Shown: positions 1-64,000 of the stretch, one piece after another | How positions within the stretch are numbered: the stretch's first letter is position 1 | Layout: each line of letters begins with the position of its first letter | DNA from: Arthrobacter hankyongi | GTDB taxonomy: Bacteria > Actinomycetota > Actinomycetes > Actinomycetales > Micrococcaceae | Length of the DNA: 64,000 nt | Assembly: GCF_022012395.1 (NCBI RefSeq) | Contig: NZ_JAKLTQ010000004.1 | Span: forward strand, 1 to 64,000 | Direction: 5' to 3' | The notes under the pieces: generated by a model | Told to the model about the DNA's origin: nothing | What the model saw: the letters and a program-made list of their open reading frames with translations, nothing else | Database searches by the model: none | Program-made: the position numbers and the translations under genes

Positions 1-1182
1 TTCTGTGTAGACGTTGCCGGCGGGGCCGGCGGGGCGGGCGGAGAGGATCCGCTCGCAGATTTCACGGACGGCTCCCTGGCCGCCGTTATGCTCCAGCACC
101 ACGCGGGCCGCGGCCCTGACCTCGGGCCGGGCATCCGCCACGGCCACCGGCCAGCCGACGGCGCCCATCGCGGGCAGGTCGTTGACGTCGTTGCCGACGA
201 AGGCAACCCGGGCCGGGTCCAGCCGGCAGGCCCGCATCCAGGCGTTGATGGTGGCGGCCTTGTCGGCCACGTCCTGGACGACGTCGATGCCGAGCTTGCG
301 GGCCCGGGCGGTCACCACCTGGTTGGTTTCGGTGGAGATGATCAGCTGCGGGACGCCGGCCTTGCGCAGCCGGGCGACGCCCATGCCGTCGCCGCGGTCC
401 ACGCGGACGAACTCTTCCCCCTCCGCGTTGACGAAGGCGTGGTCGTCGGTGTGCACGCCGTCGAAATCCATCACCAGGGCATCGACGTCGATGCCGGCAG
501 GCTGCGGCTCCGGGGCCATGGCCCGGACCAGGGCGAGGTCCTCGGGGGAGTCGATCTCCACCGCGTGCGCCTCCGGGACGGTCTGCAGCCGCAGGCGGCC
601 GAAGAAACGGTGCCGGCGGGCCAGGAAGCCTTCGGTGCGCATGGCGTAGAAGGCCCCGGTTTCGCGGTACTGCGGGTCCCGGTCCTGGCGGCGCGGCCGG
701 AAGTCCGCGCTGTGGCCGACGGCGGCGACCTCGCCGTCGCTGATGGTCCAGAGGAAGTTGTGGTTCTGTGCCACCGAGAAGGCGACGTCGGCCTCTGAGT
801 CCAGGACCGCGCGGACGGCTTCGTTCAGGTCCGCCGGGTCGATGAAGGGCGAGGTGCACTGCATCAGGACGGTCACGGCCGGCTGGACGGAGCGGGTGCC
901 GAGGGCGTGCAGCACGGCGGATTCGCTGGTGGCGGTGTCCCCGGACAGGTCCGCCGGCCGTGCCACGGCCTCGGCGCCGCAGCGCAGGGCCTCGGCGCGG
1001 ATGTCCGGGTGGTCCGTGCTGACAACGACGCTGGTCACCAGCGGGGCGGCGAGGGCGGCGTCGATGGCCCGGCCCAGCAGGCTGCGGCCGGCCACCGGGG
1101 CCAGGTTCTTGAACGGGATTCCCTTGGAGCCGCCGCGGGCGGGGATGACCACCAGGACGTCCCGGGTGTGGTTAGTGCTCAT
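1..1182 (-). CDS. Acylneuraminate cytidylyltransferase fused to KDO8P-phosphatase-like HAD domain (partial)
   Basis: The frame is open from the ATG at 1182 to the left window edge, so the C-terminal end is missing. The N-terminal half has the nucleotide-sugar synthetase motif IPARGGSKGIPFKNL and a QCTSPF motif, as in NeuA-type enzymes that charge CTP onto a sialic-acid-like sugar. From about residue 235 a second domain begins with DFDGVHTDD and later has GNDVNDLPAM, matching HAD motifs I and IV of KDO-8-phosphate-phosphatase-like proteins. Such NeuA-HAD fusions are known for nonulosonic acid pathways and would join dephosphorylation and CMP activation. The sugar cannot be deduced. The next gene is divergent and about 125 bp away. 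Confidence 0.85.
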   Translation of the reverse strand, partial: MSTNHTRDVLVVIPARGGSKGIPFKNLAPVAGRSLLGRAIDAALAAPLVTSVVVSTDHPDIRAEALRCGAEAVARPADLSGDTATSESAVLHALGTRSVQPAVTVLMQCTSPFIDPADLNEAVRAVLDSEADVAFSVAQNHNFLWTISDGEVAAVGHSADFRPRRQDRDPQYRETGAFYAMRTEGFLARRHRFFGRLRLQTVPEAHAVEIDSPEDLALVRAMAPEPQPAGIDVDALVMDFDGVHTDDHAFVNAEGEEFVRVDRGDGMGVARLRKAGVPQLIISTETNQVVTARARKLGIDVVQDVADKAATINAWMRACRLDPARVAFVGNDVNDLPAMGAVGWPVAVADARPEVRAAARVVLEHNGGQGAVREICERILSARPAGPAGNVYTE

Positions 1183-1306
1183 TGCGGCAACCGTAGGAAG
1201 CCCGGATGACCGGCCGGGGTACCAAAGGTTAATCACCGGTAAGCGCAGGTTAACGGTTCGCCCTCCCGCCCCTCCCATCGACTGGCCGGGGCAGTAAGGT
1301 GGCTGT

Positions 1307-2791
1307 ATGCCCACGGTCACCCCTGCCAAGCAGCGGATGCGCCGCCGCCTGCCGCTGCGCATCGTGGTGCCCAGCCGCAACGATCCCTTCCTGCGCCGCT
1401 TCACCGAGGTGCTCGGCGGACCGCTGGGCCGCCGGACCGCCCCGGGCATCGTGTCCCCGGGATTCTTCACCGTCGAACGGGTGCTGATCATCCTGACCAC
1501 GCTGGCCGCCCTGCTCTCCGTGCTGGTCAAGACCCCGTGCCGGGCCGGAGGCTGGACGCTGCCGGACTATTTCTACCAGGGCTGCTACTCCGACTGGCCG
1601 GTGCTGTTCACCTCCCGGCACCTGGACGCGGGCGTGTTTCCCCCGCTGACCCCTGACAGCTTCTTCGAGTACCCGGTGCTGCTGGGCGTGCTGGCCGGGG
1701 CCACGGCCTGGCTGGTGCCGGGGCAGGGGGAGTCCGCCGGGCGCACCCTGGCCTATTTCGACCTCAACGCCGTGCTGGCGGCGGTAGCCTGGATCGCCGT
1801 CGTGCTGGCCACCGCGCGGATGGGGCACCGCCGCCCGTGGGATGCCGCGATGGTGGCGCTGGCCCCCGGCATCGTGCTGGCCGGGACGATCAACTGGGAC
1901 ATCTGGGCGGTGCTGCTGGCGGCGCTGGGCATGCTGGCCTTTGCCCGCAACCGGCCGGTGGCGGCGGGTGTGTTCCTGGGCCTGGGGACCGCGGTGAAGG
2001 CGTATCCGCTGCTGATCTTCGGCGCGCTGATCCTGCTGGCGGTGCGCACCGGCAGATACCGTCCGCTGGGGCTGACCGCCGGGGGCGCGGCGGCGGCCTG
2101 GCTGCTGGTGAACGTGCCGGTCATGATCCTCAATCCGGCCGGCTGGGGACAGTTCCTGTCCTACAGCCGGGACCGGGAGGCCGGCTACTCCTCGATCTGG
2201 TACGCCTGGAACGTGAGCATGGAGCAGCGCGCGCTGCCGCAGCTGGATGCCGCCTTCATCAACACCGCCTCGCTGCTGCTGTTCCTGGCCGCCTGCGCCG
2301 GCATCGCCTGGCTGGCGCTGACCGCCCCGCGCCGGCCGCGGCTGGCCTCGCTGGCCTTCCTGATCGTGGCGGCCTTCGTGCTGACCAACAAGGTCTACTC
2401 GCCGCAGTTCGTGCTCTGGCTGGTGCCGCTGGCAGCGCTGGCGCACCCGCGCTGGCGGGACTTCCTGATCTGGCAGTTCTTCGAGGTCATGCACTGGTGG
2501 GCCGTCTGGATGTACCTGGGCCGCAGCACCAGCGGCGGAGCCGCCGAGCACAACCTGGACACCCCCTACTACGTGCTGGCGGTCCTCGCGCACATCGCCG
2601 GCACCGTCTGGCTGATGGCCATGGTGGTCCGGTCCATCCGCCGCCCGGAGCAGGACGTGGTCCGGCGGCTGGACACGGACGATCCGCAGGGCGGCCCGTT
2701 CGACCGCGCCCCGGACCGGTTCGTGCTCGGCGGCCCGGCCCTGCGCCACCCGGTCCCACCGCAGCATCTGGCGAAGGAGGCCGGATCATGA
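1307..2791 (+). CDS. GT87/DUF2029-type integral membrane glycosyltransferase
   Basis: A 494-residue protein with a basic cytoplasmic N-terminus (PAKQRMRRRLPLR) and about ten hydrophobic segments, in the arrangement of the polyprenol-phosphate-mannose-dependent glycosyltransferases of actinobacteria (GT87, formerly DUF2029). The segment LAPGIVLAGTINWDIWAVLL and the following TAVKAYPLL resemble conserved parts of that family. It probably transfers a sugar from a lipid carrier onto an envelope glycan; acceptor unknown. AAGGTGG sits about six bases before the ATG. The stop overlaps the next start as ATGA, so the two genes are translationally coupled. Confidence 0.75.
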   Translation: MPTVTPAKQRMRRRLPLRIVVPSRNDPFLRRFTEVLGGPLGRRTAPGIVSPGFFTVERVLIILTTLAALLSVLVKTPCRAGGWTLPDYFYQGCYSDWPVLFTSRHLDAGVFPPLTPDSFFEYPVLLGVLAGATAWLVPGQGESAGRTLAYFDLNAVLAAVAWIAVVLATARMGHRRPWDAAMVALAPGIVLAGTINWDIWAVLLAALGMLAFARNRPVAAGVFLGLGTAVKAYPLLIFGALILLAVRTGRYRPLGLTAGGAAAAWLLVNVPVMILNPAGWGQFLSYSRDREAGYSSIWYAWNVSMEQRALPQLDAAFINTASLLLFLAACAGIAWLALTAPRRPRLASLAFLIVAAFVLTNKVYSPQFVLWLVPLAALAHPRWRDFLIWQFFEVMHWWAVWMYLGRSTSGGAAEHNLDTPYYVLAVLAHIAGTVWLMAMVVRSIRRPEQDVVRRLDTDDPQGGPFDRAPDRFVLGGPALRHPVPPQHLAKEAGS

Positions 2792-4257
2792 CCAGTCCCC
2801 CCGGCAGCGCACACAGCGCACCGGACGCCGTCGTCGTCGGCGCCGGTCCGAACGGGCTGGCGGCCGCCGTGGTGCTGGCCCGGGCCGGACTGAAGGTCCA
2901 GGTCCTGGAGGCCGCCGCGGAACCCGGCGGCGGCGCCCGCACCCAGGAGCTGATCGAACCGGGCCACTGGCACGACGTCTGCTCGGCGGTCCACCCGCTG
3001 GCGGTGGCCTCGCCGTTCTTCAGCGACTTCGGCCTGGCCGAACGGATCCGGCTGCACACCCCGGAAATCTCCTACGCGCAGGTCATCGACGGAGCCGACG
3101 CGGCCATTGCCTACCGCAGCCTGGCCCGGACCGCGGCCGGCCTGGGGGTGGACGGGCGGGCCTACCGGTCGCTGCTGGAACCGCTGGTGCAGGGCGTGGA
3201 CCAGCTGCTGGGGCTGACCATGAACCAGCTGCTGCGCCTGCCGGACGATCCGGTGGCGGCGCTGAAGTTCGGCCTGCGCGTGCTGGAACAGGGCGGCCCG
3301 CTGTGGAATATGCGCTTCAAGGAATACCACGCCCCGGCACTGCTGACCGGGGTTGCCGCCCACACGCCGGGCGGGCCGCGCCGCCTGGTGGGGGCGGGGG
3401 CGGGCCTGATGCTCGGGGCGCTGGCACATGCGGTGGGCTACCCGCTGCCGGCCGGCGGCTCGAAGGCGATCATCGAAGCACTCGTGGCGGACCTGCAGGC
3501 GCACGGCGGGAGCGTGGCCACCGGTGTCCGGGTGAACGATATGCGGGACCTGCCCGCCGCCCGCGCGGTGCTGCTGGACACCACCCCGCAGCACCTGCTC
3601 CGGCTGGCCGCGGACCGGCTGCCCGCCGGCTACGTGAACACCCTGGGCCGCTACCGCTACGGTCCCGGCGCGGCGAAGGTGGACTACATCCTGTCCGGGC
3701 CGGTGCCGTGGGCGAACCCCGAACTGGCCAAGGCTGCCACCGTGCACCTGGGCGGAACCCGCGAGCAGATCCGGGTGGCCGAGCAGGAGGTGGCCCGCGG
3801 TCGGCATGCGGCCTGGCCGTTTACGCTGGTGGCCCAGCCCAGCAGCTTCGACCCGACCCGCGCCCCCGCCGGCCGGCACGTGCTCTGGACCTACTGCCAC
3901 GTCCCGAACGGCTCGGACCGGGACCTCACCGCGCTGATTACCACCCAGCTGGAGCAGGCGGCTCCCGGCTTCGCCGACCTCGTCGTGGCTTCGCGCAGCA
4001 TGTCCGCAGCGGACTATGCCCGGTACAACCCCAACTATGCCGGCGGGGACTTCGGCACCGGCGCCGTCAGCCTGCGCCAGGTGCTGGCCCGGCCCACGCT
4101 GCGCCCCCAGCCCTGGCACACGCCACTGAAGGGCTTCTACCTCTGTTCGTCGGCCACCCCGCCCGGGCCCGGCGTGCACGGGATGTCCGGCTACCACGCG
4201 GCATCGCTGGCGCTCCAGGAGGTCTTCGGGCTGCCGGTGCCGGACCTGGCGCCCTGA
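2788..4257 (+). CDS. NAD(P)/FAD-dependent oxidoreductase, phytoene desaturase-like
   Basis: A 489-residue flavoprotein. The Rossmann FAD motif VVVGAGPNGLAAAVVLARAG starts at about residue 13 and is followed by VLEAAAEPGGGARTQEL, the extended signature of amine-oxidase/phytoene-dehydrogenase-like enzymes. A C-terminal GVHGMSGYHAA segment matches the FAD-closing motif of this family. The frame is open much further upstream, but ATG 2788 is chosen because of the preceding GGAGG (about seven bases) and the ATGA overlap with the glycosyltransferase gene. The pairing suggests a role in lipid or envelope glycoconjugate metabolism. The substrate is not identifiable, and no crtB or crtE genes are nearby. 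Confidence 0.8.
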   Translation: MTSPPGSAHSAPDAVVVGAGPNGLAAAVVLARAGLKVQVLEAAAEPGGGARTQELIEPGHWHDVCSAVHPLAVASPFFSDFGLAERIRLHTPEISYAQVIDGADAAIAYRSLARTAAGLGVDGRAYRSLLEPLVQGVDQLLGLTMNQLLRLPDDPVAALKFGLRVLEQGGPLWNMRFKEYHAPALLTGVAAHTPGGPRRLVGAGAGLMLGALAHAVGYPLPAGGSKAIIEALVADLQAHGGSVATGVRVNDMRDLPAARAVLLDTTPQHLLRLAADRLPAGYVNTLGRYRYGPGAAKVDYILSGPVPWANPELAKAATVHLGGTREQIRVAEQEVARGRHAAWPFTLVAQPSSFDPTRAPAGRHVLWTYCHVPNGSDRDLTALITTQLEQAAPGFADLVVASRSMSAADYARYNPNYAGGDFGTGAVSLRQVLARPTLRPQPWHTPLKGFYLCSSATPPGPGVHGMSGYHAASLALQEVFGLPVPDLAP

Positions 4258-4263
4258 TCCCGT

Positions 4264-5622
4264 TCAGTCCCTACTACCCAAGGCCCGGCGGAACCGGCCG
4301 TAGTCCTGCAGCGACTGTTCGGCGTAGGCGAAGGCCCAGTCCACCACTGCTTCATCGAAGGCTGTCGACTTGCCCAGATAGCCCAGCACCCATGGCGCCG
4401 AGGGGCTCTGGCTGTGCGCCCGGGCGAGCATGAAACCGCAGGCGTTCACATAGTTGCCGAAGCGCCGCGCCGTCATGCCGGCAGTGTCGAAGGACCATTT
4501 CATGTCGCGGAACTGGCGGACGTAGAAGTCCCGGCCGTTGGCCTGGAAGTGGCCCAGGAAGGGATCGGAAACTGCCTGCAGGATCTGCTGGCCGACAACG
4601 ACCCGCTCGCCTTCGTGCTGCGGCAGCCGGACGACACTCTTGTTCAGTTCCCAGACCGGGCTGTAGCCGCCCACCGCCGAGGGCAGCGCCTGCTTGACCT
4701 GGAGCACCAGCCGGGACTTGTTCCGGCCGCGGAAGGCGACCACGTAACACGCGGTGCCCACGCTGCCCACGCCCACGGCCCGGCGGGCGAAATCCACCGG
4801 GGCGAACATGGACAGCAGCACGGCGACGTCGGACCGGACCGTCTGCCGGTAGGTTTCGAAGTGCACTTGGACCTGGCCCACCTCGGCCTCGGAGATGTGC
4901 ACCATGGCCGGCGGATCCTCCCGGAAGCGCAGCTGCCCGTCCACCGGTTCCATAAACTTGCGCACCGCGGAGGCGGAGGTCCGGCGCCGCGCCTTATGGG
5001 CCTGGATCCCGAACCAGGCCTTGTCCTTGGGCTGGAGCAGCTGGTCCGCATGATGTTCGCCGATGTGGAAGTAGTAGCGTTCCAACGGGCTGATCCGCAG
5101 CGCCCGGTACAGCCCCACGTGGTAGGACCGGGCCGCCAGCAACGCGAGGCGGCGCAGCCGCTGCCGGCCGATGCCCAGCTGCCCGCCGCCGACCACGACG
5201 CTGGCCACCAGACGTTTCACGTCCCATTCCCAAGGGCCGATGGTGGCCTCGTCGAAGTCATTCAGATCGAAAACCAGCCGACGCTCCGGGGAGGCATACA
5301 GGCCGAAATTGGCGATATGCGCATCGCCGCAGATCAGCAGCTCGCGCCCTGACCGTGGCAGGGCGGCCAGATCGGCGGACATCAGCCCTGCATTGCCGCG
5401 GTAGAAGGAGAACGGGTCGGCGGACATACGCTCAGTGCGCAGCGGGACCAGTTCCGGGATCCGCACCTCGTTCTGTGCCTGGATGAACTCCACCGGATCC
5501 CGGGCAGGCGGCTTGAACTCCGCCTGGGATCCGCGGGGAACCAGCTTGCGGGCTTGCCGGCCCGCCGCACGCAGTTCGGCCTCGCGGCCTTCAGCTTCGG
5601 GTTTACGGTTTGCCAGGTCCAT
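4264..5622 (-). CDS. DUF2252 family protein
   Basis: A 452-residue soluble protein. ICGDAHIANFG (roughly residues 110-120), DLNDFDEATIGPWEWD and KRLVAS are the hallmarks of DUF2252, a family distantly related to the aminoglycoside phosphotransferase/kinase fold. HGDAHxxN-type plus DFD-type motifs fit a kinase-like catalytic loop, but no activity is established for the family. The frame continues upstream to 5832; the ATG at 5622 gives the usual N-terminus and has GAGGGAGT upstream. It is convergent with the oxidoreductase gene (six bases between stops) and transcribed alone. Confidence 0.85.
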   Translation of the reverse strand: MDLANRKPEAEGREAELRAAGRQARKLVPRGSQAEFKPPARDPVEFIQAQNEVRIPELVPLRTERMSADPFSFYRGNAGLMSADLAALPRSGRELLICGDAHIANFGLYASPERRLVFDLNDFDEATIGPWEWDVKRLVASVVVGGGQLGIGRQRLRRLALLAARSYHVGLYRALRISPLERYYFHIGEHHADQLLQPKDKAWFGIQAHKARRRTSASAVRKFMEPVDGQLRFREDPPAMVHISEAEVGQVQVHFETYRQTVRSDVAVLLSMFAPVDFARRAVGVGSVGTACYVVAFRGRNKSRLVLQVKQALPSAVGGYSPVWELNKSVVRLPQHEGERVVVGQQILQAVSDPFLGHFQANGRDFYVRQFRDMKWSFDTAGMTARRFGNYVNACGFMLARAHSQSPSAPWVLGYLGKSTAFDEAVVDWAFAYAEQSLQDYGRFRRALGSRD

Positions 5623-5743
5623 CGCAGACTCCCTCGTCCGTGCGTGGTCGCCCTTCGTTAACGCGAGTCTAGCCGCGGCCGGATCTGCCCACCACGACGG
5701 CCGGCAATCCGGGCTGGACCCGGAGCCGCCCGCCCTTGCCCGG

Positions 5744-6439
5744 TCAAGGCCGGGCGGCCGGGACCGGGGGACCGAGCCGGCCGTCCCGCATGCTTGCCAC
5801 CGCGTCGGTGAGCGGGATGAACTCCAGGTCATGGGTGACCATGACGGTGGCGAGGCCGAACTCCCTGGTCAGCCGCACCAGCAGCCGCACCACGGCTTCG
5901 GAGCGCTCGTGGTCCAGGGCCGACGTCGGCTCGTCCACCAGCAGCACCGAGGGGCTGCCCATCAGCGCCCGGGCGATGTTCACCCGCTGGCGCTGGCCGC
6001 CCGAGAGCTGGTGCGGCCGGCGGTGCGCGTAGCCGGCGAGCCCGACGACGTCGAGTAGTTCGAGCGCGCGGGTGCGGCTTCGCTTCGGGGGCAGTCCGCG
6101 CAGGTGGCTGGCGATCTGCAGCTGCTCCAGCGCGGTCAGCGCGGCCAGCAGGTTCGGCTGTTGGAAGATGATGCCGATTTTTTCCCGGCGCAGGGCCGCC
6201 GTGTCCCTGGGCGCGAGGGCGGTGGCGTCCACGCCGTCGAGCAGGACCAGCCCGGAGGTCGGGCGGATCAGGGTGGCGGCGACCGCCAGCAGCGAGGATT
6301 TGCCGGAGCCGGACGGACCGGCCAGGGCCACGATGCTGCCGGCACCGACCTGCAGGCTGACATCGTCCAGGGCCGTGCTGGTGCCGTCCCCGTCCGGGTA
6401 GTCGAGGGTGGTGTTGACGAGGCTGAGGGGCAGGGTCAT
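5744..6439 (-). CDS. ABC transporter ATP-binding protein, MacB/LolD type
   Basis: A 231-residue nucleotide-binding subunit with Walker [11 protein letters not shown]-loop IFQQPN, signature LSGGQRQR and Walker [13 protein letters not shown], followed by the switch histidine in TVMVTHD. The short single domain and its place 30 bases after an FtsX-type permease gene make it the ATPase of a MacB/LolCDE-like mechanotransmission transporter. These export peptides or lipoproteins, or give resistance to envelope-active compounds. GGAGT is placed before the ATG at 6439. A two-component system lies just beyond the permease, divergently transcribed. Confidence 0.9.
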   Translation of the reverse strand: MTLPLSLVNTTLDYPDGDGTSTALDDVSLQVGAGSIVALAGPSGSGKSSLLAVAATLIRPTSGLVLLDGVDATALAPRDTAALRREKIGIIFQQPNLLAALTALEQLQIASHLRGLPPKRSRTRALELLDVVGLAGYAHRRPHQLSGGQRQRVNIARALMGSPSVLLVDEPTSALDHERSEAVVRLLVRLTREFGLATVMVTHDLEFIPLTDAVASMRDGRLGPPVPAARP

Positions 6440-6469
6440 GGAAACTCCTTTTCGGGTGGGGCGGGGGTG

Positions 6470-7588
6470 TTAGTTGCCGCCGAGGGCGGCCAGCGGATCC
6501 ACCGCCGTGACGCGCCGGACGGCCAGCACGGCGCCGGCCATGCCGAGCAGGATGATGCCGGCCACCGGCAGCAGGGTGTTTGCCGGCGTGAGCAGGAACG
6601 GCGCGGCCCGGGCGGCGAACATACCGCCCAGCACGCCGGCCCCGCCGCCCACGGCAGCGCCGGCGGCCAGGACGACTGCGGCCTGCGCCAGCGCGTCCCG
6701 CAGCAGGTAGCCGTCCGAGCCGCCCATTGCCTTGAGCACCGCGATGTCCCGGGTGCGCTGGATGGTCCACACGCTCAGGAACGCCACGATCACCAGCGCG
6801 CAGATCCCGTACAGGAAGGCCTGCATCAGCAGCAGCGACCCGTTCTCGCTCCGGTAGGAGCCCAGCCCCTGATAGGCGCCGGTGACCGAGGTGCTCACGG
6901 TGCCGGCCGCTTCGTTGCCGGCCGCCGCCGCGGCTCCGGCCGGGCCGCTGTCCGCCAGCTCGACGACGGCGGCGGTGGCGACCGGGCCGCCGGAGGCACC
7001 GGCGCCGTTAAGGTGTGCCACCGACCGCCAGCTGTGCAGCGAGGTCCACACCACCGGGGTATGCGAATACCACTGGTCCGCGACCACGGCGGACACCTCG
7101 AGTTCGCGTCCGCCCACGTCGGCGCGGTCCCCGACGGCGGCCCCGAGGCCGTCGGCGACCGTTTGGCTGAGCACCACGGTCCGGTCGCCGACCGGCGCCG
7201 GTGCCAGCCGCCCGCCCGGCTGGACCCCGACGACGGCGACATTGGTGCTCCCGCCGGCGGTGAGACGGGCCTGGCTGACCCCGAACGCCTCGGCATGCTC
7301 GACGCCGCCGGTGCGCTGCCAGCTGCGCAGCTGGGCGGCGGTGAGCTGGGAATCGGTGAACGAAACGGCCGGCGCATTGCCCGCCGCGGCGCCGAACACG
7401 ACGGTGTTGCCCGCGGCGGACAGCCCCCGGAGGACCGAGATGGACTGGTTGCCCAGTCCGGCGGTCAGCCCGGAGAGCAGCACCAGCAGCAGCGTCATCA
7501 GGGCAATTACGCTTCCCATCAGCAGGAAGCGGCCCTTCGCGAAGCGGATATCCCGCAGTGCCAAGAACACGGTGGTTCCTTCTTTCAT
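6470..7588 (-). CDS. FtsX/MacB-family ABC transporter permease
   Basis: A 372-residue protein with one N-terminal membrane segment (about residues 20-42), a large extracytoplasmic domain and three C-terminal segments, the topology of FtsX/MacB permeases. Seen features include RFLLMGSVIALMTLLLVLL near the start and a C-terminal RTRDIAVLKAMGGSDGYLLR motif typical of the coupling loop. The frame is open far upstream; ATG 7588 (MKEGTTVFLALRD) is selected because the FtsX domain starts there and GGAGG-like bases precede it. It is the first gene of a two-gene operon with the ATPase at 5744. Confidence 0.88.
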   Translation of the reverse strand: MKEGTTVFLALRDIRFAKGRFLLMGSVIALMTLLLVLLSGLTAGLGNQSISVLRGLSAAGNTVVFGAAAGNAPAVSFTDSQLTAAQLRSWQRTGGVEHAEAFGVSQARLTAGGSTNVAVVGVQPGGRLAPAPVGDRTVVLSQTVADGLGAAVGDRADVGGRELEVSAVVADQWYSHTPVVWTSLHSWRSVAHLNGAGASGGPVATAAVVELADSGPAGAAAAAGNEAAGTVSTSVTGAYQGLGSYRSENGSLLLMQAFLYGICALVIVAFLSVWTIQRTRDIAVLKAMGGSDGYLLRDALAQAAVVLAAGAAVGGGAGVLGGMFAARAAPFLLTPANTLLPVAGIILLGMAGAVLAVRRVTAVDPLAALGGN

Positions 7589-7756
7589 CTCTTGGCCTCC
7601 GGGATCTCCGGGACCGCTTCCAGCCTTCCGCCGATCCGCGCCGGCCACATCGGGGGCGGGGATGGTCCGCGCGCGCCGGAAGGTTGGTGCCGGAATCCAC
7701 CAAATGGTTGACGCCGGGCCGGGCCGCGCCGCGCCGCGCGGCACTACGCTGGGAGG

Positions 7757-9073
7757 ATGTCCGTGCTGAGTGAGTCCACCCCGCCGACGGGTGCGTTGGT
7801 GCTGCGGGTGCTGCGGGTGGGGCTGCATGTGGGTTTCGCCGGGCTGCTGGCCCTGGCCACCGGCGCCACCCTGGCGGCCCGGCCCGCGGACCGGGCCACC
7901 TACCTGGCGCTGGGCCTGGCCCTGCTGCTGGCCGCGGTGTATCTGGCCGGAACCGTGGCCGAGAAGCGCCGCAGCACCGGAGGCCGGGGGCCGGACCTTC
8001 GCCGGTATGCGCCGTGGTGGCTGGCCGCGGTCACCGTGCTGTGGGTGGCGCTGGCGGTGCTCAGCGCCAGCTTCGCCTGGCTGGCCTTCCCGCTGTTCTT
8101 CCTGCACCTGCACGTGCTGCGCACCGGGCACGCGGTGTTCGCCGTCGCCGCGCTGACCGGCGTCGTGATCGCCTCGCAGTGGTGGCACGCCGGGCGGCTG
8201 GAACCGGCGATGCTGATCGGGCCGGTGGTCGGTGCGGTCTTCGCCGTCTTGATGGGCATGGCCTACCGTGCCCTCTACCTCGATGCCGAGAACCAGCGGC
8301 GGGCGCTCGCCGAGCTGCGCCGGACCCGGGCCGAGCTGGCCCAGTCCCAGCACGAGGCCGGGATGCTGGCCGAGCGGTCCCGGCTGGCCCGCGAAATCCA
8401 CGACACCCTCGCCCAGGGCCTCTCCAGCATTGTGTTGGTGTCGCGGTCGGCGGCTGCGGCGCTCGACGCCGGCCAGGCGCCCACGGCGGCGGAGCGGATC
8501 CGCCTGGTGGAACAGACGGCAGCCGACAACCTGGCCGAGGCCCGGCGGTTTGTCCGCGGCCTCGCGTCCGTCCAGCCAGCCGGGCCGGGCCGGGACCCGG
8601 CGGCAGACGGTGCGCTGGCGGCGGAGCTGCGGCGCCTCTGCGAGACGGCCCAGGCCCGGGCCGGCGCCATGGGACAGGAGCTGCGCTGCCGTTTCAACCT
8701 GGACGGCGAGCCGGTGCAGCTGCCGCCCCGCTACGAGGCAGCCCTGCTGCGCGCCGCCCAGGCAAGCCTGGCGAACGTGGCGGCGCACGCGAAGGCGGGC
8801 ACCGCCGTCGTCAGCCTCGGCTTCCTGGCCGAGGACGTCACCTTGGATATTTACGACGACGGCGCCGGCTTCGATCCGTCCGCCGCGGGCCTGCGCGCCG
8901 ACGGCACCGGCTTCGGCCTCGTCGCGCTGCGGGACCGGGTGGCGGCCCTCGGCGGCAGCCTGGCCGTCGAATCCGCCCCGGGCGAGGGGACCGTGGTGGC
9001 GATCCGGCTGCCACTGGCCGGAACCTCCGGCCCGGCACCGGTGGCCGGAAACGCCGGAGGCCGGCAGGCATGA
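7757..9073 (+). CDS. Sensor histidine kinase, NarL-partner type (HisKA_3)
   Basis: A 438-residue membrane kinase. About five or six hydrophobic segments fill residues 15-185, followed by a coiled-coil-like stretch and the phosphoacceptor motif LAREIHDTLAQGLSSIV with His215. The ATPase domain shows an N box around LANVAAHA, G1 DDGAGF and G2 GTGFGL. Such small membrane-embedded sensors with DesK/LiaS-like layout often sense envelope stress. The response regulator start overlaps the stop as ATGA, so the two are coupled. The divergently transcribed MacB/FtsX exporter 170 bp away is a likely target (inference). Confidence 0.92.
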   Translation: MSVLSESTPPTGALVLRVLRVGLHVGFAGLLALATGATLAARPADRATYLALGLALLLAAVYLAGTVAEKRRSTGGRGPDLRRYAPWWLAAVTVLWVALAVLSASFAWLAFPLFFLHLHVLRTGHAVFAVAALTGVVIASQWWHAGRLEPAMLIGPVVGAVFAVLMGMAYRALYLDAENQRRALAELRRTRAELAQSQHEAGMLAERSRLAREIHDTLAQGLSSIVLVSRSAAAALDAGQAPTAAERIRLVEQTAADNLAEARRFVRGLASVQPAGPGRDPAADGALAAELRRLCETAQARAGAMGQELRCRFNLDGEPVQLPPRYEAALLRAAQASLANVAAHAKAGTAVVSLGFLAEDVTLDIYDDGAGFDPSAAGLRADGTGFGLVALRDRVAALGGSLAVESAPGEGTVVAIRLPLAGTSGPAPVAGNAGGRQA

Positions 9074-9726
9074 GCATCAGGATCCTGCTGGTGGATGACC
9101 ATCCGGTGGTGCGCGCCGGACTGCGCGCCCTGCTCTCCGGCTTCGAGGGGATGACCGTGGCGGCCGAGGCCGCCGACGGGGCGGCGGCGCTGAAGGAACT
9201 GGACCGCCTGCAGCTGCTCGGCGAGCCCGCGGACGTGGTGCTGATGGACCTGCAGATGGGCACCGGCATGGACGGCGTGGCCGCCACCACCCGGATCAGG
9301 TCCCGGGAGGCCGCCGGTGAACCGGCGCCGCCGGTGCTGATCCTGACCACCTACGACACCGATGCAGACATCCTGGCGGCGGTTGAGGCCGGCGCCAGCG
9401 GCTACCTGCTCAAGGACGCGCCGCCGGACCAGCTCCGGGCGGCCGTGCTGGCCGCCGCCGCCGGCCGCACCGCCCTGGCCCCCGAAGTGGCCGCCCGGCT
9501 GCTGGACCGGATCCGCCATCCGCAGCCGGCGCTCAGCCCGCGCGAAGTCCAGCTGGTGGAGCTGCTGGCCACCGGGCTGGGCAACCGGGCCATTGCCCGG
9601 CAGCTGTTCATTTCCGAGGCGACGGTCAAGACCCATCTGGTCCATATCTACGCCAAGCTCGGCGTGGACAACCGGACCGCGGCAATCGCCGAAGCCACGA
9701 AGCGGCGGATCATCCGCGCCCAGTAG
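9070..9726 (+). CDS. NarL/FixJ-family response regulator
   Basis: A 218-residue regulator: receiver domain with acidic pocket VDDHPVVR, phosphoacceptor Asp60 in VLMDLQM, Thr in LILTTYD and Lys in YLLKDAP. A C-terminal LuxR helix-turn-helix follows (LSPREVQLVELLATGLGNRA then [18 protein letters not shown]). The receiver carries a few extra residues before the Asp, which is why it is numbered 60 rather than about 54. ATG 9070 overlaps the kinase stop by four bases. It should act with the upstream kinase in the cytoplasm. Confidence 0.93.
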   Translation: MSIRILLVDDHPVVRAGLRALLSGFEGMTVAAEAADGAAALKELDRLQLLGEPADVVLMDLQMGTGMDGVAATTRIRSREAAGEPAPPVLILTTYDTDADILAAVEAGASGYLLKDAPPDQLRAAVLAAAAGRTALAPEVAARLLDRIRHPQPALSPREVQLVELLATGLGNRAIARQLFISEATVKTHLVHIYAKLGVDNRTAAIAEATKRRIIRAQ

Positions 9727-9840
9727 GCCGGGCGGCCGGGACCGGCCCGCCGGGCCGACCAGATATTCTGCCAGCGGCGGGTTTTCCGCCGGACAACGGC
9801 AACAACGACGGCGGCGGCGCGCCGCCCGCAGGAGGTTTGG

Positions 9841-10656
9841 ATGCGTCTGGGTACGGTGCGGCGGAACGGGACCACGCAGGCATTCCGGCAGGACGGGGGA
9901 GTCACCACCTACCTGCCGGCCGGGGATATCGGCGAGCTGCTCTCCCGGCCGGACTGGCGCTCGCTGGCCGGCGAGCAGGGGGCGGCACCGGAGGCCGGCA
10001 GCCTCGCGGCGCCGATCCTGCGCCCGGGCAAGATCCTCTGTGCGGGCCTGAACTACTACGCCCACGCCGAAGAAGTGGGCCAGGAGGTACCCAAGTACCC
10101 CACCATCTTCACCAAGTTCGCCAATGCCCTGGTGGGCCCCACGGACGACGTCGTCATGCCGGCGGCCAGCAGCAAGATCGACTGGGAAGCGGAGCTGACC
10201 GTCGTCATCGGCAGCACCGTGCGGCACGCGGACGAGGCGGCGGCCCGCGAAGCGATCCTGGGCTACACCGTGCTCAACGATGTCTCGGTCCGGGACTGGC
10301 AGGGCCGCACCCCCGAGTGGTTCCAGGGCAAGAACTGGGACCGGATGACCCCGTGGGGCCCGGTGATCGTGACCGCGGACGAGTTGGATCCGGAGTCCGG
10401 GCTGGCCGTGGAGTGCGAGGTCGACGGCGTGCAGAAGCAGTCCGGCACCACCGCGGACCTGATCTTCTCCTGCCCGGCGCTGGTCGCCTACATCAGCGAG
10501 TTCATGACCCTGGAGCCCGGGGACATCATCGCCACCGGCACGCCGGCCGGCGTCGGGCTGGCCCGGAAGCCGCGCGAATGGATCCCCGCCGGCGCCGAAC
10601 TGGTCACCCGGATCGAGGGCATCGGCGAACTGCGCAACCGCTGCGTCGCCGAATAA
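9841..10656 (+). CDS. Fumarylacetoacetate hydrolase (FAH) family protein
   Basis: A 271-residue protein. The AGLNYYAHAEEVG motif (about residue 65) and KIDWEAELTVVIG, holding the metal-binding Glu residues, followed by NDVSVRDWQ, mark an FAH-family hydrolase/isomerase/decarboxylase that uses Mg2+ or Mn2+. The C-terminal GDIIATGTPAGVG is also typical. Members act on 2-keto acids from aromatic catabolism, or as oxaloacetate decarboxylase or acylpyruvase; the substrate is not decidable here because no aromatic pathway genes surround it. A perfect AGGAGG precedes the ATG by six bases. It appears to be transcribed alone and ends just before a large inverted repeat. Confidence 0.88.
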   Translation: MRLGTVRRNGTTQAFRQDGGVTTYLPAGDIGELLSRPDWRSLAGEQGAAPEAGSLAAPILRPGKILCAGLNYYAHAEEVGQEVPKYPTIFTKFANALVGPTDDVVMPAASSKIDWEAELTVVIGSTVRHADEAAAREAILGYTVLNDVSVRDWQGRTPEWFQGKNWDRMTPWGPVIVTADELDPESGLAVECEVDGVQKQSGTTADLIFSCPALVAYISEFMTLEPGDIIATGTPAGVGLARKPREWIPAGAELVTRIEGIGELRNRCVAE

Positions 10657-10687
10657 CCCGAACCAACCCCTCCACCCCTCCATCGAT

Positions 10688-10735
10688 TCGGCACATAGCG
10701 ACCTTTTCCGCCCGGAAAAGGTCGCTATGTGCCGA
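10688..10735. repeat. Perfect 23-bp inverted repeat (hairpin) between two + genes
   Basis: Arms 10688-10710 and 10713-10735 are perfectly complementary and separated by only two bases. Each arm contains GGCACATAGCGACC and a TTTTCC tract. It follows the FAH gene by about 30 bases and could terminate its transcription, but no clear T-run follows and the arms are unusually long. A dispersed palindromic (REP-like) element is an alternative. Confidence 0.75.
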
Positions 10736-10843
10736 GCCGATGGAGGAAGGGGGAGGGGAGGGCGTCGGGGAGATGGGGGGAAGGACCGCGGTTGGGCCGC
10801 GCCGTCCTACCCGAAGCTGCAGGTCCGCCCTAGGATCGGAACC

Positions 10844-13648
10844 GTGGCAGAGCAGCGGATCTTCGGACGGGACCAGGAGCTGGCGCAATGGCGCCTGCTC
10901 GCGGACTCCGTTGCCGCGGGCCGGAACGCCGGCCTGACGGTCAGCGGGCCGTCCGGCATCGGCAAGACCGCGCTGCTGGACGAGCTCGGCCGGGATGCCC
11001 GGGCCTGCGGCTGGACGCTGCTGCGGGCCGCCGGGGACGAGTTCCGGCAGCTGCCCGGCGCGATGCTGTGGCAGTGGTTCGCCCCGCTGGCCCAGGCCCA
11101 GCCGGCCGGGACACCGCCGTTCGACGGCCAGGGCGAGCTGCTGCACCGCTTTCTGACCGCTCCCGAGGTGGACATCAGCCGGGCCGCCCTGAGCTATTCG
11201 GCCTCCTGGGTGCTGCGCTCGCTGAGCCAGCAGCAGCCCGTGGCCGCCCTGGTCGACGACGCCCAGTGGCTGGACGAGCTGTCCTTCGCGGTCCTGCAGG
11301 ACGTCGGCAGCCTGCTGCTGGACGTGCCGGTCCTGCTGCTGCGCGGCCTGCGCAGCGGCGGGACCGGCGAGCCCCGGGCGCGGCGGAACCTGCCGCCGCA
11401 GGAGCTGGCCTCGGGCGCGGAACTGCACTGGCCGCTGCAGCCGCTTTCGCACGAGGCGATCGAGAACTGGCTGACGGCCCGGCGGCAGGACACGCTGGCG
11501 GTCAGCGCCACGCGACTGCAGGCGGCCAGCGGGGGCCTGCCGTTCTTCATCCGCGAACTGCTCGAGCGGGAACAGCCCGGCCTGGACCTGGATCCGGCCG
11601 GCTGCGAGGACGCGGTGCTGCGGCAGCGGCTGGAACGGCTGCCGGAGCAGGAACGCCAGGTGCTCGCCGCCGTCGTCGTTCTGGGCGAGGAGGTTTCCGC
11701 GGCACGCGTGGCGGCGGTCCTGGGGCTGGAGCCGGCGGCGGTGGCCGCGGGCCTGCGCGGGCTGCAGGAGGGCCGGTTCCTCTCCGCACTGCGGCCGCGG
11801 CCCCGGGTCCAGCACGCGCTGGTGGCCGAAAACCTGCTGGCCGGGATGGAGCCGGCGGCACTGTCCGCGCTGCGGCGGCGCACCGCGGAGGTCCTGATGG
11901 CCGACGGCGCGGGGGCGGCGGCCGTTTCCGGCCACCTGCTCGCCTCCGCCCCGGGGGCCGATCCGCGTATCGCCCGGATCCTGCTCGCCGCCGCCGCGGA
12001 TGCCCGCCGAAAGGGGGCCAGCGGGATGGCATCCCAGCTCGGCGAGCGTGCCCTGGCCGAACGTGGGCTGCCGGTGGAGCTGCGCCGGCAGCTGCTGGTG
12101 CAGACTTCCCAGGCCCAGGAGCTGGCCGGGCAACGGCCGCGGGCCGAGGAGCTGGCCCGGCAGGCGCTGGCCCTGACCGAGGGGCACGACGCCCGCGCCC
12201 GGCTGCTGCTCGAGTTCGCCGAGACCCTCTACAACAGCGGCAGGTGGGAGCCGGCGGCCGAGAGCTACGCGCTGGCCCTGAAGGAACTGGAAAACGACCC
12301 CGGCGCGCACGTTGAACTGCGCCGGCGCGCGGTGGCCCTGGCTGCCGGTGCCGGATTCCTGCAGCTGCAGTTCGCCGATGAGTACGCGGTGCAGCTGGAC
12401 CAGGTGCTGGCGCAGGATCCGGCCGAGGACGGGCCCAGCGACCGGCTGCTGCTGGTGCAGGAGGCGCTGCGACTGACCGCCGCCGGCCAGGACGCCCGGC
12501 GCAGCGGCGGGCTGGCGGTGCGGGCCGTGGCCGGCGGCAAGCTGCTGGCGGAGAACGGGGCCGAGTCCAGCATGATCAACTACGCCACCGGGGCGCTGAA
12601 CGGGGCCGAGGAGGACGCCGCGGCGCTGCAGCTGCTGGACGCGGCGATCGCCGAGGCCCGGGCGGATTCGGCGGTGATGGCCCACGCCACGCTGGCCTAC
12701 TGCCGCGGAGCGGTGCAGCTGAACCGGGGCCGGCTGCGCCTGGCGCAGGTGGACCTGGAGGCCAGCATGCGGGCCGCCGACCTGGGCTGGCGGACCTATC
12801 TGGAGGCGGCCTGCGTGATGTTGGCGGAGGTCTACATCGCCCGCGACGACCTGGATGCCCTGGACGGCGTGCTGGCCCGGGTCCCGCTGCCGGTCCAGGG
12901 ACCCCCGCTGGTCCAGGCCACGGCACTGCACCTGCACGGGCTGGCCGAAGCGGCCCGCGGGCGGCCGGCGGCGGCGCTGGAGCACTTCACCTCCGCGATG
13001 GACCTGGCCGAGGGCATCGGCCCGACCCTGGGACCGTGGATCCGGGCGGCGATCGAGGCGGCGGCACGTGCCGGACACCGCGAGTATGCCGCGGCGCTGG
13101 CGGAGGACGCCCTCGCCCGGGCCCGGGCCTACGGCGCCCCGCGGGGCATCGGCTTCGTGCTGCGGCGCGCCGCCCTGGCCCAGCCGCAGCACACCGCCGC
13201 GGCGATGCTGCGCGAAGCGGTCGCCCTGCTGGAGGCCCATGAGGGGCGCTACGAGGCGGCGCTGGCCCTGGCCGACCTGGCCGAGCTGTGCCTGGGTGCA
13301 CCGGAGACGGACGACGGCGGCCGACGCGCCGAGGGACTGGCCGCCGCGCGCCGGGCCCTGGTGCTGGGCAACCGCATCGGGGCCGCCCGCGTGGCCCGCC
13401 GGATGGCAACCCTGCTGGCTGCCCAGGAGACCTCGCTGCCGATCCTGGCCGACAACCCGGCGGACCGGCTCACCCCGGCGGAGTTCCGCGTCTGCTCGCT
13501 GGCGGCCAAGGGGCTGACCAACCGGCAGATCGCCGCGGAGCTGTTCATCACCATCAAGGCCGTCGAGTGGCACCTGTCCCGGTCCTTTGCCAAGCTGCGG
13601 ATTTCCTCCCGCCGGCAGCTCCCGGCCGCCCTCGGACCGCAGGGATAG
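10844..13648 (+). CDS. LuxR-family regulator with N-terminal AAA/ATPase domain (LAL/MalT-like)
   Basis: A 934-residue protein in the large ATP-binding LuxR class. Residues 1-250 hold an AAA-type domain (IFGRDQEL start, Walker A GPSGIGKTALL, Walker B-like AALVDDAQWLDEL). A long helical, TPR-like middle follows. The C-terminus is a LuxR helix-turn-helix (LTPAEFRVCSLAAKGLTNRQ, then LFITIKAVEWHLSRSFAKL). The frame extends upstream to 10727, but GTG 10844 begins the conserved domain and lies outside the preceding hairpin. An inducer probably binds the TPR region; the target genes are unknown. It is flanked by hairpins on both sides, so it is likely monocistronic. Confidence 0.9.
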   Translation: MAEQRIFGRDQELAQWRLLADSVAAGRNAGLTVSGPSGIGKTALLDELGRDARACGWTLLRAAGDEFRQLPGAMLWQWFAPLAQAQPAGTPPFDGQGELLHRFLTAPEVDISRAALSYSASWVLRSLSQQQPVAALVDDAQWLDELSFAVLQDVGSLLLDVPVLLLRGLRSGGTGEPRARRNLPPQELASGAELHWPLQPLSHEAIENWLTARRQDTLAVSATRLQAASGGLPFFIRELLEREQPGLDLDPAGCEDAVLRQRLERLPEQERQVLAAVVVLGEEVSAARVAAVLGLEPAAVAAGLRGLQEGRFLSALRPRPRVQHALVAENLLAGMEPAALSALRRRTAEVLMADGAGAAAVSGHLLASAPGADPRIARILLAAAADARRKGASGMASQLGERALAERGLPVELRRQLLVQTSQAQELAGQRPRAEELARQALALTEGHDARARLLLEFAETLYNSGRWEPAAESYALALKELENDPGAHVELRRRAVALAAGAGFLQLQFADEYAVQLDQVLAQDPAEDGPSDRLLLVQEALRLTAAGQDARRSGGLAVRAVAGGKLLAENGAESSMINYATGALNGAEEDAAALQLLDAAIAEARADSAVMAHATLAYCRGAVQLNRGRLRLAQVDLEASMRAADLGWRTYLEAACVMLAEVYIARDDLDALDGVLARVPLPVQGPPLVQATALHLHGLAEAARGRPAAALEHFTSAMDLAEGIGPTLGPWIRAAIEAAARAGHREYAAALAEDALARARAYGAPRGIGFVLRRAALAQPQHTAAAMLREAVALLEAHEGRYEAALALADLAELCLGAPETDDGGRRAEGLAAARRALVLGNRIGAARVARRMATLLAAQETSLPILADNPADRLTPAEFRVCSLAAKGLTNRQIAAELFITIKAVEWHLSRSFAKLRISSRRQLPAALGPQG

Positions 13649-13865
13649 GCCGAGGCGGCGTATGGAGCAGCTACCCCAGCGTTTGCGAACTAGGGTGGCC
13701 GGGCTCTGGTGAAACGCGCCATTGCGCCGCACCATGGAGGTGTCGGCCAGGAAACGGCATTCCGAAGGGAACCCGGTTCCGGCCGGCAGCAGCTTCAACT
13801 TAGTTGGGGGCGGCCGGAGCCATCCGGCCGCGGTGGGAACACCGGTAATTCGCGGCTGCTGCACA

Positions 13866-13917
13866 ACGAAATGGTCTGAAGCGCATATTCGGGGGAAGGC
13901 GCTTCAGACCATTTCGT
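13866..13917. repeat. 19-bp perfect inverted repeat in the gap before the MFS gene
   Basis: Arms 13866-13884 and 13899-13917 pair perfectly around a 14-base loop; the arms contain GAAATGGTCTGAAGCGC. It lies in the 340-bp gap between the LuxR regulator and the MFS gene. No gene is seen in the rest of that gap. The position (218 bp after one stop, 70 bp before the next start) fits either a terminator or an operator. The arm sequence is unrelated to the hairpin at 10688. Confidence 0.7.
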
Positions 13918-13988
13918 CTGTCCGGAGCCTGCCGTTCGGAACCTGCCGACCGGTGCCGGACCCGGATCCGGACTGGCAGACTGGAGGG

Positions 13989-15170
13989 ATGCCTGCCAGC
14001 GACCTGCTCCGGGAAACCGCCGCCACCGCCCGCTCTGCGACCCTTGCCGTCTTTTTCCTCAACGGCCTGGCCTTCGCCAGCTGGGCCGCGCGCATCCCGG
14101 CCGCGGCCCAGACGCTGGACATCGGTCCCGGCCAGATCGGCGTGCTGCTGCTGGTGCTGGGACTGGGCTCGGTACTCGTGCTGCCGCTGGCCGGGCCGCT
14201 GGCCGCGCGGCTGGGCACCGCGAACACCGTCCGTGCCGGCGGGGTGCTGGTGGCGCTGGCGATGCTCGGGCTGGCCGGCGCGCTGCAGGCCGTCCTCGTG
14301 CCGGCCGCGGCGGCCGCGCTGTTCGGCCTCGGCGTGGGCATCGCCTGCTGGGACGTGGCGATGAATATCGAGGGCGCGGACGTGGAGCGACAGCTGCGGC
14401 GCACGGTGATGCCCCAGTTCCATGCCGCCTTCAGCCTGGGCGCGTTCGCCGGTGCCCTGGCCGGCGCCGGGCTGTCGGCGCTGCAGGTGCCGCTGTCCGC
14501 GCACTTGGCCTGCCTGGCGGTGCTGGTGGCCGCGGCGGCGCTCGCGCTGCCGCGGGCGTTCCTGCCGCCCCGGCCCGCGGCGCACGCCGCCGCCGCGGGC
14601 GCCAGAGGCTTCGGCGCCTGGCGGGAGCCGCGCACGGTGCTGATCGGCGTCGTCGTGCTCGGCGCCGCATTGACCGAAGGCGCGGCGAATGACTGGATTG
14701 CCAAGGCCGCGGTGGACGGGCTGGGCGCCAGCGCGGCCGAGGGCGCGCTGGTGTTCGCCGTGTTCGTCGCCGCGATGACGGCGGTGCGACTGGCCGGCGG
14801 CCGGGTGGTGGACCGGCTGGGCCGGGTGCCGGTGCTACGGCTGGGGCTGGCCGCGGCGCTGGCCGGCCTGCTGCTCTTTGTGCTGGCGCCGAACCTGCCG
14901 CTGGCGCTCGTCGGTGCGGTGCTGTGGGGCTTCGGGGCGGCGCTGGGCTTTCCGCTGGGCATGTCCGCGGCCGCGGAGGACCCGGCCCGGGCCGCCGGCC
15001 GCGTCTCGGTGGTGTCCACCCTGGGCTACGTCGCGTTCCTGGCCGGGCCGCCGTTCCTGGGTTTCCTGGGCCAGCACGTGGGCGTGCGCAATTCCCTGCT
15101 GGCAGTGGCGGTGCTGATCACCGTCTCCGCCCTGGCCGCGCCCGCCGCCCGCGAACAGCGGCGCGGCTGA
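13989..15170 (+). CDS. Major facilitator superfamily transporter
   Basis: A 393-residue protein with 12 predicted membrane segments and no large soluble part. The first helix reads LAVFFLNGLAFASWAARIPA, a sequence typical of the small MFS subgroup that includes YbjJ-like proteins. The loop LAGPLAARLGTANTVRAGG matches the MFS motif A between helices 2 and 3. The open frame goes back to 13722, but ATG 13989 with GGAGGG close by is the natural start, since the upstream part runs through the inverted repeat. Substrate unknown; efflux is likely. Its terminus is convergent with the K+ uptake genes. Confidence 0.85.
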   Translation: MPASDLLRETAATARSATLAVFFLNGLAFASWAARIPAAAQTLDIGPGQIGVLLLVLGLGSVLVLPLAGPLAARLGTANTVRAGGVLVALAMLGLAGALQAVLVPAAAAALFGLGVGIACWDVAMNIEGADVERQLRRTVMPQFHAAFSLGAFAGALAGAGLSALQVPLSAHLACLAVLVAAAALALPRAFLPPRPAAHAAAAGARGFGAWREPRTVLIGVVVLGAALTEGAANDWIAKAAVDGLGASAAEGALVFAVFVAAMTAVRLAGGRVVDRLGRVPVLRLGLAAALAGLLLFVLAPNLPLALVGAVLWGFGAALGFPLGMSAAAEDPARAAGRVSVVSTLGYVAFLAGPPFLGFLGQHVGVRNSLLAVAVLITVSALAAPAAREQRRG

Positions 15171-15212
15171 CCGGGCCGCCGGCCTCCGACCGGGCGGACG
15201 TGCCCGGCGTCC

Positions 15213-15911
15213 CTAGACGACCGGGCGCTGGCTGAAGTCTTCGGCCTTGTCCCTGGGGCCGGCCACGATGATTTCGTCGTCGGCGTACAGCACCGTCTGT
15301 GCCGTGGTGTGCTCCCATTTGCCGCCCTGCCGCTTGACCGCCACCACCGTCACCCCGAAGGCGTCGCGGATGCCCAGCACGCCCAGCGGCCGGTTCTGCG
15401 CCACCGCCGGCGGACTGGTGCGGGTCATCACGTAATCGTCCTCGAACTCGACATAGTCCCGCATCGTGCCCCGGACCAGGTGGGCCACGCGCCTGCCCAT
15501 GTCGTGCTCGGGGCGGATGACGTGCTGCACGCCGAGCTGCTCCAGGATTTCCGCGTGCGGCTCGCTGATCGCCTTCGCCCAGATCTCCGGGTGCTTGAAC
15601 TTCAGTAGCCGGGAGGTGGTCAGGATGCTCGCCTCCACATCGGTGCCGATGCCGACGACGACGCGGTCGAACTCCGGCACGGAGAGCTGGCGCAGCACCT
15701 CCTCCTTGGTCGAGTCCGCGCGCACCACGTGGGTGAGCAGCCCGTTGTAGGCCTGCACCGTCTCTTCGCGCATGTCGACGCCGAGCACCTCGGTGCCCGC
15801 CGCCTCCAGCTCCAGGGCCAGCGCACCGCCAAAGCGGCCCAGACCGATGACGGCGACGGCGTCCAGCGCGCGCCTGCCGCCGTGGGGAGTGAAATGTCCG
15901 GTCCTAGCCAA
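15213..15911 (-). CDS. Potassium uptake regulatory subunit, TrkA/KtrA type (RCK domain)
   Basis: A 232-residue cytoplasmic protein with an N-terminal RCK/TrkA-N Rossmann domain (VAVIGLGRFGGALALELE, then DMREETVQ) and a C-terminal TrkA-C domain (about residues 145-225). Single-RCK proteins of this size gate KtrB/TrkH-type potassium channels by binding ATP/ADP or NAD(H). The start codon is TTG at 15911 and overlaps the stop of the upstream channel gene by eight bases, so the two are coupled. The overlap supports the TTG start. Confidence 0.9.
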   Translation of the reverse strand: MARTGHFTPHGGRRALDAVAVIGLGRFGGALALELEAAGTEVLGVDMREETVQAYNGLLTHVVRADSTKEEVLRQLSVPEFDRVVVGIGTDVEASILTTSRLLKFKHPEIWAKAISEPHAEILEQLGVQHVIRPEHDMGRRVAHLVRGTMRDYVEFEDDYVMTRTSPPAVAQNRPLGVLGIRDAFGVTVVAVKRQGGKWEHTTAQTVLYADDEIIVAGPRDKAEDFSQRPVV

Positions 15912-17271
15912 TGAGGGGCCTTTCCTTCGGGAATTCGAACAGTACCGGGCGCTGGCGCAGCGCGAGTGCGGAGGCCAGCGTCACCGGGCCGAGGCGGCCG
16001 ACGAACATCAGCAGGATCAGCACCAGCTGCCCCGCCGGCGCCAGCTGGCCGGTGATGCCGGTGGTCAGCCCCACCGTGGCGAAGGCGGAGACGGATTCGA
16101 ACAGCAGCCGGTCCAGGCCGAACCGGCCCTCGAGCAGCATCAGGGCCATGGTGGCCGCGACCACCAGGCCGACGGCGAGCAGCACCACCGTGATCGCCTC
16201 GCGGTGCACGGACCGGGAGAGCCGCTTGTTGAAGACGTTCACCACGGTCTCGCCGCGGATTTCGGCGCGCATGATGAAGAACAGCACCGCGAAGGTGGTG
16301 ATCTTCAGCCCACCGGCGGTACCGGCCGAGCCGCCGCCGATGAACATCAGGATGTCCATGAAAAGCCAGGTGACCGGGTGCATCTGGCCGATGTCCACGC
16401 TGTTGAACCCGGCGGTGCGGGTGACGGTGGACTGGAAGAACCCGGCCAGCACCTTCTGCTCCGGCGGCAGCGGGCCGAGGGATCCGGGCTGGTTCCATTC
16501 CAGGGCGGTGATGAAGACGGTGCCGGCGGCCAGCAGGACGACGGTGCCGGAGAGCACCAGTTTGGTGGTCATGGTCCAGCGCAGCGGGTTGCGGAAGTGC
16601 CGGCGCAGCTCGAAGAGGACCGGGAAGCCGAGACCGCCGATGATGATGCCGGCGGCGATGGGCAGGCAGATCCACGGATCCCCGACGAAGCCGATCAGGT
16701 TGTCCGCGTACAGGGAGAAGCCGGCGTTGTTGAAGGACGCGACGGCGTGGAAGATCCCGTGCCACAGCCCGTCCCCGAGGGAATAGCCGTAGCCGGTGGT
16801 GAAGCGCACCGTGAGCACCGCGGCAATCACGGCCTCGGTGGCCAGGCTGACCCGCAGCACGCCCAGCAGCACCGCGCGAACGTCCCCGAAGCCCGCGCTG
16901 CGGGTCTCCGCCGCCGTCGAAATCCGGGACCGCAGGCCCAGCCGCCGGGCCAGCAAAACCCCCAGCAGGGTGCCGAAGGACATCACGCCGAAGCCGCCGA
17001 CCTGGATCAGCACCATGATCACGGCGTGCCCGAACGGGGTCCAGAAATGCTCCACGTCCACGGTGCTCAGCCCGGTCACACAGACCGCCGAGGTGGAGGT
17101 GAACAGCGCCTCGAGCAGGGACGCGCCGCCCGGCCCGTGCTTGGCCGCCGGCAGCATCAGGACGAGGGTGCCTGCGGCAATGGCTCCGGCAAACCCCAGG
17201 ACGATTACCTGGGCCGGATGGGCGGGGGCGAACCGCCGCAACGCTGCCCCGGCGGGGCCACTGAGCCGCAT
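15904..17271 (-). CDS. TrkH/KtrB-family potassium channel subunit
   Basis: A 455-residue membrane protein with the fourfold pore repeats of the TrkH/KtrB family. Re-entrant loops with selectivity-filter glycines are visible as SAVCVTGLSTVD, SFNNAGFSLY, RTAGFNSVDI and FATVGLTTGI. It forms the K+ (or Na+-coupled K+) uptake pore in the membrane. Together with the RCK protein encoded immediately downstream it makes a complete Ktr-like system used for osmoadaptation. The start ATG at 17271 follows a modest GGxxxGGT signal. Confidence 0.92.
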   Translation of the reverse strand: MRLSGPAGAALRRFAPAHPAQVIVLGFAGAIAAGTLVLMLPAAKHGPGGASLLEALFTSTSAVCVTGLSTVDVEHFWTPFGHAVIMVLIQVGGFGVMSFGTLLGVLLARRLGLRSRISTAAETRSAGFGDVRAVLLGVLRVSLATEAVIAAVLTVRFTTGYGYSLGDGLWHGIFHAVASFNNAGFSLYADNLIGFVGDPWICLPIAAGIIIGGLGFPVLFELRRHFRNPLRWTMTTKLVLSGTVVLLAAGTVFITALEWNQPGSLGPLPPEQKVLAGFFQSTVTRTAGFNSVDIGQMHPVTWLFMDILMFIGGGSAGTAGGLKITTFAVLFFIMRAEIRGETVVNVFNKRLSRSVHREAITVVLLAVGLVVAATMALMLLEGRFGLDRLLFESVSAFATVGLTTGITGQLAPAGQLVLILLMFVGRLGPVTLASALALRQRPVLFEFPKERPLIG

Positions 17272-17337
17272 AGGCCATACCGTACACCGGGAGGCCGGCC
17301 GGCCCTAAACCCGCCGCAGCCGGCCGCCCGGGCCGCC

Positions 17338-17676
17338 TTAGTCGGTGTCGGTCCGGTCCGACCCGGGCTCGGTGATGACCGGATTTTCCAGCGTCGCCGC
17401 CGGCCGCCCGGTGTAGCTGGCCTGCTCCGGGTGGCCGCGGTGGAGTGCGCCGGAGATGCTGTCCCCGGCCTTCTTCACCGCTTCCTTGAGGTGTTCCTGG
17501 GCTTCGGGCGCCTTGTCCTTGACCGCCGAAGCCGCGCCGGACACCTTCGACTGGACCGTCGGGCTTTCCCAGGCCTGCCGCGCCCGCGTCTTGAGCTGCT
17601 CGTAGCTGCCTCTGCCGGCGCGGGCGCCGAGAACGAAGCCCACGGCCAGTCCGGCGCCGAAAACGATGGCTTTCAT
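17338..17676 (-). CDS. YtxH-like small membrane-anchored protein
   Basis: A 112-residue protein. An N-terminal hydrophobic segment (KAIVFGAGLAVGFVLGARAG, residues 2-21) ends in the glycine-rich/arginine pattern common in YtxH-domain proteins. A helical, charged region and a polar tail follow. Function unknown; such proteins are often linked to general stress. The frame is open up to 17775, but ATG 17676 has GGAGTG upstream and starts directly at the membrane anchor. It lies 66 bp upstream of the K+ uptake genes on the same strand but separated from them by a GC-rich dyad. Confidence 0.65.
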   Translation of the reverse strand: MKAIVFGAGLAVGFVLGARAGRGSYEQLKTRARQAWESPTVQSKVSGAASAVKDKAPEAQEHLKEAVKKAGDSISGALHRGHPEQASYTGRPAATLENPVITEPGSDRTDTD

Positions 17677-17919
17677 GATCGCACTCCTGTCGGAAGGGAA
17701 TGGCACAAGCGAAGCATACTGAGCATGACCGTTCAACCACCGCATGCACCCACCCTGGCGCCGACCCGGGGTCATCCTTGAGGACTACGTCCCCGCCGCC
17801 GAAGATCAGCCCGGGGAGCCATGTGCCCGGCCGGCCCGGTCCGTAGCGTGGAGGTGTTGGTGCGGCACGCTGCCGCCGCCCGGGTGCTCCGGGTCCCTTC
17901 ACTCCTAAGGACGGTTCAG

Positions 17920-18885
17920 ATGATCGAGGCACAAGGCCTGGTCAAGGTCTACGGCGGCAAGCCAGCCGTGCAGGACATTTCCTTCACGGTCCAGCCCGGC
18001 AAGGTCACCGGCTTCCTGGGCCCGAACGGCGCGGGCAAGTCCACCACCATGCGGATGATCATGGGCCTGGACGCGCCGACCGCCGGCCGCGTCACGGTCA
18101 ACGGCCTGCCCTACGCCCGGCACAAGGCGCCGCTGCGCCAGGTCGGCGCGCTGCTGGATGCCAAGGCGGTGCACACCTCGCGCAGCGCCTACCACCACCT
18201 GCGGGCGATGGCCGCCACCCACGGCATCGGGCGCAAGCGGGTCCACGACGTCATCGAGCTGACCGGGCTCGGCGCCGTGGCCAACAAGCGCGTGGGCGGC
18301 TTCTCGCTGGGCATGGGCCAGCGCCTGGGCATCGCCGCGGCGCTGCTGGGCGATCCGCAGACGGTGATCCTGGACGAGCCGGTCAACGGCCTGGACCCGG
18401 AGGGCGTGCTCTGGGTGCGCACCCTGGCGCGCTCGCTGGCGGCGGAGGGGCGCACCGTGTTCCTCTCCTCGCACCTGATGAGCGAGATGTCCCAGACCGC
18501 CGACCACCTGATCGTGATTGGCCGCGGCCGGATCATCGCCGATGCTTCCGTGCAGGAGATCCTGGACGGCCGCGGCCGGGCGCGGACCCGGGTCCGTACC
18601 GACAGCGCCGAGGGTGCGAACCTGCTGACCGGTGCGCTGGCCGGGCCCGGGGTCACCATCGAGGCCCGCGAGGCGGGGCTGCTCGAGGTCTCCGGCATCG
18701 AGCCGCGGGCCATCGCGCAGGCGGCGCTGGAGCACCGGGTGCTCGTCTGCGAGCTGACCCCGCTGCAGGCCTCGCTGGAGGAGGCCTACCTGGACCTGAC
18801 CCGCGACGAGGTCGAATACCACTCGGGCGACCTGTCCGGCATCCACGACGATATTGCCGCCGGCACCGCCGCGGCAGGAAAGTAG
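17920..18885 (+). CDS. ABC transporter ATP-binding protein (drug/antibiotic export type)
   Basis: A 321-residue ATPase of the DRI/CcmA-like family: Walker A GPNGAGKST, signature FSLGMGQR (instead of LSGGQ), Walker B VILDEPVNGLD, switch His in LSSHLMSEM. The FSLGMxQR variant plus a C-terminal helical extension of about 90 residues is typical of actinobacterial exporters and bacitracin- or lantibiotic-type resistance ABC proteins. The frame is open from 17821, but ATG 17920 (MIEAQGLVKVYGG) begins the domain and has AAGGA upstream. The permease gene follows after seven bases. Confidence 0.9.
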   Translation: MIEAQGLVKVYGGKPAVQDISFTVQPGKVTGFLGPNGAGKSTTMRMIMGLDAPTAGRVTVNGLPYARHKAPLRQVGALLDAKAVHTSRSAYHHLRAMAATHGIGRKRVHDVIELTGLGAVANKRVGGFSLGMGQRLGIAAALLGDPQTVILDEPVNGLDPEGVLWVRTLARSLAAEGRTVFLSSHLMSEMSQTADHLIVIGRGRIIADASVQEILDGRGRARTRVRTDSAEGANLLTGALAGPGVTIEAREAGLLEVSGIEPRAIAQAALEHRVLVCELTPLQASLEEAYLDLTRDEVEYHSGDLSGIHDDIAAGTAAAGK

Positions 18886-18891
18886 CCACCG

Positions 18892-19755
18892 ATGAGCACT
18901 TCCACCGTGCAGAACCGTCCGGCCGGCACCCCGGCCGTCCGCCCCGCCGCCGGCAGCGGCGTCAACTTCCTCCGCACCCTGCATGCCGAGTGGATCAAGT
19001 TCACCACCCTGCGCTCGACCTGGATCCTGCTGGCCACCACCGTGGTGGTCATGGTCGGCATCGGCCTGCTCGGCGGCTGGGGCGTCGGCTCCGGGCTCGA
19101 GGAGCTCGCCGCCGAGGGCCAGGACCCCGCCGCGGTGGGCCTGGATCCGCAGCTGCTGTACATGATGACCACCGGCGGGATCGACTTCGGCCAGTTGATC
19201 ATCGGCTCCTTGGGCGTGCTGCTGATCGCCTCCGAATACTCCACCGGCATGATCCGCTCCACCATGACCGCGGTACCGGACCGGCTCTCGCCGCTGTTCG
19301 CCAAGGCGCTGGTGATCGCGCTGGTCGCCGCCGTCGTCGGCGTTGTCTCCAGCTTCGCCACCTACTTCCTGATGCAGCCGATCCTGGCCCAGTACGGGCA
19401 GGAGTTCGGCCTGGACGTGGAGAACCTGGTGCCCTCGATGCTGCTGTCCGGGGTCTACCTGGCGCTGGCCTCGCTGATCGCCCTGGCCCTGGGCGCCCTG
19501 ATGCGCAACAGCGCCGGCGGCATCGTCGCACTGGTGGTGCTGTTCCTGATCGTGCCGATGGTGCTCGGCTTCATCCAGCTGGACTGGATCCAGGACACGC
19601 TGCCGTACCTGCCCTCCAACGCCGGACGCCAGCTGCTGGCACTGCAGATTGCCGACGGCGACCTGACCCAGCTGCAGGGCGGGCTGGTCATGGCCGCCTG
19701 GTCCGCAGTCCTGCTCGCCGCCGCCGCGGTGGTGATCAAGCGCCGCGACGTCTAA
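18892..19755 (+). CDS. ABC-2-type transporter permease
   Basis: A 287-residue permease with six membrane segments. The cytoplasmic N-terminus ends in LHAEWIKFTTLRSTWILLATT, the usual entry into the first helix of ABC-2 permeases paired with this type of ATPase. A conserved SEYSTGMIRSTM loop follows helix 2. It makes up an exporter with the ATPase encoded seven bases upstream. Substrate not determined. The operon ends at the hairpin at 19770. Confidence 0.88.
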   Translation: MSTSTVQNRPAGTPAVRPAAGSGVNFLRTLHAEWIKFTTLRSTWILLATTVVVMVGIGLLGGWGVGSGLEELAAEGQDPAAVGLDPQLLYMMTTGGIDFGQLIIGSLGVLLIASEYSTGMIRSTMTAVPDRLSPLFAKALVIALVAAVVGVVSSFATYFLMQPILAQYGQEFGLDVENLVPSMLLSGVYLALASLIALALGALMRNSAGGIVALVVLFLIVPMVLGFIQLDWIQDTLPYLPSNAGRQLLALQIADGDLTQLQGGLVMAAWSAVLLAAAAVVIKRRDV

Positions 19756-19769
19756 GCGCCCGGCGGACG

Positions 19770-19803
19770 GGAGCCCCGGCAGGCCTTGGCCCGCCGGGGC
19801 TCC
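19770..19803 (+). terminator. Hairpin terminator of the ABC exporter operon
   Basis: Arms 19770-19780 (GGAGCCCCGGC) and 19793-19803 pair perfectly over 11 bp, 15 bases after the permease stop, and are followed by TTCCT. It is a plausible intrinsic terminator, though the U-tract is weak, as is usual in high-GC genomes. Confidence 0.75.
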
Positions 19804-19915
19804 TTCCTGCGCCCGGGCGTTTCATTGACTGCAACCCCCGGCGGATCTACGATGCACAGGATCGCTCTCGGGGGCTCTCCAAGGTCATGAATACCTCACA
19901 GGTTAGGAGCCGGTC

Positions 19916-20206
19916 ATGGCAATTGCAGTCATCGTGGAGTTCCCAGGGGGCACCTTGGCGCAGTACGACAAGGCCATTGAGCTGATGGGCATGTCGCCGG
20001 GCGGCACGCACACCGAGCCCGGGTGTATTTTCCACTGGGTGACCGCCAACGACGACGGCGTCCGGGTCACCGATGTGTGGGAGGACAAAAGCCAGTTCGA
20101 GGCTTTCGCCCGGGACAAGATCGGCCCCCTGACCGAACAGGCCGGGTTTCCGGCACCGCCCAATGTCAGCTTCGTCGAGGTGCATAACTACCTCACCCGG
20201 CCCTGA
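19916..20206 (+). CDS. Small antibiotic-biosynthesis-monooxygenase-like protein (dimeric alpha/beta barrel)
   Basis: A 96-residue protein with the strand-helix-strand pattern of the ABM/dimeric ferredoxin-like fold: AIAVIVEFPGGTLAQYDKAI, then GCIFHWVTANDDGVRVTDVW, then a helix SQFEAFARDKI. The segment FHWVTANDDGVRVTDVWEDK is typical of uncharacterised ABM-like proteins. No catalytic residue can be assigned. TAGGAGCCGGTC precedes the ATG, with GGAG about eight bases upstream. It stands alone between the exporter operon and a convergent toxin-antitoxin pair. Confidence 0.7.
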   Translation: MAIAVIVEFPGGTLAQYDKAIELMGMSPGGTHTEPGCIFHWVTANDDGVRVTDVWEDKSQFEAFARDKIGPLTEQAGFPAPPNVSFVEVHNYLTRP

Positions 20207-20259
20207 GGTCCAGGCCGTGGACCTGGCGGCGGACCGGGCCGTGGACGGCCCGACGCCGC

Positions 20260-20518
20260 CTATCCCGCGAGGCCGAGGAAGACGAGCAGCGCCCTCTCGA
20301 CGCTCACCAGCTGGGAAGTTGTCAGCCTGCCGATCCGGCCCTGGACGCTGGACCGGCGCACTGTGGTGGGCCTGTCGATCGTCAACCAGAGTAGTGGCCA
20401 GGGGAAGGACCGTGACCGACTCCGTGGCATCGAACCGGTCGTCCTGGATGATGAGGGCCGGGCGGGGCTTCGACGCATCGACGCCGCCGGCCACGGTCCA
20501 GAGCTCGCCGCGGGTCAT
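20260..20518 (-). pseudogene. mazF: MazF/PemK-type toxin, internally deleted and frameshifted
   Basis: The reading frame from ATG 20518 begins like a MazF/PemK endoribonuclease (RGELWTVAGG, then KPRPALIIQDDRFD and VTVLPL) but loses similarity after TLVDDR near 20385. From there the family sequence continues in another frame (DRPTTVRRSSVQGRIGRLT ... RALLVFLGLAG) to a stop at 20260. The join lacks the central segment of roughly 20-30 residues normally present, so a deletion with a frameshift has removed part of the RNA-binding/catalytic core. The toxin should be inactive. The ATG overlaps the antitoxin stop (ATGA). Confidence 0.8.
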
Positions 20519-20721
20519 TCCTCATCCCACGGGGCAGAGACTGCCTCGATGAACGCCTGATCATCCGAGTCGCGCTCCGCAGCGGCCACGGCGGCGGCCT
20601 GGCGGTGCGCTTCGGCGCTGAATCCCTGTGCCCGCACGTCCGGCACCCAGATCTGGATGGGCCGGTAGCCCTGCCCGCGCATCCGCCGGCGGTCTTCGCT
20701 GACCCGTGCCCTGACACCCAC
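20515..20721 (-). CDS. mazE: MazE-family antitoxin
   Basis: About 68 residues. The segment SEDRRRMRGQGYRPIQIWVP followed by DVRAQGF and the acidic C-terminus DDQAFIEAVSAPWDEE matches actinobacterial MazE-type antitoxins paired with PemK/MazF toxins. The N-terminal basic part should bind DNA and the acidic tail should neutralise the toxin. GTG 20721 is preferred over an in-frame start at 20769 because family members begin with (V)RARVSE and the upstream stretch includes the palindromic operator-like DNA. The gene remains intact although its toxin is broken. Confidence 0.75.
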   Translation of the reverse strand: MGVRARVSEDRRRMRGQGYRPIQIWVPDVRAQGFSAEAHRQAAAVAAAERDSDDQAFIEAVSAPWDEE

Positions 20722-20723
20722 GA

Positions 20724-20742
20724 AACAATTGTTACCTGTAAC
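20724..20742. promoter_or_regulatory. Palindromic operator-like site before mazE
   Basis: AACAATTGTT (20724-20733) is a perfect 10-bp palindrome, directly followed by and overlapping GTTACctGTAAC (20731-20742). The pair sits immediately upstream of the GTG start. Toxin-antitoxin operons are normally autorepressed by the antitoxin at such dyads, so this is the expected MazE operator (inference). Confidence 0.45.
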
Positions 20743-20854
20743 GCGGGAGCGTGCCACGCGTGGGCGCACCAGGCCAGGATTCCGCGCACCGCTGCCTTCA
20801 CCGTGTAGGAACCGCGGCCAGGGCCGGTGTCCGCCGACAGGCTAGGCTTTCCCC

Positions 20855-22171
20855 GTGGGGGAAATGACGAGCATCAAGGAGGCGGCGGAACGGCCGGCCG
20901 CTGTCTCCTTTACCGAGCTGGCGGCCCGGCGGCGCGGGCCGCTGCGCCGCTTCTTCCGCCGCCGGCCGGTGGCCATGGACTGGCTGATCGCCGGGAGCTA
21001 TCTGCTCTTCTCGCTCCAGACCGGCTTCGAGGCGGCCTTCGCCGGCCGGCCCGCGGCCCTGGTCATGGTTCTGCTGATCGGTGCCGTGCTGCTGCTGCGC
21101 CGGCGCCTGCCGGTCACGGTGCTGGCCGCCGTCACGGTGCTGGAACTGCTGCTGATCTTCGTCCAGCCCACCGGACAGACCGCCACCCTGAGCATGTGGT
21201 TCGCCCTGTATGCGGTGGCCGTTGCCCGGCCCACCCCCTTCGCGCTGCTGGCCATGGCGGCGTCCAGCCTGCCGGCGATGCTGCTCTTCGGTCTCTTCCT
21301 GCCGGCGCTGGTCCAGCGGGACCCGGCGGTTGCGGCCGAAGTGGCCCAGGAGCTGGCCTCGGGCGAACTGGACTACGTGGGCTGGCTGATTGCCGCCTTC
21401 GTCGGAGCCGCCAACCTGATCGCCACCGGCATCGGCAGCATGATCCGCCGGGACCGGCTGCACGAGGAGGAGGTGGCCCGCTGGGCCGCCGAGCACGCCC
21501 GGCTGGCCTCGGCCAGCGAGCGTACCCGGATCGCCCGCGACATGCATGATGTGGTCGCCCACTCGCTCTCGGTGATGATCGCGCTCTCGGACGGCGCCGC
21601 CGTCGTCGTACGCAAGGACCCGGACCGCGCCGGCGAGGTACTGGACCAGCTCTCGATGACCGGCAGGACGGCGCTGGCGGACATGCGCCGCGTGCTCGGC
21701 GTGCTGCGCGAGGACGGCGGGACGGCGGCGCCGCTGGAGCCGGTGCCGGGGGAGGGGCAGCTGGCCAGCCTGGTCGAGGGGTTCCGCGCCGCCGGGCTGC
21801 CGCTGCGCCTGATGGTCACCGGCCCGGAGCTGCCGGAGGACGCCAACTTCAGGCTCACCGTGTACCGGATCATCCAGGAGTCCCTGACCAACGCGCTGCG
21901 CTACGCGCGCGGCCTGTCCCAGGTGGAGGTGGCCCTCACCCGGGAGGGCAGCCGGATCCACGTCCGGGTGGCCGACGACGGCCGGGGCACGGTACCGGCG
22001 AGGTCGCTGGGGGCCGGGCAGGGGATCGCGGGCATGCACGAGCGTGCCGCGCTGTACAACGGCACCGTGGTGAGCGGTCCGAGCCGCCACGGCGAGGGAT
22101 GGATTGTCGAAGCAACACTGTTCTGGCCAGGGGAGGGCAAGAATGACATCAACAGCAAACCCGGAAACTGA
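20855..22171 (+). CDS. Sensor histidine kinase, NarL-partner type (HisKA_3)
   Basis: A 438-residue kinase. About five membrane segments lie between residues 35 and 200, then a helical linker, the phosphoacceptor [19 protein letters not shown] (His231 counted from the GTG) and a HATPase domain ([11 protein letters not shown] box, DDGRG G1, [10 protein letters not shown]2). The layout is that of actinobacterial DUF-type sensors paired with LuxR regulators. GTG 20855 or the in-frame ATG 20864 may be the start. The next gene starts within its last codons. Confidence 0.92.
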
Positions 22172-22892
22172 TCCGCACGAGGTCGAGGGACAGGCCGGGC
22201 AGCCCGGCCCCGTGCGGGTGCTGCTGGTGGATGACCAGCCCCTGCTGCGCATGGGCTTCCGGCTGATCCTGGAGGGCGAGGACGACGTCGAGGTGGCCGG
22301 CGAGGCGTCCGACGGCGCCGAGGCGGTGCGCCTGGCCGCGCAGCTGGAGCCGGACGTGGTGCTGATGGACGTGCGGATGCCGGTGATGGACGGCATCGAG
22401 GCCACCCGGCAGATCGCCGGGGCGCACGGCGCCCGGATCATCATCCTGACCACCTTCGATCTGGACGAGTACGCCTTCGCCGGGCTGCAGGCCGGCGCCA
22501 GCGCCTTCCTGCTCAAGGATGTGGCGCCGGCGGAGCTGGTGGCCGCGGTGCGGCTGGTGGCCAGCGGCGACGCCGTGGTGGCGCCGCGGGTCACCCAGCG
22601 GCTGCTGGAGACCTATGTCCGCGGGCTTCCGGCCGGGACCGGCGCCGGGGCCCCGCCGCCGCAGCGGGACCCGCTGCTGGATGACCTGACCCCGCGCGAG
22701 CAGGAAGTGCTCGAGGCCATCGCCGAGGGCCTGTCCAACGCCGAGATCGCCCACCGGTTCTTCCTCTCCGAGGCGACGGTGAAGACCCACGTGCGCCGGA
22801 TCCTGGCCAAGCTGCACCTGCGCGACCGGGTGCAGGCAGTGGTCTACGCCTACGAGACCGGGCTGGTGGTGCCCAGCAACCCGGACTACTAG
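22143..22892 (+). CDS. NarL/FixJ-family response regulator
   Basis: A 249-residue regulator with a 20-residue polar N-terminal extension. The receiver has [13 protein letters not shown], phosphoacceptor Asp76 in [16 protein letters not shown] and FLLKDV. A LuxR helix-turn-helix closes the protein ([37 protein letters not shown]). ATG 22143 is preceded by GGGAGG and overlaps the kinase by 29 bases. A bidirectional terminator follows. Confidence 0.93.
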
Positions 22893-22943
22893 ACGAGGAC
22901 AGCCCCTTCCACCGGCAGGTTGAGGTTCCGGTTCTGACCTGAC

Positions 22944-22985
22944 GACGGCGGCGGGGACCCGCCGGTGCGGGTCCCCGCCGCCGTC
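22944..22985. terminator. Bidirectional terminator between convergent operons
   Basis: A perfect 19-bp stem, arms 22944-22962 and 22967-22985, with a four-base CGGT loop. It separates the response regulator gene (+) from the end of the catabolic operon (-), whose last reading frame stops at 23004, so it can serve both. Confidence 0.85.
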
Positions 22986-23003
22986 ATGGCGGTTTCGGGC
23001 GGT

Positions 23004-23178
23004 TTAGCCTGCGATGTAGAGCAGTCGTTTGTTGACGAATTCGTCCATGCCCAGGGGCCCGGGGTCGCGGCCGAAGCCCGAGCCCGTTCGGTGAACAGTC
23101 CGCCGATCCGGGCCGCGACCCGATCGGCACGCCCTGCCAGGACCGGCACGCCCGCTCGGCCGCGGCAGCGGCGGTCAT
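23004..23178 (-). pseudogene. Aldehyde dehydrogenase remnant (large internal deletion)
   Basis: The start region is intact: AGGAGA then ATG at 23178, 16 bases after the preceding gene of the operon. The first frame reads AAAAERACRSWQGVPIGSR, like the early helix of NAD-dependent aldehyde dehydrogenases, and IGGLFTER in a second frame continues it. The third frame ends with GSGFGRDPGPLGMDEFVNKR then LLYIAG and a stop at 23004, which is the C-terminal signature of the same family. The catalytic middle (roughly 400 residues) is absent. Together these show a gene reduced by internal deletion plus frameshifts; it cannot be active. Confidence 0.65.
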
Positions 23179-23194
23179 GAACGGTTCTCCTGTC

Positions 23195-24799
23195 TTAGAT
23201 GCCCTTCGGATGCCAGACCCGGGTGCCCGAGCGGTCCGTCGCATAGTCGGGCCAGGCCAGCTCTGTCGGCGGCATGAAGTCGGCCGGCAGCAGCGCCGGC
23301 ATCGGCTCCTCGGCCACGCGCCGGTCGAACTCCGTCTTCGCCGCGGTCAGCATCTCCGGCCTGGTGAGCAGGTCAAGGAAGGTGCCGGCGATGGTCTTTC
23401 CGGTGGTTTCGATGGTCGGGTCGATGGTCTCCGGGATGCCGCCGAGCGCGTTCATCACCCAGCCGGGGTACGCGCCGGCTCCGGGGGCCGGCTTAAGCGC
23501 GGGCCGGGAGACGTAGAAGCGCACGGTGGGGGCATAGTGGGTCATTTCCACATAGTCGTCGCTGGTCCAGTTCTTCTGCCACGGCGCCAGGTGTTCCCGC
23601 AGCGCGGCCTCGGCGTCCTGTGGACTGATGAGCTGTTCACATTCCTCGAGGAACGGCTTGTCCATCGGGTCCAGGCCCAGGTTCTGCTGGATCTTCTGCG
23701 CGGCGGCCACGGCCTCCGGACCGTACTGCGGGGCGCCGACCTGTTCCAGGTTCGCATAGAGCGCCTCGGCGAGCACATGGTTGGTACGGCCGGGCCGGTT
23801 GCGGGCCACCCAGGTGGTCTCCAGCCGGCAGTGCGCCATCGCGGCGGCGTGTCCGGCATTGCGGTCCAGCACGGCAAGCACATGCTCGGCCATCTCGAGC
23901 GTGGGGCAGCGCCAGGAGTACTGGATCTGGGCGATCCGGGCGGGCAGGTTGTCGGCGGTGGCCTGGCCGTGGGTGAAGATCGCGTCCGAGAGGGACCAGC
24001 CGCCGAAGCTGGGCAGCATGGCGTCCTGCATGACGCGCGAACTGGTGTACATCTGCATCAGCGCCACGTTGGCTCCCGGGGCGCGGGCGGCCGAGTGCGA
24101 GGCGGGGATGGGGGAGTTGGGGTTGGCCGACAGTTGCCAGCTTTCCGGCTGGTCGCAGACGAAGGTGTAGACCTTGCTGTAGTAGCTGCCGCACTGGGTG
24201 TCCCAGCGAGCCGTATTGCACAGCGGCAGCATGTAGAACGGGTGGAAGCTCACGATCGCATCCACGCCGTCGTAATAGCCGCGCAGGCCGTGCACCACCT
24301 TGGAGCCCTGGACCTTTTCGGCCGGCTCGCCGGTGTACCTTAGTGTCCCGGCGATGCCGTGCACTTCCATGGCGTGCTTGGTGGCCAGCAGCCCGGCCAG
24401 GGTGGAGATGCCCAGCGCCGAGTGCGGATCCGTGTGCCCGGGGGCGAATTCGCTCAGGCCCTCGCGCGGGGCCTCCTCGTGGCCGGCGGCCTGGCAGTTG
24501 CCGGGCACGGCGTCGTACTCGGCGTAGGTGAGCAGCACCGGGCCGGGGCCCTGGCTCCATTCGGCGGCAAAGGCGGTGGGCATCCCGCCGGAGGCCTCTT
24601 CGACGTCGAAGCCCTCGGCGCGCAGCCGCTCCACGTACCAGGCGGCGGACCGGTACTCGCGCCAGGCCGGTTCGGCCAGTTCCCAGATATGGCGGTGCCA
24701 CTGGCTGAGCCGGGGCATGTTTTCGTCCACCCACTGCCGGGCGGTGGCCTTGGCCTCCGCCGTCAGTCCGGCTGCCGGGGTGCTCAGGGTCTCTGTCAT
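23195..24799 (-). CDS. AbgB-like M20-family amidohydrolase
   Basis: A 534-residue soluble hydrolase. It has LLTYAEYDAVPG, PGHTDPHSALGISTLAGLLA and LRYTGEPAEKVQGSK, aligning with the metal-site regions of M20 peptidases of the p-aminobenzoyl-glutamate hydrolase subunit B type. These cleave amide bonds in acylated amino acids. It is long compared with AbgB (about 480). The metal-binding GHxCGH is altered to GHTDPH. It lies in the catabolic operon 26 bases after the ThDP enzyme gene, with GGAGAACC before the ATG. It probably removes an acyl or amino-acid part from the imported compound (inference). Confidence 0.8.
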   Translation of the reverse strand: MTETLSTPAAGLTAEAKATARQWVDENMPRLSQWHRHIWELAEPAWREYRSAAWYVERLRAEGFDVEEASGGMPTAFAAEWSQGPGPVLLTYAEYDAVPGNCQAAGHEEAPREGLSEFAPGHTDPHSALGISTLAGLLATKHAMEVHGIAGTLRYTGEPAEKVQGSKVVHGLRGYYDGVDAIVSFHPFYMLPLCNTARWDTQCGSYYSKVYTFVCDQPESWQLSANPNSPIPASHSAARAPGANVALMQMYTSSRVMQDAMLPSFGGWSLSDAIFTHGQATADNLPARIAQIQYSWRCPTLEMAEHVLAVLDRNAGHAAAMAHCRLETTWVARNRPGRTNHVLAEALYANLEQVGAPQYGPEAVAAAQKIQQNLGLDPMDKPFLEECEQLISPQDAEAALREHLAPWQKNWTSDDYVEMTHYAPTVRFYVSRPALKPAPGAGAYPGWVMNALGGIPETIDPTIETTGKTIAGTFLDLLTRPEMLTAAKTEFDRRVAEEPMPALLPADFMPPTELAWPDYATDRSGTRVWHPKGI

Positions 24800-24825
24800 G
24801 GTTCTCCTTGGAAACAGTTAGGTGC

Positions 24826-26466
24826 TCACTCGCCGGCCAGCGCGGCGAGCGGAAGATGGATCAGCTGCAGCCCGCCGGCGTCGAGCGCGTCGCGCAGCGC
24901 GGCGGCGAGTCCGGCCAGGCTGGAGACGCGGCGGCCGTTTCCGCCGAAGGCGCCGGCGAGGGCGGCCCAGTCCGGCTGGGCCAGGTCCACTCCGACCGGG
25001 GCGATCCCGCGGTCGGCTTCGTTCTGCCGGATCTCGCCGTAGCCGCCGTTGTCCACGCAGACCACCGTCAGGTCCACGCGCTGTTCGACCGCGGTGGCCA
25101 GTTCCTGCACTGCGAACATCAGGGCGCCGTCGCCGACGACGGCGAGCACCGGGCGGTCCGGCGCGGCAATCCTGGCGCCGATAGAGGCCGGCAGCCCATA
25201 GCCCAGGGTGGCGTACGCGGGGGTGTAGAGCAGGCTGTGCGGCCGCTGCTGCGGGATGAAGGTGGAGGTGCCGAAGTAGGTGATCTGTGAGGAATCCCCG
25301 CCAATGATGGTGTCTGCGGGAACGGCCGCGGCGATGGTCTCGGCAACGCTGACCAGCAGCGGGGAGACGGCCCGTGCTTCCGCCGCCAGATCGGCCCGGA
25401 TCGGGTCCAGGTCCACAGCCTCCGCCGCGTGCCCGTCCAGCGCTGCCACGAGCTGGGGGACGACGGCGGCGGCGTCGCCGACCAGACCGACATCGGCCCG
25501 GACGTTCTTGCCCAGCTGGGAATCGAGGATGTCCACCCGGATGACGGTGCCGTGCGGGGCGACCCGGCCGCCCCACATCTCCGCTTCGCCGACCTTGGAG
25601 CCGATGACCAGCAGCACGTCCGCGTTGCTGCACAGGTCCTGGGCGCCGGAGAGGCGGATGTTCGAGCCCAGGGAGAGCGGGTGGTCCTCGGGCACGGCGG
25701 CCTTGCCGTTGAGCGTGGTCACCACCGGCGCCTGCAGGAGTTCGGCCAGCTGGGTCAGGGCGGCGCCGGCGCGCAGCGAACCGCCGCCGGCCAGGATCAC
25801 CGGGCAGTCGGCCGCGCGCAGCACCTGCGCCGCCGCAGCGACCTGGCCGGCGTCGGCCCCGGCGGGTGCGTGCAGCGGCCGCGCCTGCAGCAGCTCCGGC
25901 GGGCAGTCGTTGGGGCCCTCGAGCACGTTCAGCGGCACCTCGAGGTGCACCGGCCGGGGCCGGCCGTAGCGGAACAGTTCGAACGCCTCGTGGATGGCCC
26001 CGACCGCCTCAGCGGCGCTGTGGACGCGGCGGCTCCACTCCATGATCGACCCGGCCGCGCCGGTCGCGTCCTTCGTCTCGTGCAGTGCGCCGATGTCGGC
26101 GAACTCCTCGCCCTCGGGCACGCCGGGGGAAAGCACGATCAGCGGCCGGGACTCGCAGTACGCGGTGCCGGCGGCCGACAGCGCGTTGAGCAGGCCCGGT
26201 CCGGAGGTGGTGATGACGACGCCGGGCAGACCCGCCTGCTGGGCCCAGCCGTCCGCCGCGTAGCCGGCGCCCTGTTCGTGCCGGCTGGTCACGGGCCGGA
26301 TGCCCAGCGGTGCCAGGTGCCGGTAGAACTCCAGGTTGTGGGTGCCCGGAATGCCGAAGACGGTGTCGATGCCGTAGCTGCGCAGTACCGTCATGACGGC
26401 CAGTCCGGCGTTGTTGGTGGGGATGCCGGCGGCTACGGAGGCCCCGGCCAGGTCAAGCGTCTGCAT
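24826..26466 (-). CDS. Thiamine diphosphate-dependent enzyme, acetolactate synthase/2-oxoacid decarboxylase-like
   Basis: A 546-residue three-domain ThDP enzyme. The N-terminal PYR domain has GIPGTHNLEFYRHL and the catalytic Glu in SRHEQGAGYAADG. The PP domain carries the ThDP/Mg motif starting GDGALMFAVQELATAV and ending in DNGGYGEIR. It is catalytic-subunit-like but without a partner regulatory subunit. This subgroup includes AruI-type 2-ketoarginine decarboxylase and other catabolic enzymes; assignment to that reaction is only a suggestion. A decarboxylase producing an aldehyde would explain why an aldehyde dehydrogenase gene (now decayed) ended this operon. Confidence 0.85.
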   Translation of the reverse strand: MQTLDLAGASVAAGIPTNNAGLAVMTVLRSYGIDTVFGIPGTHNLEFYRHLAPLGIRPVTSRHEQGAGYAADGWAQQAGLPGVVITTSGPGLLNALSAAGTAYCESRPLIVLSPGVPEGEEFADIGALHETKDATGAAGSIMEWSRRVHSAAEAVGAIHEAFELFRYGRPRPVHLEVPLNVLEGPNDCPPELLQARPLHAPAGADAGQVAAAAQVLRAADCPVILAGGGSLRAGAALTQLAELLQAPVVTTLNGKAAVPEDHPLSLGSNIRLSGAQDLCSNADVLLVIGSKVGEAEMWGGRVAPHGTVIRVDILDSQLGKNVRADVGLVGDAAAVVPQLVAALDGHAAEAVDLDPIRADLAAEARAVSPLLVSVAETIAAAVPADTIIGGDSSQITYFGTSTFIPQQRPHSLLYTPAYATLGYGLPASIGARIAAPDRPVLAVVGDGALMFAVQELATAVEQRVDLTVVCVDNGGYGEIRQNEADRGIAPVGVDLAQPDWAALAGAFGGNGRRVSSLAGLAAALRDALDAGGLQLIHLPLAALAGE

Positions 26467-26481
26467 GTTGGTCCTGTCTTC

Positions 26482-28197
26482 CTAGAGTGCCGCGGCAGCG
26501 GCCGCGGTTTCCGTGCCGGCGGTCTGCGCCGTGAACTGGCAGACGCCGTTGACCCAGGTCTGCAGCACCGGGATCGCGGCGATCTCCGCGGCGTCGACGG
26601 CCAGCGGGTCCGCGGCCAGCACGGCGAAGTCCGCGCGCTTGCCCGGCTCCAGCGAACCCAGTTCGTCCTCGCGGCCCAGCGCGCGGGCGCCGTTGAGGGT
26701 GTGCGCCAGCAGCGCCTCGTAGGCTGGGATCCGCAGCGAGTCCGGGCCTAGACGGTGCCCCTGCCGGGTGACGCGGGTGACGGCGGCCTGGATGGCCTCC
26801 AGTGGACGGGGGTCGGCCACCGGGGCATCGGAACTGATGGTCACGGTGACGCCGGCGTCGAGGAACTCGCCCAGCGGGTTGAACCGCTCACCGGGGGTGC
26901 CGATCGCGTCCTTGACCCCCTCGCCCCAGTTGTAATAGTGCTGCGGCTGGTTCACCGGGTAGATGCCGGCGGCGGCCATCCGGGCGATCTGCCCGCCGGT
27001 AGGCAGGCCGCAGTGCTCGATCCGATGCCGGGCATCGGGGTCCGGCCGTTCAGCCTGGGCGGCCTCGATGGCCGAGATGACCATCTCCAGCGCGGTGGGG
27101 GACTGCGCGTGCGTGGCCGTCTGCAGGCCGGCCAGATGGGCCTTGCGGATCAGTTCCGCGTAGTCGGCCGGCTCGTGGTAGAGCTGGCCGGTGCGGCAGG
27201 GATCGCCCACGTAGCCGTCCGGGAAGTAGGCGGTCCAGCCGCCCAGAGTCCCGTCCGCGTAGAGCTTGATGCCGGCGAAGCTCAGGTGGGCGTTGCCGAA
27301 CTGCCCGTGCAGGCCCATCTCCAGGGCCTCGTCCAGCAGGTGGGAGAGCAGGTACATGTTGATGCGCGTCTTGAGCTGGTTCGCCTCCGCCAAACGCAGG
27401 TACATGTCGAACTCGCGCTTGGAGACCTGGCAGTCGCCGATGGTGGTCACCCCGCCGGCCAGGAAGTTCTCCTGGGCCGCGCGCAGCTGGCGCAGGTGCT
27501 CTTCCGGCTCGTCCGCCAGGTGGAAGTTGGGTCCGTGGTGCCCGATCTTCACGCCGCCGAGCCCGGTGAGGATGTTGCAGGCGGCGTCGGACAGTTCGCC
27601 GGTCAGTTCGCCGTCGGCGTCGCGGAAGAACTCCCCGCCGGCCGGGTTCGGGGTGTCCCGGGTGACCCCGTGCAGTTCGAACGTGTAGGAGTTGACCACG
27701 CCGCCGTGGCCGGAGGCGTTCATCAGGTAGACCTCGCGGTCCGTGGCCACCTGGTCCAGCTCCTCCTTGCGCGGGTGCCGGCCTTCGGCCAGGTTCCGGT
27801 GCTCGTAGCCGAAGCCGCGCACCGGCAGCCCGGCCGGCGCGGTCTCCGCTGCCGCGCGCAGCAGCGCCACGATCTCCGGGATGCTGGCGGCGTGGGCTGG
27901 ACCGCAGTCCACCCAGCTCATCATCTGGCCGAGCATCAGCGGGTGGGCGTGCGGGTCGATGAAGCCGGGAACGACGACGGCGCTGCCAAGGTCCCGGATC
28001 ACGGGCTCGGCCGGGGAGATTTCGGCTGCCGCCTCACGGCATTCGGCCAGGGTTCCGGTGGCAACGATGTCCGGCCCGTACATCAGCATGGCGTCGGCGT
28101 GCGGCCGGTCGGCGGCCAGGGTATGGATGGCGCCGGCGGTCACGATGACCGGGACGTGCCGGTAGCCCGGCTGTTCGAAGTGGGTGAGTTTTCGCAA
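26482..28197 (-). CDS. Amidohydrolase family protein, YtcJ-like (Amidohydro_3)
   Basis: A 571-residue metal-dependent hydrolase. VVVPGFIDPHAHPLMLGQMM holds the first metal-binding HxH motif. Later motifs include HRIEHCGLP (metal His) and ISSDAPVADPRPLEAI (catalytic Asp region), the usual set of YtcJ/NfdA-like amidohydrolases that act on N-formyl, N-acyl or cyclic amides. It sits between the 2-hydroxyacid dehydrogenase and ThDP genes of the operon, 15 bases before the latter. The ATG at 28197 is close to GGAG. Substrate not known. Confidence 0.88.
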   Translation of the reverse strand: MRKLTHFEQPGYRHVPVIVTAGAIHTLAADRPHADAMLMYGPDIVATGTLAECREAAAEISPAEPVIRDLGSAVVVPGFIDPHAHPLMLGQMMSWVDCGPAHAASIPEIVALLRAAAETAPAGLPVRGFGYEHRNLAEGRHPRKEELDQVATDREVYLMNASGHGGVVNSYTFELHGVTRDTPNPAGGEFFRDADGELTGELSDAACNILTGLGGVKIGHHGPNFHLADEPEEHLRQLRAAQENFLAGGVTTIGDCQVSKREFDMYLRLAEANQLKTRINMYLLSHLLDEALEMGLHGQFGNAHLSFAGIKLYADGTLGGWTAYFPDGYVGDPCRTGQLYHEPADYAELIRKAHLAGLQTATHAQSPTALEMVISAIEAAQAERPDPDARHRIEHCGLPTGGQIARMAAAGIYPVNQPQHYYNWGEGVKDAIGTPGERFNPLGEFLDAGVTVTISSDAPVADPRPLEAIQAAVTRVTRQGHRLGPDSLRIPAYEALLAHTLNGARALGREDELGSLEPGKRADFAVLAADPLAVDAAEIAAIPVLQTWVNGVCQFTAQTAGTETAAAAAAL

Positions 28198-28235
28198 GGG
28201 TGGTGCTCCTGGTGGTGGGGTGGTGCCGGCGTGGA

Positions 28236-29261
28236 TCAGGCCGGGGCTGGCTCCATCGGAAGGTCCATGGGAAAGACCGGGGCATCGGGGCGTCCGGTGG
28301 CGTGCCAGCTGGCGACGTTCTGTGCCTGCTGGCGGACGTACTCGGCGTCCGTGCGGTCGGACAGGTAGGCCATGTGCGGAGTGATCAGGGCCCGCGGGTG
28401 GCTGGTCAGCGGATGTGCCGCCGGCGGCGGCTCCTCCTCGAGGACGTCGGCGCCGTAGCCAGCCAGCCGGCCGTCGTCGAGCGCTTCGGCGACGGCACCG
28501 ACGTCGATCAGCGGGCCGCGGCTGACATTGATCAGGTAGCTGCCATGCGGCATGCGGGCCAGGGTCCGGGCGTTGATCATGCCCTCGGTCGCGGGTGCCA
28601 GCGGTACGTGCAGGGACAGCACGTCGGAGGTTTCCAGCACCTCATCGAGGCCGGCCCGCCGGATGCCGGCCGCGGCCAGCTTGCGCGCGGTGTCCGGGTT
28701 TTCCGGCAGCAGGGGATCGTAGCCGACCACCTCGGCGAAGGCAGGGGCGGCCAACTGGCCGAACCGCGTGCCGATCCGGCCCAGGCCCACCAGTCCCAGC
28801 CGCTTCTCGCTCAGCCGGACCGGCCGGCTGTCATTGCGTACGTTCCACTGGCCGGAGCGGACGGCCCCGGCGTAGAACGGCAGTTCACGGGCCAGGGCCA
28901 GGGCCAGCGTGAAGGCGTGGGCGGCGACCTCTTCCGTGGCCGCACCCGGGATGTTGGTGACCCAGATGCCCCGGCTGCGGGCCGCCTCGATATCCACGTT
29001 GTTGAAGCCCATGGACATCAGCGCGATGATCCGCAGGTCCGGCAGGGCGGCGATCAGCCCGGCGTCGATGGCGGCGTAGCCGACCAACAGGGCGACGGCG
29101 CCGGCGGCTTCCCGGGCGATCACCTGCGGGTCCTGGGAGCCCAGGTAGCGGACGTCGAATCCGGCGTCTTCCAGCAGTGCCACCCCCGCGGAGAAATCCG
29201 TGTCGTCCATGTCGGTGTAGACGGCCAGCGGCCGGACCCGGTTGTGCGCATTAGTGGACAT
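28236..29261 (-). CDS. D-isomer-specific 2-hydroxyacid dehydrogenase
   Basis: A 341-residue NAD(P)-dependent dehydrogenase. It has the nucleotide-binding motif [14 protein letters not shown] and the catalytic trio Arg ([10 protein letters not shown]), Glu ([12 protein letters not shown]) and His ([10 protein letters not shown]) characteristic of the D-2-hydroxyacid dehydrogenase family. It would interconvert a 2-hydroxy acid and a 2-oxo acid, which could then feed the ThDP enzyme of the operon. ATG 29261 lies inside the end of the upstream ATPase gene (11-base overlap), showing tight coupling to the transporter. Confidence 0.9.
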
Positions 29262-30015
29262 GGCTGAGGAACTTCCTGGTGCGTTCGTGCCGGGGGTTGT
29301 TGAAGAACTCTTCCGGCGCAGCCTGCTCGACGATGACGCCGCCGTCAAACAAGGTCACCTCGTCGGCCACCCGGCTGGCGAAGCGGACCTCGTGGGTGAC
29401 CACGATCATGGTCATGCCGTCCGCGGCGAGCTTCTCCATGACCTCGAGCACCTCGCCGACCAGTTCCGGGTCCAGGGCCGAGGTCGGCTCGTCGAAAAGC
29501 ATGACGTCCGGATTGAGCACGAGCGCGCGGGCAATGGCCACGCGCTGCTGCTGGCCGCCGGAGAGTTCCGAGGGATAGTGGCCGGCCCGGTGGTCCAGGC
29601 CCACCCGGCCCAGCATCTCCATGGCCCGCTCGCGCGCCTCGCGGTGGGAGATCCGCTGGACCGAGGTCAGCCCAAGCATCACGTTGCGGCAGGCGTCCAG
29701 GTGCGGGAAGAGATTGAAGCGCTGGAACACCATGCCGATGTCCTGGCGCTGGCGGGCGAGGGCTCGCTCGGGCAGGTGGACCGTGCGTCCGTTGCGCACC
29801 GTGGTGCCGATTGTCTCGCCGCGCAGCCGGATGCTGCCGCCGTCGGCCGGCTCCAGCAGGGCCATCAGGCGCAGCATGGTGGACTTGCCGGAACCGGAGG
29901 GGCCGAGCACGGCCTTGACCTGGCCCTTGCGGACCTCGAATTCAACGCCCTTGAGCACCTCGTTGCCGGCGTAGGACTTGTGCAGGTTGCTCACCTGCAG
30001 AATGGGCTGGGTCAT
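29251..30015 (-). CDS. Polar amino acid ABC transporter ATP-binding protein
   Basis: A 254-residue ATPase of the GlnQ/HisP class: Walker [11 protein letters not shown]-loop [13 protein letters not shown], signature LSGGQQQR, Walker [13 protein letters not shown], switch His in [11 protein letters not shown] 30015 has AGGAGG eight bases upstream. An upstream in-frame ATG at 30054 would add 13 residues and overlap the permease stop, but the strong Shine-Dalgarno favours 30015. It energises the uptake system made with the permease and binding protein encoded just upstream. Confidence 0.93.
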
Positions 30016-30053
30016 CGGGACAGCCTCCTGGCTGGAATCGTGGCCGCGGTTCA

Positions 30054-30776
30054 TCACAGCCCCGCCTTCGCCGGCGCCTTGGTCTTCTTCACGGTGGTCC
30101 GGGAAGTCCAGGTGAACTTCTTCTCCACCGCGGACTGCAGCAGGGTCAGGGCGGTGACAATGATCAGGTAGTAGATGATTGCGGCTGCGTAGTATTCGGC
30201 ATAGCGGAAGGTGATGTTCACGCCCACCTGGGCGGTGGTCAGCAGCTCCCGCAGCGAAATGACCGAGGCCAGCGACGAGTACTTCACCAGCCCGATGAAC
30301 TCGTTGCCGGTCGGGGGCAGGGCCACGCGGATCGCCTGGGGCAGGGTCACCTTGAGCATGACCTGGGCCGGGGACATGCCCAGCGCCCGGCCGGCCAGCG
30401 ACTGCCCCTCGTCCACGCTCTGCAGCGCGGAACGGATGATCTCGGCCATGAAGGCGGCCTCGACCAGACCCAGGCCGACGACGGCGGCGACGAACGGCGT
30501 ATACCAGTCCTGCCGGAAGACCGGGAACATCTGCGGCAGTGCGTTCCACATGATCAACAGCACCAACAGTGCCGGAATGGCACGGAAGAACCACACGTAG
30601 GCGCCGGCCGGCGCCTGCCAGGAACGCTTGGGCGAGGTCCGGCCCAGGGCGACAAAAAACCCGATGCCGGTGGCCAGCAGCAGCGACAGCACGGCCACGG
30701 CGACGGAGATGAACGCGCCCCACAGGTAGGCCGGGCTCAACAGTTGCTGAATGAAGATTTCAGGATCAAAAAGCAT
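30054..30776 (-). CDS. Polar amino acid ABC transporter permease
   Basis: A 240-residue inner membrane permease of the HisM/GlnP class, with about five membrane segments and the EAA loop region [20 protein letters not shown] followed by [11 protein letters not shown]. It is the only permease gene in the operon, so the pore is likely a homodimer. Upstream, a strong stem separates it from the binding-protein gene. It acts with the ATPase (29251) and binding protein (30831). Confidence 0.92.
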
Positions 30777-30793
30777 GGATTCACTTCCTGCTG

Positions 30794-30823
30794 TCCGCTG
30801 CGGGGCCGCAGCCCCGCAGCGGA
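30794..30823 (-). promoter_or_regulatory. Stable stem between binding-protein and permease genes
   Basis: Perfect 13-bp arms (30794-30806 and 30811-30823) with a CGCA loop lie in the 54-base gap after the binding-protein stop. Such stems commonly protect the upstream mRNA or partly terminate, so that the periplasmic-type binding protein is made in excess of the permease. That role here is inferred from position. Confidence 0.65.
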
Positions 30824-30830
30824 GCGGGGG

Positions 30831-31676
30831 TCAGCGGACGTCCAGGATTTCCGGAGCGAGGTTGTACTTCTTGGCCAGCTCGGCGAGCGTGCCGTCGGCG
30901 TGCAGGGCCTTGAACGCCTCGGCCACCGCGGGAGTGAGCTCGTCGCCCTTGCGTGTGAACACGCCGAACTGGGTGTCGGTTTCGAAGACCTTGTTGGCCA
31001 CCTCGAGCTTGCCCTCGTTCTGCGAGGCCATGTAGGCGGCAGCCACGTTGGTTTCCACCAGGGCGTCCGCCTTGCCATTGAGCACCGCCAGCACGGTCTC
31101 GGAGGTCTTCGGGTACTCCGTTAGCTTCGGGGCCTCCTTGCCCGCGGCGCTGCACTCCTCCGCAAGCTTCTGGACGCGGGCCGCATTGCTGGAGGCGGAC
31201 TGGGCCACGACCGAGCGGCCGCACAGGTCGGTGGGGGACGTGAAGGCGGCGGCCGTGTCCGGTGCGGCGAGTACCGCCGGGCCTGCGTTCATGACGGGTG
31301 CCGCGTCGGCGACCTGGAGCCGCTCCTCGCTCATGTACAGGCCACCGAGGATGATGTCGCAGCGCCGGCTCTGCAGGCCGGGCATGAGCCCGTCGAAGGC
31401 GGTGACTTCGAACTTGGCCTCGACGCCCCAATGCTTGGCCAACGCGCGGCCGGCATCGGCATCGAAGCCCACGATGTCGCCACCGGTGCCGTTGGCGTAG
31501 TACTCCAGCGGCGGGTATTCCGGGTCGATGCACAAGGTGACCTGGCCCGCGTTGACGAGGCCCTTGGGGGCCTTGTCGGCGGCGGCGGCCCCGCTGCCGC
31601 CGGAAGGGGCGCCGCAGGCGGCCAGGGCCAGGACTGCGGACGAGGCGGCCACGGCAAAGGTAAGCGACTTCTTCAT
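30831..31676 (-). CDS. Amino-acid-type ABC transporter substrate-binding lipoprotein
   Basis: A 281-residue SBP_bac_3-type binding protein. The N-terminus is a lipoprotein signal (MKKS, hydrophobic core, LALAAC with the lipidated Cys21). The mature part has VTLCIDPEYPPLEYYANG and IVGFDADAGRALAKHWGV, the family's typical ligand-domain start, and ends with LAELAKKYNL. It is the first gene of the eight-gene catabolic operon and faces a divergent Lrp/AsnC gene. The ligand is probably a polar amino-acid-like or guanidino compound judged from transporter class and downstream enzymes (inference). Confidence 0.92.
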   Translation of the reverse strand: MKKSLTFAVAASSAVLALAACGAPSGGSGAAAADKAPKGLVNAGQVTLCIDPEYPPLEYYANGTGGDIVGFDADAGRALAKHWGVEAKFEVTAFDGLMPGLQSRRCDIILGGLYMSEERLQVADAAPVMNAGPAVLAAPDTAAAFTSPTDLCGRSVVAQSASSNAARVQKLAEECSAAGKEAPKLTEYPKTSETVLAVLNGKADALVETNVAAAYMASQNEGKLEVANKVFETDTQFGVFTRKGDELTPAVAEAFKALHADGTLAELAKKYNLAPEILDVR

Positions 31677-31910
31677 ATGACTCTCCTGGGATGGGGCGGG
31701 CGGCCGTGTTGACCCGGCGCCCACGGACCGAAGTATTGGAAAGATTCTGTGGGACGCGCCACATTCCGTCAAGCAATATTTCTGTTGAATCAAGGCCTAA
31801 GGCGCATTTCGCTGCCGTAGGTGTACAAGTTTTTCTCTTTTATGCTGCTTGTGGGGGGAATAAAAGCAAAATTGCACGATGCTGCCGGATCGGATTGATA
31901 TAAAAGATGC
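31677..31910. promoter_or_regulatory. Divergent control region, Lrp gene / catabolic operon
   Basis: This 234-bp gap is clearly richer in A/T than the flanking genes (for example the stretches around 31770-31800 and 31825-31905). It must contain the promoters of both the operon and the Lrp/AsnC gene. AT-rich DNA is what Lrp-type octamers wrap. No single perfect dyad stands out. Confidence 0.55.
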
Positions 31911-32831
31911 ATGAACGATTTTGAAGAGCAGCTGGTCCGCGCTCTGCAGCAGGACGGCCGTGCCTCGTTCAGCGGACTGGCAAAGGACCTGGGGGCAACG
32001 CGGGCAACGGTCGCCACCCGCGTCAACGCCATGATCGACTCGGGCCAACTGCGGGTCGTGGCGGCGGTGCATCCCCGGGTCCTCGGGCTCAACTGCCTGG
32101 CCCACATTGCCATCCGCCTCGCGGGCGATCCGGCCGCCGCGATCGAGGCGCTGGATGCGATGGAAAGCCCCGTGTTCATTTCCCAGACCACCGGGCCCTA
32201 CCAGCTCGCTGCGGAGCTGCGCACGCCGACGATGTCGTCGCTGTACCGGCAAATCGAACTCATCCGGTCGCTGCCCCAGGTCACCGCCGTCGAAGTGCTC
32301 ATTTACGAACGGGTGATCCGCAGCCTCTTCCTCGGGGCCGAACCCAGCCTGCCGGACCTGGACCTGAATGAGGCGGATCTGAGGCTGATCAACCTGCTCC
32401 AGCACGACGGGCGCATGTCATTGGCCGACATGGCGGCGCAGATCGGCCTGTCGGTGAGCGCCTGCCGCGCGCGCATGCATCGGCTGCTGGAGGCAAACGT
32501 CATGCAGATCGGTGCCATCCGGCGCCGGACGGAAAACTCCCAGGCCATGGCGTTCGGGCTGGGGATCACCACTGACGGCTCCGAAAACGAGGCGATAGGC
32601 TACCTGCAGGGACTCCCGGGGGTCGAATTCATCGTCAAGTGCATCGGCCGGTTCAACCTGGTGGCGACCATCGGCGTTGCCTCGCTGGGCGAATACCAGC
32701 GATCAGTGGCTGGCTTGCGCAGGTTGGGCTCGGTGGCCAGCGTTGACACCTGGCTACACACCGAAATAGTGCTTGAGCGCTACGAAAAGTCGCTCGATGC
32801 CTTAGTCGACGCCATCACCGCACGCGGCTAA
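31911..32831 (+). CDS. Lrp/AsnC-family regulator with two HTH units
   Basis: A 306-residue protein, about twice the normal Lrp size. The first helix-turn-helix is in residues 5-50 (LVRALQQDGRASFSGLAKDL), followed by a short ligand-domain-like part. A second AsnC helix-turn-helix starts near residue 150 (DLRLINLLQHDGRMSLADMA) and is followed by a full RAM/ligand domain to the end. Tandem Lrp proteins occur in actinobacteria. The divergent position makes it the likely regulator of the catabolic operon, responding to its substrate (inference). Confidence 0.88.
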   Translation: MNDFEEQLVRALQQDGRASFSGLAKDLGATRATVATRVNAMIDSGQLRVVAAVHPRVLGLNCLAHIAIRLAGDPAAAIEALDAMESPVFISQTTGPYQLAAELRTPTMSSLYRQIELIRSLPQVTAVEVLIYERVIRSLFLGAEPSLPDLDLNEADLRLINLLQHDGRMSLADMAAQIGLSVSACRARMHRLLEANVMQIGAIRRRTENSQAMAFGLGITTDGSENEAIGYLQGLPGVEFIVKCIGRFNLVATIGVASLGEYQRSVAGLRRLGSVASVDTWLHTEIVLERYEKSLDALVDAITARG

Positions 32832-32894
32832 GGTCCGGACCCGGCGAGGGCTGGAGGGTCCTCCGCAATAACCTGCTGCTGCGGGGGTTTTGAC

Positions 32895-33758
32895 CTATCC
32901 CCGCCGCGTGCCTCGGGCCGGCGCCAGCGTCGCGATCGGCAGGTCGCCGTCGGTCTCGATCGCGTCCCCGCCGCCGTTGCGGGCATGGTAGCCGGTGGAG
33001 AAGTGGCGCACGGTGTGGACCGAGGCACCTGCCGCGTGCAGGTCGGCCGCCACCAGGTCCCGCTCCCGGTCGGTGTTTTCGGCGATTTTGTGGGTGACCT
33101 GGAAAGTGAACAGGGACAGTCCCACCCGCCGGTCGAAGGTGGCCGCCCCGACCAGGTCCACGGCGAAGCCGCCCGGCAGCAGCCAGCCGGGCGGACAGCT
33201 CCAGTAGCGCACATGGTGGCGCTGGGCCGGGCTGCCGGCCACTTCCTTCTCGAAGGCCAGTGTCTGTTTCTGGCCGAACACGAACAGCGGGCTGACCGGG
33301 GCCGCCGGATAACTGCGCCGCAGCAGCGAATCCCGTACGATCCGCCAGCTGCTGCGCCAGGTCACCGGGTCCGCCTCGGTCCAGCCGGCGGCGGCCATCG
33401 CCGCCCGCAGTGCCTCTGGTGCCCCGACCACCGCCAGATTGACCGGATCGCCGAGCAACCCGTCCACGGTCCGGGCCCGGCCGATGAAGTAGTCCGGGAC
33501 GTAGATCCGGGTCAGCAGGCGGTTCAGCCGCGGCAGCAGCAGGTAGGCGGCCAGAACCCAGATGATGACGAACGCCCAGGGTTGCCGCGCGTCGTCGTCG
33601 GCCTCGGCGAGGAACAGCGCATATACGGCCCAGCCGGCCAGGATGGTGGTGGCCAGGTAGAAGAGCCGCTGCAGGGTCAGCACCACGGTGCCGGCCAGCC
33701 GCCGGTACCAGTGCCGCGGCCGCGCCGCCGGGGCAGATGCGCTCTTCGCACCCTCCAT
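32895..33758 (-). CDS. LssY C-terminal domain-like membrane protein
   Basis: A 287-residue protein with two N-terminal membrane helices (about residues 25-70) and a soluble C-terminal part. PDYFIGRARTVDGLLGDPVN, GWTEADPVTWRSSWRIVRDS and SLFTFQVTHKI resemble the LssY_C domain found after PAP2 phosphatases and as stand-alone proteins. No PAP2 catalytic motif is present. Role unknown. It is transcribed toward the Lrp gene and away from rpsF. Confidence 0.6.
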   Translation of the reverse strand: MEGAKSASAPAARPRHWYRRLAGTVVLTLQRLFYLATTILAGWAVYALFLAEADDDARQPWAFVIIWVLAAYLLLPRLNRLLTRIYVPDYFIGRARTVDGLLGDPVNLAVVGAPEALRAAMAAAGWTEADPVTWRSSWRIVRDSLLRRSYPAAPVSPLFVFGQKQTLAFEKEVAGSPAQRHHVRYWSCPPGWLLPGGFAVDLVGAATFDRRVGLSLFTFQVTHKIAENTDRERDLVAADLHAAGASVHTVRHFSTGYHARNGGGDAIETDGDLPIATLAPARGTRRG

Positions 33759-33922
33759 GGTCCTATTATGGCCGCCAGCACCGGGGATTTAGCCCCGGCC
33801 GCAGCCATCCGCTACCATTGTCAGGGCTGCGCTGTCTGCTTCGGGCCGGCATTTTTCAGGGACCACCACCAGATTCCTCGAATGTGCTTCCGCCTGTCCG
33901 GCAGCCCAGCCAACGCAATAGA

Positions 33923-33975
33923 ACCTCCTGTTACGGAAAGACCGTGACCGCTTAGCCCGAAGGAGGTGGGTTCAC
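33923..33975 (+). promoter_or_regulatory. rpsF leader able to sequester the ribosome binding site
   Basis: ACCTCCT at 33923-33929 is the exact complement of the rpsF Shine-Dalgarno AGGAGGT at 33961-33967, so the leader can hide the ribosome binding site. A competing stem can form between GTGACC (33944-33949) and GGTTCAC (33969-33975, one bulge). The bases in between include GCCCGAAGG. Ribosomal S6:S18 leaders, which give autoregulation of rpsF operons, are known in many bacteria; assignment here rests on position and these pairings only. Confidence 0.4.
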
Positions 33976-33976
33976 A

Positions 33977-34282
33977 ATGCGTGCATATGAGCTGATGGTA
34001 ATCATCGACCCCGAGGTTGACGAGCGCACCGTCGAGTCTTCGCTCGACAAGTTCCTCAACGTTGTCCGTACCGAGGGTGGCTCCGTCGACAAGGTCGACA
34101 TCTGGGGACGCCGCCGTCTGGCCTACGACATCAAGAAGAAGTCCGAAGGCATCTACGCCGTCGTCAACTTCACCGCTACCCCCGCGACTGCGGCCGAACT
34201 TGACCGCCAGCTTGGTCTGAACGAGACCATCCTGCGGACCAAGATCATCCGCCCGGAGGAGCAGAAGATCTCCTCGAAGTAG
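33977..34282 (+). CDS. rpsF: 30S ribosomal protein S6
   Basis: A 101-residue protein starting [20 protein letters not shown] and containing [20 protein letters not shown], unmistakable for bacterial S6. It binds 16S rRNA in the platform of the small subunit together with S18, encoded downstream. AGGAGGTGGG lies nine bases before the ATG and may be masked by the leader. It is the first gene of the conserved rpsF-ssb-rpsR-rplI operon. Third positions and some second positions are less GC-biased than in accessory neighbours, as expected for a highly expressed gene. Confidence 0.98.
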
Positions 34283-34371
34283 CCGCACGGGACATCCCGC
34301 GCAGTTACTCCGGCAGGATCTTCGGGCCCGTTGACGGGTCCTGAGAAAGAACGCAGCAACCAGGAGGCAGC

Positions 34372-34947
34372 ATGGCAGGCGAAACTACTATCACTGTCGT
34401 TGGCAATCTCACCAACGACCCCGAACTCCGTTTCACTCCGTCGGGCTCCGCAGTCGCCAACTTCACCGTTGCGTCTACCCCGCGGACCTTCGACCGCCAG
34501 TCCAATGAGTGGAAGGACGGGGAAACCCTGTTCCTGCGCGCATCGGTATGGCGCGAGGCTGCCGAGAACGTCGCCGAGACCCTTACCAAGGGAACCCGCG
34601 TGATCGTCCAGGGCCGCCTGAAGTCGCGTTCTTACGAAACCAAGGAAGGCGAAAAGCGCACCGTGATTGAGCTCGAGGTGGACGAAATCGGCCCCTCGCT
34701 GCGCTACGCTTCCGCGAAGGTCACCCGTACCCAGCGCTCCGGCGGCGGGCAGGGCGGCTTCGGCGGCGGCAACGGTGGCGGCTTTGGCGGCGGGCAGGGC
34801 GGCTTCGGCGGCAATGCCGGTGCCAACGCCGGCGGTTGGGGCGGTGGGCAGCAGCCCGCGCCGCAGGACGATCCCTGGGGCGCACCGTCCGGGGGCAACT
34901 CCGGCGGCTGGGGCAACGGCCCGGACTCCAACGAGCCTCCCTTCTAA
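34372..34947 (+). CDS. ssb: Single-stranded DNA-binding protein
   Basis: A 191-residue SSB. The OB fold occupies residues 1-110 ([40 protein letters not shown]). A long disordered tail follows, made of glycine-rich [10 protein letters not shown]-type repeats, and ends in the acidic tip DSNEPPF. That tip recruits replication and repair enzymes. Length and tail composition are typical for actinobacterial SsbA. AGGAGG is eight bases before the ATG. It is co-transcribed with rpsF and rpsR. Confidence 0.98.
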
Positions 34948-34949
34948 CG

Positions 34950-35070
34950 AGCGGTGCAGGCCCTTTCGTGTCGGCTCCGCCGCCACGCAGGGACCCGGCT
35001 GCACCGCTCTTGCGGTACAGGCCCTTTCGTGTCGGCTCCGCCGCCACGCAGGGACCCGGCTGCACCGCTC
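34950..35070 (+). repeat. Tandem 53-bp direct repeat, each copy a hairpin, between ssb and rpsR
   Basis: Two identical 53-bp copies (34957-35009 and 35018-35070, period 61) lie in the ssb-rpsR gap. In the first copy AGCGGTGCAG (34950-34959) pairs with CTGCACCGCT (34999-35008), and CCCTTTCGTG can pair with CACGCAGGG further in, so each copy can fold into a long stem. A truncated third copy (GCGCAGGCCCC, about 35075-35085) follows. It is transcribed within the ribosomal operon, where such stems may tune the ssb to rpsR ratio. Origin as a duplicated palindromic element is likely. Confidence 0.8.
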
Positions 35071-35164
35071 CGGGGCGCAGGCCCCACATCCAGGCGGCAT
35101 CCGCCGCCGCAATCCATCCCGTGGACAAAGGCCCACGGGCTCCACTAGCTAAAGGAGCTCCACG

Positions 35165-35404
35165 ATGGCTAAGGCTGAACTTCGTAAGCCCAAACCAAAG
35201 TCCAACCCCTTGAAGGCCGCTGACGTCACCGTCATCGACTACAAGGACGTAGCACTGCTGCGCAAATTCATCTCCGACCGCGGAAAGATCCGTGCCCGCC
35301 GCGTCACCGGTGTGACCGTGCAGGAGCAGCGCAAGATCGCCCAGGCAATCAAGAACGCCCGCGAAGTTGCCCTGCTGCCCTACTCCGGCGCTGGCCGCGG
35401 CTAA
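35165..35404 (+). CDS. rpsR: 30S ribosomal protein S18
   Basis: A 79-residue S18. [34 protein letters not shown] and the end [14 protein letters not shown] are diagnostic. It partners S6 on the 30S platform. The N-terminus lacks the CxxC zinc motif, so this is the zinc-independent (C-) form found in many actinobacteria, sometimes as the second paralogue. AAAGGAG is seven bases before the ATG. It is followed after 28 bases by rplI. Confidence 0.97.
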
Positions 35405-35432
35405 GCAAAGCGCAGAGGAGAGAGAGTAAAAA

Positions 35433-35885
35433 ATGGCAAAGATCATTTTGACCCACGAAGTGACCGGTCTGGGCACCGCCGGCGACGTCGTCGAGGTGAA
35501 GAACGGTTACGCCCGTAACTACCTTCTGCCCCGCGGCTTCGCCCTGACCTGGACCAAGGGTGGCGAGAAGCAGGTTGAGTCCATCAAGGCTGCCCGCGCC
35601 GCCCGCGCCGTCGCTTCGCTCGAAGAGGCGCAGCAGCTGGCCGCTTCCCTGTCCGCCAAGCCGGTCACCCTGGCCGTCAAGGCCGGCCAGTCCGGACGCC
35701 TGTTCGGCACGGTGAAGCAGGCCGACGTGGCTGCTGCAGTTGAGGCTGCGGGTCTGGGCTCGATCGACAAGCGCAAGGTCGAACTGGCCGAGCACATCAA
35801 GTCGACCGGCAGCTACCAGGCCAGCGTCCGTCTGCACGACGACGTTTCGGCAGTGATCAACCTCAAGGTTGTCGCCGCCAAGTAG
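35433..35885 (+). CDS. rplI: 50S ribosomal protein L9
   Basis: A 150-residue L9 with the conserved N-terminal domain ([35 protein letters not shown]), a long connecting helix and a C-terminal 23S-rRNA-contact domain ([32 protein letters not shown]). It closes the operon and ends just before a strong terminator. In many actinobacteria dnaB follows directly; here three other genes intervene. Confidence 0.98.
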
Positions 35886-35909
35886 GCCCGGTCGGTTCCG
35901 ACCAGTCGG

Positions 35910-35939
35910 AGGGGTTCCCGCCTGTGGGCGGGGGCCCCT
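35910..35939 (+). terminator. Terminator of the rpsF-ssb-rpsR-rplI operon
   Basis: A 13-bp stem, arms 35910-35922 and 35927-35939 with two G-U pairs and a four-base loop, starts 25 bases after the rplI stop and is followed by TCGGCGTTT. Confidence 0.85.
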
Positions 35940-35986
35940 TCGGCGTTTAACCAGCCGGACCCCGGTGGCCCGCATAGACTGGCCCA

Positions 35987-36841
35987 GTGACTTCGCATGC
36001 CTTCGCCCAAGTGGACGTCTTCACCACCGGTCCCGGTCTGGGCAACCCGCTGGCAGTGGTGGCCGCCGCCGCGGACCTGACCGACGGCCAGATGCAGCGC
36101 TTCGCCACCTGGACCAACCTCTCCGAAACCACCTTCCTGCTGCCGCCGCGGCAGGACGGGGCGGACTACCGGGTGCGGATCTTCACCCCGGGTTCCGAAC
36201 TGCCCTTCGCGGGGCATCCGACCCTGGGCAGCGCACAGGTGTGGCTGGCGCACGGCGGCGTGCCGCGCACTCTCGGCGTCGTGGTCCAGGAGTGCGGTGC
36301 GGGTCTGGTGCCGGTACGGTACGACGACGACGACGACGACGGCGGGCGGCTGGCGTTCGCCGCGCCGCCGCGGCGGCGCAGCGGTCCGCTGCCGGAGGAG
36401 AATGTGGCCAGGATCTGCGCGGCCCTGGGCCTGGAGCGCTCGGCGGTGCTGCGGCACCAGTGGGCGGACAACGGACCGCAGTGGCAGGCCCTGCAGCTGG
36501 CGGACGCGCAGGCAGTGCTCGACGTCGAGCCCGACTATGCGGCGCTGGCGCCCTTCGGGGTGGGCCTGGTGGGCGCCTGCCCGCCCGGTTCCGACGCGGA
36601 TTTCGAGGTCCGCGCCCTGATGGGCTTCGAGCCGGTGCCGGCCGAGGATCCCGCCACCGGAAGCCTGAACGCCGCGTTGGGACAGTGGCTGATCGGGGAC
36701 GGCCACGCCCCGCCGCGCTACACGGTGCGCCAGGGCACCCGGCTGGGCCGGCACGCACTGATTGACGTCGCCGCGGACGGGCCGGACGTCTGGATCGGCG
36801 GGGAAGTGCGCACCGTGATCCGCGGCACCGTGGAGTTCTAG
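35987..36841 (+). CDS. PhzF-family isomerase/epimerase-like protein
   Basis: A 284-residue protein with the PhzF/DapF-like twofold fold. FAQVDVFTTGPGLGNPLAVV opens the first half, the catalytic Glu is in NLSETTFLLPP, GHPTLGSAQ follows, and EDPATGSLNAALG opens the active-site loop of the second half. PhzF proteins catalyse cofactor-free isomerisations, for example in phenazine synthesis, but most family members, like this lone gene, have no known substrate. GTG or ATG starts are possible; 35987 (GTG) gives the full domain. Confidence 0.88.
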   Translation: MTSHAFAQVDVFTTGPGLGNPLAVVAAAADLTDGQMQRFATWTNLSETTFLLPPRQDGADYRVRIFTPGSELPFAGHPTLGSAQVWLAHGGVPRTLGVVVQECGAGLVPVRYDDDDDDGGRLAFAAPPRRRSGPLPEENVARICAALGLERSAVLRHQWADNGPQWQALQLADAQAVLDVEPDYAALAPFGVGLVGACPPGSDADFEVRALMGFEPVPAEDPATGSLNAALGQWLIGDGHAPPRYTVRQGTRLGRHALIDVAADGPDVWIGGEVRTVIRGTVEF

Positions 36842-36878
36842 GCGGCCGTAGGCTGAGGATGCGGCCGCCGGTGCCCTA

Positions 36879-37307
36879 CTACTGGTGCACCGCCGTCGTC
36901 ATATGGGCGTAGCCGGCACTGATCAGGCGCTCGAGCACCTCGGTGTCCACATCGGCCAGCTTGTTGATATAGAGGCAGGCGGCGCCGGTCCGGTGCTTGC
37001 CCAGGCGCGGCAGCAGCTCCGCGGCCTCCGGGGCGACGGTCAGTCCGTAGAGGGCGAGGTTGGCCGAACGTGGGGAGAAGCCGACGGCCAGCGCATCCCC
37101 CTCGCGGCCGCTGGCATAGCGGTAGTGGTAGCTGCCGAACCCCACCATGGTCGGCCCCCACAGCACCGGCTCCTCGCCGGTCAGTCGTGCCATCATCTCC
37201 AGCAGTACGAAAGCGTCGGCCCGGCGGACCGGATGCGGCACCTGGGAAAGGAATTCTTCCACATTGCGGTCCGTGGGCTGGGTCTTGTTCTCCGCGTTGC
37301 TGGGCAT
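36879..37307 (-). CDS. DUF1801 domain protein
   Basis: A 142-residue protein. The segments RRADAFVLLEMMARLTGEEP, LWGPTMVGFGSYHYRYASGR and VGFSPRSANLALYG are the recognisable core of DUF1801 (YdhG/YjbR-related, cystatin-like fold). It has no assigned biochemical role. It is transcribed alone, convergent with the PhzF gene and 76 bp from the next minus-strand gene. Confidence 0.85.
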   Translation of the reverse strand: MPSNAENKTQPTDRNVEEFLSQVPHPVRRADAFVLLEMMARLTGEEPVLWGPTMVGFGSYHYRYASGREGDALAVGFSPRSANLALYGLTVAPEAAELLPRLGKHRTGAACLYINKLADVDTEVLERLISAGYAHMTTAVHQ

Positions 37308-37383
37308 GTAAGGATTCTGGCAGACGGCCCCGGGCTTGTCAGGCGGCGGCCCGGGATGTTGCCGGAACGTTGTCCCGCCGGGC

Positions 37384-38220
37384 TCAGTCCTCTTCCGGCC
37401 CGATCAGGGCGACGAATTCCAGGGCTTCCTGTTCGCCGGCATCCGAGTGTTCCCGCAGCAGCCGCGCGGCGGCGGCCAGGTCACCGGCCAAGGCCGTTTC
37501 GCGGATGCGGGAGTAGACGGCGTCGTTGAGCCGGGTGCTGGCGATTTCGCGGATCTCGTCGCCCTTGGACACGATGGCCCGGTACCGGTAGGCGGTGGGC
37601 CGGTGGGCGGCGGCCGCGCCGGTGGCGGCGGGCGGCGAACTGGGGGAGTGCTTGCCCGGGACGTCCGTGCTGCCGGGGTCGGCGGCAGGCTCGGCCGGCC
37701 GGGCCGGGGCCGGCGGTTCGGCCCGGTGTTCCTGGAGGTGCTCCCCGGCAGGCCCGGCCTCGTCTTTGGGCTCAGGTTTCGGAGCCGCCGTCCGGGGCCC
37801 GGTCTCCGGTTCCGGCCCGCCGGCGGGCTCCACGGTGGACTCCGCGGCGGGGGCGGCCGGCTCCGGCGCGCCGGATTCCCGGGGAACGTCGGGGAATACG
37901 TACGGCTGCGGATAGGCGGACAAGCTGGCGACGGCGGTGGCCGCCTCGCGCAGCCCGGCGCCGGTGGCCTGCCGGTAGGCCTGAATGGCCTCCAGCCCGC
38001 GTCCGCGGGCGATCAGCGAGTAGACCGCGGTGTGCTGCTGCTGGTCCAGCCGGGCGTTGGCCGCGACGGCCGCCTCCCGTGTCGGGGCCGGGCCGCGCCC
38101 GGCCGCCGTCGCCGAGGGGCGCGGCGAACGCCCCGCGCGCTTCCTGGAGAGCCCTACCGCAGTCAGGACTCCCGCGACGACGACGAGGAGAATCAGGGCA
38201 GGGACCAGGAAAGACTCCAT
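37384..38220 (-). CDS. Membrane-anchored hypothetical protein with L7/L12-like motif
   Basis: A 278-residue protein with an N-terminal membrane segment (FLVPALILLVVVAGVLTAVG). A segment with ARGRGLEAIQAYRQATGAGL resembles the C-terminal domain of ribosomal protein L7/L12 and related predicted regulators. A long Pro/Glu/Ala-rich disordered linker (about residues 85-195) follows, then a helical C-terminal domain starting YRYRAIVSKGDEIREIA. I do not recognise a function. It is divergent from the DnaA-box region and dnaB. Confidence 0.6.
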   Translation of the reverse strand: MESFLVPALILLVVVAGVLTAVGLSRKRAGRSPRPSATAAGRGPAPTREAAVAANARLDQQQHTAVYSLIARGRGLEAIQAYRQATGAGLREAATAVASLSAYPQPYVFPDVPRESGAPEPAAPAAESTVEPAGGPEPETGPRTAAPKPEPKDEAGPAGEHLQEHRAEPPAPARPAEPAADPGSTDVPGKHSPSSPPAATGAAAAHRPTAYRYRAIVSKGDEIREIASTRLNDAVYSRIRETALAGDLAAAARLLREHSDAGEQEALEFVALIGPEED

Positions 38221-38310
38221 AGGAGAATCCTACGGGCAGCAGGCGCCGGGGGCACCGCTTCGGGCCCGGGTGAATCGGCCGGATTTGTGCTGCATCACAG
38301 TTTGGGGACA

Positions 38311-38548
38311 ACGCCTGTGGATAACCAGTGGAAAAGTGCCCCAAAGGCCGGGTTTTCCGGTGTTTCCACAGCCGTGCTGTGGAAACACTGGGGATGGAAT
38401 TATTTTTAATTCACACCCTGAGGACAGTAAAACCGCAGGTCAGCACTGGTTTATGAACGGAATTAGTTTTTAATCCACAGCTGTACGCACAGGCTGTGCA
38501 CAAGACACGCCGCATGATCCACAGGATGCACACAGGGCCTGTGGATAA
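38311..38548. promoter_or_regulatory. DnaA-box cluster with AT-rich segment upstream of dnaB
   Basis: Two perfect DnaA boxes (TGTGGATAA at 38316-38324 and 38540-38548) flank one-mismatch boxes TAATCCACA (38471-38479) and TGATCCACA (38515-38523), and two weaker ones at 38362-38370 and 38378-38386. Between them lies an exceptionally AT-rich stretch with a repeated element, GGAATTATTTTTAATTCACA (38396-38415) and its near copy at 38459-38479. The arrangement is origin-like. It could be a DnaA-titration or dnaB-control region, or a replication-start element; no dnaA or dnaN gene is in the window. Confidence 0.65.
38360..38388. repeat. 13-bp inverted repeat of DnaA-like boxes
   Basis: Arms 38360-38372 (GTGTTTCCACAGC) and 38376-38388 are perfect inverted copies around a CGT spacer. 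Each arm contains a TTTCCACA half resembling a DnaA box. It sits inside the DnaA-box cluster next to the AT-rich stretch. Confidence 0.7.
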
Positions 38549-38765
38549 CTCGCTTGGCGGGAGGCGCGCGGGGGACTACGGTTGCCGAGTACCTCATCCA
38601 ACTTGGGGCGCGGCGGACAGCCCCGCGGTCCCTTCGGAAGCATTCCGGCCGCCGCCGGGTACGGGCGGGAAAAGTGTCGGAAGCATCCGGGATCCTGAAG
38701 TCCCGGGACCCGGTTCAGGCAGGGCCGGACCCCTTGGCGGGGCGATAGACAGAAAGCAGGCAGCG

Positions 38766-41588
38766 GTGACTCTCGTACACGCAGACTCCGAACATGTGGG
38801 CCGGGACCCGGAGTTCGCGCGGACGCCGCCCCAGGACCTCGTCGCGGAGCAGTCAGTGCTCGGCGGCATGATGCTGTCCAAGGACGCCATCGCCGACGTG
38901 GTGGAAGTCCTGCGCGGCGTGGACTTCTACCGGCCGGCGCACGAAAGCATCTACGAAGCGATCGTGGACCTGTACGGGCGCGGCGAGCCGGCCGACGCCG
39001 TCACCGTCTCGGACCTGCTCACCAAGCGCGGCGAAATCTCCCGCATCGGCGGCCCGGCCTACCTGCACACGCTGATCCAGTCCGTGCCCACTGCCGCCAA
39101 CGCCGGCTTCTACGCGGAGATCGTGCGCGAACGCGCCGTGCTCCGCCGGCTGGTGGACGCCGGCACCAAGATCGTCCAGCTCGGCTACTCGCAGGACGGC
39201 GAGGTGGACGCCATCGTCAACCAGGCCCAGGCCGAGATCTACGCCGTCGCCGAGCGCCGCACCGCCGAGGACTATGTCCCGCTCAAGGACATCATCGAAG
39301 GCACGGTGGACGAGATCGAGTCTGCCGGCCACCGCGGCGAAGGCATGACCGGCGTGCCCACCGGCTTCTACGAACTGGACGAACTGACCCAGGGCCTGCA
39401 CCCGGGCCAGATGATCGTCATCGCGGCACGTCCGGCCGTGGGCAAGGCGCTGGCCCTGGATACGCCGCTGCCGACGCCGCAGGGTTGGACCACCATGGGT
39501 GAAATCCGCACCGGGGACCAGGTGCTGGCGGCCGACGGCACGCCGACCACCGTCGTTGCGGTCACCGACGTCATGGTTGACCGCCCGTGCTTCGAGGTGA
39601 CGTTCGACGACGGTTCTGCCCTGGTGGCCGACGCCGAGCACCAGTGGCTGACGGAAACTAACGACGATCATCCCGCCGTCGTGACCACGGCGGATATTGC
39701 TGCCTCCATGAATGCCGGCGGGCGCGTGTTCATCCGGAACGAGGCCCCGGAACTGGCTGAGGAACTGCGGTACCGCGACGGCTGGAAGATCGTCGAGGTG
39801 CGCGCAGTGGACTCCGTTCCCGTCCGCTGCATCCAGGTGGCACACGAGTCGCACCTGTATCTGGCCGGCCGCTCCTTCATCCCGACTCACAACTCCACGT
39901 TTGCCTTGGATTTTGCCCGCTCGGCGGCAATCAAGAACAACATGACCACCGTGTTCTTCTCCTTGGAAATGGGCCGGAACGAGATCGCCATGCGCCTGCT
40001 CTCGGCTGAAGCCACCATCGGGCTGCAGGACCTGCGCAAGGGCACTATCAAGGACGAGCAGTGGGGCAAGATCGCCACCACGATGGGCAGGATGAACGAC
40101 GCCCCGCTGTTCATCGACGACAGCCCGAACATGTCCCTGATGGAAATCCGGGCCAAGTGCCGCCGGCTGAAGCAGCGCCACGACCTCAAGCTGATCGTGC
40201 TGGACTACCTGCAGCTGATGTCCTCCGGCAAGCGCGTGGAATCGCGCCAGCAGGAAGTCTCCGAGTTCTCCCGTGCACTGAAGCTGCTGGCCAAGGAGCT
40301 CGAGGTGCCGGTCATCGCCCTTTCGCAGCTGAACCGTGGTTCCGAGCAGCGTACGGACAAGAAGCCGATGGTCTCGGACCTGCGCGAATCGGGCTGCCTC
40401 ACGGCCGACACCCGCGTGCTCCGCTCCGATACCGGCGCCGAGACCACCATGGGCGAGCTGTTCGCCTCCGGTGCCAAGGACGTCCCGGTCTGGTCCCTCG
40501 ACGAGAGCCTGCGCTACGTGGAACGCCACCTGACCCACGTCTTTTCCACAGGCGTGAAGCCGGTGTACAAGCTGACGCTCGCTTCCGGCAAAACCGTGCG
40601 GGCGACGGCGAACCATCCGTTCCTGACCTACGAGGGCTGGCGTGCCCTTGGGAACCTGTCCGTGGGCGACCGGCTCGGCGTACCGCGGCACGTGAACGGG
40701 CCATCGGGGCGGACGGACTGGGAGGACGCGCGTGTGTCGACGCTCGCCCGCATCCTGGCCATGGCCGAGCAGGAAGCTCTGGTCTCTGAGGAGAAGGCCG
40801 GCGACGGGCACATCATGGAAAGCCTCACGTTCGTGCCCGAGGACGTTTTCTCCCTGCCCAAGCGGCAAATCGCCTTGTTCCTAGGTCAGCTCTGGGCGCG
40901 TCGCGGCGACATCGGGCAGGACGGTGGCGGATCCGCCACACTCGCCTGCCGATCCTCCCAGCTGGCGGAGGGCATTGTGAGACTGCTGTTGCGCTTCGGT
41001 ATCTCCGCCTCGCTGCGGCGCGAGCCGGGCTGCACCGCCGTCGTGATCGATGGGGCGGACGACCTCCGCCGCTTCCTGCAGGAGATCCAGCCGCTCGGGG
41101 GCCAGCACGAGGCAGCGGTGGAACTTTTGGACCTTGTCCGTGACGCAACTGCCGCGGACGGCTCCGTGCCCAGCTCCGACCCGTGGGGCGAGGTGGGCTC
41201 TATCCTGCGCGACGGCAGCGCGCCTGCCCTCGGCGGCGTGACCGCCGTGCTGGACCGTGAGGAGATCGACGTGCTGGCGATTAACGACCTGCTGTGGGAC
41301 GGCATCGTCAGCATCGTGCCCGACGGCGAGGAAGAAGTGTTCGACGCCACCGTGTTGGGCAACCACAACTTCGTGGCCAACGGCATCGCCGTCCACAACT
41401 CGATCGAGCAGGACGCCGACATGGTCATCCTGCTGCACCGCGAGGACATTTACGACAAGGAGTCCCCGCGGGCCGGCGAGGCGGACGTGATCGTGGCCAA
41501 GCACCGTAACGGCCCGACCAAGACCATCGTGGTGGGCTTCCAAGGCCACTACTCCCGGTTTGCCAATATGGCGGTCGAGCACGGCTGA
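38766..41588 (+). CDS. dnaB: Replicative DNA helicase DnaB with two in-frame inteins
   Basis: A 940-residue precursor; removing the inteins (residues 228-376 and 544-878) leaves 456 residues, normal for DnaB. The N-terminal domain starts PPQDLVAEQSVLGGMML. The RecA-like domain has Walker A ARPAVGK, interrupted by the first intein and continuing STFALDFARS, then Walker B LIVLDYLQLM. The second intein splits DLRESG from SIEQDADMVILLHR. Active helicase requires both splicing events. The frame is open from 38496, but GTG 38766 gives the usual N-terminus and keeps the DnaA-box region untranslated. The hexameric helicase unwinds DNA at the replication fork. Confidence 0.97.
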   Translation: MTLVHADSEHVGRDPEFARTPPQDLVAEQSVLGGMMLSKDAIADVVEVLRGVDFYRPAHESIYEAIVDLYGRGEPADAVTVSDLLTKRGEISRIGGPAYLHTLIQSVPTAANAGFYAEIVRERAVLRRLVDAGTKIVQLGYSQDGEVDAIVNQAQAEIYAVAERRTAEDYVPLKDIIEGTVDEIESAGHRGEGMTGVPTGFYELDELTQGLHPGQMIVIAARPAVGKALALDTPLPTPQGWTTMGEIRTGDQVLAADGTPTTVVAVTDVMVDRPCFEVTFDDGSALVADAEHQWLTETNDDHPAVVTTADIAASMNAGGRVFIRNEAPELAEELRYRDGWKIVEVRAVDSVPVRCIQVAHESHLYLAGRSFIPTHNSTFALDFARSAAIKNNMTTVFFSLEMGRNEIAMRLLSAEATIGLQDLRKGTIKDEQWGKIATTMGRMNDAPLFIDDSPNMSLMEIRAKCRRLKQRHDLKLIVLDYLQLMSSGKRVESRQQEVSEFSRALKLLAKELEVPVIALSQLNRGSEQRTDKKPMVSDLRESGCLTADTRVLRSDTGAETTMGELFASGAKDVPVWSLDESLRYVERHLTHVFSTGVKPVYKLTLASGKTVRATANHPFLTYEGWRALGNLSVGDRLGVPRHVNGPSGRTDWEDARVSTLARILAMAEQEALVSEEKAGDGHIMESLTFVPEDVFSLPKRQIALFLGQLWARRGDIGQDGGGSATLACRSSQLAEGIVRLLLRFGISASLRREPGCTAVVIDGADDLRRFLQEIQPLGGQHEAAVELLDLVRDATAADGSVPSSDPWGEVGSILRDGSAPALGGVTAVLDREEIDVLAINDLLWDGIVSIVPDGEEEVFDATVLGNHNFVANGIAVHNSIEQDADMVILLHREDIYDKESPRAGEADVIVAKHRNGPTKTIVVGFQGHYSRFANMAVEHG
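39447..39893 (+). other. DnaB intein 1: class-3-like mini-intein in the Walker A motif
   Basis: The 149-residue insertion starts with Ala (ALALDTPLPTPQGWTTMGEI) rather than Cys/Ser and ends in FIPTHN before the +1 Ser. It carries Trp67 in AEHQWLT (block B), Cys128 in VRCIQV (block F) and Thr147 in PTHN (block G), the WCT set of class 3 inteins such as the mycobacteriophage Bethlehem DnaB intein. These splice through the block F Cys instead of residue 1. There is no endonuclease domain. It interrupts GK|STF of the P-loop, so the unspliced protein cannot bind ATP. Confidence 0.88.
40395..41399 (+). other. DnaB intein 2: Cys1 intein with degenerate LAGLIDADG domain
   Basis: The 335-residue insertion begins CLTADTRVLRSDTGAETTMG and has the block B TANHPF motif (Thr/His) and a C-terminal VANGIAVHN before Ser+1, a standard class 1 splicing domain. 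The middle of about 170 residues resembles the DOD homing endonuclease of actinobacterial inteins (IALFLGQLWARRGDI, then LLLRFGISASLRR). The position expected to hold the catalytic Asp-Gly pair reads ARRGD, so DNA cleavage is probably lost. It lies between DLRESG and SIEQDADM of DnaB. Confidence 0.9.
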
Positions 41589-41947
41589 CTGTCGATCCCG
41601 CTCGAACATTAACAATTCCGCTCCGAGATCAACACCCGATTAGCAATTGTCAATTTAGAAGCGGACGGACCGTAGGGCCTCAATCTACTTGTCAGCTGGG
41701 CGAACTGGCCATCACAGTTTCCGTACGACCCCGTAACCGTAGCCTTGGACCATGCGGCCGGTGGAGGGGGCAATCCTGTCCGGGGTGTGCAGGTGGCTTG
41801 AGGGTTGCTGTGGGTCGTTCGCCGTGTTGCAGTCGAAGTGTAAGATCGGACCTTCGCCCCAAGCGGTTACGGCTGCTGCCGACTAATCCTTTCGTTCCGG
41901 TGATAGCAACGATTGGCTTGCAAATTATTTGGACAGCGCCGGTACCA
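41589..41947. other. Gap after dnaB: boundary of the accessory island
   Basis: No gene, tRNA or clear terminator is recognisable in these 359 bases. Several AT-rich words occur near the left end (around 41608-41660). The change from densely packed core genes to widely spaced genes starts here, so an insertion boundary is plausible, but no attachment-site repeat was seen. Confidence 0.4.
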
Positions 41948-42904
41948 TCAACAGGTCACTTCAGATCCGGCTTCATCACTCCACTGCCTATTGGTGACTG
42001 ACCCGAGGTGGCGGCTGAACCAGTCCGCCGCAGCCTTACGGGTGTCTTCAAAATGGTCGGTGTACACCGAGTAATGTCCTCCAGGCACCATCAGAAGGCG
42101 CTTCGGGTGGTGAGCGCGCCGGTAGGCGTCCTGTTGAAGACCTGTGGGTGTGATGCTGTCTGCGTCAGCGATAATCATCAGCAGCGGTGTTGGAGCGATT
42201 CGTTCAATATAGGCCCCCGGCTCGTAGGTCCGGGCAAGCTCGAGGGAGCGGACCGTCACCTCATTGCGCCAGCTCGGGCAAGTCTTTCCCCGCGCCGACA
42301 TGTAGTCATATGATTCGGCTCCAGGGTACGCCACCTTCTCCGATGGGTTGGCGCTGATCATCTTGATTGTCTGTCCGATGGCTCCTCCAAACCGGGCGTC
42401 CCTATCCTGAATGAACCACTCCTGTTGGGCTGCGAGCTCCGCCGGGGACAGCCTTTGCTGGGCCGCGCGCCAGCCGCTGATGGTTGGAACCTGAGCCACC
42501 ACGCAACGGACACGCCTGTCAACGGCAGCGACGACAAGTGCGTGGCCACCGCTGTAGCTACTGCCCCACACTCCAATCCGTTCGCCATCAACTTCCGGAC
42601 GTGCGCGCACGTAGCTGATGGCCGCTTTGTAATCCTCAACCTGGCGGTGTGGGTCGATGTCCTGCCGGGGTTCGCCTTCGCTGGCCCCCAAGTGCCTGAA
42701 ATCGAAAGTCAGTGCGGCGAAGTCGGCTGCGACCATACCAGCGGCATAATCCTCAAGATCACCCCCTGAAACCATGCCCCACCCATGGGCCATCACTATG
42801 ACTGGAAAGGGCCCATCGGTATTGCTGGGGGTGTAAAAGGTGCCTCGGACAAGGGATCCGTCAACGTTTAATTGGATCTTTTCCGTGTGGAATGCCGTCG
42901 TCAC
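41948..42904 (-). CDS. Alpha/beta hydrolase (dienelactone hydrolase/S9-peptidase-like)
   Basis: A 318-residue hydrolase. VMAHGWGMVSGGDLEDYA provides the oxyanion region, the nucleophile is Ser in GVWGSSYSGGHAL, an acid is in IIADADSITP, and the catalytic His is in VPGGHYSVY. The early ALTFDFRHLGASEGEP is typical for DLH/UF-type esterases. GTG 42904 is chosen because GAGGAG lies seven bases upstream; the frame is open further. It is the first gene of the island, next to an APC permease on the same strand and with an operator-like 14-mer just upstream. Substrate unknown. Confidence 0.85.
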   Translation of the reverse strand: MTTAFHTEKIQLNVDGSLVRGTFYTPSNTDGPFPVIVMAHGWGMVSGGDLEDYAAGMVAADFAALTFDFRHLGASEGEPRQDIDPHRQVEDYKAAISYVRARPEVDGERIGVWGSSYSGGHALVVAAVDRRVRCVVAQVPTISGWRAAQQRLSPAELAAQQEWFIQDRDARFGGAIGQTIKMISANPSEKVAYPGAESYDYMSARGKTCPSWRNEVTVRSLELARTYEPGAYIERIAPTPLLMIIADADSITPTGLQQDAYRRAHHPKRLLMVPGGHYSVYTDHFEDTRKAAADWFSRHLGSVTNRQWSDEAGSEVTC

Positions 42905-42921
42905 GTCAGGGCTCCTCAAGA

Positions 42922-42935
42922 TAAATGAACGGTTG
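42922..42935. promoter_or_regulatory. Weak island operator copy, upstream of hydrolase
   Basis: TAAATGAACGGTTG matches 10 of 14 positions of the island motif TTAAYGAAYGTTAA and lies 18 bases before the GTG start. Weak on its own; noted because of its position. Confidence 0.3.
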
Positions 42936-43092
42936 TTGTGTGGCGAAAGCACAGATGAGCTTCGAGCAGGCACCGATCGCCAGCCGTCCGGGGAGAGGGC
43001 ATGCACCAGCTGGTACGGTTTCTGGATGGCGATGACCGCGGTGACGGGACCAAGGCCGGTCCTGACATTGGTCCCATCAGTTGGTCGCGACC

Positions 43093-44589
43093 TCAGTCCG
43101 CCTCGGTCAGGGACTCGGCCGTGTGATTGTGAAAGGGGTCTACTTCGTCGCGCCCGAGTCTGGCGTACCGGGACGGATTCGAGCGGCGGAGGCGTAGGGC
43201 GATGTAGATTCCCGCGAGCAATGCCAGCGGAAGCGGAATCAGCAACCAGGTGTACTGCCCAGGCTCTCCTCCTGCCACGAGGTGGAAGTTGACGGTTGCC
43301 ATCACGACCACGAAGAGCAGGGATACGGCGGAGATGGCAGGAGCCACGTAGATCTTGAAGATGCCTTCGGAATTGGATGAGCGGCGAGTGGCAAACCAGG
43401 CAATGATCGCTACAGAGACCAATGCCATGAGGCCGAGCACACCGACCGTTCCAATGGCAACAAGCTGCGCGTACAGAATGGATTCATCGATCGGCAGGAC
43501 CGCGATGATCGCGATCAGAAGCCCGGCAACCGCCGCGGCTGCGTTTGATGCGACGTGAGGAGAAGCGTGGCTATGATGCACCCGCGCGAGTGAGCGCGGC
43601 AGCGCGTGGTCGTATCCAAGATTGTACGTATACCTGGCGATAACGTTGTGGATCGACACATTCGCGGCGAAGCTGGAGGTGAGCGCCATAATGAGCGTGA
43701 TCTGCACGAAGATGCCTCCGACAAAATGGCCGGCAGCATTTGCAAACATGTCGGTCGTCTCGTTTGTGGCTACGTCGACGGCATCAGACCCATAAGCGGC
43801 GATCAGCCCGTAGCAGGTCAAGGCATACAGAACTCCGACAAAGAGTACGGCGCCATAGGTGGCTCGGGGAATAGTGACATTGGGGTGGCGCACCTCTTCA
43901 CGGAAGAGTGCTGTCGCTTCGAAGCCCATGAACACCATGAATGCGAAAAGCATGGTCACGCCAATATCGCCCTTGATGAACTCCGATGGAAGTAGCGGGG
44001 TGACGGAGAGGCCCTCTGCGCCCCCTTGGGCGAGGGTGAAGGCATTGAAGATCAGGATGACCAGCACCTCGAGCACCATGACCACGGAGAGCACCTTCGC
44101 CGAGAGTTCGATGTTGAAATAGCCGAGCGTGCTGACCGCAGCCCAGCTCACGACGGCGGAGATCCACCAGGGGATGGCCGGGCCGCCGACCGATTGGATC
44201 AGGCCAGCTGCCACGACCCCGATGAATGCGTAGGTGCCGACGAGGACCAGCAGGTACGAAATGATTGCCAGATAGGCGGTTCCGAGGCCGGCCGGCTTTC
44301 CCAGTCCCCGGCTCACAAATGTGTAGAAGGCTCCCGGCCTGTCGACTCGCTTGGACATTGCGACGTAGCCAGCACTGAAGATCAGCAGGATCACCGTAGC
44401 GATCACGAAGGCAACGGAAGTCCCGTTGCCGCCGAATATGATCGCGACTGGGATGTACCCGGTCACCACGGCCAGCGGGGCGGAGAACGCAAGCACTGTC
44501 AGCATGAGCGACATTACGCCCATCCGGCCCGTCAGTTGGGTCCCGTGCTTACCGCCTTCGAGGCTGGGGGCGTTCTTGGTTGTGGCCAT
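43093..44589 (-). CDS. APC-family amino acid/amine permease
   Basis: A 498-residue transporter with 12 membrane segments. Features of the APC superfamily are visible: an early GYIPVAIIFGGNG, SAGYVAMSKRVDRPGAFYTF after helix 2, and the conserved MVFMGFEATALFREEVRHPN block in the middle. It would import a cationic or neutral amino acid, amine or betaine-like compound by proton or ion coupling. Upstream at 44727 there is a copy of the island operator. It shares the strand with the hydrolase gene 188 bp downstream. Confidence 0.9.
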   Translation of the reverse strand: MATTKNAPSLEGGKHGTQLTGRMGVMSLMLTVLAFSAPLAVVTGYIPVAIIFGGNGTSVAFVIATVILLIFSAGYVAMSKRVDRPGAFYTFVSRGLGKPAGLGTAYLAIISYLLVLVGTYAFIGVVAAGLIQSVGGPAIPWWISAVVSWAAVSTLGYFNIELSAKVLSVVMVLEVLVILIFNAFTLAQGGAEGLSVTPLLPSEFIKGDIGVTMLFAFMVFMGFEATALFREEVRHPNVTIPRATYGAVLFVGVLYALTCYGLIAAYGSDAVDVATNETTDMFANAAGHFVGGIFVQITLIMALTSSFAANVSIHNVIARYTYNLGYDHALPRSLARVHHSHASPHVASNAAAAVAGLLIAIIAVLPIDESILYAQLVAIGTVGVLGLMALVSVAIIAWFATRRSSNSEGIFKIYVAPAISAVSLLFVVVMATVNFHLVAGGEPGQYTWLLIPLPLALLAGIYIALRLRRSNPSRYARLGRDEVDPFHNHTAESLTEAD

Positions 44590-44726
44590 CTTTGATTATT
44601 ACCTTTCGAGAGAAAGTACCCGCCCTGTGGGAATAGGTCACCGATTCTGCACGTGGACGCCTCAACGAGCGGGCTGAGTCTGCATGTCCCGCCGGGCTGA
44701 TCGTCTATGACGCTGCGGCGTGATGC

Positions 44727-44740
44727 TTATCGAACATTCA
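44727..44740. promoter_or_regulatory. Island operator copy upstream of APC permease
   Basis: TTATCGAACATTCA matches 11 of 14 positions of TTAAYGAAYGTTAA, lies about 140 bp before the permease start and continues into AATAAG. Confidence 0.45.
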
Positions 44741-45150
44741 ATAAGGGAAGCCTGTCAAGGGTTTGTCAGGCTAAAGCACATATATTTATTCCCGGCCAGA
44801 GGCGCACTCGGCGCCTGTTTCCCAACCCTGACCCAGCCCGCTGGTCCGGGAGGGAGCGGCTGTTAGGGGGCGGAACCCCTGTGGGTCGGCGAGTGTGCAG
44901 TTCACCAAACCCGCAGGAGGCCTGTCGTGCCAGCCTGTTATTCGGGGGTGAAACGCAAATAACCGGGCCGGCCAGTGGCCGGTGCTGCCGGATTCACCCT
45001 TTCTGGCAGGCTTGCAGCCGGCGCTAGGGGCGACGTCGGCAGCGATGCTGGGCACGATCCTGCACGTGGGCGGGGTCCAGGCCCGACGCCGCGGTAGACC
45101 GCCTGCGGGGAAGTTTCCGATGAGTCATGGAAAGCCCTTGACGAACTTGA

Positions 45151-45164
45151 TTAACGAACGTTAA
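45151..45164. promoter_or_regulatory. Island operator, best copy, upstream of NCS1 permease
   Basis: TTAACGAACGTTAA: two perfect 6-bp inverted half-sites (TTAACG/CGTTAA) separated by AA. Flanks CTTGA and ATGAG resemble those of the copy at 50214. It lies about 200 bp upstream of the permease start and about 560 bp upstream of the divergent APC gene. Confidence 0.65.
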
Positions 45165-45364
45165 ATGAGTCTCTTGGAACTTAAGAAGGTTCGGTGGAGG
45201 TCCAAAGCTCCGGAAGAGGCGGCAAGAGGCGGGCAGGTCGAGTTGGCGCCGACGAACAAAGCCAAATGGCACAGACGCCGGGAGGAGTGCCCCGGAGCTA
45301 TGACCCCAACCAGCCCGGCAGATCAGACACATCGATTTTCCGTTGTTACAGGCAGGCGAGAATA

Positions 45365-46918
45365 GTGAACGAACCCGAAGAAGCGACTCTCAGGTCGCCT
45401 CTGCAACTCGAACTGAGCACCGTCGACGACCCTCGGGTAATCAAGCGACAGCTTCAAGAGGAGTACACCAACCACGCAGTGCCGACCACTGCACGCCTCG
45501 GCAAATGGGGCATCTTCAGCGGTTGGTCCTCCATCGCCAGTGCCATGGCCTTTGTATACTACGGCGCGTTGTCGGCCAGCCTCGTCGGCGTGCAGCAGGC
45601 CCTGATCGGAATTGTCCTGACCGTCATCGTGTACTCGGTCCTGGGCACAAAGAGCGCCCGGGAGGCCATCCGTTGGGGGCTCAACTCCACACTGCTGTCC
45701 CGTGAACTGTTCGGTTTCAGGGGAGCCGCCCTGGCGCCCCTGCTGGTGGCATCGGCCGGCGTCTACTACGCAGTGTTTGAAAGCAGCGTGCTGGCCGTCG
45801 CACTGCAGTCCTATTTCCAGGTCTGGGATATCCGGGTCTGGTACGCGATAGTCATCGCCGGCATGCTGCCGCTGATGCTCGGAGGCATGCAGACTTGGTT
45901 GAACAAACTCAACGGCATCTCGCTGCCCGTCTATTTCTTCGGCCTGCTAGCCGCAGTTGTCGCGGCGGGCATGCGGTTTGGATGGGCCGGGGACTGGTCT
46001 GCCTTCGGACCGGCCGCGTCGGCCACCGTCATCCCGGGGTGGCTCACCGTGTTCGTCCTCTATATGGGCGTCTGGATCCTGTTCCCGGACACGCAGGATG
46101 CCGCCCGCTTTGGCCGGGGAACGGATTCGAAGTTCCATGAACGGGTCAGCTTTGGATGGGTTTTCTACCTCATCGCGTACCTATTCAACGGACTTGTCGG
46201 CATCTTCATCGTCGCACTGGCCGCTCCGCAGGACAGCGTCACCGAGTCCGGCGTCGTCCACGGCGTCATCGGTGCGCTGGGCGTCGTCGGCCTCATCGTC
46301 ATTATCGTCAGCCAGGTCCGCATCAACTCGGCAAACTTCTACTTTGCCAGTGTCAATATGGAACGGTTTGCCGCCCACTTCAGCCGGCGCAACCTCTCCC
46401 GCCGCACCTGGGTCATCGTGCTTCTGGTGGTTGTCTTTGTCCTGATGTTCACGGATGTCTTCAGCTACATCGCCATCGCCCTCGCCTGGCAGGCCGTACT
46501 GGTTGTGTCCTGGGTAGGAATAATGATCGTCCACTGGCTGCTGGACAGACACAAGGAGCCGGAATTCCGCCCCGCCCGGCTCCGTGCCGTTGCCCCCGGA
46601 TTCGGCGTTTGGGTCGCCTCCTCGGCTGTGGGCATCACCCTGCTCCAGCTTCCGGCCCAGCTGCCCGTGCTCTCCGCCCTGGCGCCGCTGGTTTCCCTCG
46701 CCGCCTCATCGCTGCTCTATTGGGCAGTCCGGGCAGCAGGCCTGAGCGCCGGGAAGCCGGTCGGAGCTGACCCGGTCCGCGCCCAAGTCCAGGACGTCTG
46801 GGGGACCCGGATCAAGTGTTCAGGATGCACTTTGAACTACGTTGCCTTCGAAATGGACACGGCGCGCTCAGGCGATCATCCTTTGTGCCTGGACTGCCAG
46901 TCCCGGGACCGATCCTGA
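45365..46918 (+). CDS. NCS1-family permease with C-terminal zinc-ribbon-like tail
   Basis: A 517-residue transporter with about 12 membrane segments. The N-terminal VPTTARLGKWGIFSGWSSIA and the central GMQTWLNKLNGISLPVYFFG, VLYMGVWILFPDTQDAARFG and QVRINSANFYFASVNMERF are typical of NCS1 nucleobase/cation symporters (cytosine, hydantoin, allantoin or vitamin uptake). Unusually, a soluble tail follows the last helix and contains CSGC (Cys485, 488) and CLDC (Cys508, 511), a possible Zn ribbon. The frame is open upstream to 45194; GTG 45365 begins the recognisable protein. Confidence 0.88.
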   Translation: MNEPEEATLRSPLQLELSTVDDPRVIKRQLQEEYTNHAVPTTARLGKWGIFSGWSSIASAMAFVYYGALSASLVGVQQALIGIVLTVIVYSVLGTKSAREAIRWGLNSTLLSRELFGFRGAALAPLLVASAGVYYAVFESSVLAVALQSYFQVWDIRVWYAIVIAGMLPLMLGGMQTWLNKLNGISLPVYFFGLLAAVVAAGMRFGWAGDWSAFGPAASATVIPGWLTVFVLYMGVWILFPDTQDAARFGRGTDSKFHERVSFGWVFYLIAYLFNGLVGIFIVALAAPQDSVTESGVVHGVIGALGVVGLIVIIVSQVRINSANFYFASVNMERFAAHFSRRNLSRRTWVIVLLVVVFVLMFTDVFSYIAIALAWQAVLVVSWVGIMIVHWLLDRHKEPEFRPARLRAVAPGFGVWVASSAVGITLLQLPAQLPVLSALAPLVSLAASSLLYWAVRAAGLSAGKPVGADPVRAQVQDVWGTRIKCSGCTLNYVAFEMDTARSGDHPLCLDCQSRDRS

Positions 46919-46929
46919 ACCTAAGATGG

Positions 46930-47004
46930 CCCTGTCAAAAGGAGTCCGCCGAGCAGCCCGGGCCTACCGAAGCTGCCCGGCGGACTTCGCATTGGCTGAC
47001 AGGG
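46930..47004. terminator. Long double-stem terminator after the NCS1 gene
   Basis: CCCTGTCA (46930-46937) pairs with TGACAGGG (46997-47004), and inside it AGTCCGCCG (46943-46951) pairs with CGGCGGACT (46978-46986). The stems start 12 bases after the permease stop. It may also serve the convergent TetR gene. Confidence 0.75.
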
Positions 47005-47202
47005 AAACGGCCGTCCAGCGTTCGTTTCCGCGTCCGCCCGTGCGGGCCGGCACCTGAAGCAGCCAACCCGGATCAGGCTCGGTGAGAGGGCGCGGCGATC
47101 GGCTGTTAGGTTGAGTGCCGTAATGTCCGGAGGAAACTGCTACACACCTGCTCGCGCGGCGGAAACGGGCCGGAGATCATCCGTGCACACTGTTGGGTCC
47201 GC

Positions 47203-47874
47203 TTACCCGGATGCCGATGCCGCGAGTGCGCCCGATACCGTTCCGGAAAATCTGCCGCCTGCGGCTTCCTCGTCTGCTCCCACCGACCGGAGCGCGAGGT
47301 TGACCATCTGCCGGGTGACCTGGCCGACTGTCATGCGTCCGTCCGGCTTGAACCAAACATGCACGTATTCGCACATCGTAACAATCGCATAGGCGGCGAC
47401 CCCTTCGTCCGAGTATTCGAACTTCCCGGACGCCCTTCCCGCGGCCAGCGTAGACCTTAGGTCCCGCATGTATTCTCGCTGAATTCCGATGAGCTTGGTC
47501 TGATGCTCGTCGCTGAGATCCGTCAAGAGGGCCTTCATTCCCACCGTAGCCGCATAGGCGGACGCAACCTCCGCCTGTTCGAGCTGCCAGGTCACGTGAG
47601 CTGCCACTGTCTGAGCCAAACGGGACACCGGTTCCGTTGCATCCACCGAATCCCTGACATAGGTAACGAAGCTGACCAGCACCTGTTCGAGGGCGGCAGA
47701 GAACAGTTCCTCCTTTGAGTTGAAGTGCCAATAGAGGGCCGGTGTAGTGATGCCAATGTCCGCGGCAATAGAACCCAGGGGCGTGCCCGCATAGCCGTTC
47801 CGGAGGAACCTGTTCGAGGCGGCCTCCAAAATCCGTTCGCGGCTTACGCTCGGTGGCTTAGGTGCTTTCGGCAT
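47203..47874 (-). CDS. TetR-family transcriptional regulator
   Basis: A 223-residue regulator. The helix-turn-helix is in residues 10-58 (RERILEAASNRFLRNGYAGT, then ITTPALYWHFNSKEELF), a typical TetR DNA-binding domain. The remaining helical part matches the TetR_C ligand domain of the catabolism-linked subgroup (MCEYVHVWFKPDGR near the end). It is the only transcription factor gene in the 41.9-63.8 kb island, so it is the best candidate to bind the repeated 14-bp operator found before island genes. Its own upstream region has no clear copy within 200 bp. Confidence 0.92.
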   Translation of the reverse strand: MPKAPKPPSVSRERILEAASNRFLRNGYAGTPLGSIAADIGITTPALYWHFNSKEELFSAALEQVLVSFVTYVRDSVDATEPVSRLAQTVAAHVTWQLEQAEVASAYAATVGMKALLTDLSDEHQTKLIGIQREYMRDLRSTLAAGRASGKFEYSDEGVAAYAIVTMCEYVHVWFKPDGRMTVGQVTRQMVNLALRSVGADEEAAGGRFSGTVSGALAASASG

Positions 47875-48230
47875 ACTCGTCTCCCAATGGCAGCAGTCGA
47901 AATAGCGGTCAGCGGAACGGTCAGTTCCCACCTGGTGCTCAACAACGACAAGGCGGCCACGCCTGCGGCAGAATCTCTTTGACGAGGTATCTTCCCGACG
48001 ATCCGCCATCCTTGCCGGCTGTGCTTCGGTTGCCGTCCCCGACTGGACAGACACCAACCTCGGTCAGAGCCGGATGTTTTGCGTCCAAACCAAGTGTACT
48101 GACCTCTTGACGCTTCTCCTTAATGAATGTTAAATCAATAGTGCAAGGGGTCGTTCCCCACGGAAGGGCAGTTACAAGCCGGGCCCTCTTTCAGCCAAGT
48201 TCACTTCAATCCACAATGACGAGGAGAGTC
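47875..48230. other. Divergent promoter gap, TetR / BKACE
   Basis: No gene is seen in these 356 bases. The operator copy at 48120 lies about 100 bp before the BKACE start. The remainder has no recognisable dyad. Confidence 0.5.
48120..48133. promoter_or_regulatory. Island operator upstream of BKACE gene
   Basis: TTAATGAATGTTAA matches all 14 positions of TTAAYGAAYGTTAA, about 97 bp before the BKACE ATG and 246 bp from the TetR start. Confidence 0.6.
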
Positions 48231-49259
48231 ATGACGAATATCGACTGGGACCGCGTATCCAAGGGTGTTGCGCGCGAGAACAAGAAGATGATCTGGCGGC
48301 CGTACGGCATTCCCACGGTCATGGATCTGGAACACTCCTGCTTCCACGACGCGCCGATTTCGAAGCCGTGGACCGAAATCCCGGAGCAGATGATCGTCTC
48401 GGTGGCAATCACCGGGGCGTTCTTCCGCAAGGATCAGAACCCCCATCAGCCCATCACCACCGAGGAGATCCTCGCCTCGGCGCGGGAGGCCGCCGCCGCC
48501 GGCGCCAGCGCGATCCACATCCACGTCCGGGACGAGGACGGCTACAACGTCCTGTCCCCGGAGCGGTTCGAGGCCGTGATCCAGCCCCTGCATGAGGAAT
48601 TCCCCGACGTGCCCGTGGACGCCTGCCTGGTCCCGGCCCTGGACGGGGAATGGGAGAAGATGAGCGATGTCCTCGACTCGGGCCTGCTCGACGCGGCGCC
48701 GATCAACAGCACCGCGACCTATATAGGAGATTCCCTGTTCGTCAAGCCCACGCCGATCCTGCTGGAGAAGACCCGCAAGATCCTCGAGGCCGGGTCCGTG
48801 CCCGAAATCGCCGTCTACACCGACGCCGACGTCTCCAACGCCGACCGCTACCTGTTCAAGTCCGGCCTGTTCAAGTCCGGAGCGATCTGGCTGGTGCTGC
48901 CGGCCCTGCCCGGCTGCAGCCCGATGGAAAACCCGCGTCAGATGGTTGCCGGCCTGACCCGGACCGTCGAGGCCATCCGCGACGTCGACCCGGAAGCGGT
49001 CATCATGGTCTGTGCCGCCGGGCGCGCCTCGACGCACTTGGCCACCCTCGCCGCGGTCATGGGCCTGCACATCCGCGTCGGCATGGAAGACACCTACTAC
49101 AAGTGGCCGCACCGCGAGGACAAGCTGACCAGCAACCTCGAGGCGTTCCAGCTCGCTCAGCAGTTGGCCGAAGTCGTCGGCCGCCGCGTCGCCACCCCCG
49201 CTGAAACTCGGGCCATCATGGGCCTGAAGTCCCGGACCGAGGCCGCGGCTAGCCGCTGA
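48231..49259 (+). CDS. BKACE-family beta-keto acid cleavage enzyme (DUF849)
   Basis: A 342-residue protein. The Zn ligands are seen in SAIHIHVRDEDGYNVLS (HxH) and in the late LHIRVGMEDTYYKWPHR (Arg, Glu-Asp). These are the hallmarks of BKACE enzymes, which cleave beta-keto acids with acetyl-CoA to acetoacetate/acetoacetyl-CoA plus a CoA ester, for example dehydrocarnitine or 3-keto-5-aminohexanoate. The N-terminus has about 55 extra residues before the first strand, longer than the classical 270-310 residue members. GAGGAGAG lies seven bases before ATG 48231. The presence of a BKACE implies a beta-keto acid intermediate in the island's pathway. Confidence 0.9.
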   Translation: MTNIDWDRVSKGVARENKKMIWRPYGIPTVMDLEHSCFHDAPISKPWTEIPEQMIVSVAITGAFFRKDQNPHQPITTEEILASAREAAAAGASAIHIHVRDEDGYNVLSPERFEAVIQPLHEEFPDVPVDACLVPALDGEWEKMSDVLDSGLLDAAPINSTATYIGDSLFVKPTPILLEKTRKILEAGSVPEIAVYTDADVSNADRYLFKSGLFKSGAIWLVLPALPGCSPMENPRQMVAGLTRTVEAIRDVDPEAVIMVCAAGRASTHLATLAAVMGLHIRVGMEDTYYKWPHREDKLTSNLEAFQLAQQLAEVVGRRVATPAETRAIMGLKSRTEAAASR

Positions 49260-49273
49260 GCCTGGCCTAAACC

Positions 49274-49337
49274 TGAAGCCCTGCGGCCCGGTCAGTCCAA
49301 CACAAGCAAGGCGGACCAACCGGGCAGCAGGGCTTCA
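49274..49337 (+). terminator. Terminator after BKACE gene
   Basis: TGAAGCCCTGC (49274-49284) pairs with GCAGGGCTTCA (49327-49337), extended by GCCCGGT (49286-49292) with ACCGGGC (49319-49325). It begins 14 bases after the stop. Beyond it, up to 49628, I see no gene. Confidence 0.8.
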
Positions 49338-49628
49338 ACCATTCTTGGTGACGCCTGCCCCTCCTCGGACGGCGACCAGGCAGCGGAGGCCGGGTTCCCT
49401 TGGGATCCGCCAGGACGTGCCTTCGCAAGCGCAGAGGAACGGATGGCTGCGGCGACCGAGGACACGATCGCGCCAGGGGTGTCGACGTGGCTAACCTCCC
49501 GCCCCCGTCAGCCTTCTGCGCCCACGTCCGCTGGATGACCGTGGCCCCACCCCTGCGGTGCGAGGGGCCCCCGGAGGCAGGGCCGGTTCCCGGACAGAAC
49601 AACTAATCACGATGGGAAAGGCAGCCCC

Positions 49629-49844
49629 ATGCGAGATCATGCAGAGTGGAAAAACCTGGTCGGCCTGCAGGTTCAGATTCAAAAAGACGGCCGCACCATT
49701 CGTACCGGACTGGTGGATGCCGTGACCGAGGATGCGGGGGCGCTCTGGCTTGCAGCCTACGGGGTCGATGTACGTGCCCTGTACGACAAGGCGGAGGGCT
49801 ATACGGTTGTGACGGTATCCGACGAGGCGCGCGTCAACTCGTAA
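49629..49844 (+). CDS. Small beta-barrel-like hypothetical protein
   Basis: A 71-residue protein starting MRDHAEWKNLVGLQVQIQKD. The pattern of alternating strands (LVGLQVQIQKDGRTIRTGLV, ALWLAAYGVDVRALYD) with a glycine turn looks like an SH3/Sm-like small barrel. I do not recognise a family. AAAGG is about ten bases before the ATG. It is placed between the BKACE and ferredoxin genes on the same strand but separated from both by about 400-base gaps. Confidence 0.5.
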   Translation: MRDHAEWKNLVGLQVQIQKDGRTIRTGLVDAVTEDAGALWLAAYGVDVRALYDKAEGYTVVTVSDEARVNS

Positions 49845-50213
49845 ACGCCGCCGCTGGAACGTTCGTCGAGGCCCAGGCCTGAACGACACAGTTCCCTTGG
49901 ATTCACCGGACGGCCAGATGGCCGGAATAGGCCCTCCTGACCGGCTGCCGTGCACCGTCCGCCGCTTTGGAGTGCGCAGCCGTCCGGCACTTGCGGCGGC
50001 CACACTGCCGCCGCCGGAGGCTGTCCCCCTGCCATTGATCGCGGGCGCGGGACTTTCGCGGCCCTGCGGCCCAAACCGCGTTTGCTCTTATCGGCACCGT
50101 GTCCGATGCCCCGCCAGGGCTGGCCGAGGGTACGCGCCGAGCATGTCATCGGGCTCGCCCGGCATGGGGCCGCGGGAGTGATCCAGTTCATGAAAAGGCC
50201 TTGACCCTCTTCC
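49845..50213. other. Gap upstream of ferredoxin gene
   Basis: No gene or RNA is recognisable in this stretch; frames crossing it lack family features. The island operator lies at its right end. Confidence 0.4.
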
Positions 50214-50227
50214 TTGATTAACGTTAA
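50214..50227. promoter_or_regulatory. Island operator upstream of ferredoxin/reductase operon
   Basis: TTGATTAACGTTAA matches 12 of 14 positions of TTAAYGAAYGTTAA and contains the 10-bp palindrome TTAACGTTAA (50218-50227). The flanks (CTTGATTAACG, TTAAATAAGG) equal those of the 45151 copy with four bases removed. It ends 40 bp before the ferredoxin ATG. Confidence 0.6.
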
Positions 50228-50267
50228 ATAAGGATAAGAGCACGAAGCGCAGTATGAGGAGAAACCA

Positions 50268-50585
50268 ATGCCAAAGATCACGTACCACCACGCCGGCGGG
50301 GCCACCGACACGGTCGAGGTCCCTGAGGGCACCTCGATCATGCGCGCCGCGCTCAGCAACAGCGTCAGCGGCATCATCGGCGAATGCGGGGGCCAGACGA
50401 TGTGTGCCACATGCCACGTGTACGTACGTGGTGATGTCGATCTGCCCGAGATCTCCGAGGAAGAAGACGAGATGCTCGACTGCACGGCCGACGATCGGCT
50501 CAATAATTCGCGGCTGGGTTGTCGGGTCGTTGCGGGTCGCGACTTTGGCGAGATCGAGGTCGACCTCCCTCAGAGCCAGAACTGA
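50268..50585 (+). CDS. [2Fe-2S] ferredoxin, putidaredoxin/adrenodoxin type
   Basis: A 105-residue ferredoxin. The cluster ligands are Cys40, Cys46 and Cys49 (GECGGQTMCATC) and Cys85 (RLGCRVV); Cys72 is extra. The spacing Cx5Cx2C and the acidic interaction helix DLPEISEEEDEML match ferredoxins that deliver electrons from an FAD reductase to class I bacterial P450s. The reductase gene follows after 12 bases, and two P450 genes lie 8-12 kb downstream in the same island, so this is their probable electron donor. GAGGAG precedes the ATG. Confidence 0.95.
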   Translation: MPKITYHHAGGATDTVEVPEGTSIMRAALSNSVSGIIGECGGQTMCATCHVYVRGDVDLPEISEEEDEMLDCTADDRLNNSRLGCRVVAGRDFGEIEVDLPQSQN

Positions 50586-50597
50586 TCGGAGCGTGAC

Positions 50598-51845
50598 ATG
50601 AGCACTGTCATCATCGGTGCCGGACACGCCGGCGTGCAGGCGGCGGAGTCGCTGCGCACTGAGGGCTATGCGGATCGGATCGTCCTGCTGGACAAAGCCG
50701 AGCACCTGCCCTATCAGCGTCCGCCGCTGTCGAAGGACTACATCAAGGCCGGCGGTGATCCCGCGCCCCTGCCGCTGCGCGGTGCCGCCTTTTACGGCGA
50801 GCACGACATCGATCTGCGCACGGGGGTGGAGGTCGTGCGCATCGACAGCCAAGCTCAGCTGGTGTTCGTTAAGGGTGGGGAGCCCATCCCGTACAACGAG
50901 CTCATCATCGCAGCAGGCGCCGAAGCTCGCCGAGCCCACTGCGCGGGCAACGGTCTGGAGGGCATCAACTACCTGCGCACCGTCGAGGATGCAGAGACCC
51001 TGCGTGCCCAGCTCGATCGAGGATACGGCCGCGTCGTGGTGGTCGGCGCCGGGTTCATCGGCCTGGAATTCGCGGCGGTCGCAGCGCAGCGCGGGCTCGA
51101 CGTTACCGTCATCGATTTCGCCCAGCGCCCTATGCAGCGCGTGCTGTCGCCGTCAATGTCGGATTACTTCACGCAGGTGCACACCGACTTGGGAGTGAAG
51201 CTGCACTTCGACGAGGGCCTTGACCATTTTGTCGGCGAGCAAGGCCGGGTCACCGCCGTGGCCGGCACCTCGGGCGTGACCTATCCGTGCGACTTCGCAG
51301 TCGTGGGTCTGGGCGTGGTCACCGACGAAGACCTCGCCGCCGCGGGGAGGATCGAATGCGATCGGGGCATTCTCGTGGATGAGTACCTGAGCACGAACGT
51401 GCCGCACGTGTACGCCATAGGCGACCTCGCGGTATTCCCGTCGCACCATTTCGGCGGCAATCTGCGGCTCGAATCGGTGCAGAACGCGACCGACATGGCC
51501 AAGACCGTCGCAAAGACGATCGCGGGCAATCCCTCACGCTACGACATCGCGCCCTGGTTCTGGTCGAATCAGGGCCCGGTGAAGCTGCAGATCGCGGGGC
51601 TGGCGGATCCGGCCGACGTCGTGATCGAACGCGGAAACCGCTCGACGGGAAAGTTCAGCCAGTTCCTCTTCCGCGACGGGCAACTCGTCGCCGTCGAGTC
51701 GGTCAACGCACCGGCAGACCACGTCGCAGCCCGCAAGCTTCTCGAACACGACGCCGGCATCACGATGGAGCAGGCCCGGGACCATGATTTCGACCTCAAG
51801 GCATACGCGCGAAACCTTTCTTCTTCCGCAATGACTCCTTCGTGA
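50598..51845 (+). CDS. FAD-dependent ferredoxin reductase (class I P450 system)
   Basis: A 415-residue flavoprotein with the FAD motif TVIIGAGHAGVQAAESLR at the start, PPLSKDYIKAG, the NAD motif VVVVGAGFIGLEFAAVAAQR at about residue 148 and the second FAD contact VYAIGDLAVFP. A reductase C-terminal domain follows (FWSNQGPVKLQIAGLA). It is a putidaredoxin-reductase-like enzyme that moves electrons from NAD(P)H to the ferredoxin encoded just upstream. Part of its C-terminal region is found again as a diverged fragment at 53288. Confidence 0.95.
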   Translation: MSTVIIGAGHAGVQAAESLRTEGYADRIVLLDKAEHLPYQRPPLSKDYIKAGGDPAPLPLRGAAFYGEHDIDLRTGVEVVRIDSQAQLVFVKGGEPIPYNELIIAAGAEARRAHCAGNGLEGINYLRTVEDAETLRAQLDRGYGRVVVVGAGFIGLEFAAVAAQRGLDVTVIDFAQRPMQRVLSPSMSDYFTQVHTDLGVKLHFDEGLDHFVGEQGRVTAVAGTSGVTYPCDFAVVGLGVVTDEDLAAAGRIECDRGILVDEYLSTNVPHVYAIGDLAVFPSHHFGGNLRLESVQNATDMAKTVAKTIAGNPSRYDIAPWFWSNQGPVKLQIAGLADPADVVIERGNRSTGKFSQFLFRDGQLVAVESVNAPADHVAARKLLEHDAGITMEQARDHDFDLKAYARNLSSSAMTPS

Positions 51846-52129
51846 TTGCAAAACTGGTCCCGCGTCTAGAGAGCTCTGGCCTTGGGGATTCCATGGGCTG
51901 ACGGCGGGCCCTGGCCGCCGTCAGCCGGCAGGCTTTGGCCTCGAAGGGGCCCGTGGGCGCGCGCTGCCGGCTGCCCCCGGGCCGACTGATGGCGCCGCCG
52001 GAGGTGTCTGGATCCCAGACCACTTGTGCACAAGCACGTCATCCCTCACCAAGCGATCCATGGAGTAAATTGACAACGCAGATGGCGGCGAGCCGCCCTC
52101 CGTCCCACGCAGGCCTCTTCACCCCTGTT

Positions 52130-52155
52130 CAGCTTGGCGCGTCAGCTTGGCGCGC
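52130..52155 (+). repeat. 13-base tandem duplication that frameshifts the OYE gene
   Basis: CAGCTTGGCGCGT (52130-52142) is followed by CAGCTTGGCGCGC (52143-52155). Removing one unit restores a continuous frame from ATG 52082 through LFTPVQLGALRVPNR, the expected OYE N-terminus. Confidence 0.8.
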
Positions 52156-53225
52156 TCCGCGTCCCCAACCGGTTCGCGATGGCGCCCATGACCCGCGAAT
52201 TCTCCCCGGCGGGCATCGTCACGGATGAGGTGATCTCCTACTACGCCCGCCGGGCCGCAGCGGGCGTCGGACTCCTGATCACCGAGGGCGTGTACGTGTC
52301 GGAGGATTCCGGGGAGAGCACGCGGGTACCTCGCCTGTTTGGTGAGCCGCAGCTTGCCGCATGGAAGCGCCTCGTCGACGCCGTGCACGCCGAGGGAGGA
52401 CTAATTGCACCTCAGCTGTGGCATCTGGGCGCCGAGCGCATGGATCACCCCAGCTACAACCCGGCGCTGCCCACCCTGAGCCCGTCGGGCGTGTCGGCGT
52501 CGGGTGCCGCGTACGGCCGTGCCGCAACCATCGCCGAGCTTGAGCGCATCCGGGACGACTTTGCGCGGGCGGCCCTGGCCGCGAAGGACATCGGTTTCGA
52601 CGCCCTCGAGCTTCACGGAGCCCACGGCTATCTCCTCGATCAGTTCCAATGGGAGGGCACGAACCACCGTGATGATGTCTACGGCGGCTCGCTCGAGTCG
52701 CGCACCCGCTTCCCCGCGGAGGTCGCCGCGGCTGTGCGCGCCGCGGTCGGCTCCGACATCCCCGTCATTTATCGCTTCTCCCAATGGAAAGAGGGCGATT
52801 ACACGGCCCGCATCGCCAAGACACCCGCCGAGCTCGAAACCATCCTCACCACCCTCGCGGAGGCCGGGGTTTCGGTCTTCCACGCCTCGACGCGCCGCCA
52901 CTGGGAGCCCGCGTTCCCGGAAGTCGAGGGGCAGGACGGAAGACTCGGTCTTGCCGGGTGGACCAAGAAGATCACGGGGTTGCCATCGATCGCCGTGGGT
53001 TCGGTCGGCCTCAATCAGGTGTTCCACGTCGCGTGGCAGGAAGGCGGGCGTGCCGAGACGACCGGGCTCGAGCCGCTCCTCGAACAGTTCGGCCGCAGCG
53101 AGTTCGACCTCATAGCAGTGGGCCGCGTGCTCCTGAGCGACCCCGGATGGGTCCGCAAAGTCCGAAACTGCCGCTTCGATGAGATCCGCCCCTTCCAGGC
53201 CGAGGATCTCGAAAGGCTCAGCTGA
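52134..53225 (+). CDS. Old Yellow Enzyme-family flavin oxidoreductase, 5' end disrupted
   Basis: The frame encodes about 363 residues of an OYE/NADH:flavin oxidoreductase: VPNRFAMAPMTREFSPAGIV, the active-site LIAPQLWHLGAERMD, GFDALELHGAHGYLLDQF and the FMN-binding IAVGSVGL. The true N-terminus (ASRPPSHAGLFTPVQLGA) lies in another frame starting at ATG 52082; a 13-base tandem duplication at 52130 shifts the frame. Only a TTG at 52134 or an internal ATG (52178) could start the present frame, neither with a good ribosome site. The gene is thus probably poorly or not expressed. Such enzymes reduce activated C=C bonds or demethylate N-methylated amino acids. Confidence 0.75.
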   Translation: MARQLGALRVPNRFAMAPMTREFSPAGIVTDEVISYYARRAAAGVGLLITEGVYVSEDSGESTRVPRLFGEPQLAAWKRLVDAVHAEGGLIAPQLWHLGAERMDHPSYNPALPTLSPSGVSASGAAYGRAATIAELERIRDDFARAALAAKDIGFDALELHGAHGYLLDQFQWEGTNHRDDVYGGSLESRTRFPAEVAAAVRAAVGSDIPVIYRFSQWKEGDYTARIAKTPAELETILTTLAEAGVSVFHASTRRHWEPAFPEVEGQDGRLGLAGWTKKITGLPSIAVGSVGLNQVFHVAWQEGGRAETTGLEPLLEQFGRSEFDLIAVGRVLLSDPGWVRKVRNCRFDEIRPFQAEDLERLS

Positions 53226-53249
53226 ACGTCCTCCGCGCTCCCGCTGGTT

Positions 53250-53295
53250 GGTGCAGGGCTTTGGCAAGCTGGACCGCTCGCCAAAGCCCTGCACC
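53250..53295 (+). terminator. Hairpin after the OYE gene
   Basis: Perfect 16-bp arms (53250-53265 and 53280-53295; GGTGCAGGGCTTTGGC) with a 14-base loop, 25 bases after the stop. It is directly followed by, and slightly overlaps, the ferredoxin reductase fragment. Confidence 0.8.
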
Positions 53296-53383
53296 TTGGT
53301 TCTGGTCGAACCAGGGCCCTGTGAAGCTGCAGATCGCGGGGCTTGCCGACGCGGCCGAGGCCGTGTTCGAAGGCGGACGCCCC
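53288..53383 (+). pseudogene. Fragment of a second ferredoxin reductase gene
   Basis: The stretch APWFWSNQGPVKLQIAGLAD, followed by AAEAVFEGG, repeats residues of the C-terminal domain of the reductase encoded at 50598. The DNA is similar but clearly diverged (for example GATCCGGCC against GACGCGGCC), so it is a remnant of a paralogue rather than a recent copy. Similarity stops after about 95 bases; there is no start codon or other domain. Confidence 0.75.
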
Positions 53384-54823
53384 GCCGGGCCCATCTCCCG
53401 GCGTGTCAGCCACCGGTCATATCTTCCCTGCGGGGACCATAGGCGGGTGGCGCGTCTGCCTGACAGCAGCATGGCCCAACGGCTGGACGGTGCGTCCAGA
53501 ACAGATAACCGGAGATATGTGAACCGCGACACAGGCGATTCTCTCCCCGCATCGGACGGCGGACGGGAGCATGCGCCAGGCCGGAGAGGCCCCGGGTTCC
53601 GCCCGCTGTTGACAGCGGGCCTCCGCGCAAGGCTTGCTCAAGTGCGCCTCAGAGCCTGAGGCATCGCGGGGATGGACCCGGCGTGTGGGAGGGCGGCGTA
53701 GGGCAACGGCAGCCCTTGAATCGGGGGTCATCGGTCGAGGGCACAGCAAGGCTGCGCCGCGAAACAGGGCCCTTCCGAGGCGAAGGCCCGCATGTCCGTC
53801 ATCATCGGAGGTGCCGGCAGGAGACTTGAAACGCCGAGGCGATTGGCGTGAACCGGTAATGCTTTGCCGCCGCGGCCGGTCAGCTTACTGCCTCTGAGGG
53901 GATTCCGTAGGGCATGTTTTCGCTGAGTTCGACGGGGAGTTGGCCCGGACCTGGCTTGGTGGCTGGGATGCCGAGGCCGCCTTCTGGCCTGCCAGGTGCC
54001 CGAGTCCTTCGGCGGCGGGGTTGGGAAGTTGGCCGAAGTCATCAATGCTGGATGATCGGATGCTTCGCCGGGTCATGCCCTGACGTCTTTCTAAGAGGAG
54101 GGTCAAGAAGTTCCAGCCCTGCCTGCTCGATGCGCGGGGCAGGGTGTGTACGGCTGGATCAGGTTTCGTGCCGGATGATGCGGTATTCGCTGGTGGAGAG
54201 CATTTTGCGTTTCCCGGTGCTCGGTTCCCGGAGCGGCACGATGTAGAGCTGCGGCCTGGTCTCCTCCGCTCGCCATTGGTGAGTATGTCCACTCCGCGGA
54301 TGTCGATGCGGTCGCCGTGTTGGAGGCGGGTGCATTCGGCGGCTCCGTTCTTCATGGTGCAGTTGCCTTTTTCGCGGTTATCGGTTCCGGCAAGGCGCAG
54401 GGGTGCAGGCTGTGGCGGGATGGATCTGCCGGAGGTACCGTTAGCCCGGAAGCCAAGGCGGTCGAGGGAAGCCCCGGGCAGCCCGTGCGGATAGGGCGCC
54501 GAGACATGCTGCCTGAGCCGCGGTCCTTTCCGGCCGACGTTCGCGCGGAAAGTGTTCGATGGGCGGGCGGCTTACGAGGCGACGGCCGGGGCCGGCGCCC
54601 GGGACAAGCGGCTGCCCTGTGCAGGAGGTCCCGACTGAACGGGGACAGCGGCAGCAGCAGATCCGTCGCCGGCTTGTAGGACGCGAGCCATTGCCGGCCG
54701 CACGTCAACGTTCTCCGAACGGTCAGCTAAGCGGAGCACCTCGCCGTGCTCCACGGTACTGGAAGGCCCATAACGGCCGCTCGTGAGGTTCTTCGTCAAG
54801 GCCGTGTGGCGCCCGTTCTTTGT
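53384..54823. other. Degenerate region with gene remnants
   Basis: Apart from the fragment at 53288 and the broken small gene at 54159, no intact gene is supported in these 1.4 kb. Frames on both strands are short, change often and lack family motifs. One protein-like minus-strand tail (NMPYGIPSEAVS before a stop near 53881) hints at another lost gene. The stretch looks like a decayed mobile or plasmid-derived segment. Confidence 0.5.
54159..54355 (-). pseudogene. Frameshifted small hypothetical gene
   Basis: From ATG 54355 the frame reads CTRLQHGDRIDIRGVDILTN, then after a one-base-type shift the protein-like sequence continues in another frame as PQLYIVPLREPSTGKRKM and LSTSEYRIIRHET to a stop at 54159. 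The two parts join into one plausible protein of about 65 residues, so this is a recently broken gene. Family not recognised. Confidence 0.5.
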
Positions 54824-55759
54824 TCAAGCCTTACCACTCGTGCGGCGGTAGGTCCGCTCGGCGGCCGAGACGACGTTGGCGAGAAGCATGGCGCGGGTCA
54901 TCGGTCCTACGCCTCCAGGATTGGGGGACATCCAGCTCGCGACAGTGGCAGCACCTGGCTCAACATCGCCTCTGAGCGTCGCGATTCCGGAGGTCGCATC
55001 GACAACCCGTGAAACGCCCACGTCCAGAACGATCGCGCCGGGCTTGAGCTGGGAAGCCTGGACTATACCGGGCACTCCAACTGCCGCTACAACAACGTCC
55101 GCGCGGGCGATCAAGCTTGGAAGATTCCTAGTTCCCGTGTGAGCCAGGGTTACGGTTGCATTGATGGCGCGACGTGTCAGCAGGAGCCCCAAGGGCCGGC
55201 CGACCGTTACCCCGCGGCCAAGGACCAGAACCTCGCGCCCATTGAGCGAAATGCCGTGCCGGTCCAACAGTTCGACTATGCCGTGGGGGGTGCATGGCAA
55301 CGGTGAGTCAAGGTCATCACCGACGTTCAATACAAGTCGGCCGAGGTTGGTTGGATGAAGGCCGTCGGCGTCCTTTTCCGGGGCGATTCGCTCGAGAATC
55401 CTGTTTTGATCCAGGTGTGAGGGCAGGGGCAGCTGAACGATGTAACCCGTGGTGGCAGGGTCGGCATTTAGGCCATCCAACACCGCTTCTAGGGCGTCTT
55501 GGCTGATATCGGCCGGAAGGTCGCACCGAATCGACTTAATGCCGATCTCGGCACAATCCCTGTGCTTTCCGGAGACATATGAGTGGCTCGCCGGGTCGTC
55601 TCCGACGAGAACGGTCCCCAGACCGGGAACGATCCCGGCAGCATTGAGGGCTGCCACGCGTTCAGCGAGTTCGGCCTTGATCACCCGGGCGGTGCTCTTG
55701 CCGTCAAGGATTCCTTGGAGCATCTGGGTGGGCATGGGGCTCCCCGTGGTAACGGACAA
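54824..55759 (-). CDS. folD: Methylenetetrahydrofolate dehydrogenase/methenyl-THF cyclohydrolase
   Basis: A 311-residue FolD. It contains [20 protein letters not shown], the catalytic Lys in [30 protein letters not shown], the NADP site [18 protein letters not shown] and the end [20 protein letters not shown]. It oxidises 5,10-methylene-THF to 10-formyl-THF. TTG 55759 has AAGGAG five bases upstream and is preferred; ATG 55735 is the alternative. Being next to GcvT-like and PurU genes, it is an island-specific second copy for C1 recycling rather than the housekeeping one (inference). An operator copy lies just upstream. Confidence 0.93.
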
Positions 55760-55775
55760 TTTTTCTCCTTGTGCG

Positions 55776-55789
55776 TAAATGAACGTGAT
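55776..55789. promoter_or_regulatory. Island operator copy upstream of folD
   Basis: TAAATGAACGTGAT matches 11 of 14 positions of TTAAYGAAYGTTAA and lies 16 bp before the folD start, overlapping the region where its promoter or leader should be. Confidence 0.4.
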
Positions 55790-56110
55790 AGATAGGTCTT
55801 TTGCCCAGAGCTGTGGAAGTCGGTCTCGGCCGGAGCCGCTATTCCCGCCCGGGCTCCCGGCCCGCGGGCCGGACACGGCTCGTTGTGGCGATCCGGCGTT
55901 CGCTCCCTCCCACCGGCCACGCCCTTTTCGTCTCAGGGGCTTCGTTCCTCTGGGCTGGTCCCGCCGTGGAGGTGAGCGAGTCCAGCGCGCGAATCGCCGT
56001 AGATCCGGGGCGCCGCATGGCCGGAGGCGACTCGCGCAGAAGTATTTCAAGGACTGAACCGACTCGCAGCGTGGTGGCAGGCCTCACGATTCATCGAGGA
56101 GCACCTCTCC

Positions 56111-56124
56111 TTAACATATGTTCA
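56111..56124. promoter_or_regulatory. Island operator copy between folD and gcvT-like genes
   Basis: TTAACATATGTTCA matches 11 of 14 positions and contains the 8-bp palindrome ACATATGT with half-sites TTAAC/GTTCA. It lies in the 589-bp divergent gap, which shows no gene. Confidence 0.5.
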
Positions 56125-56210
56125 GCCAGCCCTAGGGTCAATGGGTGCGCGTTGTGGATCCTTTGAATTGCGGCCGCTGCAATATTTGTTTCGATTTAGC
56201 CGAGACCTAT

Positions 56211-56224
56211 TGAATGACCGTTAA
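56211..56224. promoter_or_regulatory. Island operator copy upstream of gcvT-like gene
   Basis: TGAATGACCGTTAA matches 12 of 14 positions of TTAAYGAAYGTTAA, 124 bp before the gcvT-like start. Confidence 0.5.
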
Positions 56225-56348
56225 ATTATCGGTAGTCTTCCTGCATCGTTCGCCGCCGCGCTTACCCCCAGCGTCGCGCCCGCTCCGTGAGAGTGGAGGC
56301 GAGTTGCTGGCGAACGGCGGCATGCCAATCTGCGAAAGGTCGTCACAA

Positions 56349-57464
56349 ATGCCAATGCCAGTAGAGCTTGAACCAAACCCGACAACCGCGCGCTTCGCCG
56401 ACCGCGTCTCCGAGTGGGCAGACTCGTTTGGCCGGCCCTTTGCCCTCCATTACGGCGATCCGGCCAAGGAGTACAAGGCGCTCCGCGAGGCCGTTGTCGC
56501 GCTCGAGTATTCCACGATCCGCAAGTGGTTCGTGGAGGGCCCGGATGCCGTCGCGGCGGTGGACAAGGTCTTCTCCCGCAACGTCAAAGCGCTTCCCGTC
56601 GGTCGTGTGGCCTATGGAGTGTTTACCGATGACGACGGCTTCATGATCGAGGATGTCACGGTCGTGAAGCTCTCCCCGGAGAGTGTTCTTGTGCTCGGCG
56701 GTGAGCAGCTCACGCAGCAGCAGCTGGAGCAGGCGGTGCCGGAGGGAACGACGGTCACGGATCGTCGCGCCGAGTTCGCGGCCGTGTCTCTGCAGGGCCC
56801 CCTGAGCCGCACCCTGCTACAGCGCCTGACCACGGCCGACGTTTCGAACGAGGCTCTGCCCTATTACGGTGCACTTCTCGACGTCGAGGTGGCGGACGTC
56901 CCTGCGACGATCCTTCGACTCGGGTTCACGGCTGAGCTCGGCTATGAGGTTATGGTGCCTGTCGAGCACACCGATACGCTCTGGGACGCGATCCTGGCCC
57001 AACGCGACCTCGGCATCGAGCTCATGGGCCTCGAAGCGATCCTTGTGGCCCGCACCGAAGCTGGCATGGTCATGAACGAGTACGAATACGACCGCTCGAC
57101 CACACCATACGAGTGCCGACTGGGCTGGACGGTCGACTTCGAGAAGGGGCCGTTCCAGGGACGGGACGCGCTGCTCGCAAAGAAGAACAACGTTCGCGCC
57201 CGTCTGGTGAGCGTGGAGACGACGGCAGCCGCCGACGGCCTGGACGGCCGACCCCTGCTTCTGGACGGACAGCCGGTCGGGCGCGTTTCGATGGCCGTTT
57301 CGTCACCGGCGCTCGGGGGCCGGACTCTTGCCCTCGCACGTGTGGACACCGCGCACGCCCGCATTGGCACTGCGCTCGAGATCGACACTGACCAGGGGCC
57401 GGCTGCTGCGACGGTCCGCCGGACGCCGGCCTATGACCCCGAGCGCACCCGCGTTAAGAGCTGA
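56349..57464 (+). CDS. GcvT/DmdA-like folate-dependent aminomethyltransferase or demethylase
   Basis: A 371-residue protein with the GcvT fold: an N-terminal YGDPAKEYKALREAVVALEY, SLQGPLSRTLLQRLT, LGFTAELGYEVMVPVEHTDT and GLEAILVARTEAGMVMNEYE (folate-binding Glu region). A C-terminal barrel domain follows (DFEKGPFQGRDALLAKKNN). No GcvP/GcvH genes are near, so it is not a glycine cleavage component. The length matches DMSP demethylase (DmdA) and short dimethylglycine/sarcosine-type demethylases. It probably moves a methyl or methylene group from the island's substrate to THF. purU starts two bases after its stop. Confidence 0.85.
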   Translation: MPMPVELEPNPTTARFADRVSEWADSFGRPFALHYGDPAKEYKALREAVVALEYSTIRKWFVEGPDAVAAVDKVFSRNVKALPVGRVAYGVFTDDDGFMIEDVTVVKLSPESVLVLGGEQLTQQQLEQAVPEGTTVTDRRAEFAAVSLQGPLSRTLLQRLTTADVSNEALPYYGALLDVEVADVPATILRLGFTAELGYEVMVPVEHTDTLWDAILAQRDLGIELMGLEAILVARTEAGMVMNEYEYDRSTTPYECRLGWTVDFEKGPFQGRDALLAKKNNVRARLVSVETTAAADGLDGRPLLLDGQPVGRVSMAVSSPALGGRTLALARVDTAHARIGTALEIDTDQGPAAATVRRTPAYDPERTRVKS

Positions 57465-57466
57465 TC

Positions 57467-58309
57467 TTGGAACGCTACGTACTCCGTTTGCGGGCGGCGG
57501 ATCAGCCCGGCATCATCCATACAATGACCGGTGGGATCGTGGCCACCGGCGGAAACATCCTTGATAGCGCGCAGTACTCGGACGAGAGTAGCGGGCAGCT
57601 CAGCGTGAGGGTCGAGTTCGAGTCGGAGAAAGACCCGGAAGTGATTCGCACTGAGCTCGTGGACGGTCTTGCCCGCTTCGATCCGATCGTGGAGTTGCGG
57701 AGAGGCAGTGACCGCCGGCGAGCCTTGATCATGGTTTCGAAGCTCGATCACTGCCTGGATGACCTTTTGTACCGGTACCGCCGGGGGGAGCTGCCGATTG
57801 AGATCCCGATGATCGTATCGAACCACGAGGACCTGCGCAGTGTCGTCGAGGCGGCCGGTGTCCCCTTCCACCACATTCCGGTCACTGCCGCGACCAAGGC
57901 CGCCGCGGAGCAGGAACTGTCTAGCTTGGTCCAAGAGAGCGGCGCGGACTTCATCGTCCTGGCCCGGTACATGCAGGTCCTCTCCGACGACTTCTGCGCA
58001 CGTTTCGCGGGTCGGATCATCAATATCCACCACTCGTTCCTGCCGAGTTTCAAGGGTGCGAAGCCGTATCACCAAGCCAAGGGGCGGGGCGTCAAACTCA
58101 TCGGGGCGACCGCGCACTATGTGACCGCTGACCTCGATGAGGGACCGATCATCGAGCAGGATGTGGTGCGCGTCGATCATCGGAGCAGCGCGGAACACCT
58201 CGTGGTGATCGGCCGCGACGTGGAGCGGAAGGTACTCTCGCGGGCGGTGCAGCTCCATGCCGACGACCGCGTCTTCCTCTCCGGACAGCACACGGTCATC
58301 CTCGCCTAA
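57467..58309 (+). CDS. purU: Formyltetrahydrofolate deformylase
   Basis: A 280-residue PurU with an N-terminal ACT domain (LRLRAADQPGIIHTMTGGIV) and a C-terminal formyltransferase-type domain. That domain has VSNHEDLRSV, FIVLARYMQVLSDDF, the catalytic Asn-His in INIHHSFLPSFKGAKPYHQA and Asp in GATAHYVTADLDEGPII. It hydrolyses 10-formyl-THF to formate plus THF. With FolD it regenerates free THF for the GcvT-like demethylase. The TTG start at 57467 follows the gcvT-like stop after two bases (coupling). Confidence 0.95.
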   Translation: MERYVLRLRAADQPGIIHTMTGGIVATGGNILDSAQYSDESSGQLSVRVEFESEKDPEVIRTELVDGLARFDPIVELRRGSDRRRALIMVSKLDHCLDDLLYRYRRGELPIEIPMIVSNHEDLRSVVEAAGVPFHHIPVTAATKAAAEQELSSLVQESGADFIVLARYMQVLSDDFCARFAGRIINIHHSFLPSFKGAKPYHQAKGRGVKLIGATAHYVTADLDEGPIIEQDVVRVDHRSSAEHLVVIGRDVERKVLSRAVQLHADDRVFLSGQHTVILA

Positions 58310-58314
58310 AGCGA

Positions 58315-58377
58315 GCGTATCCGCGCCGCCCGTGCACCGCGTGTGCAAACGCCGGTGCACGGGCGGCGCGGATACGC
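58315..58377 (+). terminator. Strong terminator after purU
   Basis: Perfect 25-bp arms (58315-58339 and 58353-58377) with a 13-base loop, starting 6 bases after the purU stop. It separates the folate genes from the P450 gene. Confidence 0.9.
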
Positions 58378-58477
58378 CAGCCCCGTTGAGTTCAATTCGT
58401 CACGGGACGGATCGCCTCATGGGATTCGGCCCAAACAGTGACACGGCAGTCATCGATGGCCGCGATTCCGGAGGATA

Positions 58478-58484
58478 TTAACGA
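58478..58484. promoter_or_regulatory. Possible operator half-site upstream of first P450
   Basis: TTAACGA equals one half of the island operator, about 90 bp before the P450 start. The second half is absent, so this is weak. Confidence 0.25.
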
Positions 58485-58569
58485 CTCGAGCAATGTCATA
58501 GGAAAGCGCCGCTTGGAGCCTTCCCAGCCCCGGTGACACAACACAAGGAAGAAAGACCTGGAGGAATTC

Positions 58570-59853
58570 ATGGAAAGCACGGCACTGCCGACCGAGACCG
58601 TACACGACGACCGTGCCGCCCACCGGTTCGGAGGCATCGCGCTGAACACTTGCACGGTGCTCCCACCGGGGGATGGAAAGCTGTCCGCGTACGAGTACTA
58701 CCCGTGGGACGGCCCCGAGTTCGAGCGGGATCCCAACCCGTGGTACGCCCGCGCCCAGGCGGAGGTGCCGGTCCTGCTGGATGATACGGGCGCCTACGTG
58801 GTTTCACGCTACGACGACGTCATGGAGTTCGGTCCGATGCCGTGCATGTCGGTCGAGCCCGGATGGGATGCCGCTGGGCCCTGGGCCGTCGCGAGCTCCA
58901 CCATCATCGGCCGTGATGCTCCTGACCACACCCGTTTGCGCCGACAGACGACGAAGTGGTTCGCACCGAGGGCGGTCCGCGAGTGGGTCACCACGACAGC
59001 CGCAGTCACGAACGAAATCCTCGACGAGATGCAGGGGGGCACGCTGGACGGATGGAGCGACCTCTCGGTCCTGCCCACGCACCGCACCATGTGCCGGGTG
59101 CTGCAGGTGAACGACGACGAGGCGATCGAGGTGATGGCCGAGATGGCGGAGACGATGCCGATGCTGTCGGCCCGTCCGCGTCCGGGAACGTGGGAGATGG
59201 CGGCTGGGGGTTTCGACAGGCTCGCGCGGCGTGTGGACGCGATTATTGAAGCCCGCAGCACCTCACCAGCCGAAGGCCTGATCGACGCGCTGATGGATGC
59301 GGAGCGTGACGGAACCATGTCCAGCCAGGAGATGCGGGCGACTGCCCTCATGCTCTACAGCCTCGGCCACATGGACGTCGGATACCTTATCGCGGCCGGC
59401 CTGCGTGTGTTCGCGGAACTGCCCGACGTCTATGCGACGTTCCGGGACAGTGAAGAATTCCGCGATGCCATCATCAATGAAATCGTGCGGTATGACCCGC
59501 CCGAGCTCTCCTTCTACCGGACGACGTTGGAAGACGTCACGATCCGCGACGTGCACATTCCAGCGGGATCCCGGATCCGATTCATGATGGGCGCGGCGAA
59601 CCGTGATCCCGCGTTCTTCGAGGACCCGCATCGCTTCGACTTCCGCCGCCCGCAGGATCACAGCAAGAACCTGTCCTTCGGCCTTGGTCCACACACGTGC
59701 GCGGGCCAAGGGTATGCGCGTGCCCAAGCGCGCACGATTTTCGAGACGGTGGCTTCGCGGTTCAAGTCCATCGAACTGGCCGGGCCATTCGAGATGGACA
59801 ACACCGACTTCTCACGCCACTTCACCAAGCTTCCGCTTCGCCTGGGGAACTGA
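58570..59853 (+). CDS. Cytochrome P450 (first of two), atypical I helix
   Basis: A 427-residue soluble P450. The heme ligand is Cys377 in FGLGPHTCAGQGYARAQ, and the ExxR motif is in INEIVRYDPP. The I helix reads LMLYSLGHMDVGYLIAAG instead of the usual (A/G)Gx(D/E)T, so the acid-alcohol pair that delivers protons to oxygen is missing or replaced by His/Asp. This is seen in P450s with special substrates or substrate-assisted catalysis. GGAGGAATTC precedes the ATG. Electrons probably come from the ferredoxin and reductase at 50.3-51.8 kb. Likely an N- or O-demethylase or hydroxylase of the pathway (inference). Confidence 0.93.
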   Translation: MESTALPTETVHDDRAAHRFGGIALNTCTVLPPGDGKLSAYEYYPWDGPEFERDPNPWYARAQAEVPVLLDDTGAYVVSRYDDVMEFGPMPCMSVEPGWDAAGPWAVASSTIIGRDAPDHTRLRRQTTKWFAPRAVREWVTTTAAVTNEILDEMQGGTLDGWSDLSVLPTHRTMCRVLQVNDDEAIEVMAEMAETMPMLSARPRPGTWEMAAGGFDRLARRVDAIIEARSTSPAEGLIDALMDAERDGTMSSQEMRATALMLYSLGHMDVGYLIAAGLRVFAELPDVYATFRDSEEFRDAIINEIVRYDPPELSFYRTTLEDVTIRDVHIPAGSRIRFMMGAANRDPAFFEDPHRFDFRRPQDHSKNLSFGLGPHTCAGQGYARAQARTIFETVASRFKSIELAGPFEMDNTDFSRHFTKLPLRLGN

Positions 59854-59880
59854 GGACCCTACCTTCGCTACCGCGGCAGC

Positions 59881-59921
59881 AAGAGGGGCATCCGGCGAGC
59901 GCCTCCCCGAGTGCCCCTCTT
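59881..59921 (+). terminator. Terminator after first P450 gene
   Basis: AAGAGGGGCA (59881-59890) pairs perfectly with TGCCCCTCTT (59912-59921), 27 bases after the stop. Confidence 0.75.
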
Positions 59922-60820
59922 CAGGGTCAGCGGTCCAACACTCGTAGTCATCACTGCGCCTTTGAGCCACGCTCACGCCGACTGAATATGAGGCTCGCCG
60001 TGATTCAGCGGGTCACGATCGATCTGGTCGTGAAAGCGCGCACCGACCTTTTCCGTGGTGGAAAGCCGGGTACAGCATCAATACTCGGTCACCGCCGCAG
60101 GCTGGACCCCATGCTGATGAGGGCAGGAAATCGACCCCTGACGACGTTCATGGATTGACCCACGCCCCGTACAAGGCCGTCGAGGTCCCGGGGTCGATCA
60201 CCAGCGTGGTTAGTTCAGGGTACGGGCCCGGTTCACGTCCTGGACCGACTGCCGCTGGATTGCCGGGACTGGCTGGGCCCGGTCTACGGAAACGATTGGA
60301 GACGGCTACGGCAATGCGACCTCGTCCAAGAACTTCGCGCTGCCTTCAGATGATCCAAGGCTGTAGCAGCAGGACATTCCGAGGCTGCCCAGGTGATCTG
60401 CGAGTTCTAACGGACATTGCAACACCTCGGATTTAGAGGAGCTGCAACAACCGGGCCGCGTTCACAGGGGTTCCGTCGGGTCAAAGCCAGCGCGCCATTC
60501 AGGACAAGGACCGGTTGCTTCTTCGCGGTGCCGGACCAGGCCGGCAGCATGACGACCGCCGCCGGGCAGGTGGGCATCCACCGCAACACACGCTTCCGAT
60601 GGGCGCGCGAAGCCGTAATCGCCAGCCGGCGGAACTTCCTCGCACAGGCTGACACGGGCCGGACGGGTGGCCGCCATAAACACCCTTCAAAACACTTGTG
60701 CGGTCTGAATTAGAACACCCACGGGCTGCTGCATAGTAATTCCCCAAGCCCACCGGCCTGTCGAGGTTCGGTCCGGCGATCTCGAGCCCGCGGTCCAGGA
60801 ACTCAACGGCTGGCCATGTA
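59922..60820. other. Gap with insertion-sequence remnant
   Basis: Apart from the transposase-like fragment near 60.5 kb, nothing intact is recognised. A protein-like minus-strand tail (TTLVIDPGTSTALYGAWVNP, stop near 60156) may be the end of another lost gene. Confidence 0.4.
60498..60640 (+). pseudogene. Transposase N-terminal fragment (IS30-like HTH)
   Basis: The frame reads FFAVPDQAGSMTTAAGQVGI followed by HRNTRFRWAREAVIAS, resembling the helix-turn-helix start of IS30-type transposases (one-domain FRxxDxGxSxxxAAxxVGxxRxTxxRW pattern). No DDE domain or inverted repeats were found around it, so it is a leftover of an insertion element. Confidence 0.5.
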
Positions 60821-60850
60821 AGGCGCTCGGCTGCCCCCAGCCGAGCGCCT
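60821..60850 (-). terminator. Terminator of the cupin-containing minus-strand unit
   Basis: Perfect 13-bp arms (60821-60833 and 60838-60850) with a CCCC loop, about 80 bases beyond the cupin stop. Confidence 0.75.
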
Positions 60851-60928
60851 GGGTGAGCTACTCGACACCACCTGACCCACAAGCGGCGTGGCAACAATCC
60901 CTAGCAACCGCCCACGAGTCGCACGTCT

Positions 60929-61333
60929 TCAGTCGTCGATCTCCCAGTACTCCAGGTACTGGGAATCCTCTCCATCAGGGTTCGGACCGTAGATGCCCAG
61001 CATCCGGGCGTACTTGGGCGCCCAATAGTAGCCGGTGTGCCCAGCAGGTACACGGATGGTGTCACCCGGGCGACCCACCACCTCGGTGTCGCCGACGCGA
61101 ATGTGCAGCTCACCGTCCAGGACGACGCTGACCTCGTCATGCGGATGGTGGTCGGCGAAGCCGGCCCGGTCAAGTTCCCACTCCGACATGGCGTAGGTGT
61201 CCCATCCCTCAGGGCGAGTGTTGAAGACCCAGCGCGCCTTCATGCGCGGGGTCTTCGCTGAAACCTGCGTCAGCGGTCCGGAGACGATGAGTTCGGGCTT
61301 CGCTGCCTCGCGGTCATTGGTTGTCGTGCTCAT
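60929..61333 (-). CDS. Cupin-domain protein
   Basis: A 134-residue single-cupin protein. Motif 1 is ADHHPHDEVSVVLDGELHIR (metal His/His/Glu set) and motif 2 PGDTIRVPAGHTGYY (third His). The extended start RWVFNTRPEGWDTYAMSEWE is not typical of well-known enzymes. It could be a metal-dependent dioxygenase/isomerase or a small-molecule sensor. GGAGG is seven bases before ATG 61333; the frame is open further upstream. It is 268 bp downstream of the second P450 gene and probably co-transcribed with it. Confidence 0.85.
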   Translation of the reverse strand: MSTTTNDREAAKPELIVSGPLTQVSAKTPRMKARWVFNTRPEGWDTYAMSEWELDRAGFADHHPHDEVSVVLDGELHIRVGDTEVVGRPGDTIRVPAGHTGYYWAPKYARMLGIYGPNPDGEDSQYLEYWEIDD

Positions 61334-61601
61334 GGCTGTGCCTCCATCTTCGAAAGGGTCAGGGAGCCGCGGGATGATCGACAACCGCCCCGACGCGCGC
61401 CCGCAACTGCGTGCAGCAGCGGCAGTTCGGCAAAGGGCGCCCCGGCCCGCCCGCGGATACTGCACACTGTCGACTCGAAACTGGGCCCATAAAGTCTGAA
61501 GGCGCCCGTCTCGGAGTGGTGGGCGCCTTCAGCGGCCCTGGGGGCCAGGCGGGAGGGCCAGCAGTCACGTTGTCATGACGGCCGGCGCACCTGACGGATG
61601 G

Positions 61602-62807
61602 CTACGAAAGCCGGACGGTCAGCCCTTCGCAGTTGCGGTGACGGTCGGAGAAGACCCACTGGGGTTCTCCGATGACCTCGATCTTCTCGGCCCGCTCCGC
61701 GAGGACATCGAGTACGGCTCGCATCTCGACACGCGCCACGCCCTGACCGCAGCAACTGTGGGTGCCCGCGCCGAAGGCGATCGCCATGCTCGCGGCCGGA
61801 GGACGCGTCCAGTCGAACCCGTCGGGGTTCCGGAAGACTTCCGGGTCGCGTACGGCAGCGCCGAGAATGAACCGGACCTGCGTGTTCGGGGGAATCGTGA
61901 CGCCGAGAATCTCGTAGGGCTCGGTCGTGTATCGGTCGACGAGCACCTCGGGCAGCGCACGCCGAAACGCCTCGTTGATGATGGCGGTACGCGCGTCGGG
62001 GTTCTCCCGATATTCCTTCCACGCCTCCGGATAGGCAGCCAAGTCGGCAAGTGCCGATGCCATGCAGTAGCCGGGGTTGTGGGCGGCGGAACCCCACAGA
62101 ATCTGGATCGACTCCTTGAGCTCGCGCTCCGTCAGTCCGCCCTCATCAGTGATCTTGATCATCGCGTCAAGGAGCCCGTCTCCGGGATTCCGCCGCTTCT
62201 CCTGGATGAGACGGTCGGCGTTGAACATCATGAACCCGAAGCCTTCCCAGGCGCGGGTCTTCTCGTCCGCGGTCGGCTCCCATCCCAGCGAGTCCATCGT
62301 CTGATTCGTGGCGACAATGTAGGGAATGCCGTCTTCACGCGGAACCCCCAAGGCAGCTGCCATCGCGTCCTGGGCGGGCTGCACCCCGAGGTCGCGGTGT
62401 GCATTGATGATGCCGTCGGGGCCCATCCTGTCCAGGGCCGCCCGCGCCGACTCGGCGGCCACCTCACCCATGCCCTTGGTGGCCTTAGGGGTCAACCATT
62501 TCCTGAACGACTTGTGGATCCGGCTGTGCGTTTCGCCTTCGGTAAGCAGCACCGAGTTGAGGTTGGAGGCCCAAGGGCTGTCGCCGATCCCTTCCGGCGG
62601 CACGGCTACGAGCGAGGGGTCCTTGAGGTGTTCGACGACGTCGTCGTACCGGGTGATGACGATCGTCCCGTTCTCGAGCTGGAGGATCGGGTACTCCTCG
62701 CGCACACGCGCGAACCATGGCCACGGGGCCTTCACGAATTCCGGGTCTCTCCAGGGCAGGAGGTCTTCGCCGGGGGGTGCGGTGATCGAATGCTGTGTCG
62801 TTGTCAC
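61602..62807 (-). CDS. Cytochrome P450 (second of two), atypical I helix
   Basis: A 401-residue P450. The heme Cys352 is in FGAGTHSCCGQGVARVEMR and ExxR in INEAFRRALPEV. The I helix reads SIQILWGSAAHNPGYCMAS, again without the canonical AGxxT; both island P450s share a His at the corresponding kink (GHMDVGY, AAHNPGY). GTG 62807 with GAAGGAG seven bases upstream is chosen; the frame is open to 62957. It lies 151 bp downstream of the SDR gene on the same strand. It is not a duplicate of the first P450 (low overall similarity), so it probably acts on a different step. Confidence 0.93.
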   Translation of the reverse strand: MTTTQHSITAPPGEDLLPWRDPEFVKAPWPWFARVREEYPILQLENGTIVITRYDDVVEHLKDPSLVAVPPEGIGDSPWASNLNSVLLTEGETHSRIHKSFRKWLTPKATKGMGEVAAESARAALDRMGPDGIINAHRDLGVQPAQDAMAAALGVPREDGIPYIVATNQTMDSLGWEPTADEKTRAWEGFGFMMFNADRLIQEKRRNPGDGLLDAMIKITDEGGLTERELKESIQILWGSAAHNPGYCMASALADLAAYPEAWKEYRENPDARTAIINEAFRRALPEVLVDRYTTEPYEILGVTIPPNTQVRFILGAAVRDPEVFRNPDGFDWTRPPAASMAIAFGAGTHSCCGQGVARVEMRAVLDVLAERAEKIEVIGEPQWVFSDRHRNCEGLTVRLS

Positions 62808-62958
62808 AGTGTCTCCTTCATCCATGTCCTGAGACTTGAACAGGACCTTGATTGTGCTGATGGGACCTTTCCCTTGCTCATGAAAAAGGCCGAGAGAGGA
62901 TCGGCGGCCGGCTGGAAGGGTGACTTCTTGGGAGGGGGAGGCGGCCGGCCTCTCCATG

Positions 62959-63735
62959 TCAGATGGGATTTCGTGCGGCCGTCAGCCAGCCGCCGTCGAT
63001 GACCATCGCGGCGCCATGGATGAAGTCCGCGTCCTTGCTCGCCAGGTAGACGGCCAGGCGGGCGATTTCCCGCGGCTGGCACCAACGCCCGGCAGGCGTA
63101 CGCGCAATCTCGTCCTCGTTGTCGGGCAGGGTGTCGGAGCCGCCGTCCGGCATTGTAAGCCCGGTGAGAGTCGCCCCCGGACAGATGGCGTTCACCCGGA
63201 TGCCGCGCCGGCCGTAGTCGAACGTGAGCTGGCGTGTCAGGCCCAGCACCCCGTGCTTGGCTGCCGTGTACGCGGTGCCTCCTCCCGCTGCACTGAGGGA
63301 CGCGATGGAGGCAGTATTGATGATTGCGCCGCCGGACTGCTCGAGCATCTGGGGAATGACGGCACGGGCCATGAGGAACGGACCGGTCAGGTTCACCGCG
63401 ATGGTCCGGTCCCACTCCGCCAGCGAAATCTCGTGCGCCGGCTGGAAGCTGTCGATGATGCCCGCGTTATTGCAGAGCACGTCGATTCGTCCGGCCCACG
63501 TACGCACCTGATCAATGGAGGCCTGTACTGACTCCGGGTCCGCGACGTCGACCTTGACCGCCACCGCCCTGTCGGGGTTGTCCAGTTCGTCCACGGTCCG
63601 CCGCGCGCTCGTTAGGTTGATGTCCAAGGCTGCCACCCGGGCGCCCTCGGCCACGAATTCCCGTACCATGGCGGCGCCCATCCCGGACCCCGCCCCGGTA
63701 ACGATCACAACGCTGTCTTCGTTGAATGTTGTCAA
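62959..63735 (-). CDS. Short-chain dehydrogenase/reductase (SDR)
   Basis: A 258-residue classical SDR: cofactor motif VIVTGAGSGMGAAMVREF, DVLCNNAGII, catalytic Ser in INTASIASLSAAGG and Tyr/Lys in TAYTAAKHG, and the structural ICPGATLTGL. The Asp after strand 2 (AALDINLTS) indicates NAD(H) preference. It would oxidise a hydroxyl to a ketone, possibly making the beta-keto acid that the BKACE enzyme needs (inference). It is the first gene of a minus-strand unit with the second P450 and the cupin, and has an operator copy 40 bp upstream. Confidence 0.93.
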   Translation of the reverse strand: MTTFNEDSVVIVTGAGSGMGAAMVREFVAEGARVAALDINLTSARRTVDELDNPDRAVAVKVDVADPESVQASIDQVRTWAGRIDVLCNNAGIIDSFQPAHEISLAEWDRTIAVNLTGPFLMARAVIPQMLEQSGGAIINTASIASLSAAGGGTAYTAAKHGVLGLTRQLTFDYGRRGIRVNAICPGATLTGLTMPDGGSDTLPDNEDEIARTPAGRWCQPREIARLAVYLASKDADFIHGAAMVIDGGWLTAARNPI

Positions 63736-63774
63736 GAAACACCGACTTCCCGCCGCTACCAGCCGTAGCGGCCA

Positions 63775-63788
63775 TTAAGGTTCATTAA
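63775..63788. promoter_or_regulatory. Island operator upstream of SDR/P450/cupin unit
   Basis: On the minus strand TTAATGAACCTTAA matches 13 of 14 positions of TTAAYGAAYGTTAA, 40 bp before the SDR start. The rest of the right end (63789-64000) shows no gene. Confidence 0.6.
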
Positions 63789-64000
63789 TTTGACCGGCTT
63801 CGGCGAGCGGCTGTGGTTGACTTATATGCCGCCCGGGCAGTTCCCCTGTCCAGGCCCGCCGAGGCGGCTGAGGTTGTTCCCGTGCCGGGAGCCTCACGGT
63901 CCGCCGCTCCAGTACGCTCGGCGCACAGCGGCACCTCCCGTCTTCCGCTGGTGCGCCAGCCCCGATCCGGCAGCGTGGCTGCCGGATCCTGAACTTCTGC

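Follow-up and report, generated by a model that had tools for sequence, protein, structure and literature searches.

A 20-bp palindrome at promoters of a catabolic island in Arthrobacter hankyongi is a predicted operator of TetR_C_24-class repressors

The window that we analysed is a stretch of 64,000 nucleotides, positions 1-64000 of the 249-kb contig C34 of A. hankyongi, whose genome comprises 5.19 Mb in 67 contigs. It contains genes of a catabolic island (Table 1), which continues on the contig beyond the window with a HyuAB unit and an acyl-CoA ligase unit, each with a strong copy of the palindrome described below in front of it. The label NCS1 for the transporter is that of the initial annotation, and the protein matched nothing in Pfam or NCBIfam at 1e-3. 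The cupin, P450 and SDR genes probably form one operon, and the P450a gene (58570) may be part of the gcvT-purU operon. Rfam searches at gathering thresholds returned nothing in the window or in L017, and no tRNA was found in the window, L017 or L018.

Table 1. Genes and palindrome copies of the island. Positions are those of the window unless stated; the position used in the initial annotation is given in brackets for each copy that it listed under a separate number.
Feature	Position	Strand	Match or matrix score
Alpha/beta hydrolase (S15-like)	41948..42904	-	PF02129
Weak copy right before alpha/beta hydrolase start (42922)	42921..42940	-	13.1 bits
APC-type permease 1	43093..44589	-	PF13520
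Operator O1 (predicted), APC permease 1 promoter, CTTATTGAATGTTCGATAAG on minus strand (44727)	44726..44745	-	29.9 bits
Operator O2 (predicted), promoter of transporter called NCS1 (45151)	45150..45169	+	27.7 bits
Transporter called NCS1	45365..46918	+	
TetR1, TetR_N + TetR_C_24 regulator	47203..47874	-	PF00440 6.8e-13, PF17932 5.8e-22
Operator O3 (predicted), BKACE promoter, tetR1/BKACE divergent gap (48120)	48119..48138	+	31.7 bits
BKACE, beta-keto acid cleavage enzyme	48231..49259	+	PF05853 1.6e-48
Operator O4 (predicted), ferredoxin/ferredoxin reductase promoter (50214)	50213..50232	+	32.7 bits
Ferredoxin + ferredoxin reductase	50268..51845	+	PF00111; PF07992 + PF14759
FolD	54824..55735	-	PF00763, PF02882
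Copy not separable from chance (55776)	55775..55794	.	8.4 bits
Weak copy, probably folD promoter (56111)	56110..56129	-	12.2 bits
Operator O5 (predicted), gcvT-purU promoter region (56211)	56210..56229	+	26.5 bits
GcvT-like protein + PurU	56349..58309	+	PF01571; TIGR00655 PurU above cut-off
Cupin, P450, SDR	60929..63735	-	Pfam
Weak copy upstream of SDR-P450-cupin (63775)	63770..63789	-	12.7 bits, chiefly one half
TetR2, TetR_N + TetR_C_24	contig 75080-75754, beyond window		PF00440 + PF17932

The initial annotation had described a 14-bp dyad as an operator shared by most units of the island. When we searched both strands of the window with this 14-mer at up to three mismatches, we obtained 13 rows, corresponding to nine distinct places (1229, 44727, 45151, 48120, 50214, 55776, 56111, 56211 and 63775), where 0.92 rows were expected and the maximum in 100 shuffles was 4. 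The copy at 42922 carries four mismatches (10/14) and was read directly in the sequence. Every coordinate that had been listed therefore holds a copy and the motif is non-random, while its extent and axis had to be redrawn. In an alignment of 12 copies with 25 bp of flank, at width 18 with orientation free and symmetry unimposed, the windows of most copies centred on AACGTT; widths 14 and 16 returned the original frame. The symmetrised matrix of eight sites gives the true unit as the 20-bp palindrome CTTATTTAACGTTAAATAAG with the axis AAC/GTT, two bases to the right of the axis first proposed, so that the 14-mer sits off-centre. Pairing about AAC/GTT was 45/72 at the island sites vs. 35/72 about the earlier axis, and 43/63 vs. 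32/63 at seven sites of a second genome, G546, both sets of sites having been chosen with symmetric models, which biases the comparison toward AAC/GTT.

Eight strong copies, scoring 23.8-32.7 bits (at least 19.1 in leave-one-out scoring), are spread over 44.7-72.6 kb of the contig. Five lie inside the window (44726, 45150, 48119, 50213 and 56210) and three beyond it (64030, 64449 and 72578), the latter preceding the SDR-P450-cupin unit, HyuAB and the acyl-CoA ligase, respectively; 64030 is 30 bp past the window's end. These eight, which are the matrix's own training set, are the sites of at least 18 bits within 35 kb of island, where 0.01 were expected from 200 shuffles. No site of this strength occurred in the 40 kb to the left or the 22 kb to the right of the island, and the flanks held one 13.7-bit place, at 96463. 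Weak copies of 12.2-13.1 bits were found at 42921, 56110, 63770, 76863 and 76982. Since the contig between 41.9 and 77.0 kb contains 12 places of at least 12 bits vs. 0.46 expected (76982 being lost at the stretch end), most of the weak copies may be real. Against a background of 10 simulated sequences, which per 100 kb gave 7 hits of at least 7 bits and 2.2 of at least 9 bits, the copy at 55775 was indistinguishable from chance. All 13 sites of at least 12 bits between 42.9 and 77.0 kb of the contig are intergenic by our own gene list, in a stretch that is 70% coding. The copies listed initially thus fall into three sets: five in the window are strong, those at 42922, 56111 and 63775 are weak, and 55776 is at chance level; we treat the last four as uncertain.

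Across the whole genome, the 14-mer with up to two mismatches gave 17 rows, or 15 distinct places, eight of them in the interval 45.1-72.6 kb of this contig, and all four places with no more than one mismatch were on the island. Because the reversed control of the 14-mer gave 8 rows, the seven off-island places are about what chance would supply; their matrix scores were 21.9 (C67:160956), 15.4 (C65:127657), 15.1 (C67:118996), 12.6, 12.2, 10.0 and 7.2 bits. With a palindromic 18-mer pattern, which misses 64030 and whose reversed control gave two rows at one place, 6/6 places with up to two mismatches and 7/11 with up to three were on the island, further off-island places being C7:29, C12:417245 and C22:28442. 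A sequence-only profile at E ≤ 10 gave 10 rows in the own genome, corresponding to five sites, all on the island, and missed three of its eight training sites (44726, 56210 and 64030); it was therefore too strict, and the pattern searches served as the main genome-wide control. The profile had no match in nine congeneric genomes, in three of which scoring covered 150 of 166-190 candidates.

This distribution bears on whether a global regulator encoded elsewhere, for example one of nitrogen or phosphate, binds the motif. The place at C67:160956 lies between a phoU-like gene and a sensor-kinase gene (names by reading) and also reads as the direct repeat GTTCA-N6-GTTCA, which resembles a PHO box. 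However, sites at core genes would be expected of such a regulator, whereas the best 18-mer places were confined to the island and the nine congeners lacked a profile match, and we consider this explanation very improbable.

The position of the palindrome relative to putative sigma-70 promoters was examined next to each site, with -35 and -10 assignments that are consensus matches only. At 44726, 45150, 48119, 50213 and 64449, a TTGAC -35 begins 12-13 bases ahead of the palindrome, which contains a -10-like hexamer at a spacing of 17-18 bp. The -35 is TTGACA beginning 13 bp ahead at O1 (spacer 18 bp), TTGACG at -12 at both O2 and O3 (spacer 17 bp in each, with TTAAAT as the -10 within the O2 palindrome) and TTGACC at -12 at O4, the top-scoring site in contig positions 1-100000. 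The weak copy at 56110 shares this geometry, on the minus strand (TTGACC at -12, TATGTT at +11), and so would belong to folD rather than to gcvT, to which it had been assigned. By consensus, then, five of the eight strong sites overlap their own promoter in one geometry and two do so in others, 64030 with its -35 at -7 and 72578 with the palindrome after the -10. No good -35 was found for O5, where a TTGAC box is absent at the usual distance. TTGAC at -12/-13 occurs at 6/13 sites, with a P of ~1e-12 given the contig's own TTGAC frequency, a nominal value because these distances were picked after they had been seen. At the five strong sites of shared geometry and at 56110, the palindrome covers the -10 region, a placement in which a repressor would compete with polymerase.

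A motif of this kind could also be mainly a common promoter shape (-35 TTGAC, -10 TTAAAT) and no operator, and the -10-like hexamer does start at palindrome position 12 in the five sites of shared geometry. But the -10 of 72578 (TAGATT) stands before the palindrome, and a good -35 is lacking at 56210. Conservation extends over both arms, which recur in G546 although the distance from the sites to a -35 is different or hard to assign there, and the pattern is almost confined to the island. We therefore give the promoter-shape reading hardly any credence.

The initial annotation had the TetR at 47203 controlling all of the island as its only regulator. The first part of this claim is too wide: we found no hit of at least 8 bits upstream of the OYE gene (52134), P450a, ADH or tetR2, and weak sites precede the hydrolase, folD and the second APC permease, the hydrolase copy at 42921 reaching 15.7 bits with a matrix from G546. 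The sole site of tetR1 is the one it has in common with BKACE. The second part is wrong because TetR2 lies in the same stretch of genes, 27 kb further along than TetR1 and outside the region covered by that annotation. TetR1 and TetR2 are 38% identical and share the Pfam class PF17932. Their best PDB sequence match is 3VPR in both cases (TetR1, 1.1e-20; TetR2, 1.6e-19), presumably the structure of TTHB023, which we take to be PfmR.

Which of the two acts on the palindrome was considered from both sides. Control of the whole island by TetR1 alone would fit its place beside BKACE, with the strong site 48119 in the divergent gap; however, a second regulator of the same Pfam class is present, the TetR of G546 is closer to TetR2 (53% identity) than to TetR1 (48%), and several units have no strong site, making this arrangement unlikely. 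TetR2 might instead be the master repressor, with TetR1 serving only BKACE or a sub-step. Its recognition-helix stretch, SAPALYWYF, is the same as that of the G546 TetR located next to the conserved sites, whereas TetR1 has TTPALYWHF, but the tetR2 promoter has no strong site and the helix difference may leave specificity unchanged; we regard a TetR2 master as rather doubtful.

Relatives of TetR1 were rare in the samples searched. Within the genus (10 genomes, E ≤ 1e-30), the family (395 genomes, E ≤ 1e-40) and the class (394 genomes, E ≤ 1e-38), they were found in the own genome only, and within the order (297 genomes, E ≤ 1e-38) in the own genome and G546. An alignment of three TetR proteins retrieved the own genome and G1150 among 396 genomes of the phylum (E ≤ 1e-50). 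Some genomes are shared between these samples, and in the larger ones scoring was limited to 10 candidates per genome. Neither TetR1 nor TetR2 matched any plasmid at 1e-25. The rarity of the relatives, together with the absence in congeners, points tentatively to acquisition of the island. A scan of genome contigs with TetR1 gave eight loci, none a close full-length relative, and matrix hits in the four AT-rich loci of that scan (GC 32-43%) were discarded as composition noise.

G546 belongs to another family of the same order, and its genome is 88% complete. It carries a TetR_C_24 homologue beside a BKACE that is 70% identical to the island's, in a cluster that also encodes a SacDH-like protein (43%), an S15-like hydrolase (37% to the island hydrolase), SDRs, a CoA transferase and a second TetR_C_24 protein. 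The island-genome matrix, built without any G546 sequence, found five sites of at least 18 bits in 20 kb of this cluster, a strength that no site reached in 200 shuffles or in the remaining 18 kb of the cluster contig. Genome-wide, the pattern occurred at eight places in G546, with no control match: five on the cluster contig, two on C541 and one on C82. The first C541 place is where an APC permease frame begins (38% to APC1); the longest version of this frame starts inside the site, and the true start is probably further on. The second is 12 bp before a DAO-GcvT fusion gene, with PurU next (55% to its counterpart in the window) and ETF genes nearby. APC permease and GcvT/PurU are gene classes that carry the mark in the island as well. 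The C82 place (21.9 bits) comes after an alpha/beta hydrolase gene and counts against the operator reading. A matrix from seven G546 sites gave windows overlapping 8/8 strong island sites within its first 10 ranks in 100 kb, which is a consistency check and not a second discovery, since the seven had been found with the first matrix or pattern.

Among three clusters examined (G546, G1150 and a Sphingobium plasmid), the same palindrome was found beside a homologous TetR in G546. The TetR of G1150 is more distant from TetR1 and TetR2, and no such sites were present in the 20 kb around its gene; the operator code would therefore belong to a sub-group. A plasmid search with BKACE gave 27 records and led to Arthrobacter sp. 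NicSoilB8 and Sphingobium sp. TomTYG46. For NicSoilB8, no TetR was among the 35 listed features, in a table that may be incomplete, and the best place scored 13.3 bits. The TomTYG46 cluster encodes BKACE (71%), SacDH-like proteins (44-58%) and a ligase (50%), along with an annotated TetR and a TetR-similar "hypothetical protein" that are 28-31% identical to TetR1 and TetR2; its single site of at least 18 bits, against 0.1 expected, was not significant. In the available part of the tomato Sphingobium paper, the words TetR and P450 are absent and the cluster is left unexplained (PMC10653915).

What calculation shows is that the palindrome exists, that it is concentrated on the island and placed at promoters, and that it recurs near homologous TetR genes in another family. 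The genome-wide concentration, promoter geometry and recurrence uphold the initial proposal of a TetR-type operator, as a prediction, linking many island units. We put at about 0.8 the probability that a TetR_C_24-class repressor system (TetR1, TetR2 or both) uses the motif as its operator, blocks island promoters and is released by an intermediate; the binding and repression themselves, the identity of the inducer and the assignment of sites to either TetR are what we infer. A TetR dimer would sit on the 20-bp palindrome, overlapping both spacer and -10 of a sigma-70 promoter or coming immediately after its -10, and RNA polymerase would be blocked. Binding of a pathway intermediate to the repressor would cause the dimer to leave, allowing joint expression of the transporter, ferredoxin, BKACE, GcvT-PurU, SDR-P450-cupin, HyuAB and acyl-CoA ligase units. 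The inducer could plausibly be a CoA thioester that the acyl-CoA ligase or BKACE produces, as both enzymes are encoded in the island, and the presence of GcvT, FolD and PurU suggests an N- or O-methylated substrate.

Such a regulon would be of an ordinary repressor kind, apparently new and, judging from one genome of another family, conserved between families; literature searches for a TetR in combination with BKACE, for the string AACGTTAA, for TetR_C_24 and for PurU/FolD retrieved no description of it. More tentatively, and with less than even confidence, the TTAATGAACGTTCATTAA-like code and the TetR_C_24 pair might form a portable control kit, in which related regulators in different families of the order gathered different demethylation machinery around a common BKACE core, the demethylation-type genes being P450s, ferredoxin and a stand-alone GcvT in the island vs. 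a DAO-GcvT fusion with ETF in G546. Two paralogues would then read one palindrome, possibly in response to different intermediates. The operator suggests which scattered genes share one pathway, including HyuAB and the acyl-CoA ligase beyond the window, and may serve as a tag for cognate clusters elsewhere, as it led in G546 to the C541 APC permease and GcvT/PurU operon. The ligand of the repressors could reveal the pathway substrate.

HdnoR is encoded on plasmid pAO1 of Paenarthrobacter nicotinovorans. It is described, in the accessible part of the source, as a TetR repressor responding to 6-hydroxynicotine (PMC6550519), and the likeness, by description only, is to a TetR repressor in alkaloid catabolism. 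The same source, to the extent available, describes NicR2 of Pseudomonas putida, a TetR family regulator of nicotine catabolism with HSP as its effector, whose 20-bp inverted repeats, CTATATGTACAGCCATATAA and TTATACCGTCGTACATATAA, overlap the -35 and -10, with competition with polymerase (PMC6550519). As with NicR2, a TetR would act at two or more promoters within a catabolic cluster through 20-bp repeats over the promoter, binding being predicted in our case; the repeat sequences differ, however, and NicR2 acts at two promoters of one cluster with a known effector. For TTHB023 of Thermus thermophilus, the part of the source at hand reports that genes of fatty acid biosynthesis have TetR palindromes at their promoters, with the consensus (a/c)Y(g/t)A(A/C)YGryCR(g/t)T(c/a)R(g/t) (PMC7022988). 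The island system resembles it in having putative TetR palindromes at promoters and in the best PDB match of TetR1 and TetR2, whereas the TTHB023 consensus, as given there, has another centre and its target genes differ.

A DnaB helicase gene with an intein inside (Intein_splicing, LAGLIDADG) lies to the left of the island. By eye, we also recognised a short, decayed partial copy of the ferredoxin reductase gene, because of which a second reductase may once have been present on the island. To the right of the window, an in-frame stop appears to interrupt an enoyl-CoA hydratase gene; the ECH_1 match of its open 173-aa part ends at profile position 166 of 251, and the gene outside this open part was assessed by eye. 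A frame judged by eye to be SnoaL/NTF2-type-like shares with the second APC permease a gap containing weak operator-like places and a TTGACC -35.

Coordinates of the features (L017, stretch of the same contig; L045, Sphingobium plasmid stretch)
Feature	Position	Contig position
DnaB helicase gene	window 38496-41588	
Reductase remnant	window 53299-53385	
Its counterpart in the reductase gene	about 51557-51640	
Enoyl-CoA hydratase gene (minus strand)	L017 11674-12462	71674-72462
Its open part	L017 11941-12462	
Stretch with the SnoaL-like frame and the shared gap	L017 16422-17030	76422-77030
Weak operator-like places		76863, 76902, 76982
Strong operator-like place	G546:C82:4920	
L045	AP027325.1 775447-816418	
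AACGTT-centred places	L045 19757, 21995	

In G546, a genome of another family in the order, a strong operator-like place (21.9 bits) is located after an alpha/beta hydrolase gene, and no target gene for it was recognised in the surrounding stretch (L047).

On the Sphingobium plasmid, a beta-keto acid cleavage enzyme (BKACE; 71% identical) is accompanied by a SacDH-like protein, a ligase and two TetR-like proteins. The AACGTT-centred places there, which do not reach significance in this analysis, may represent a related operator.
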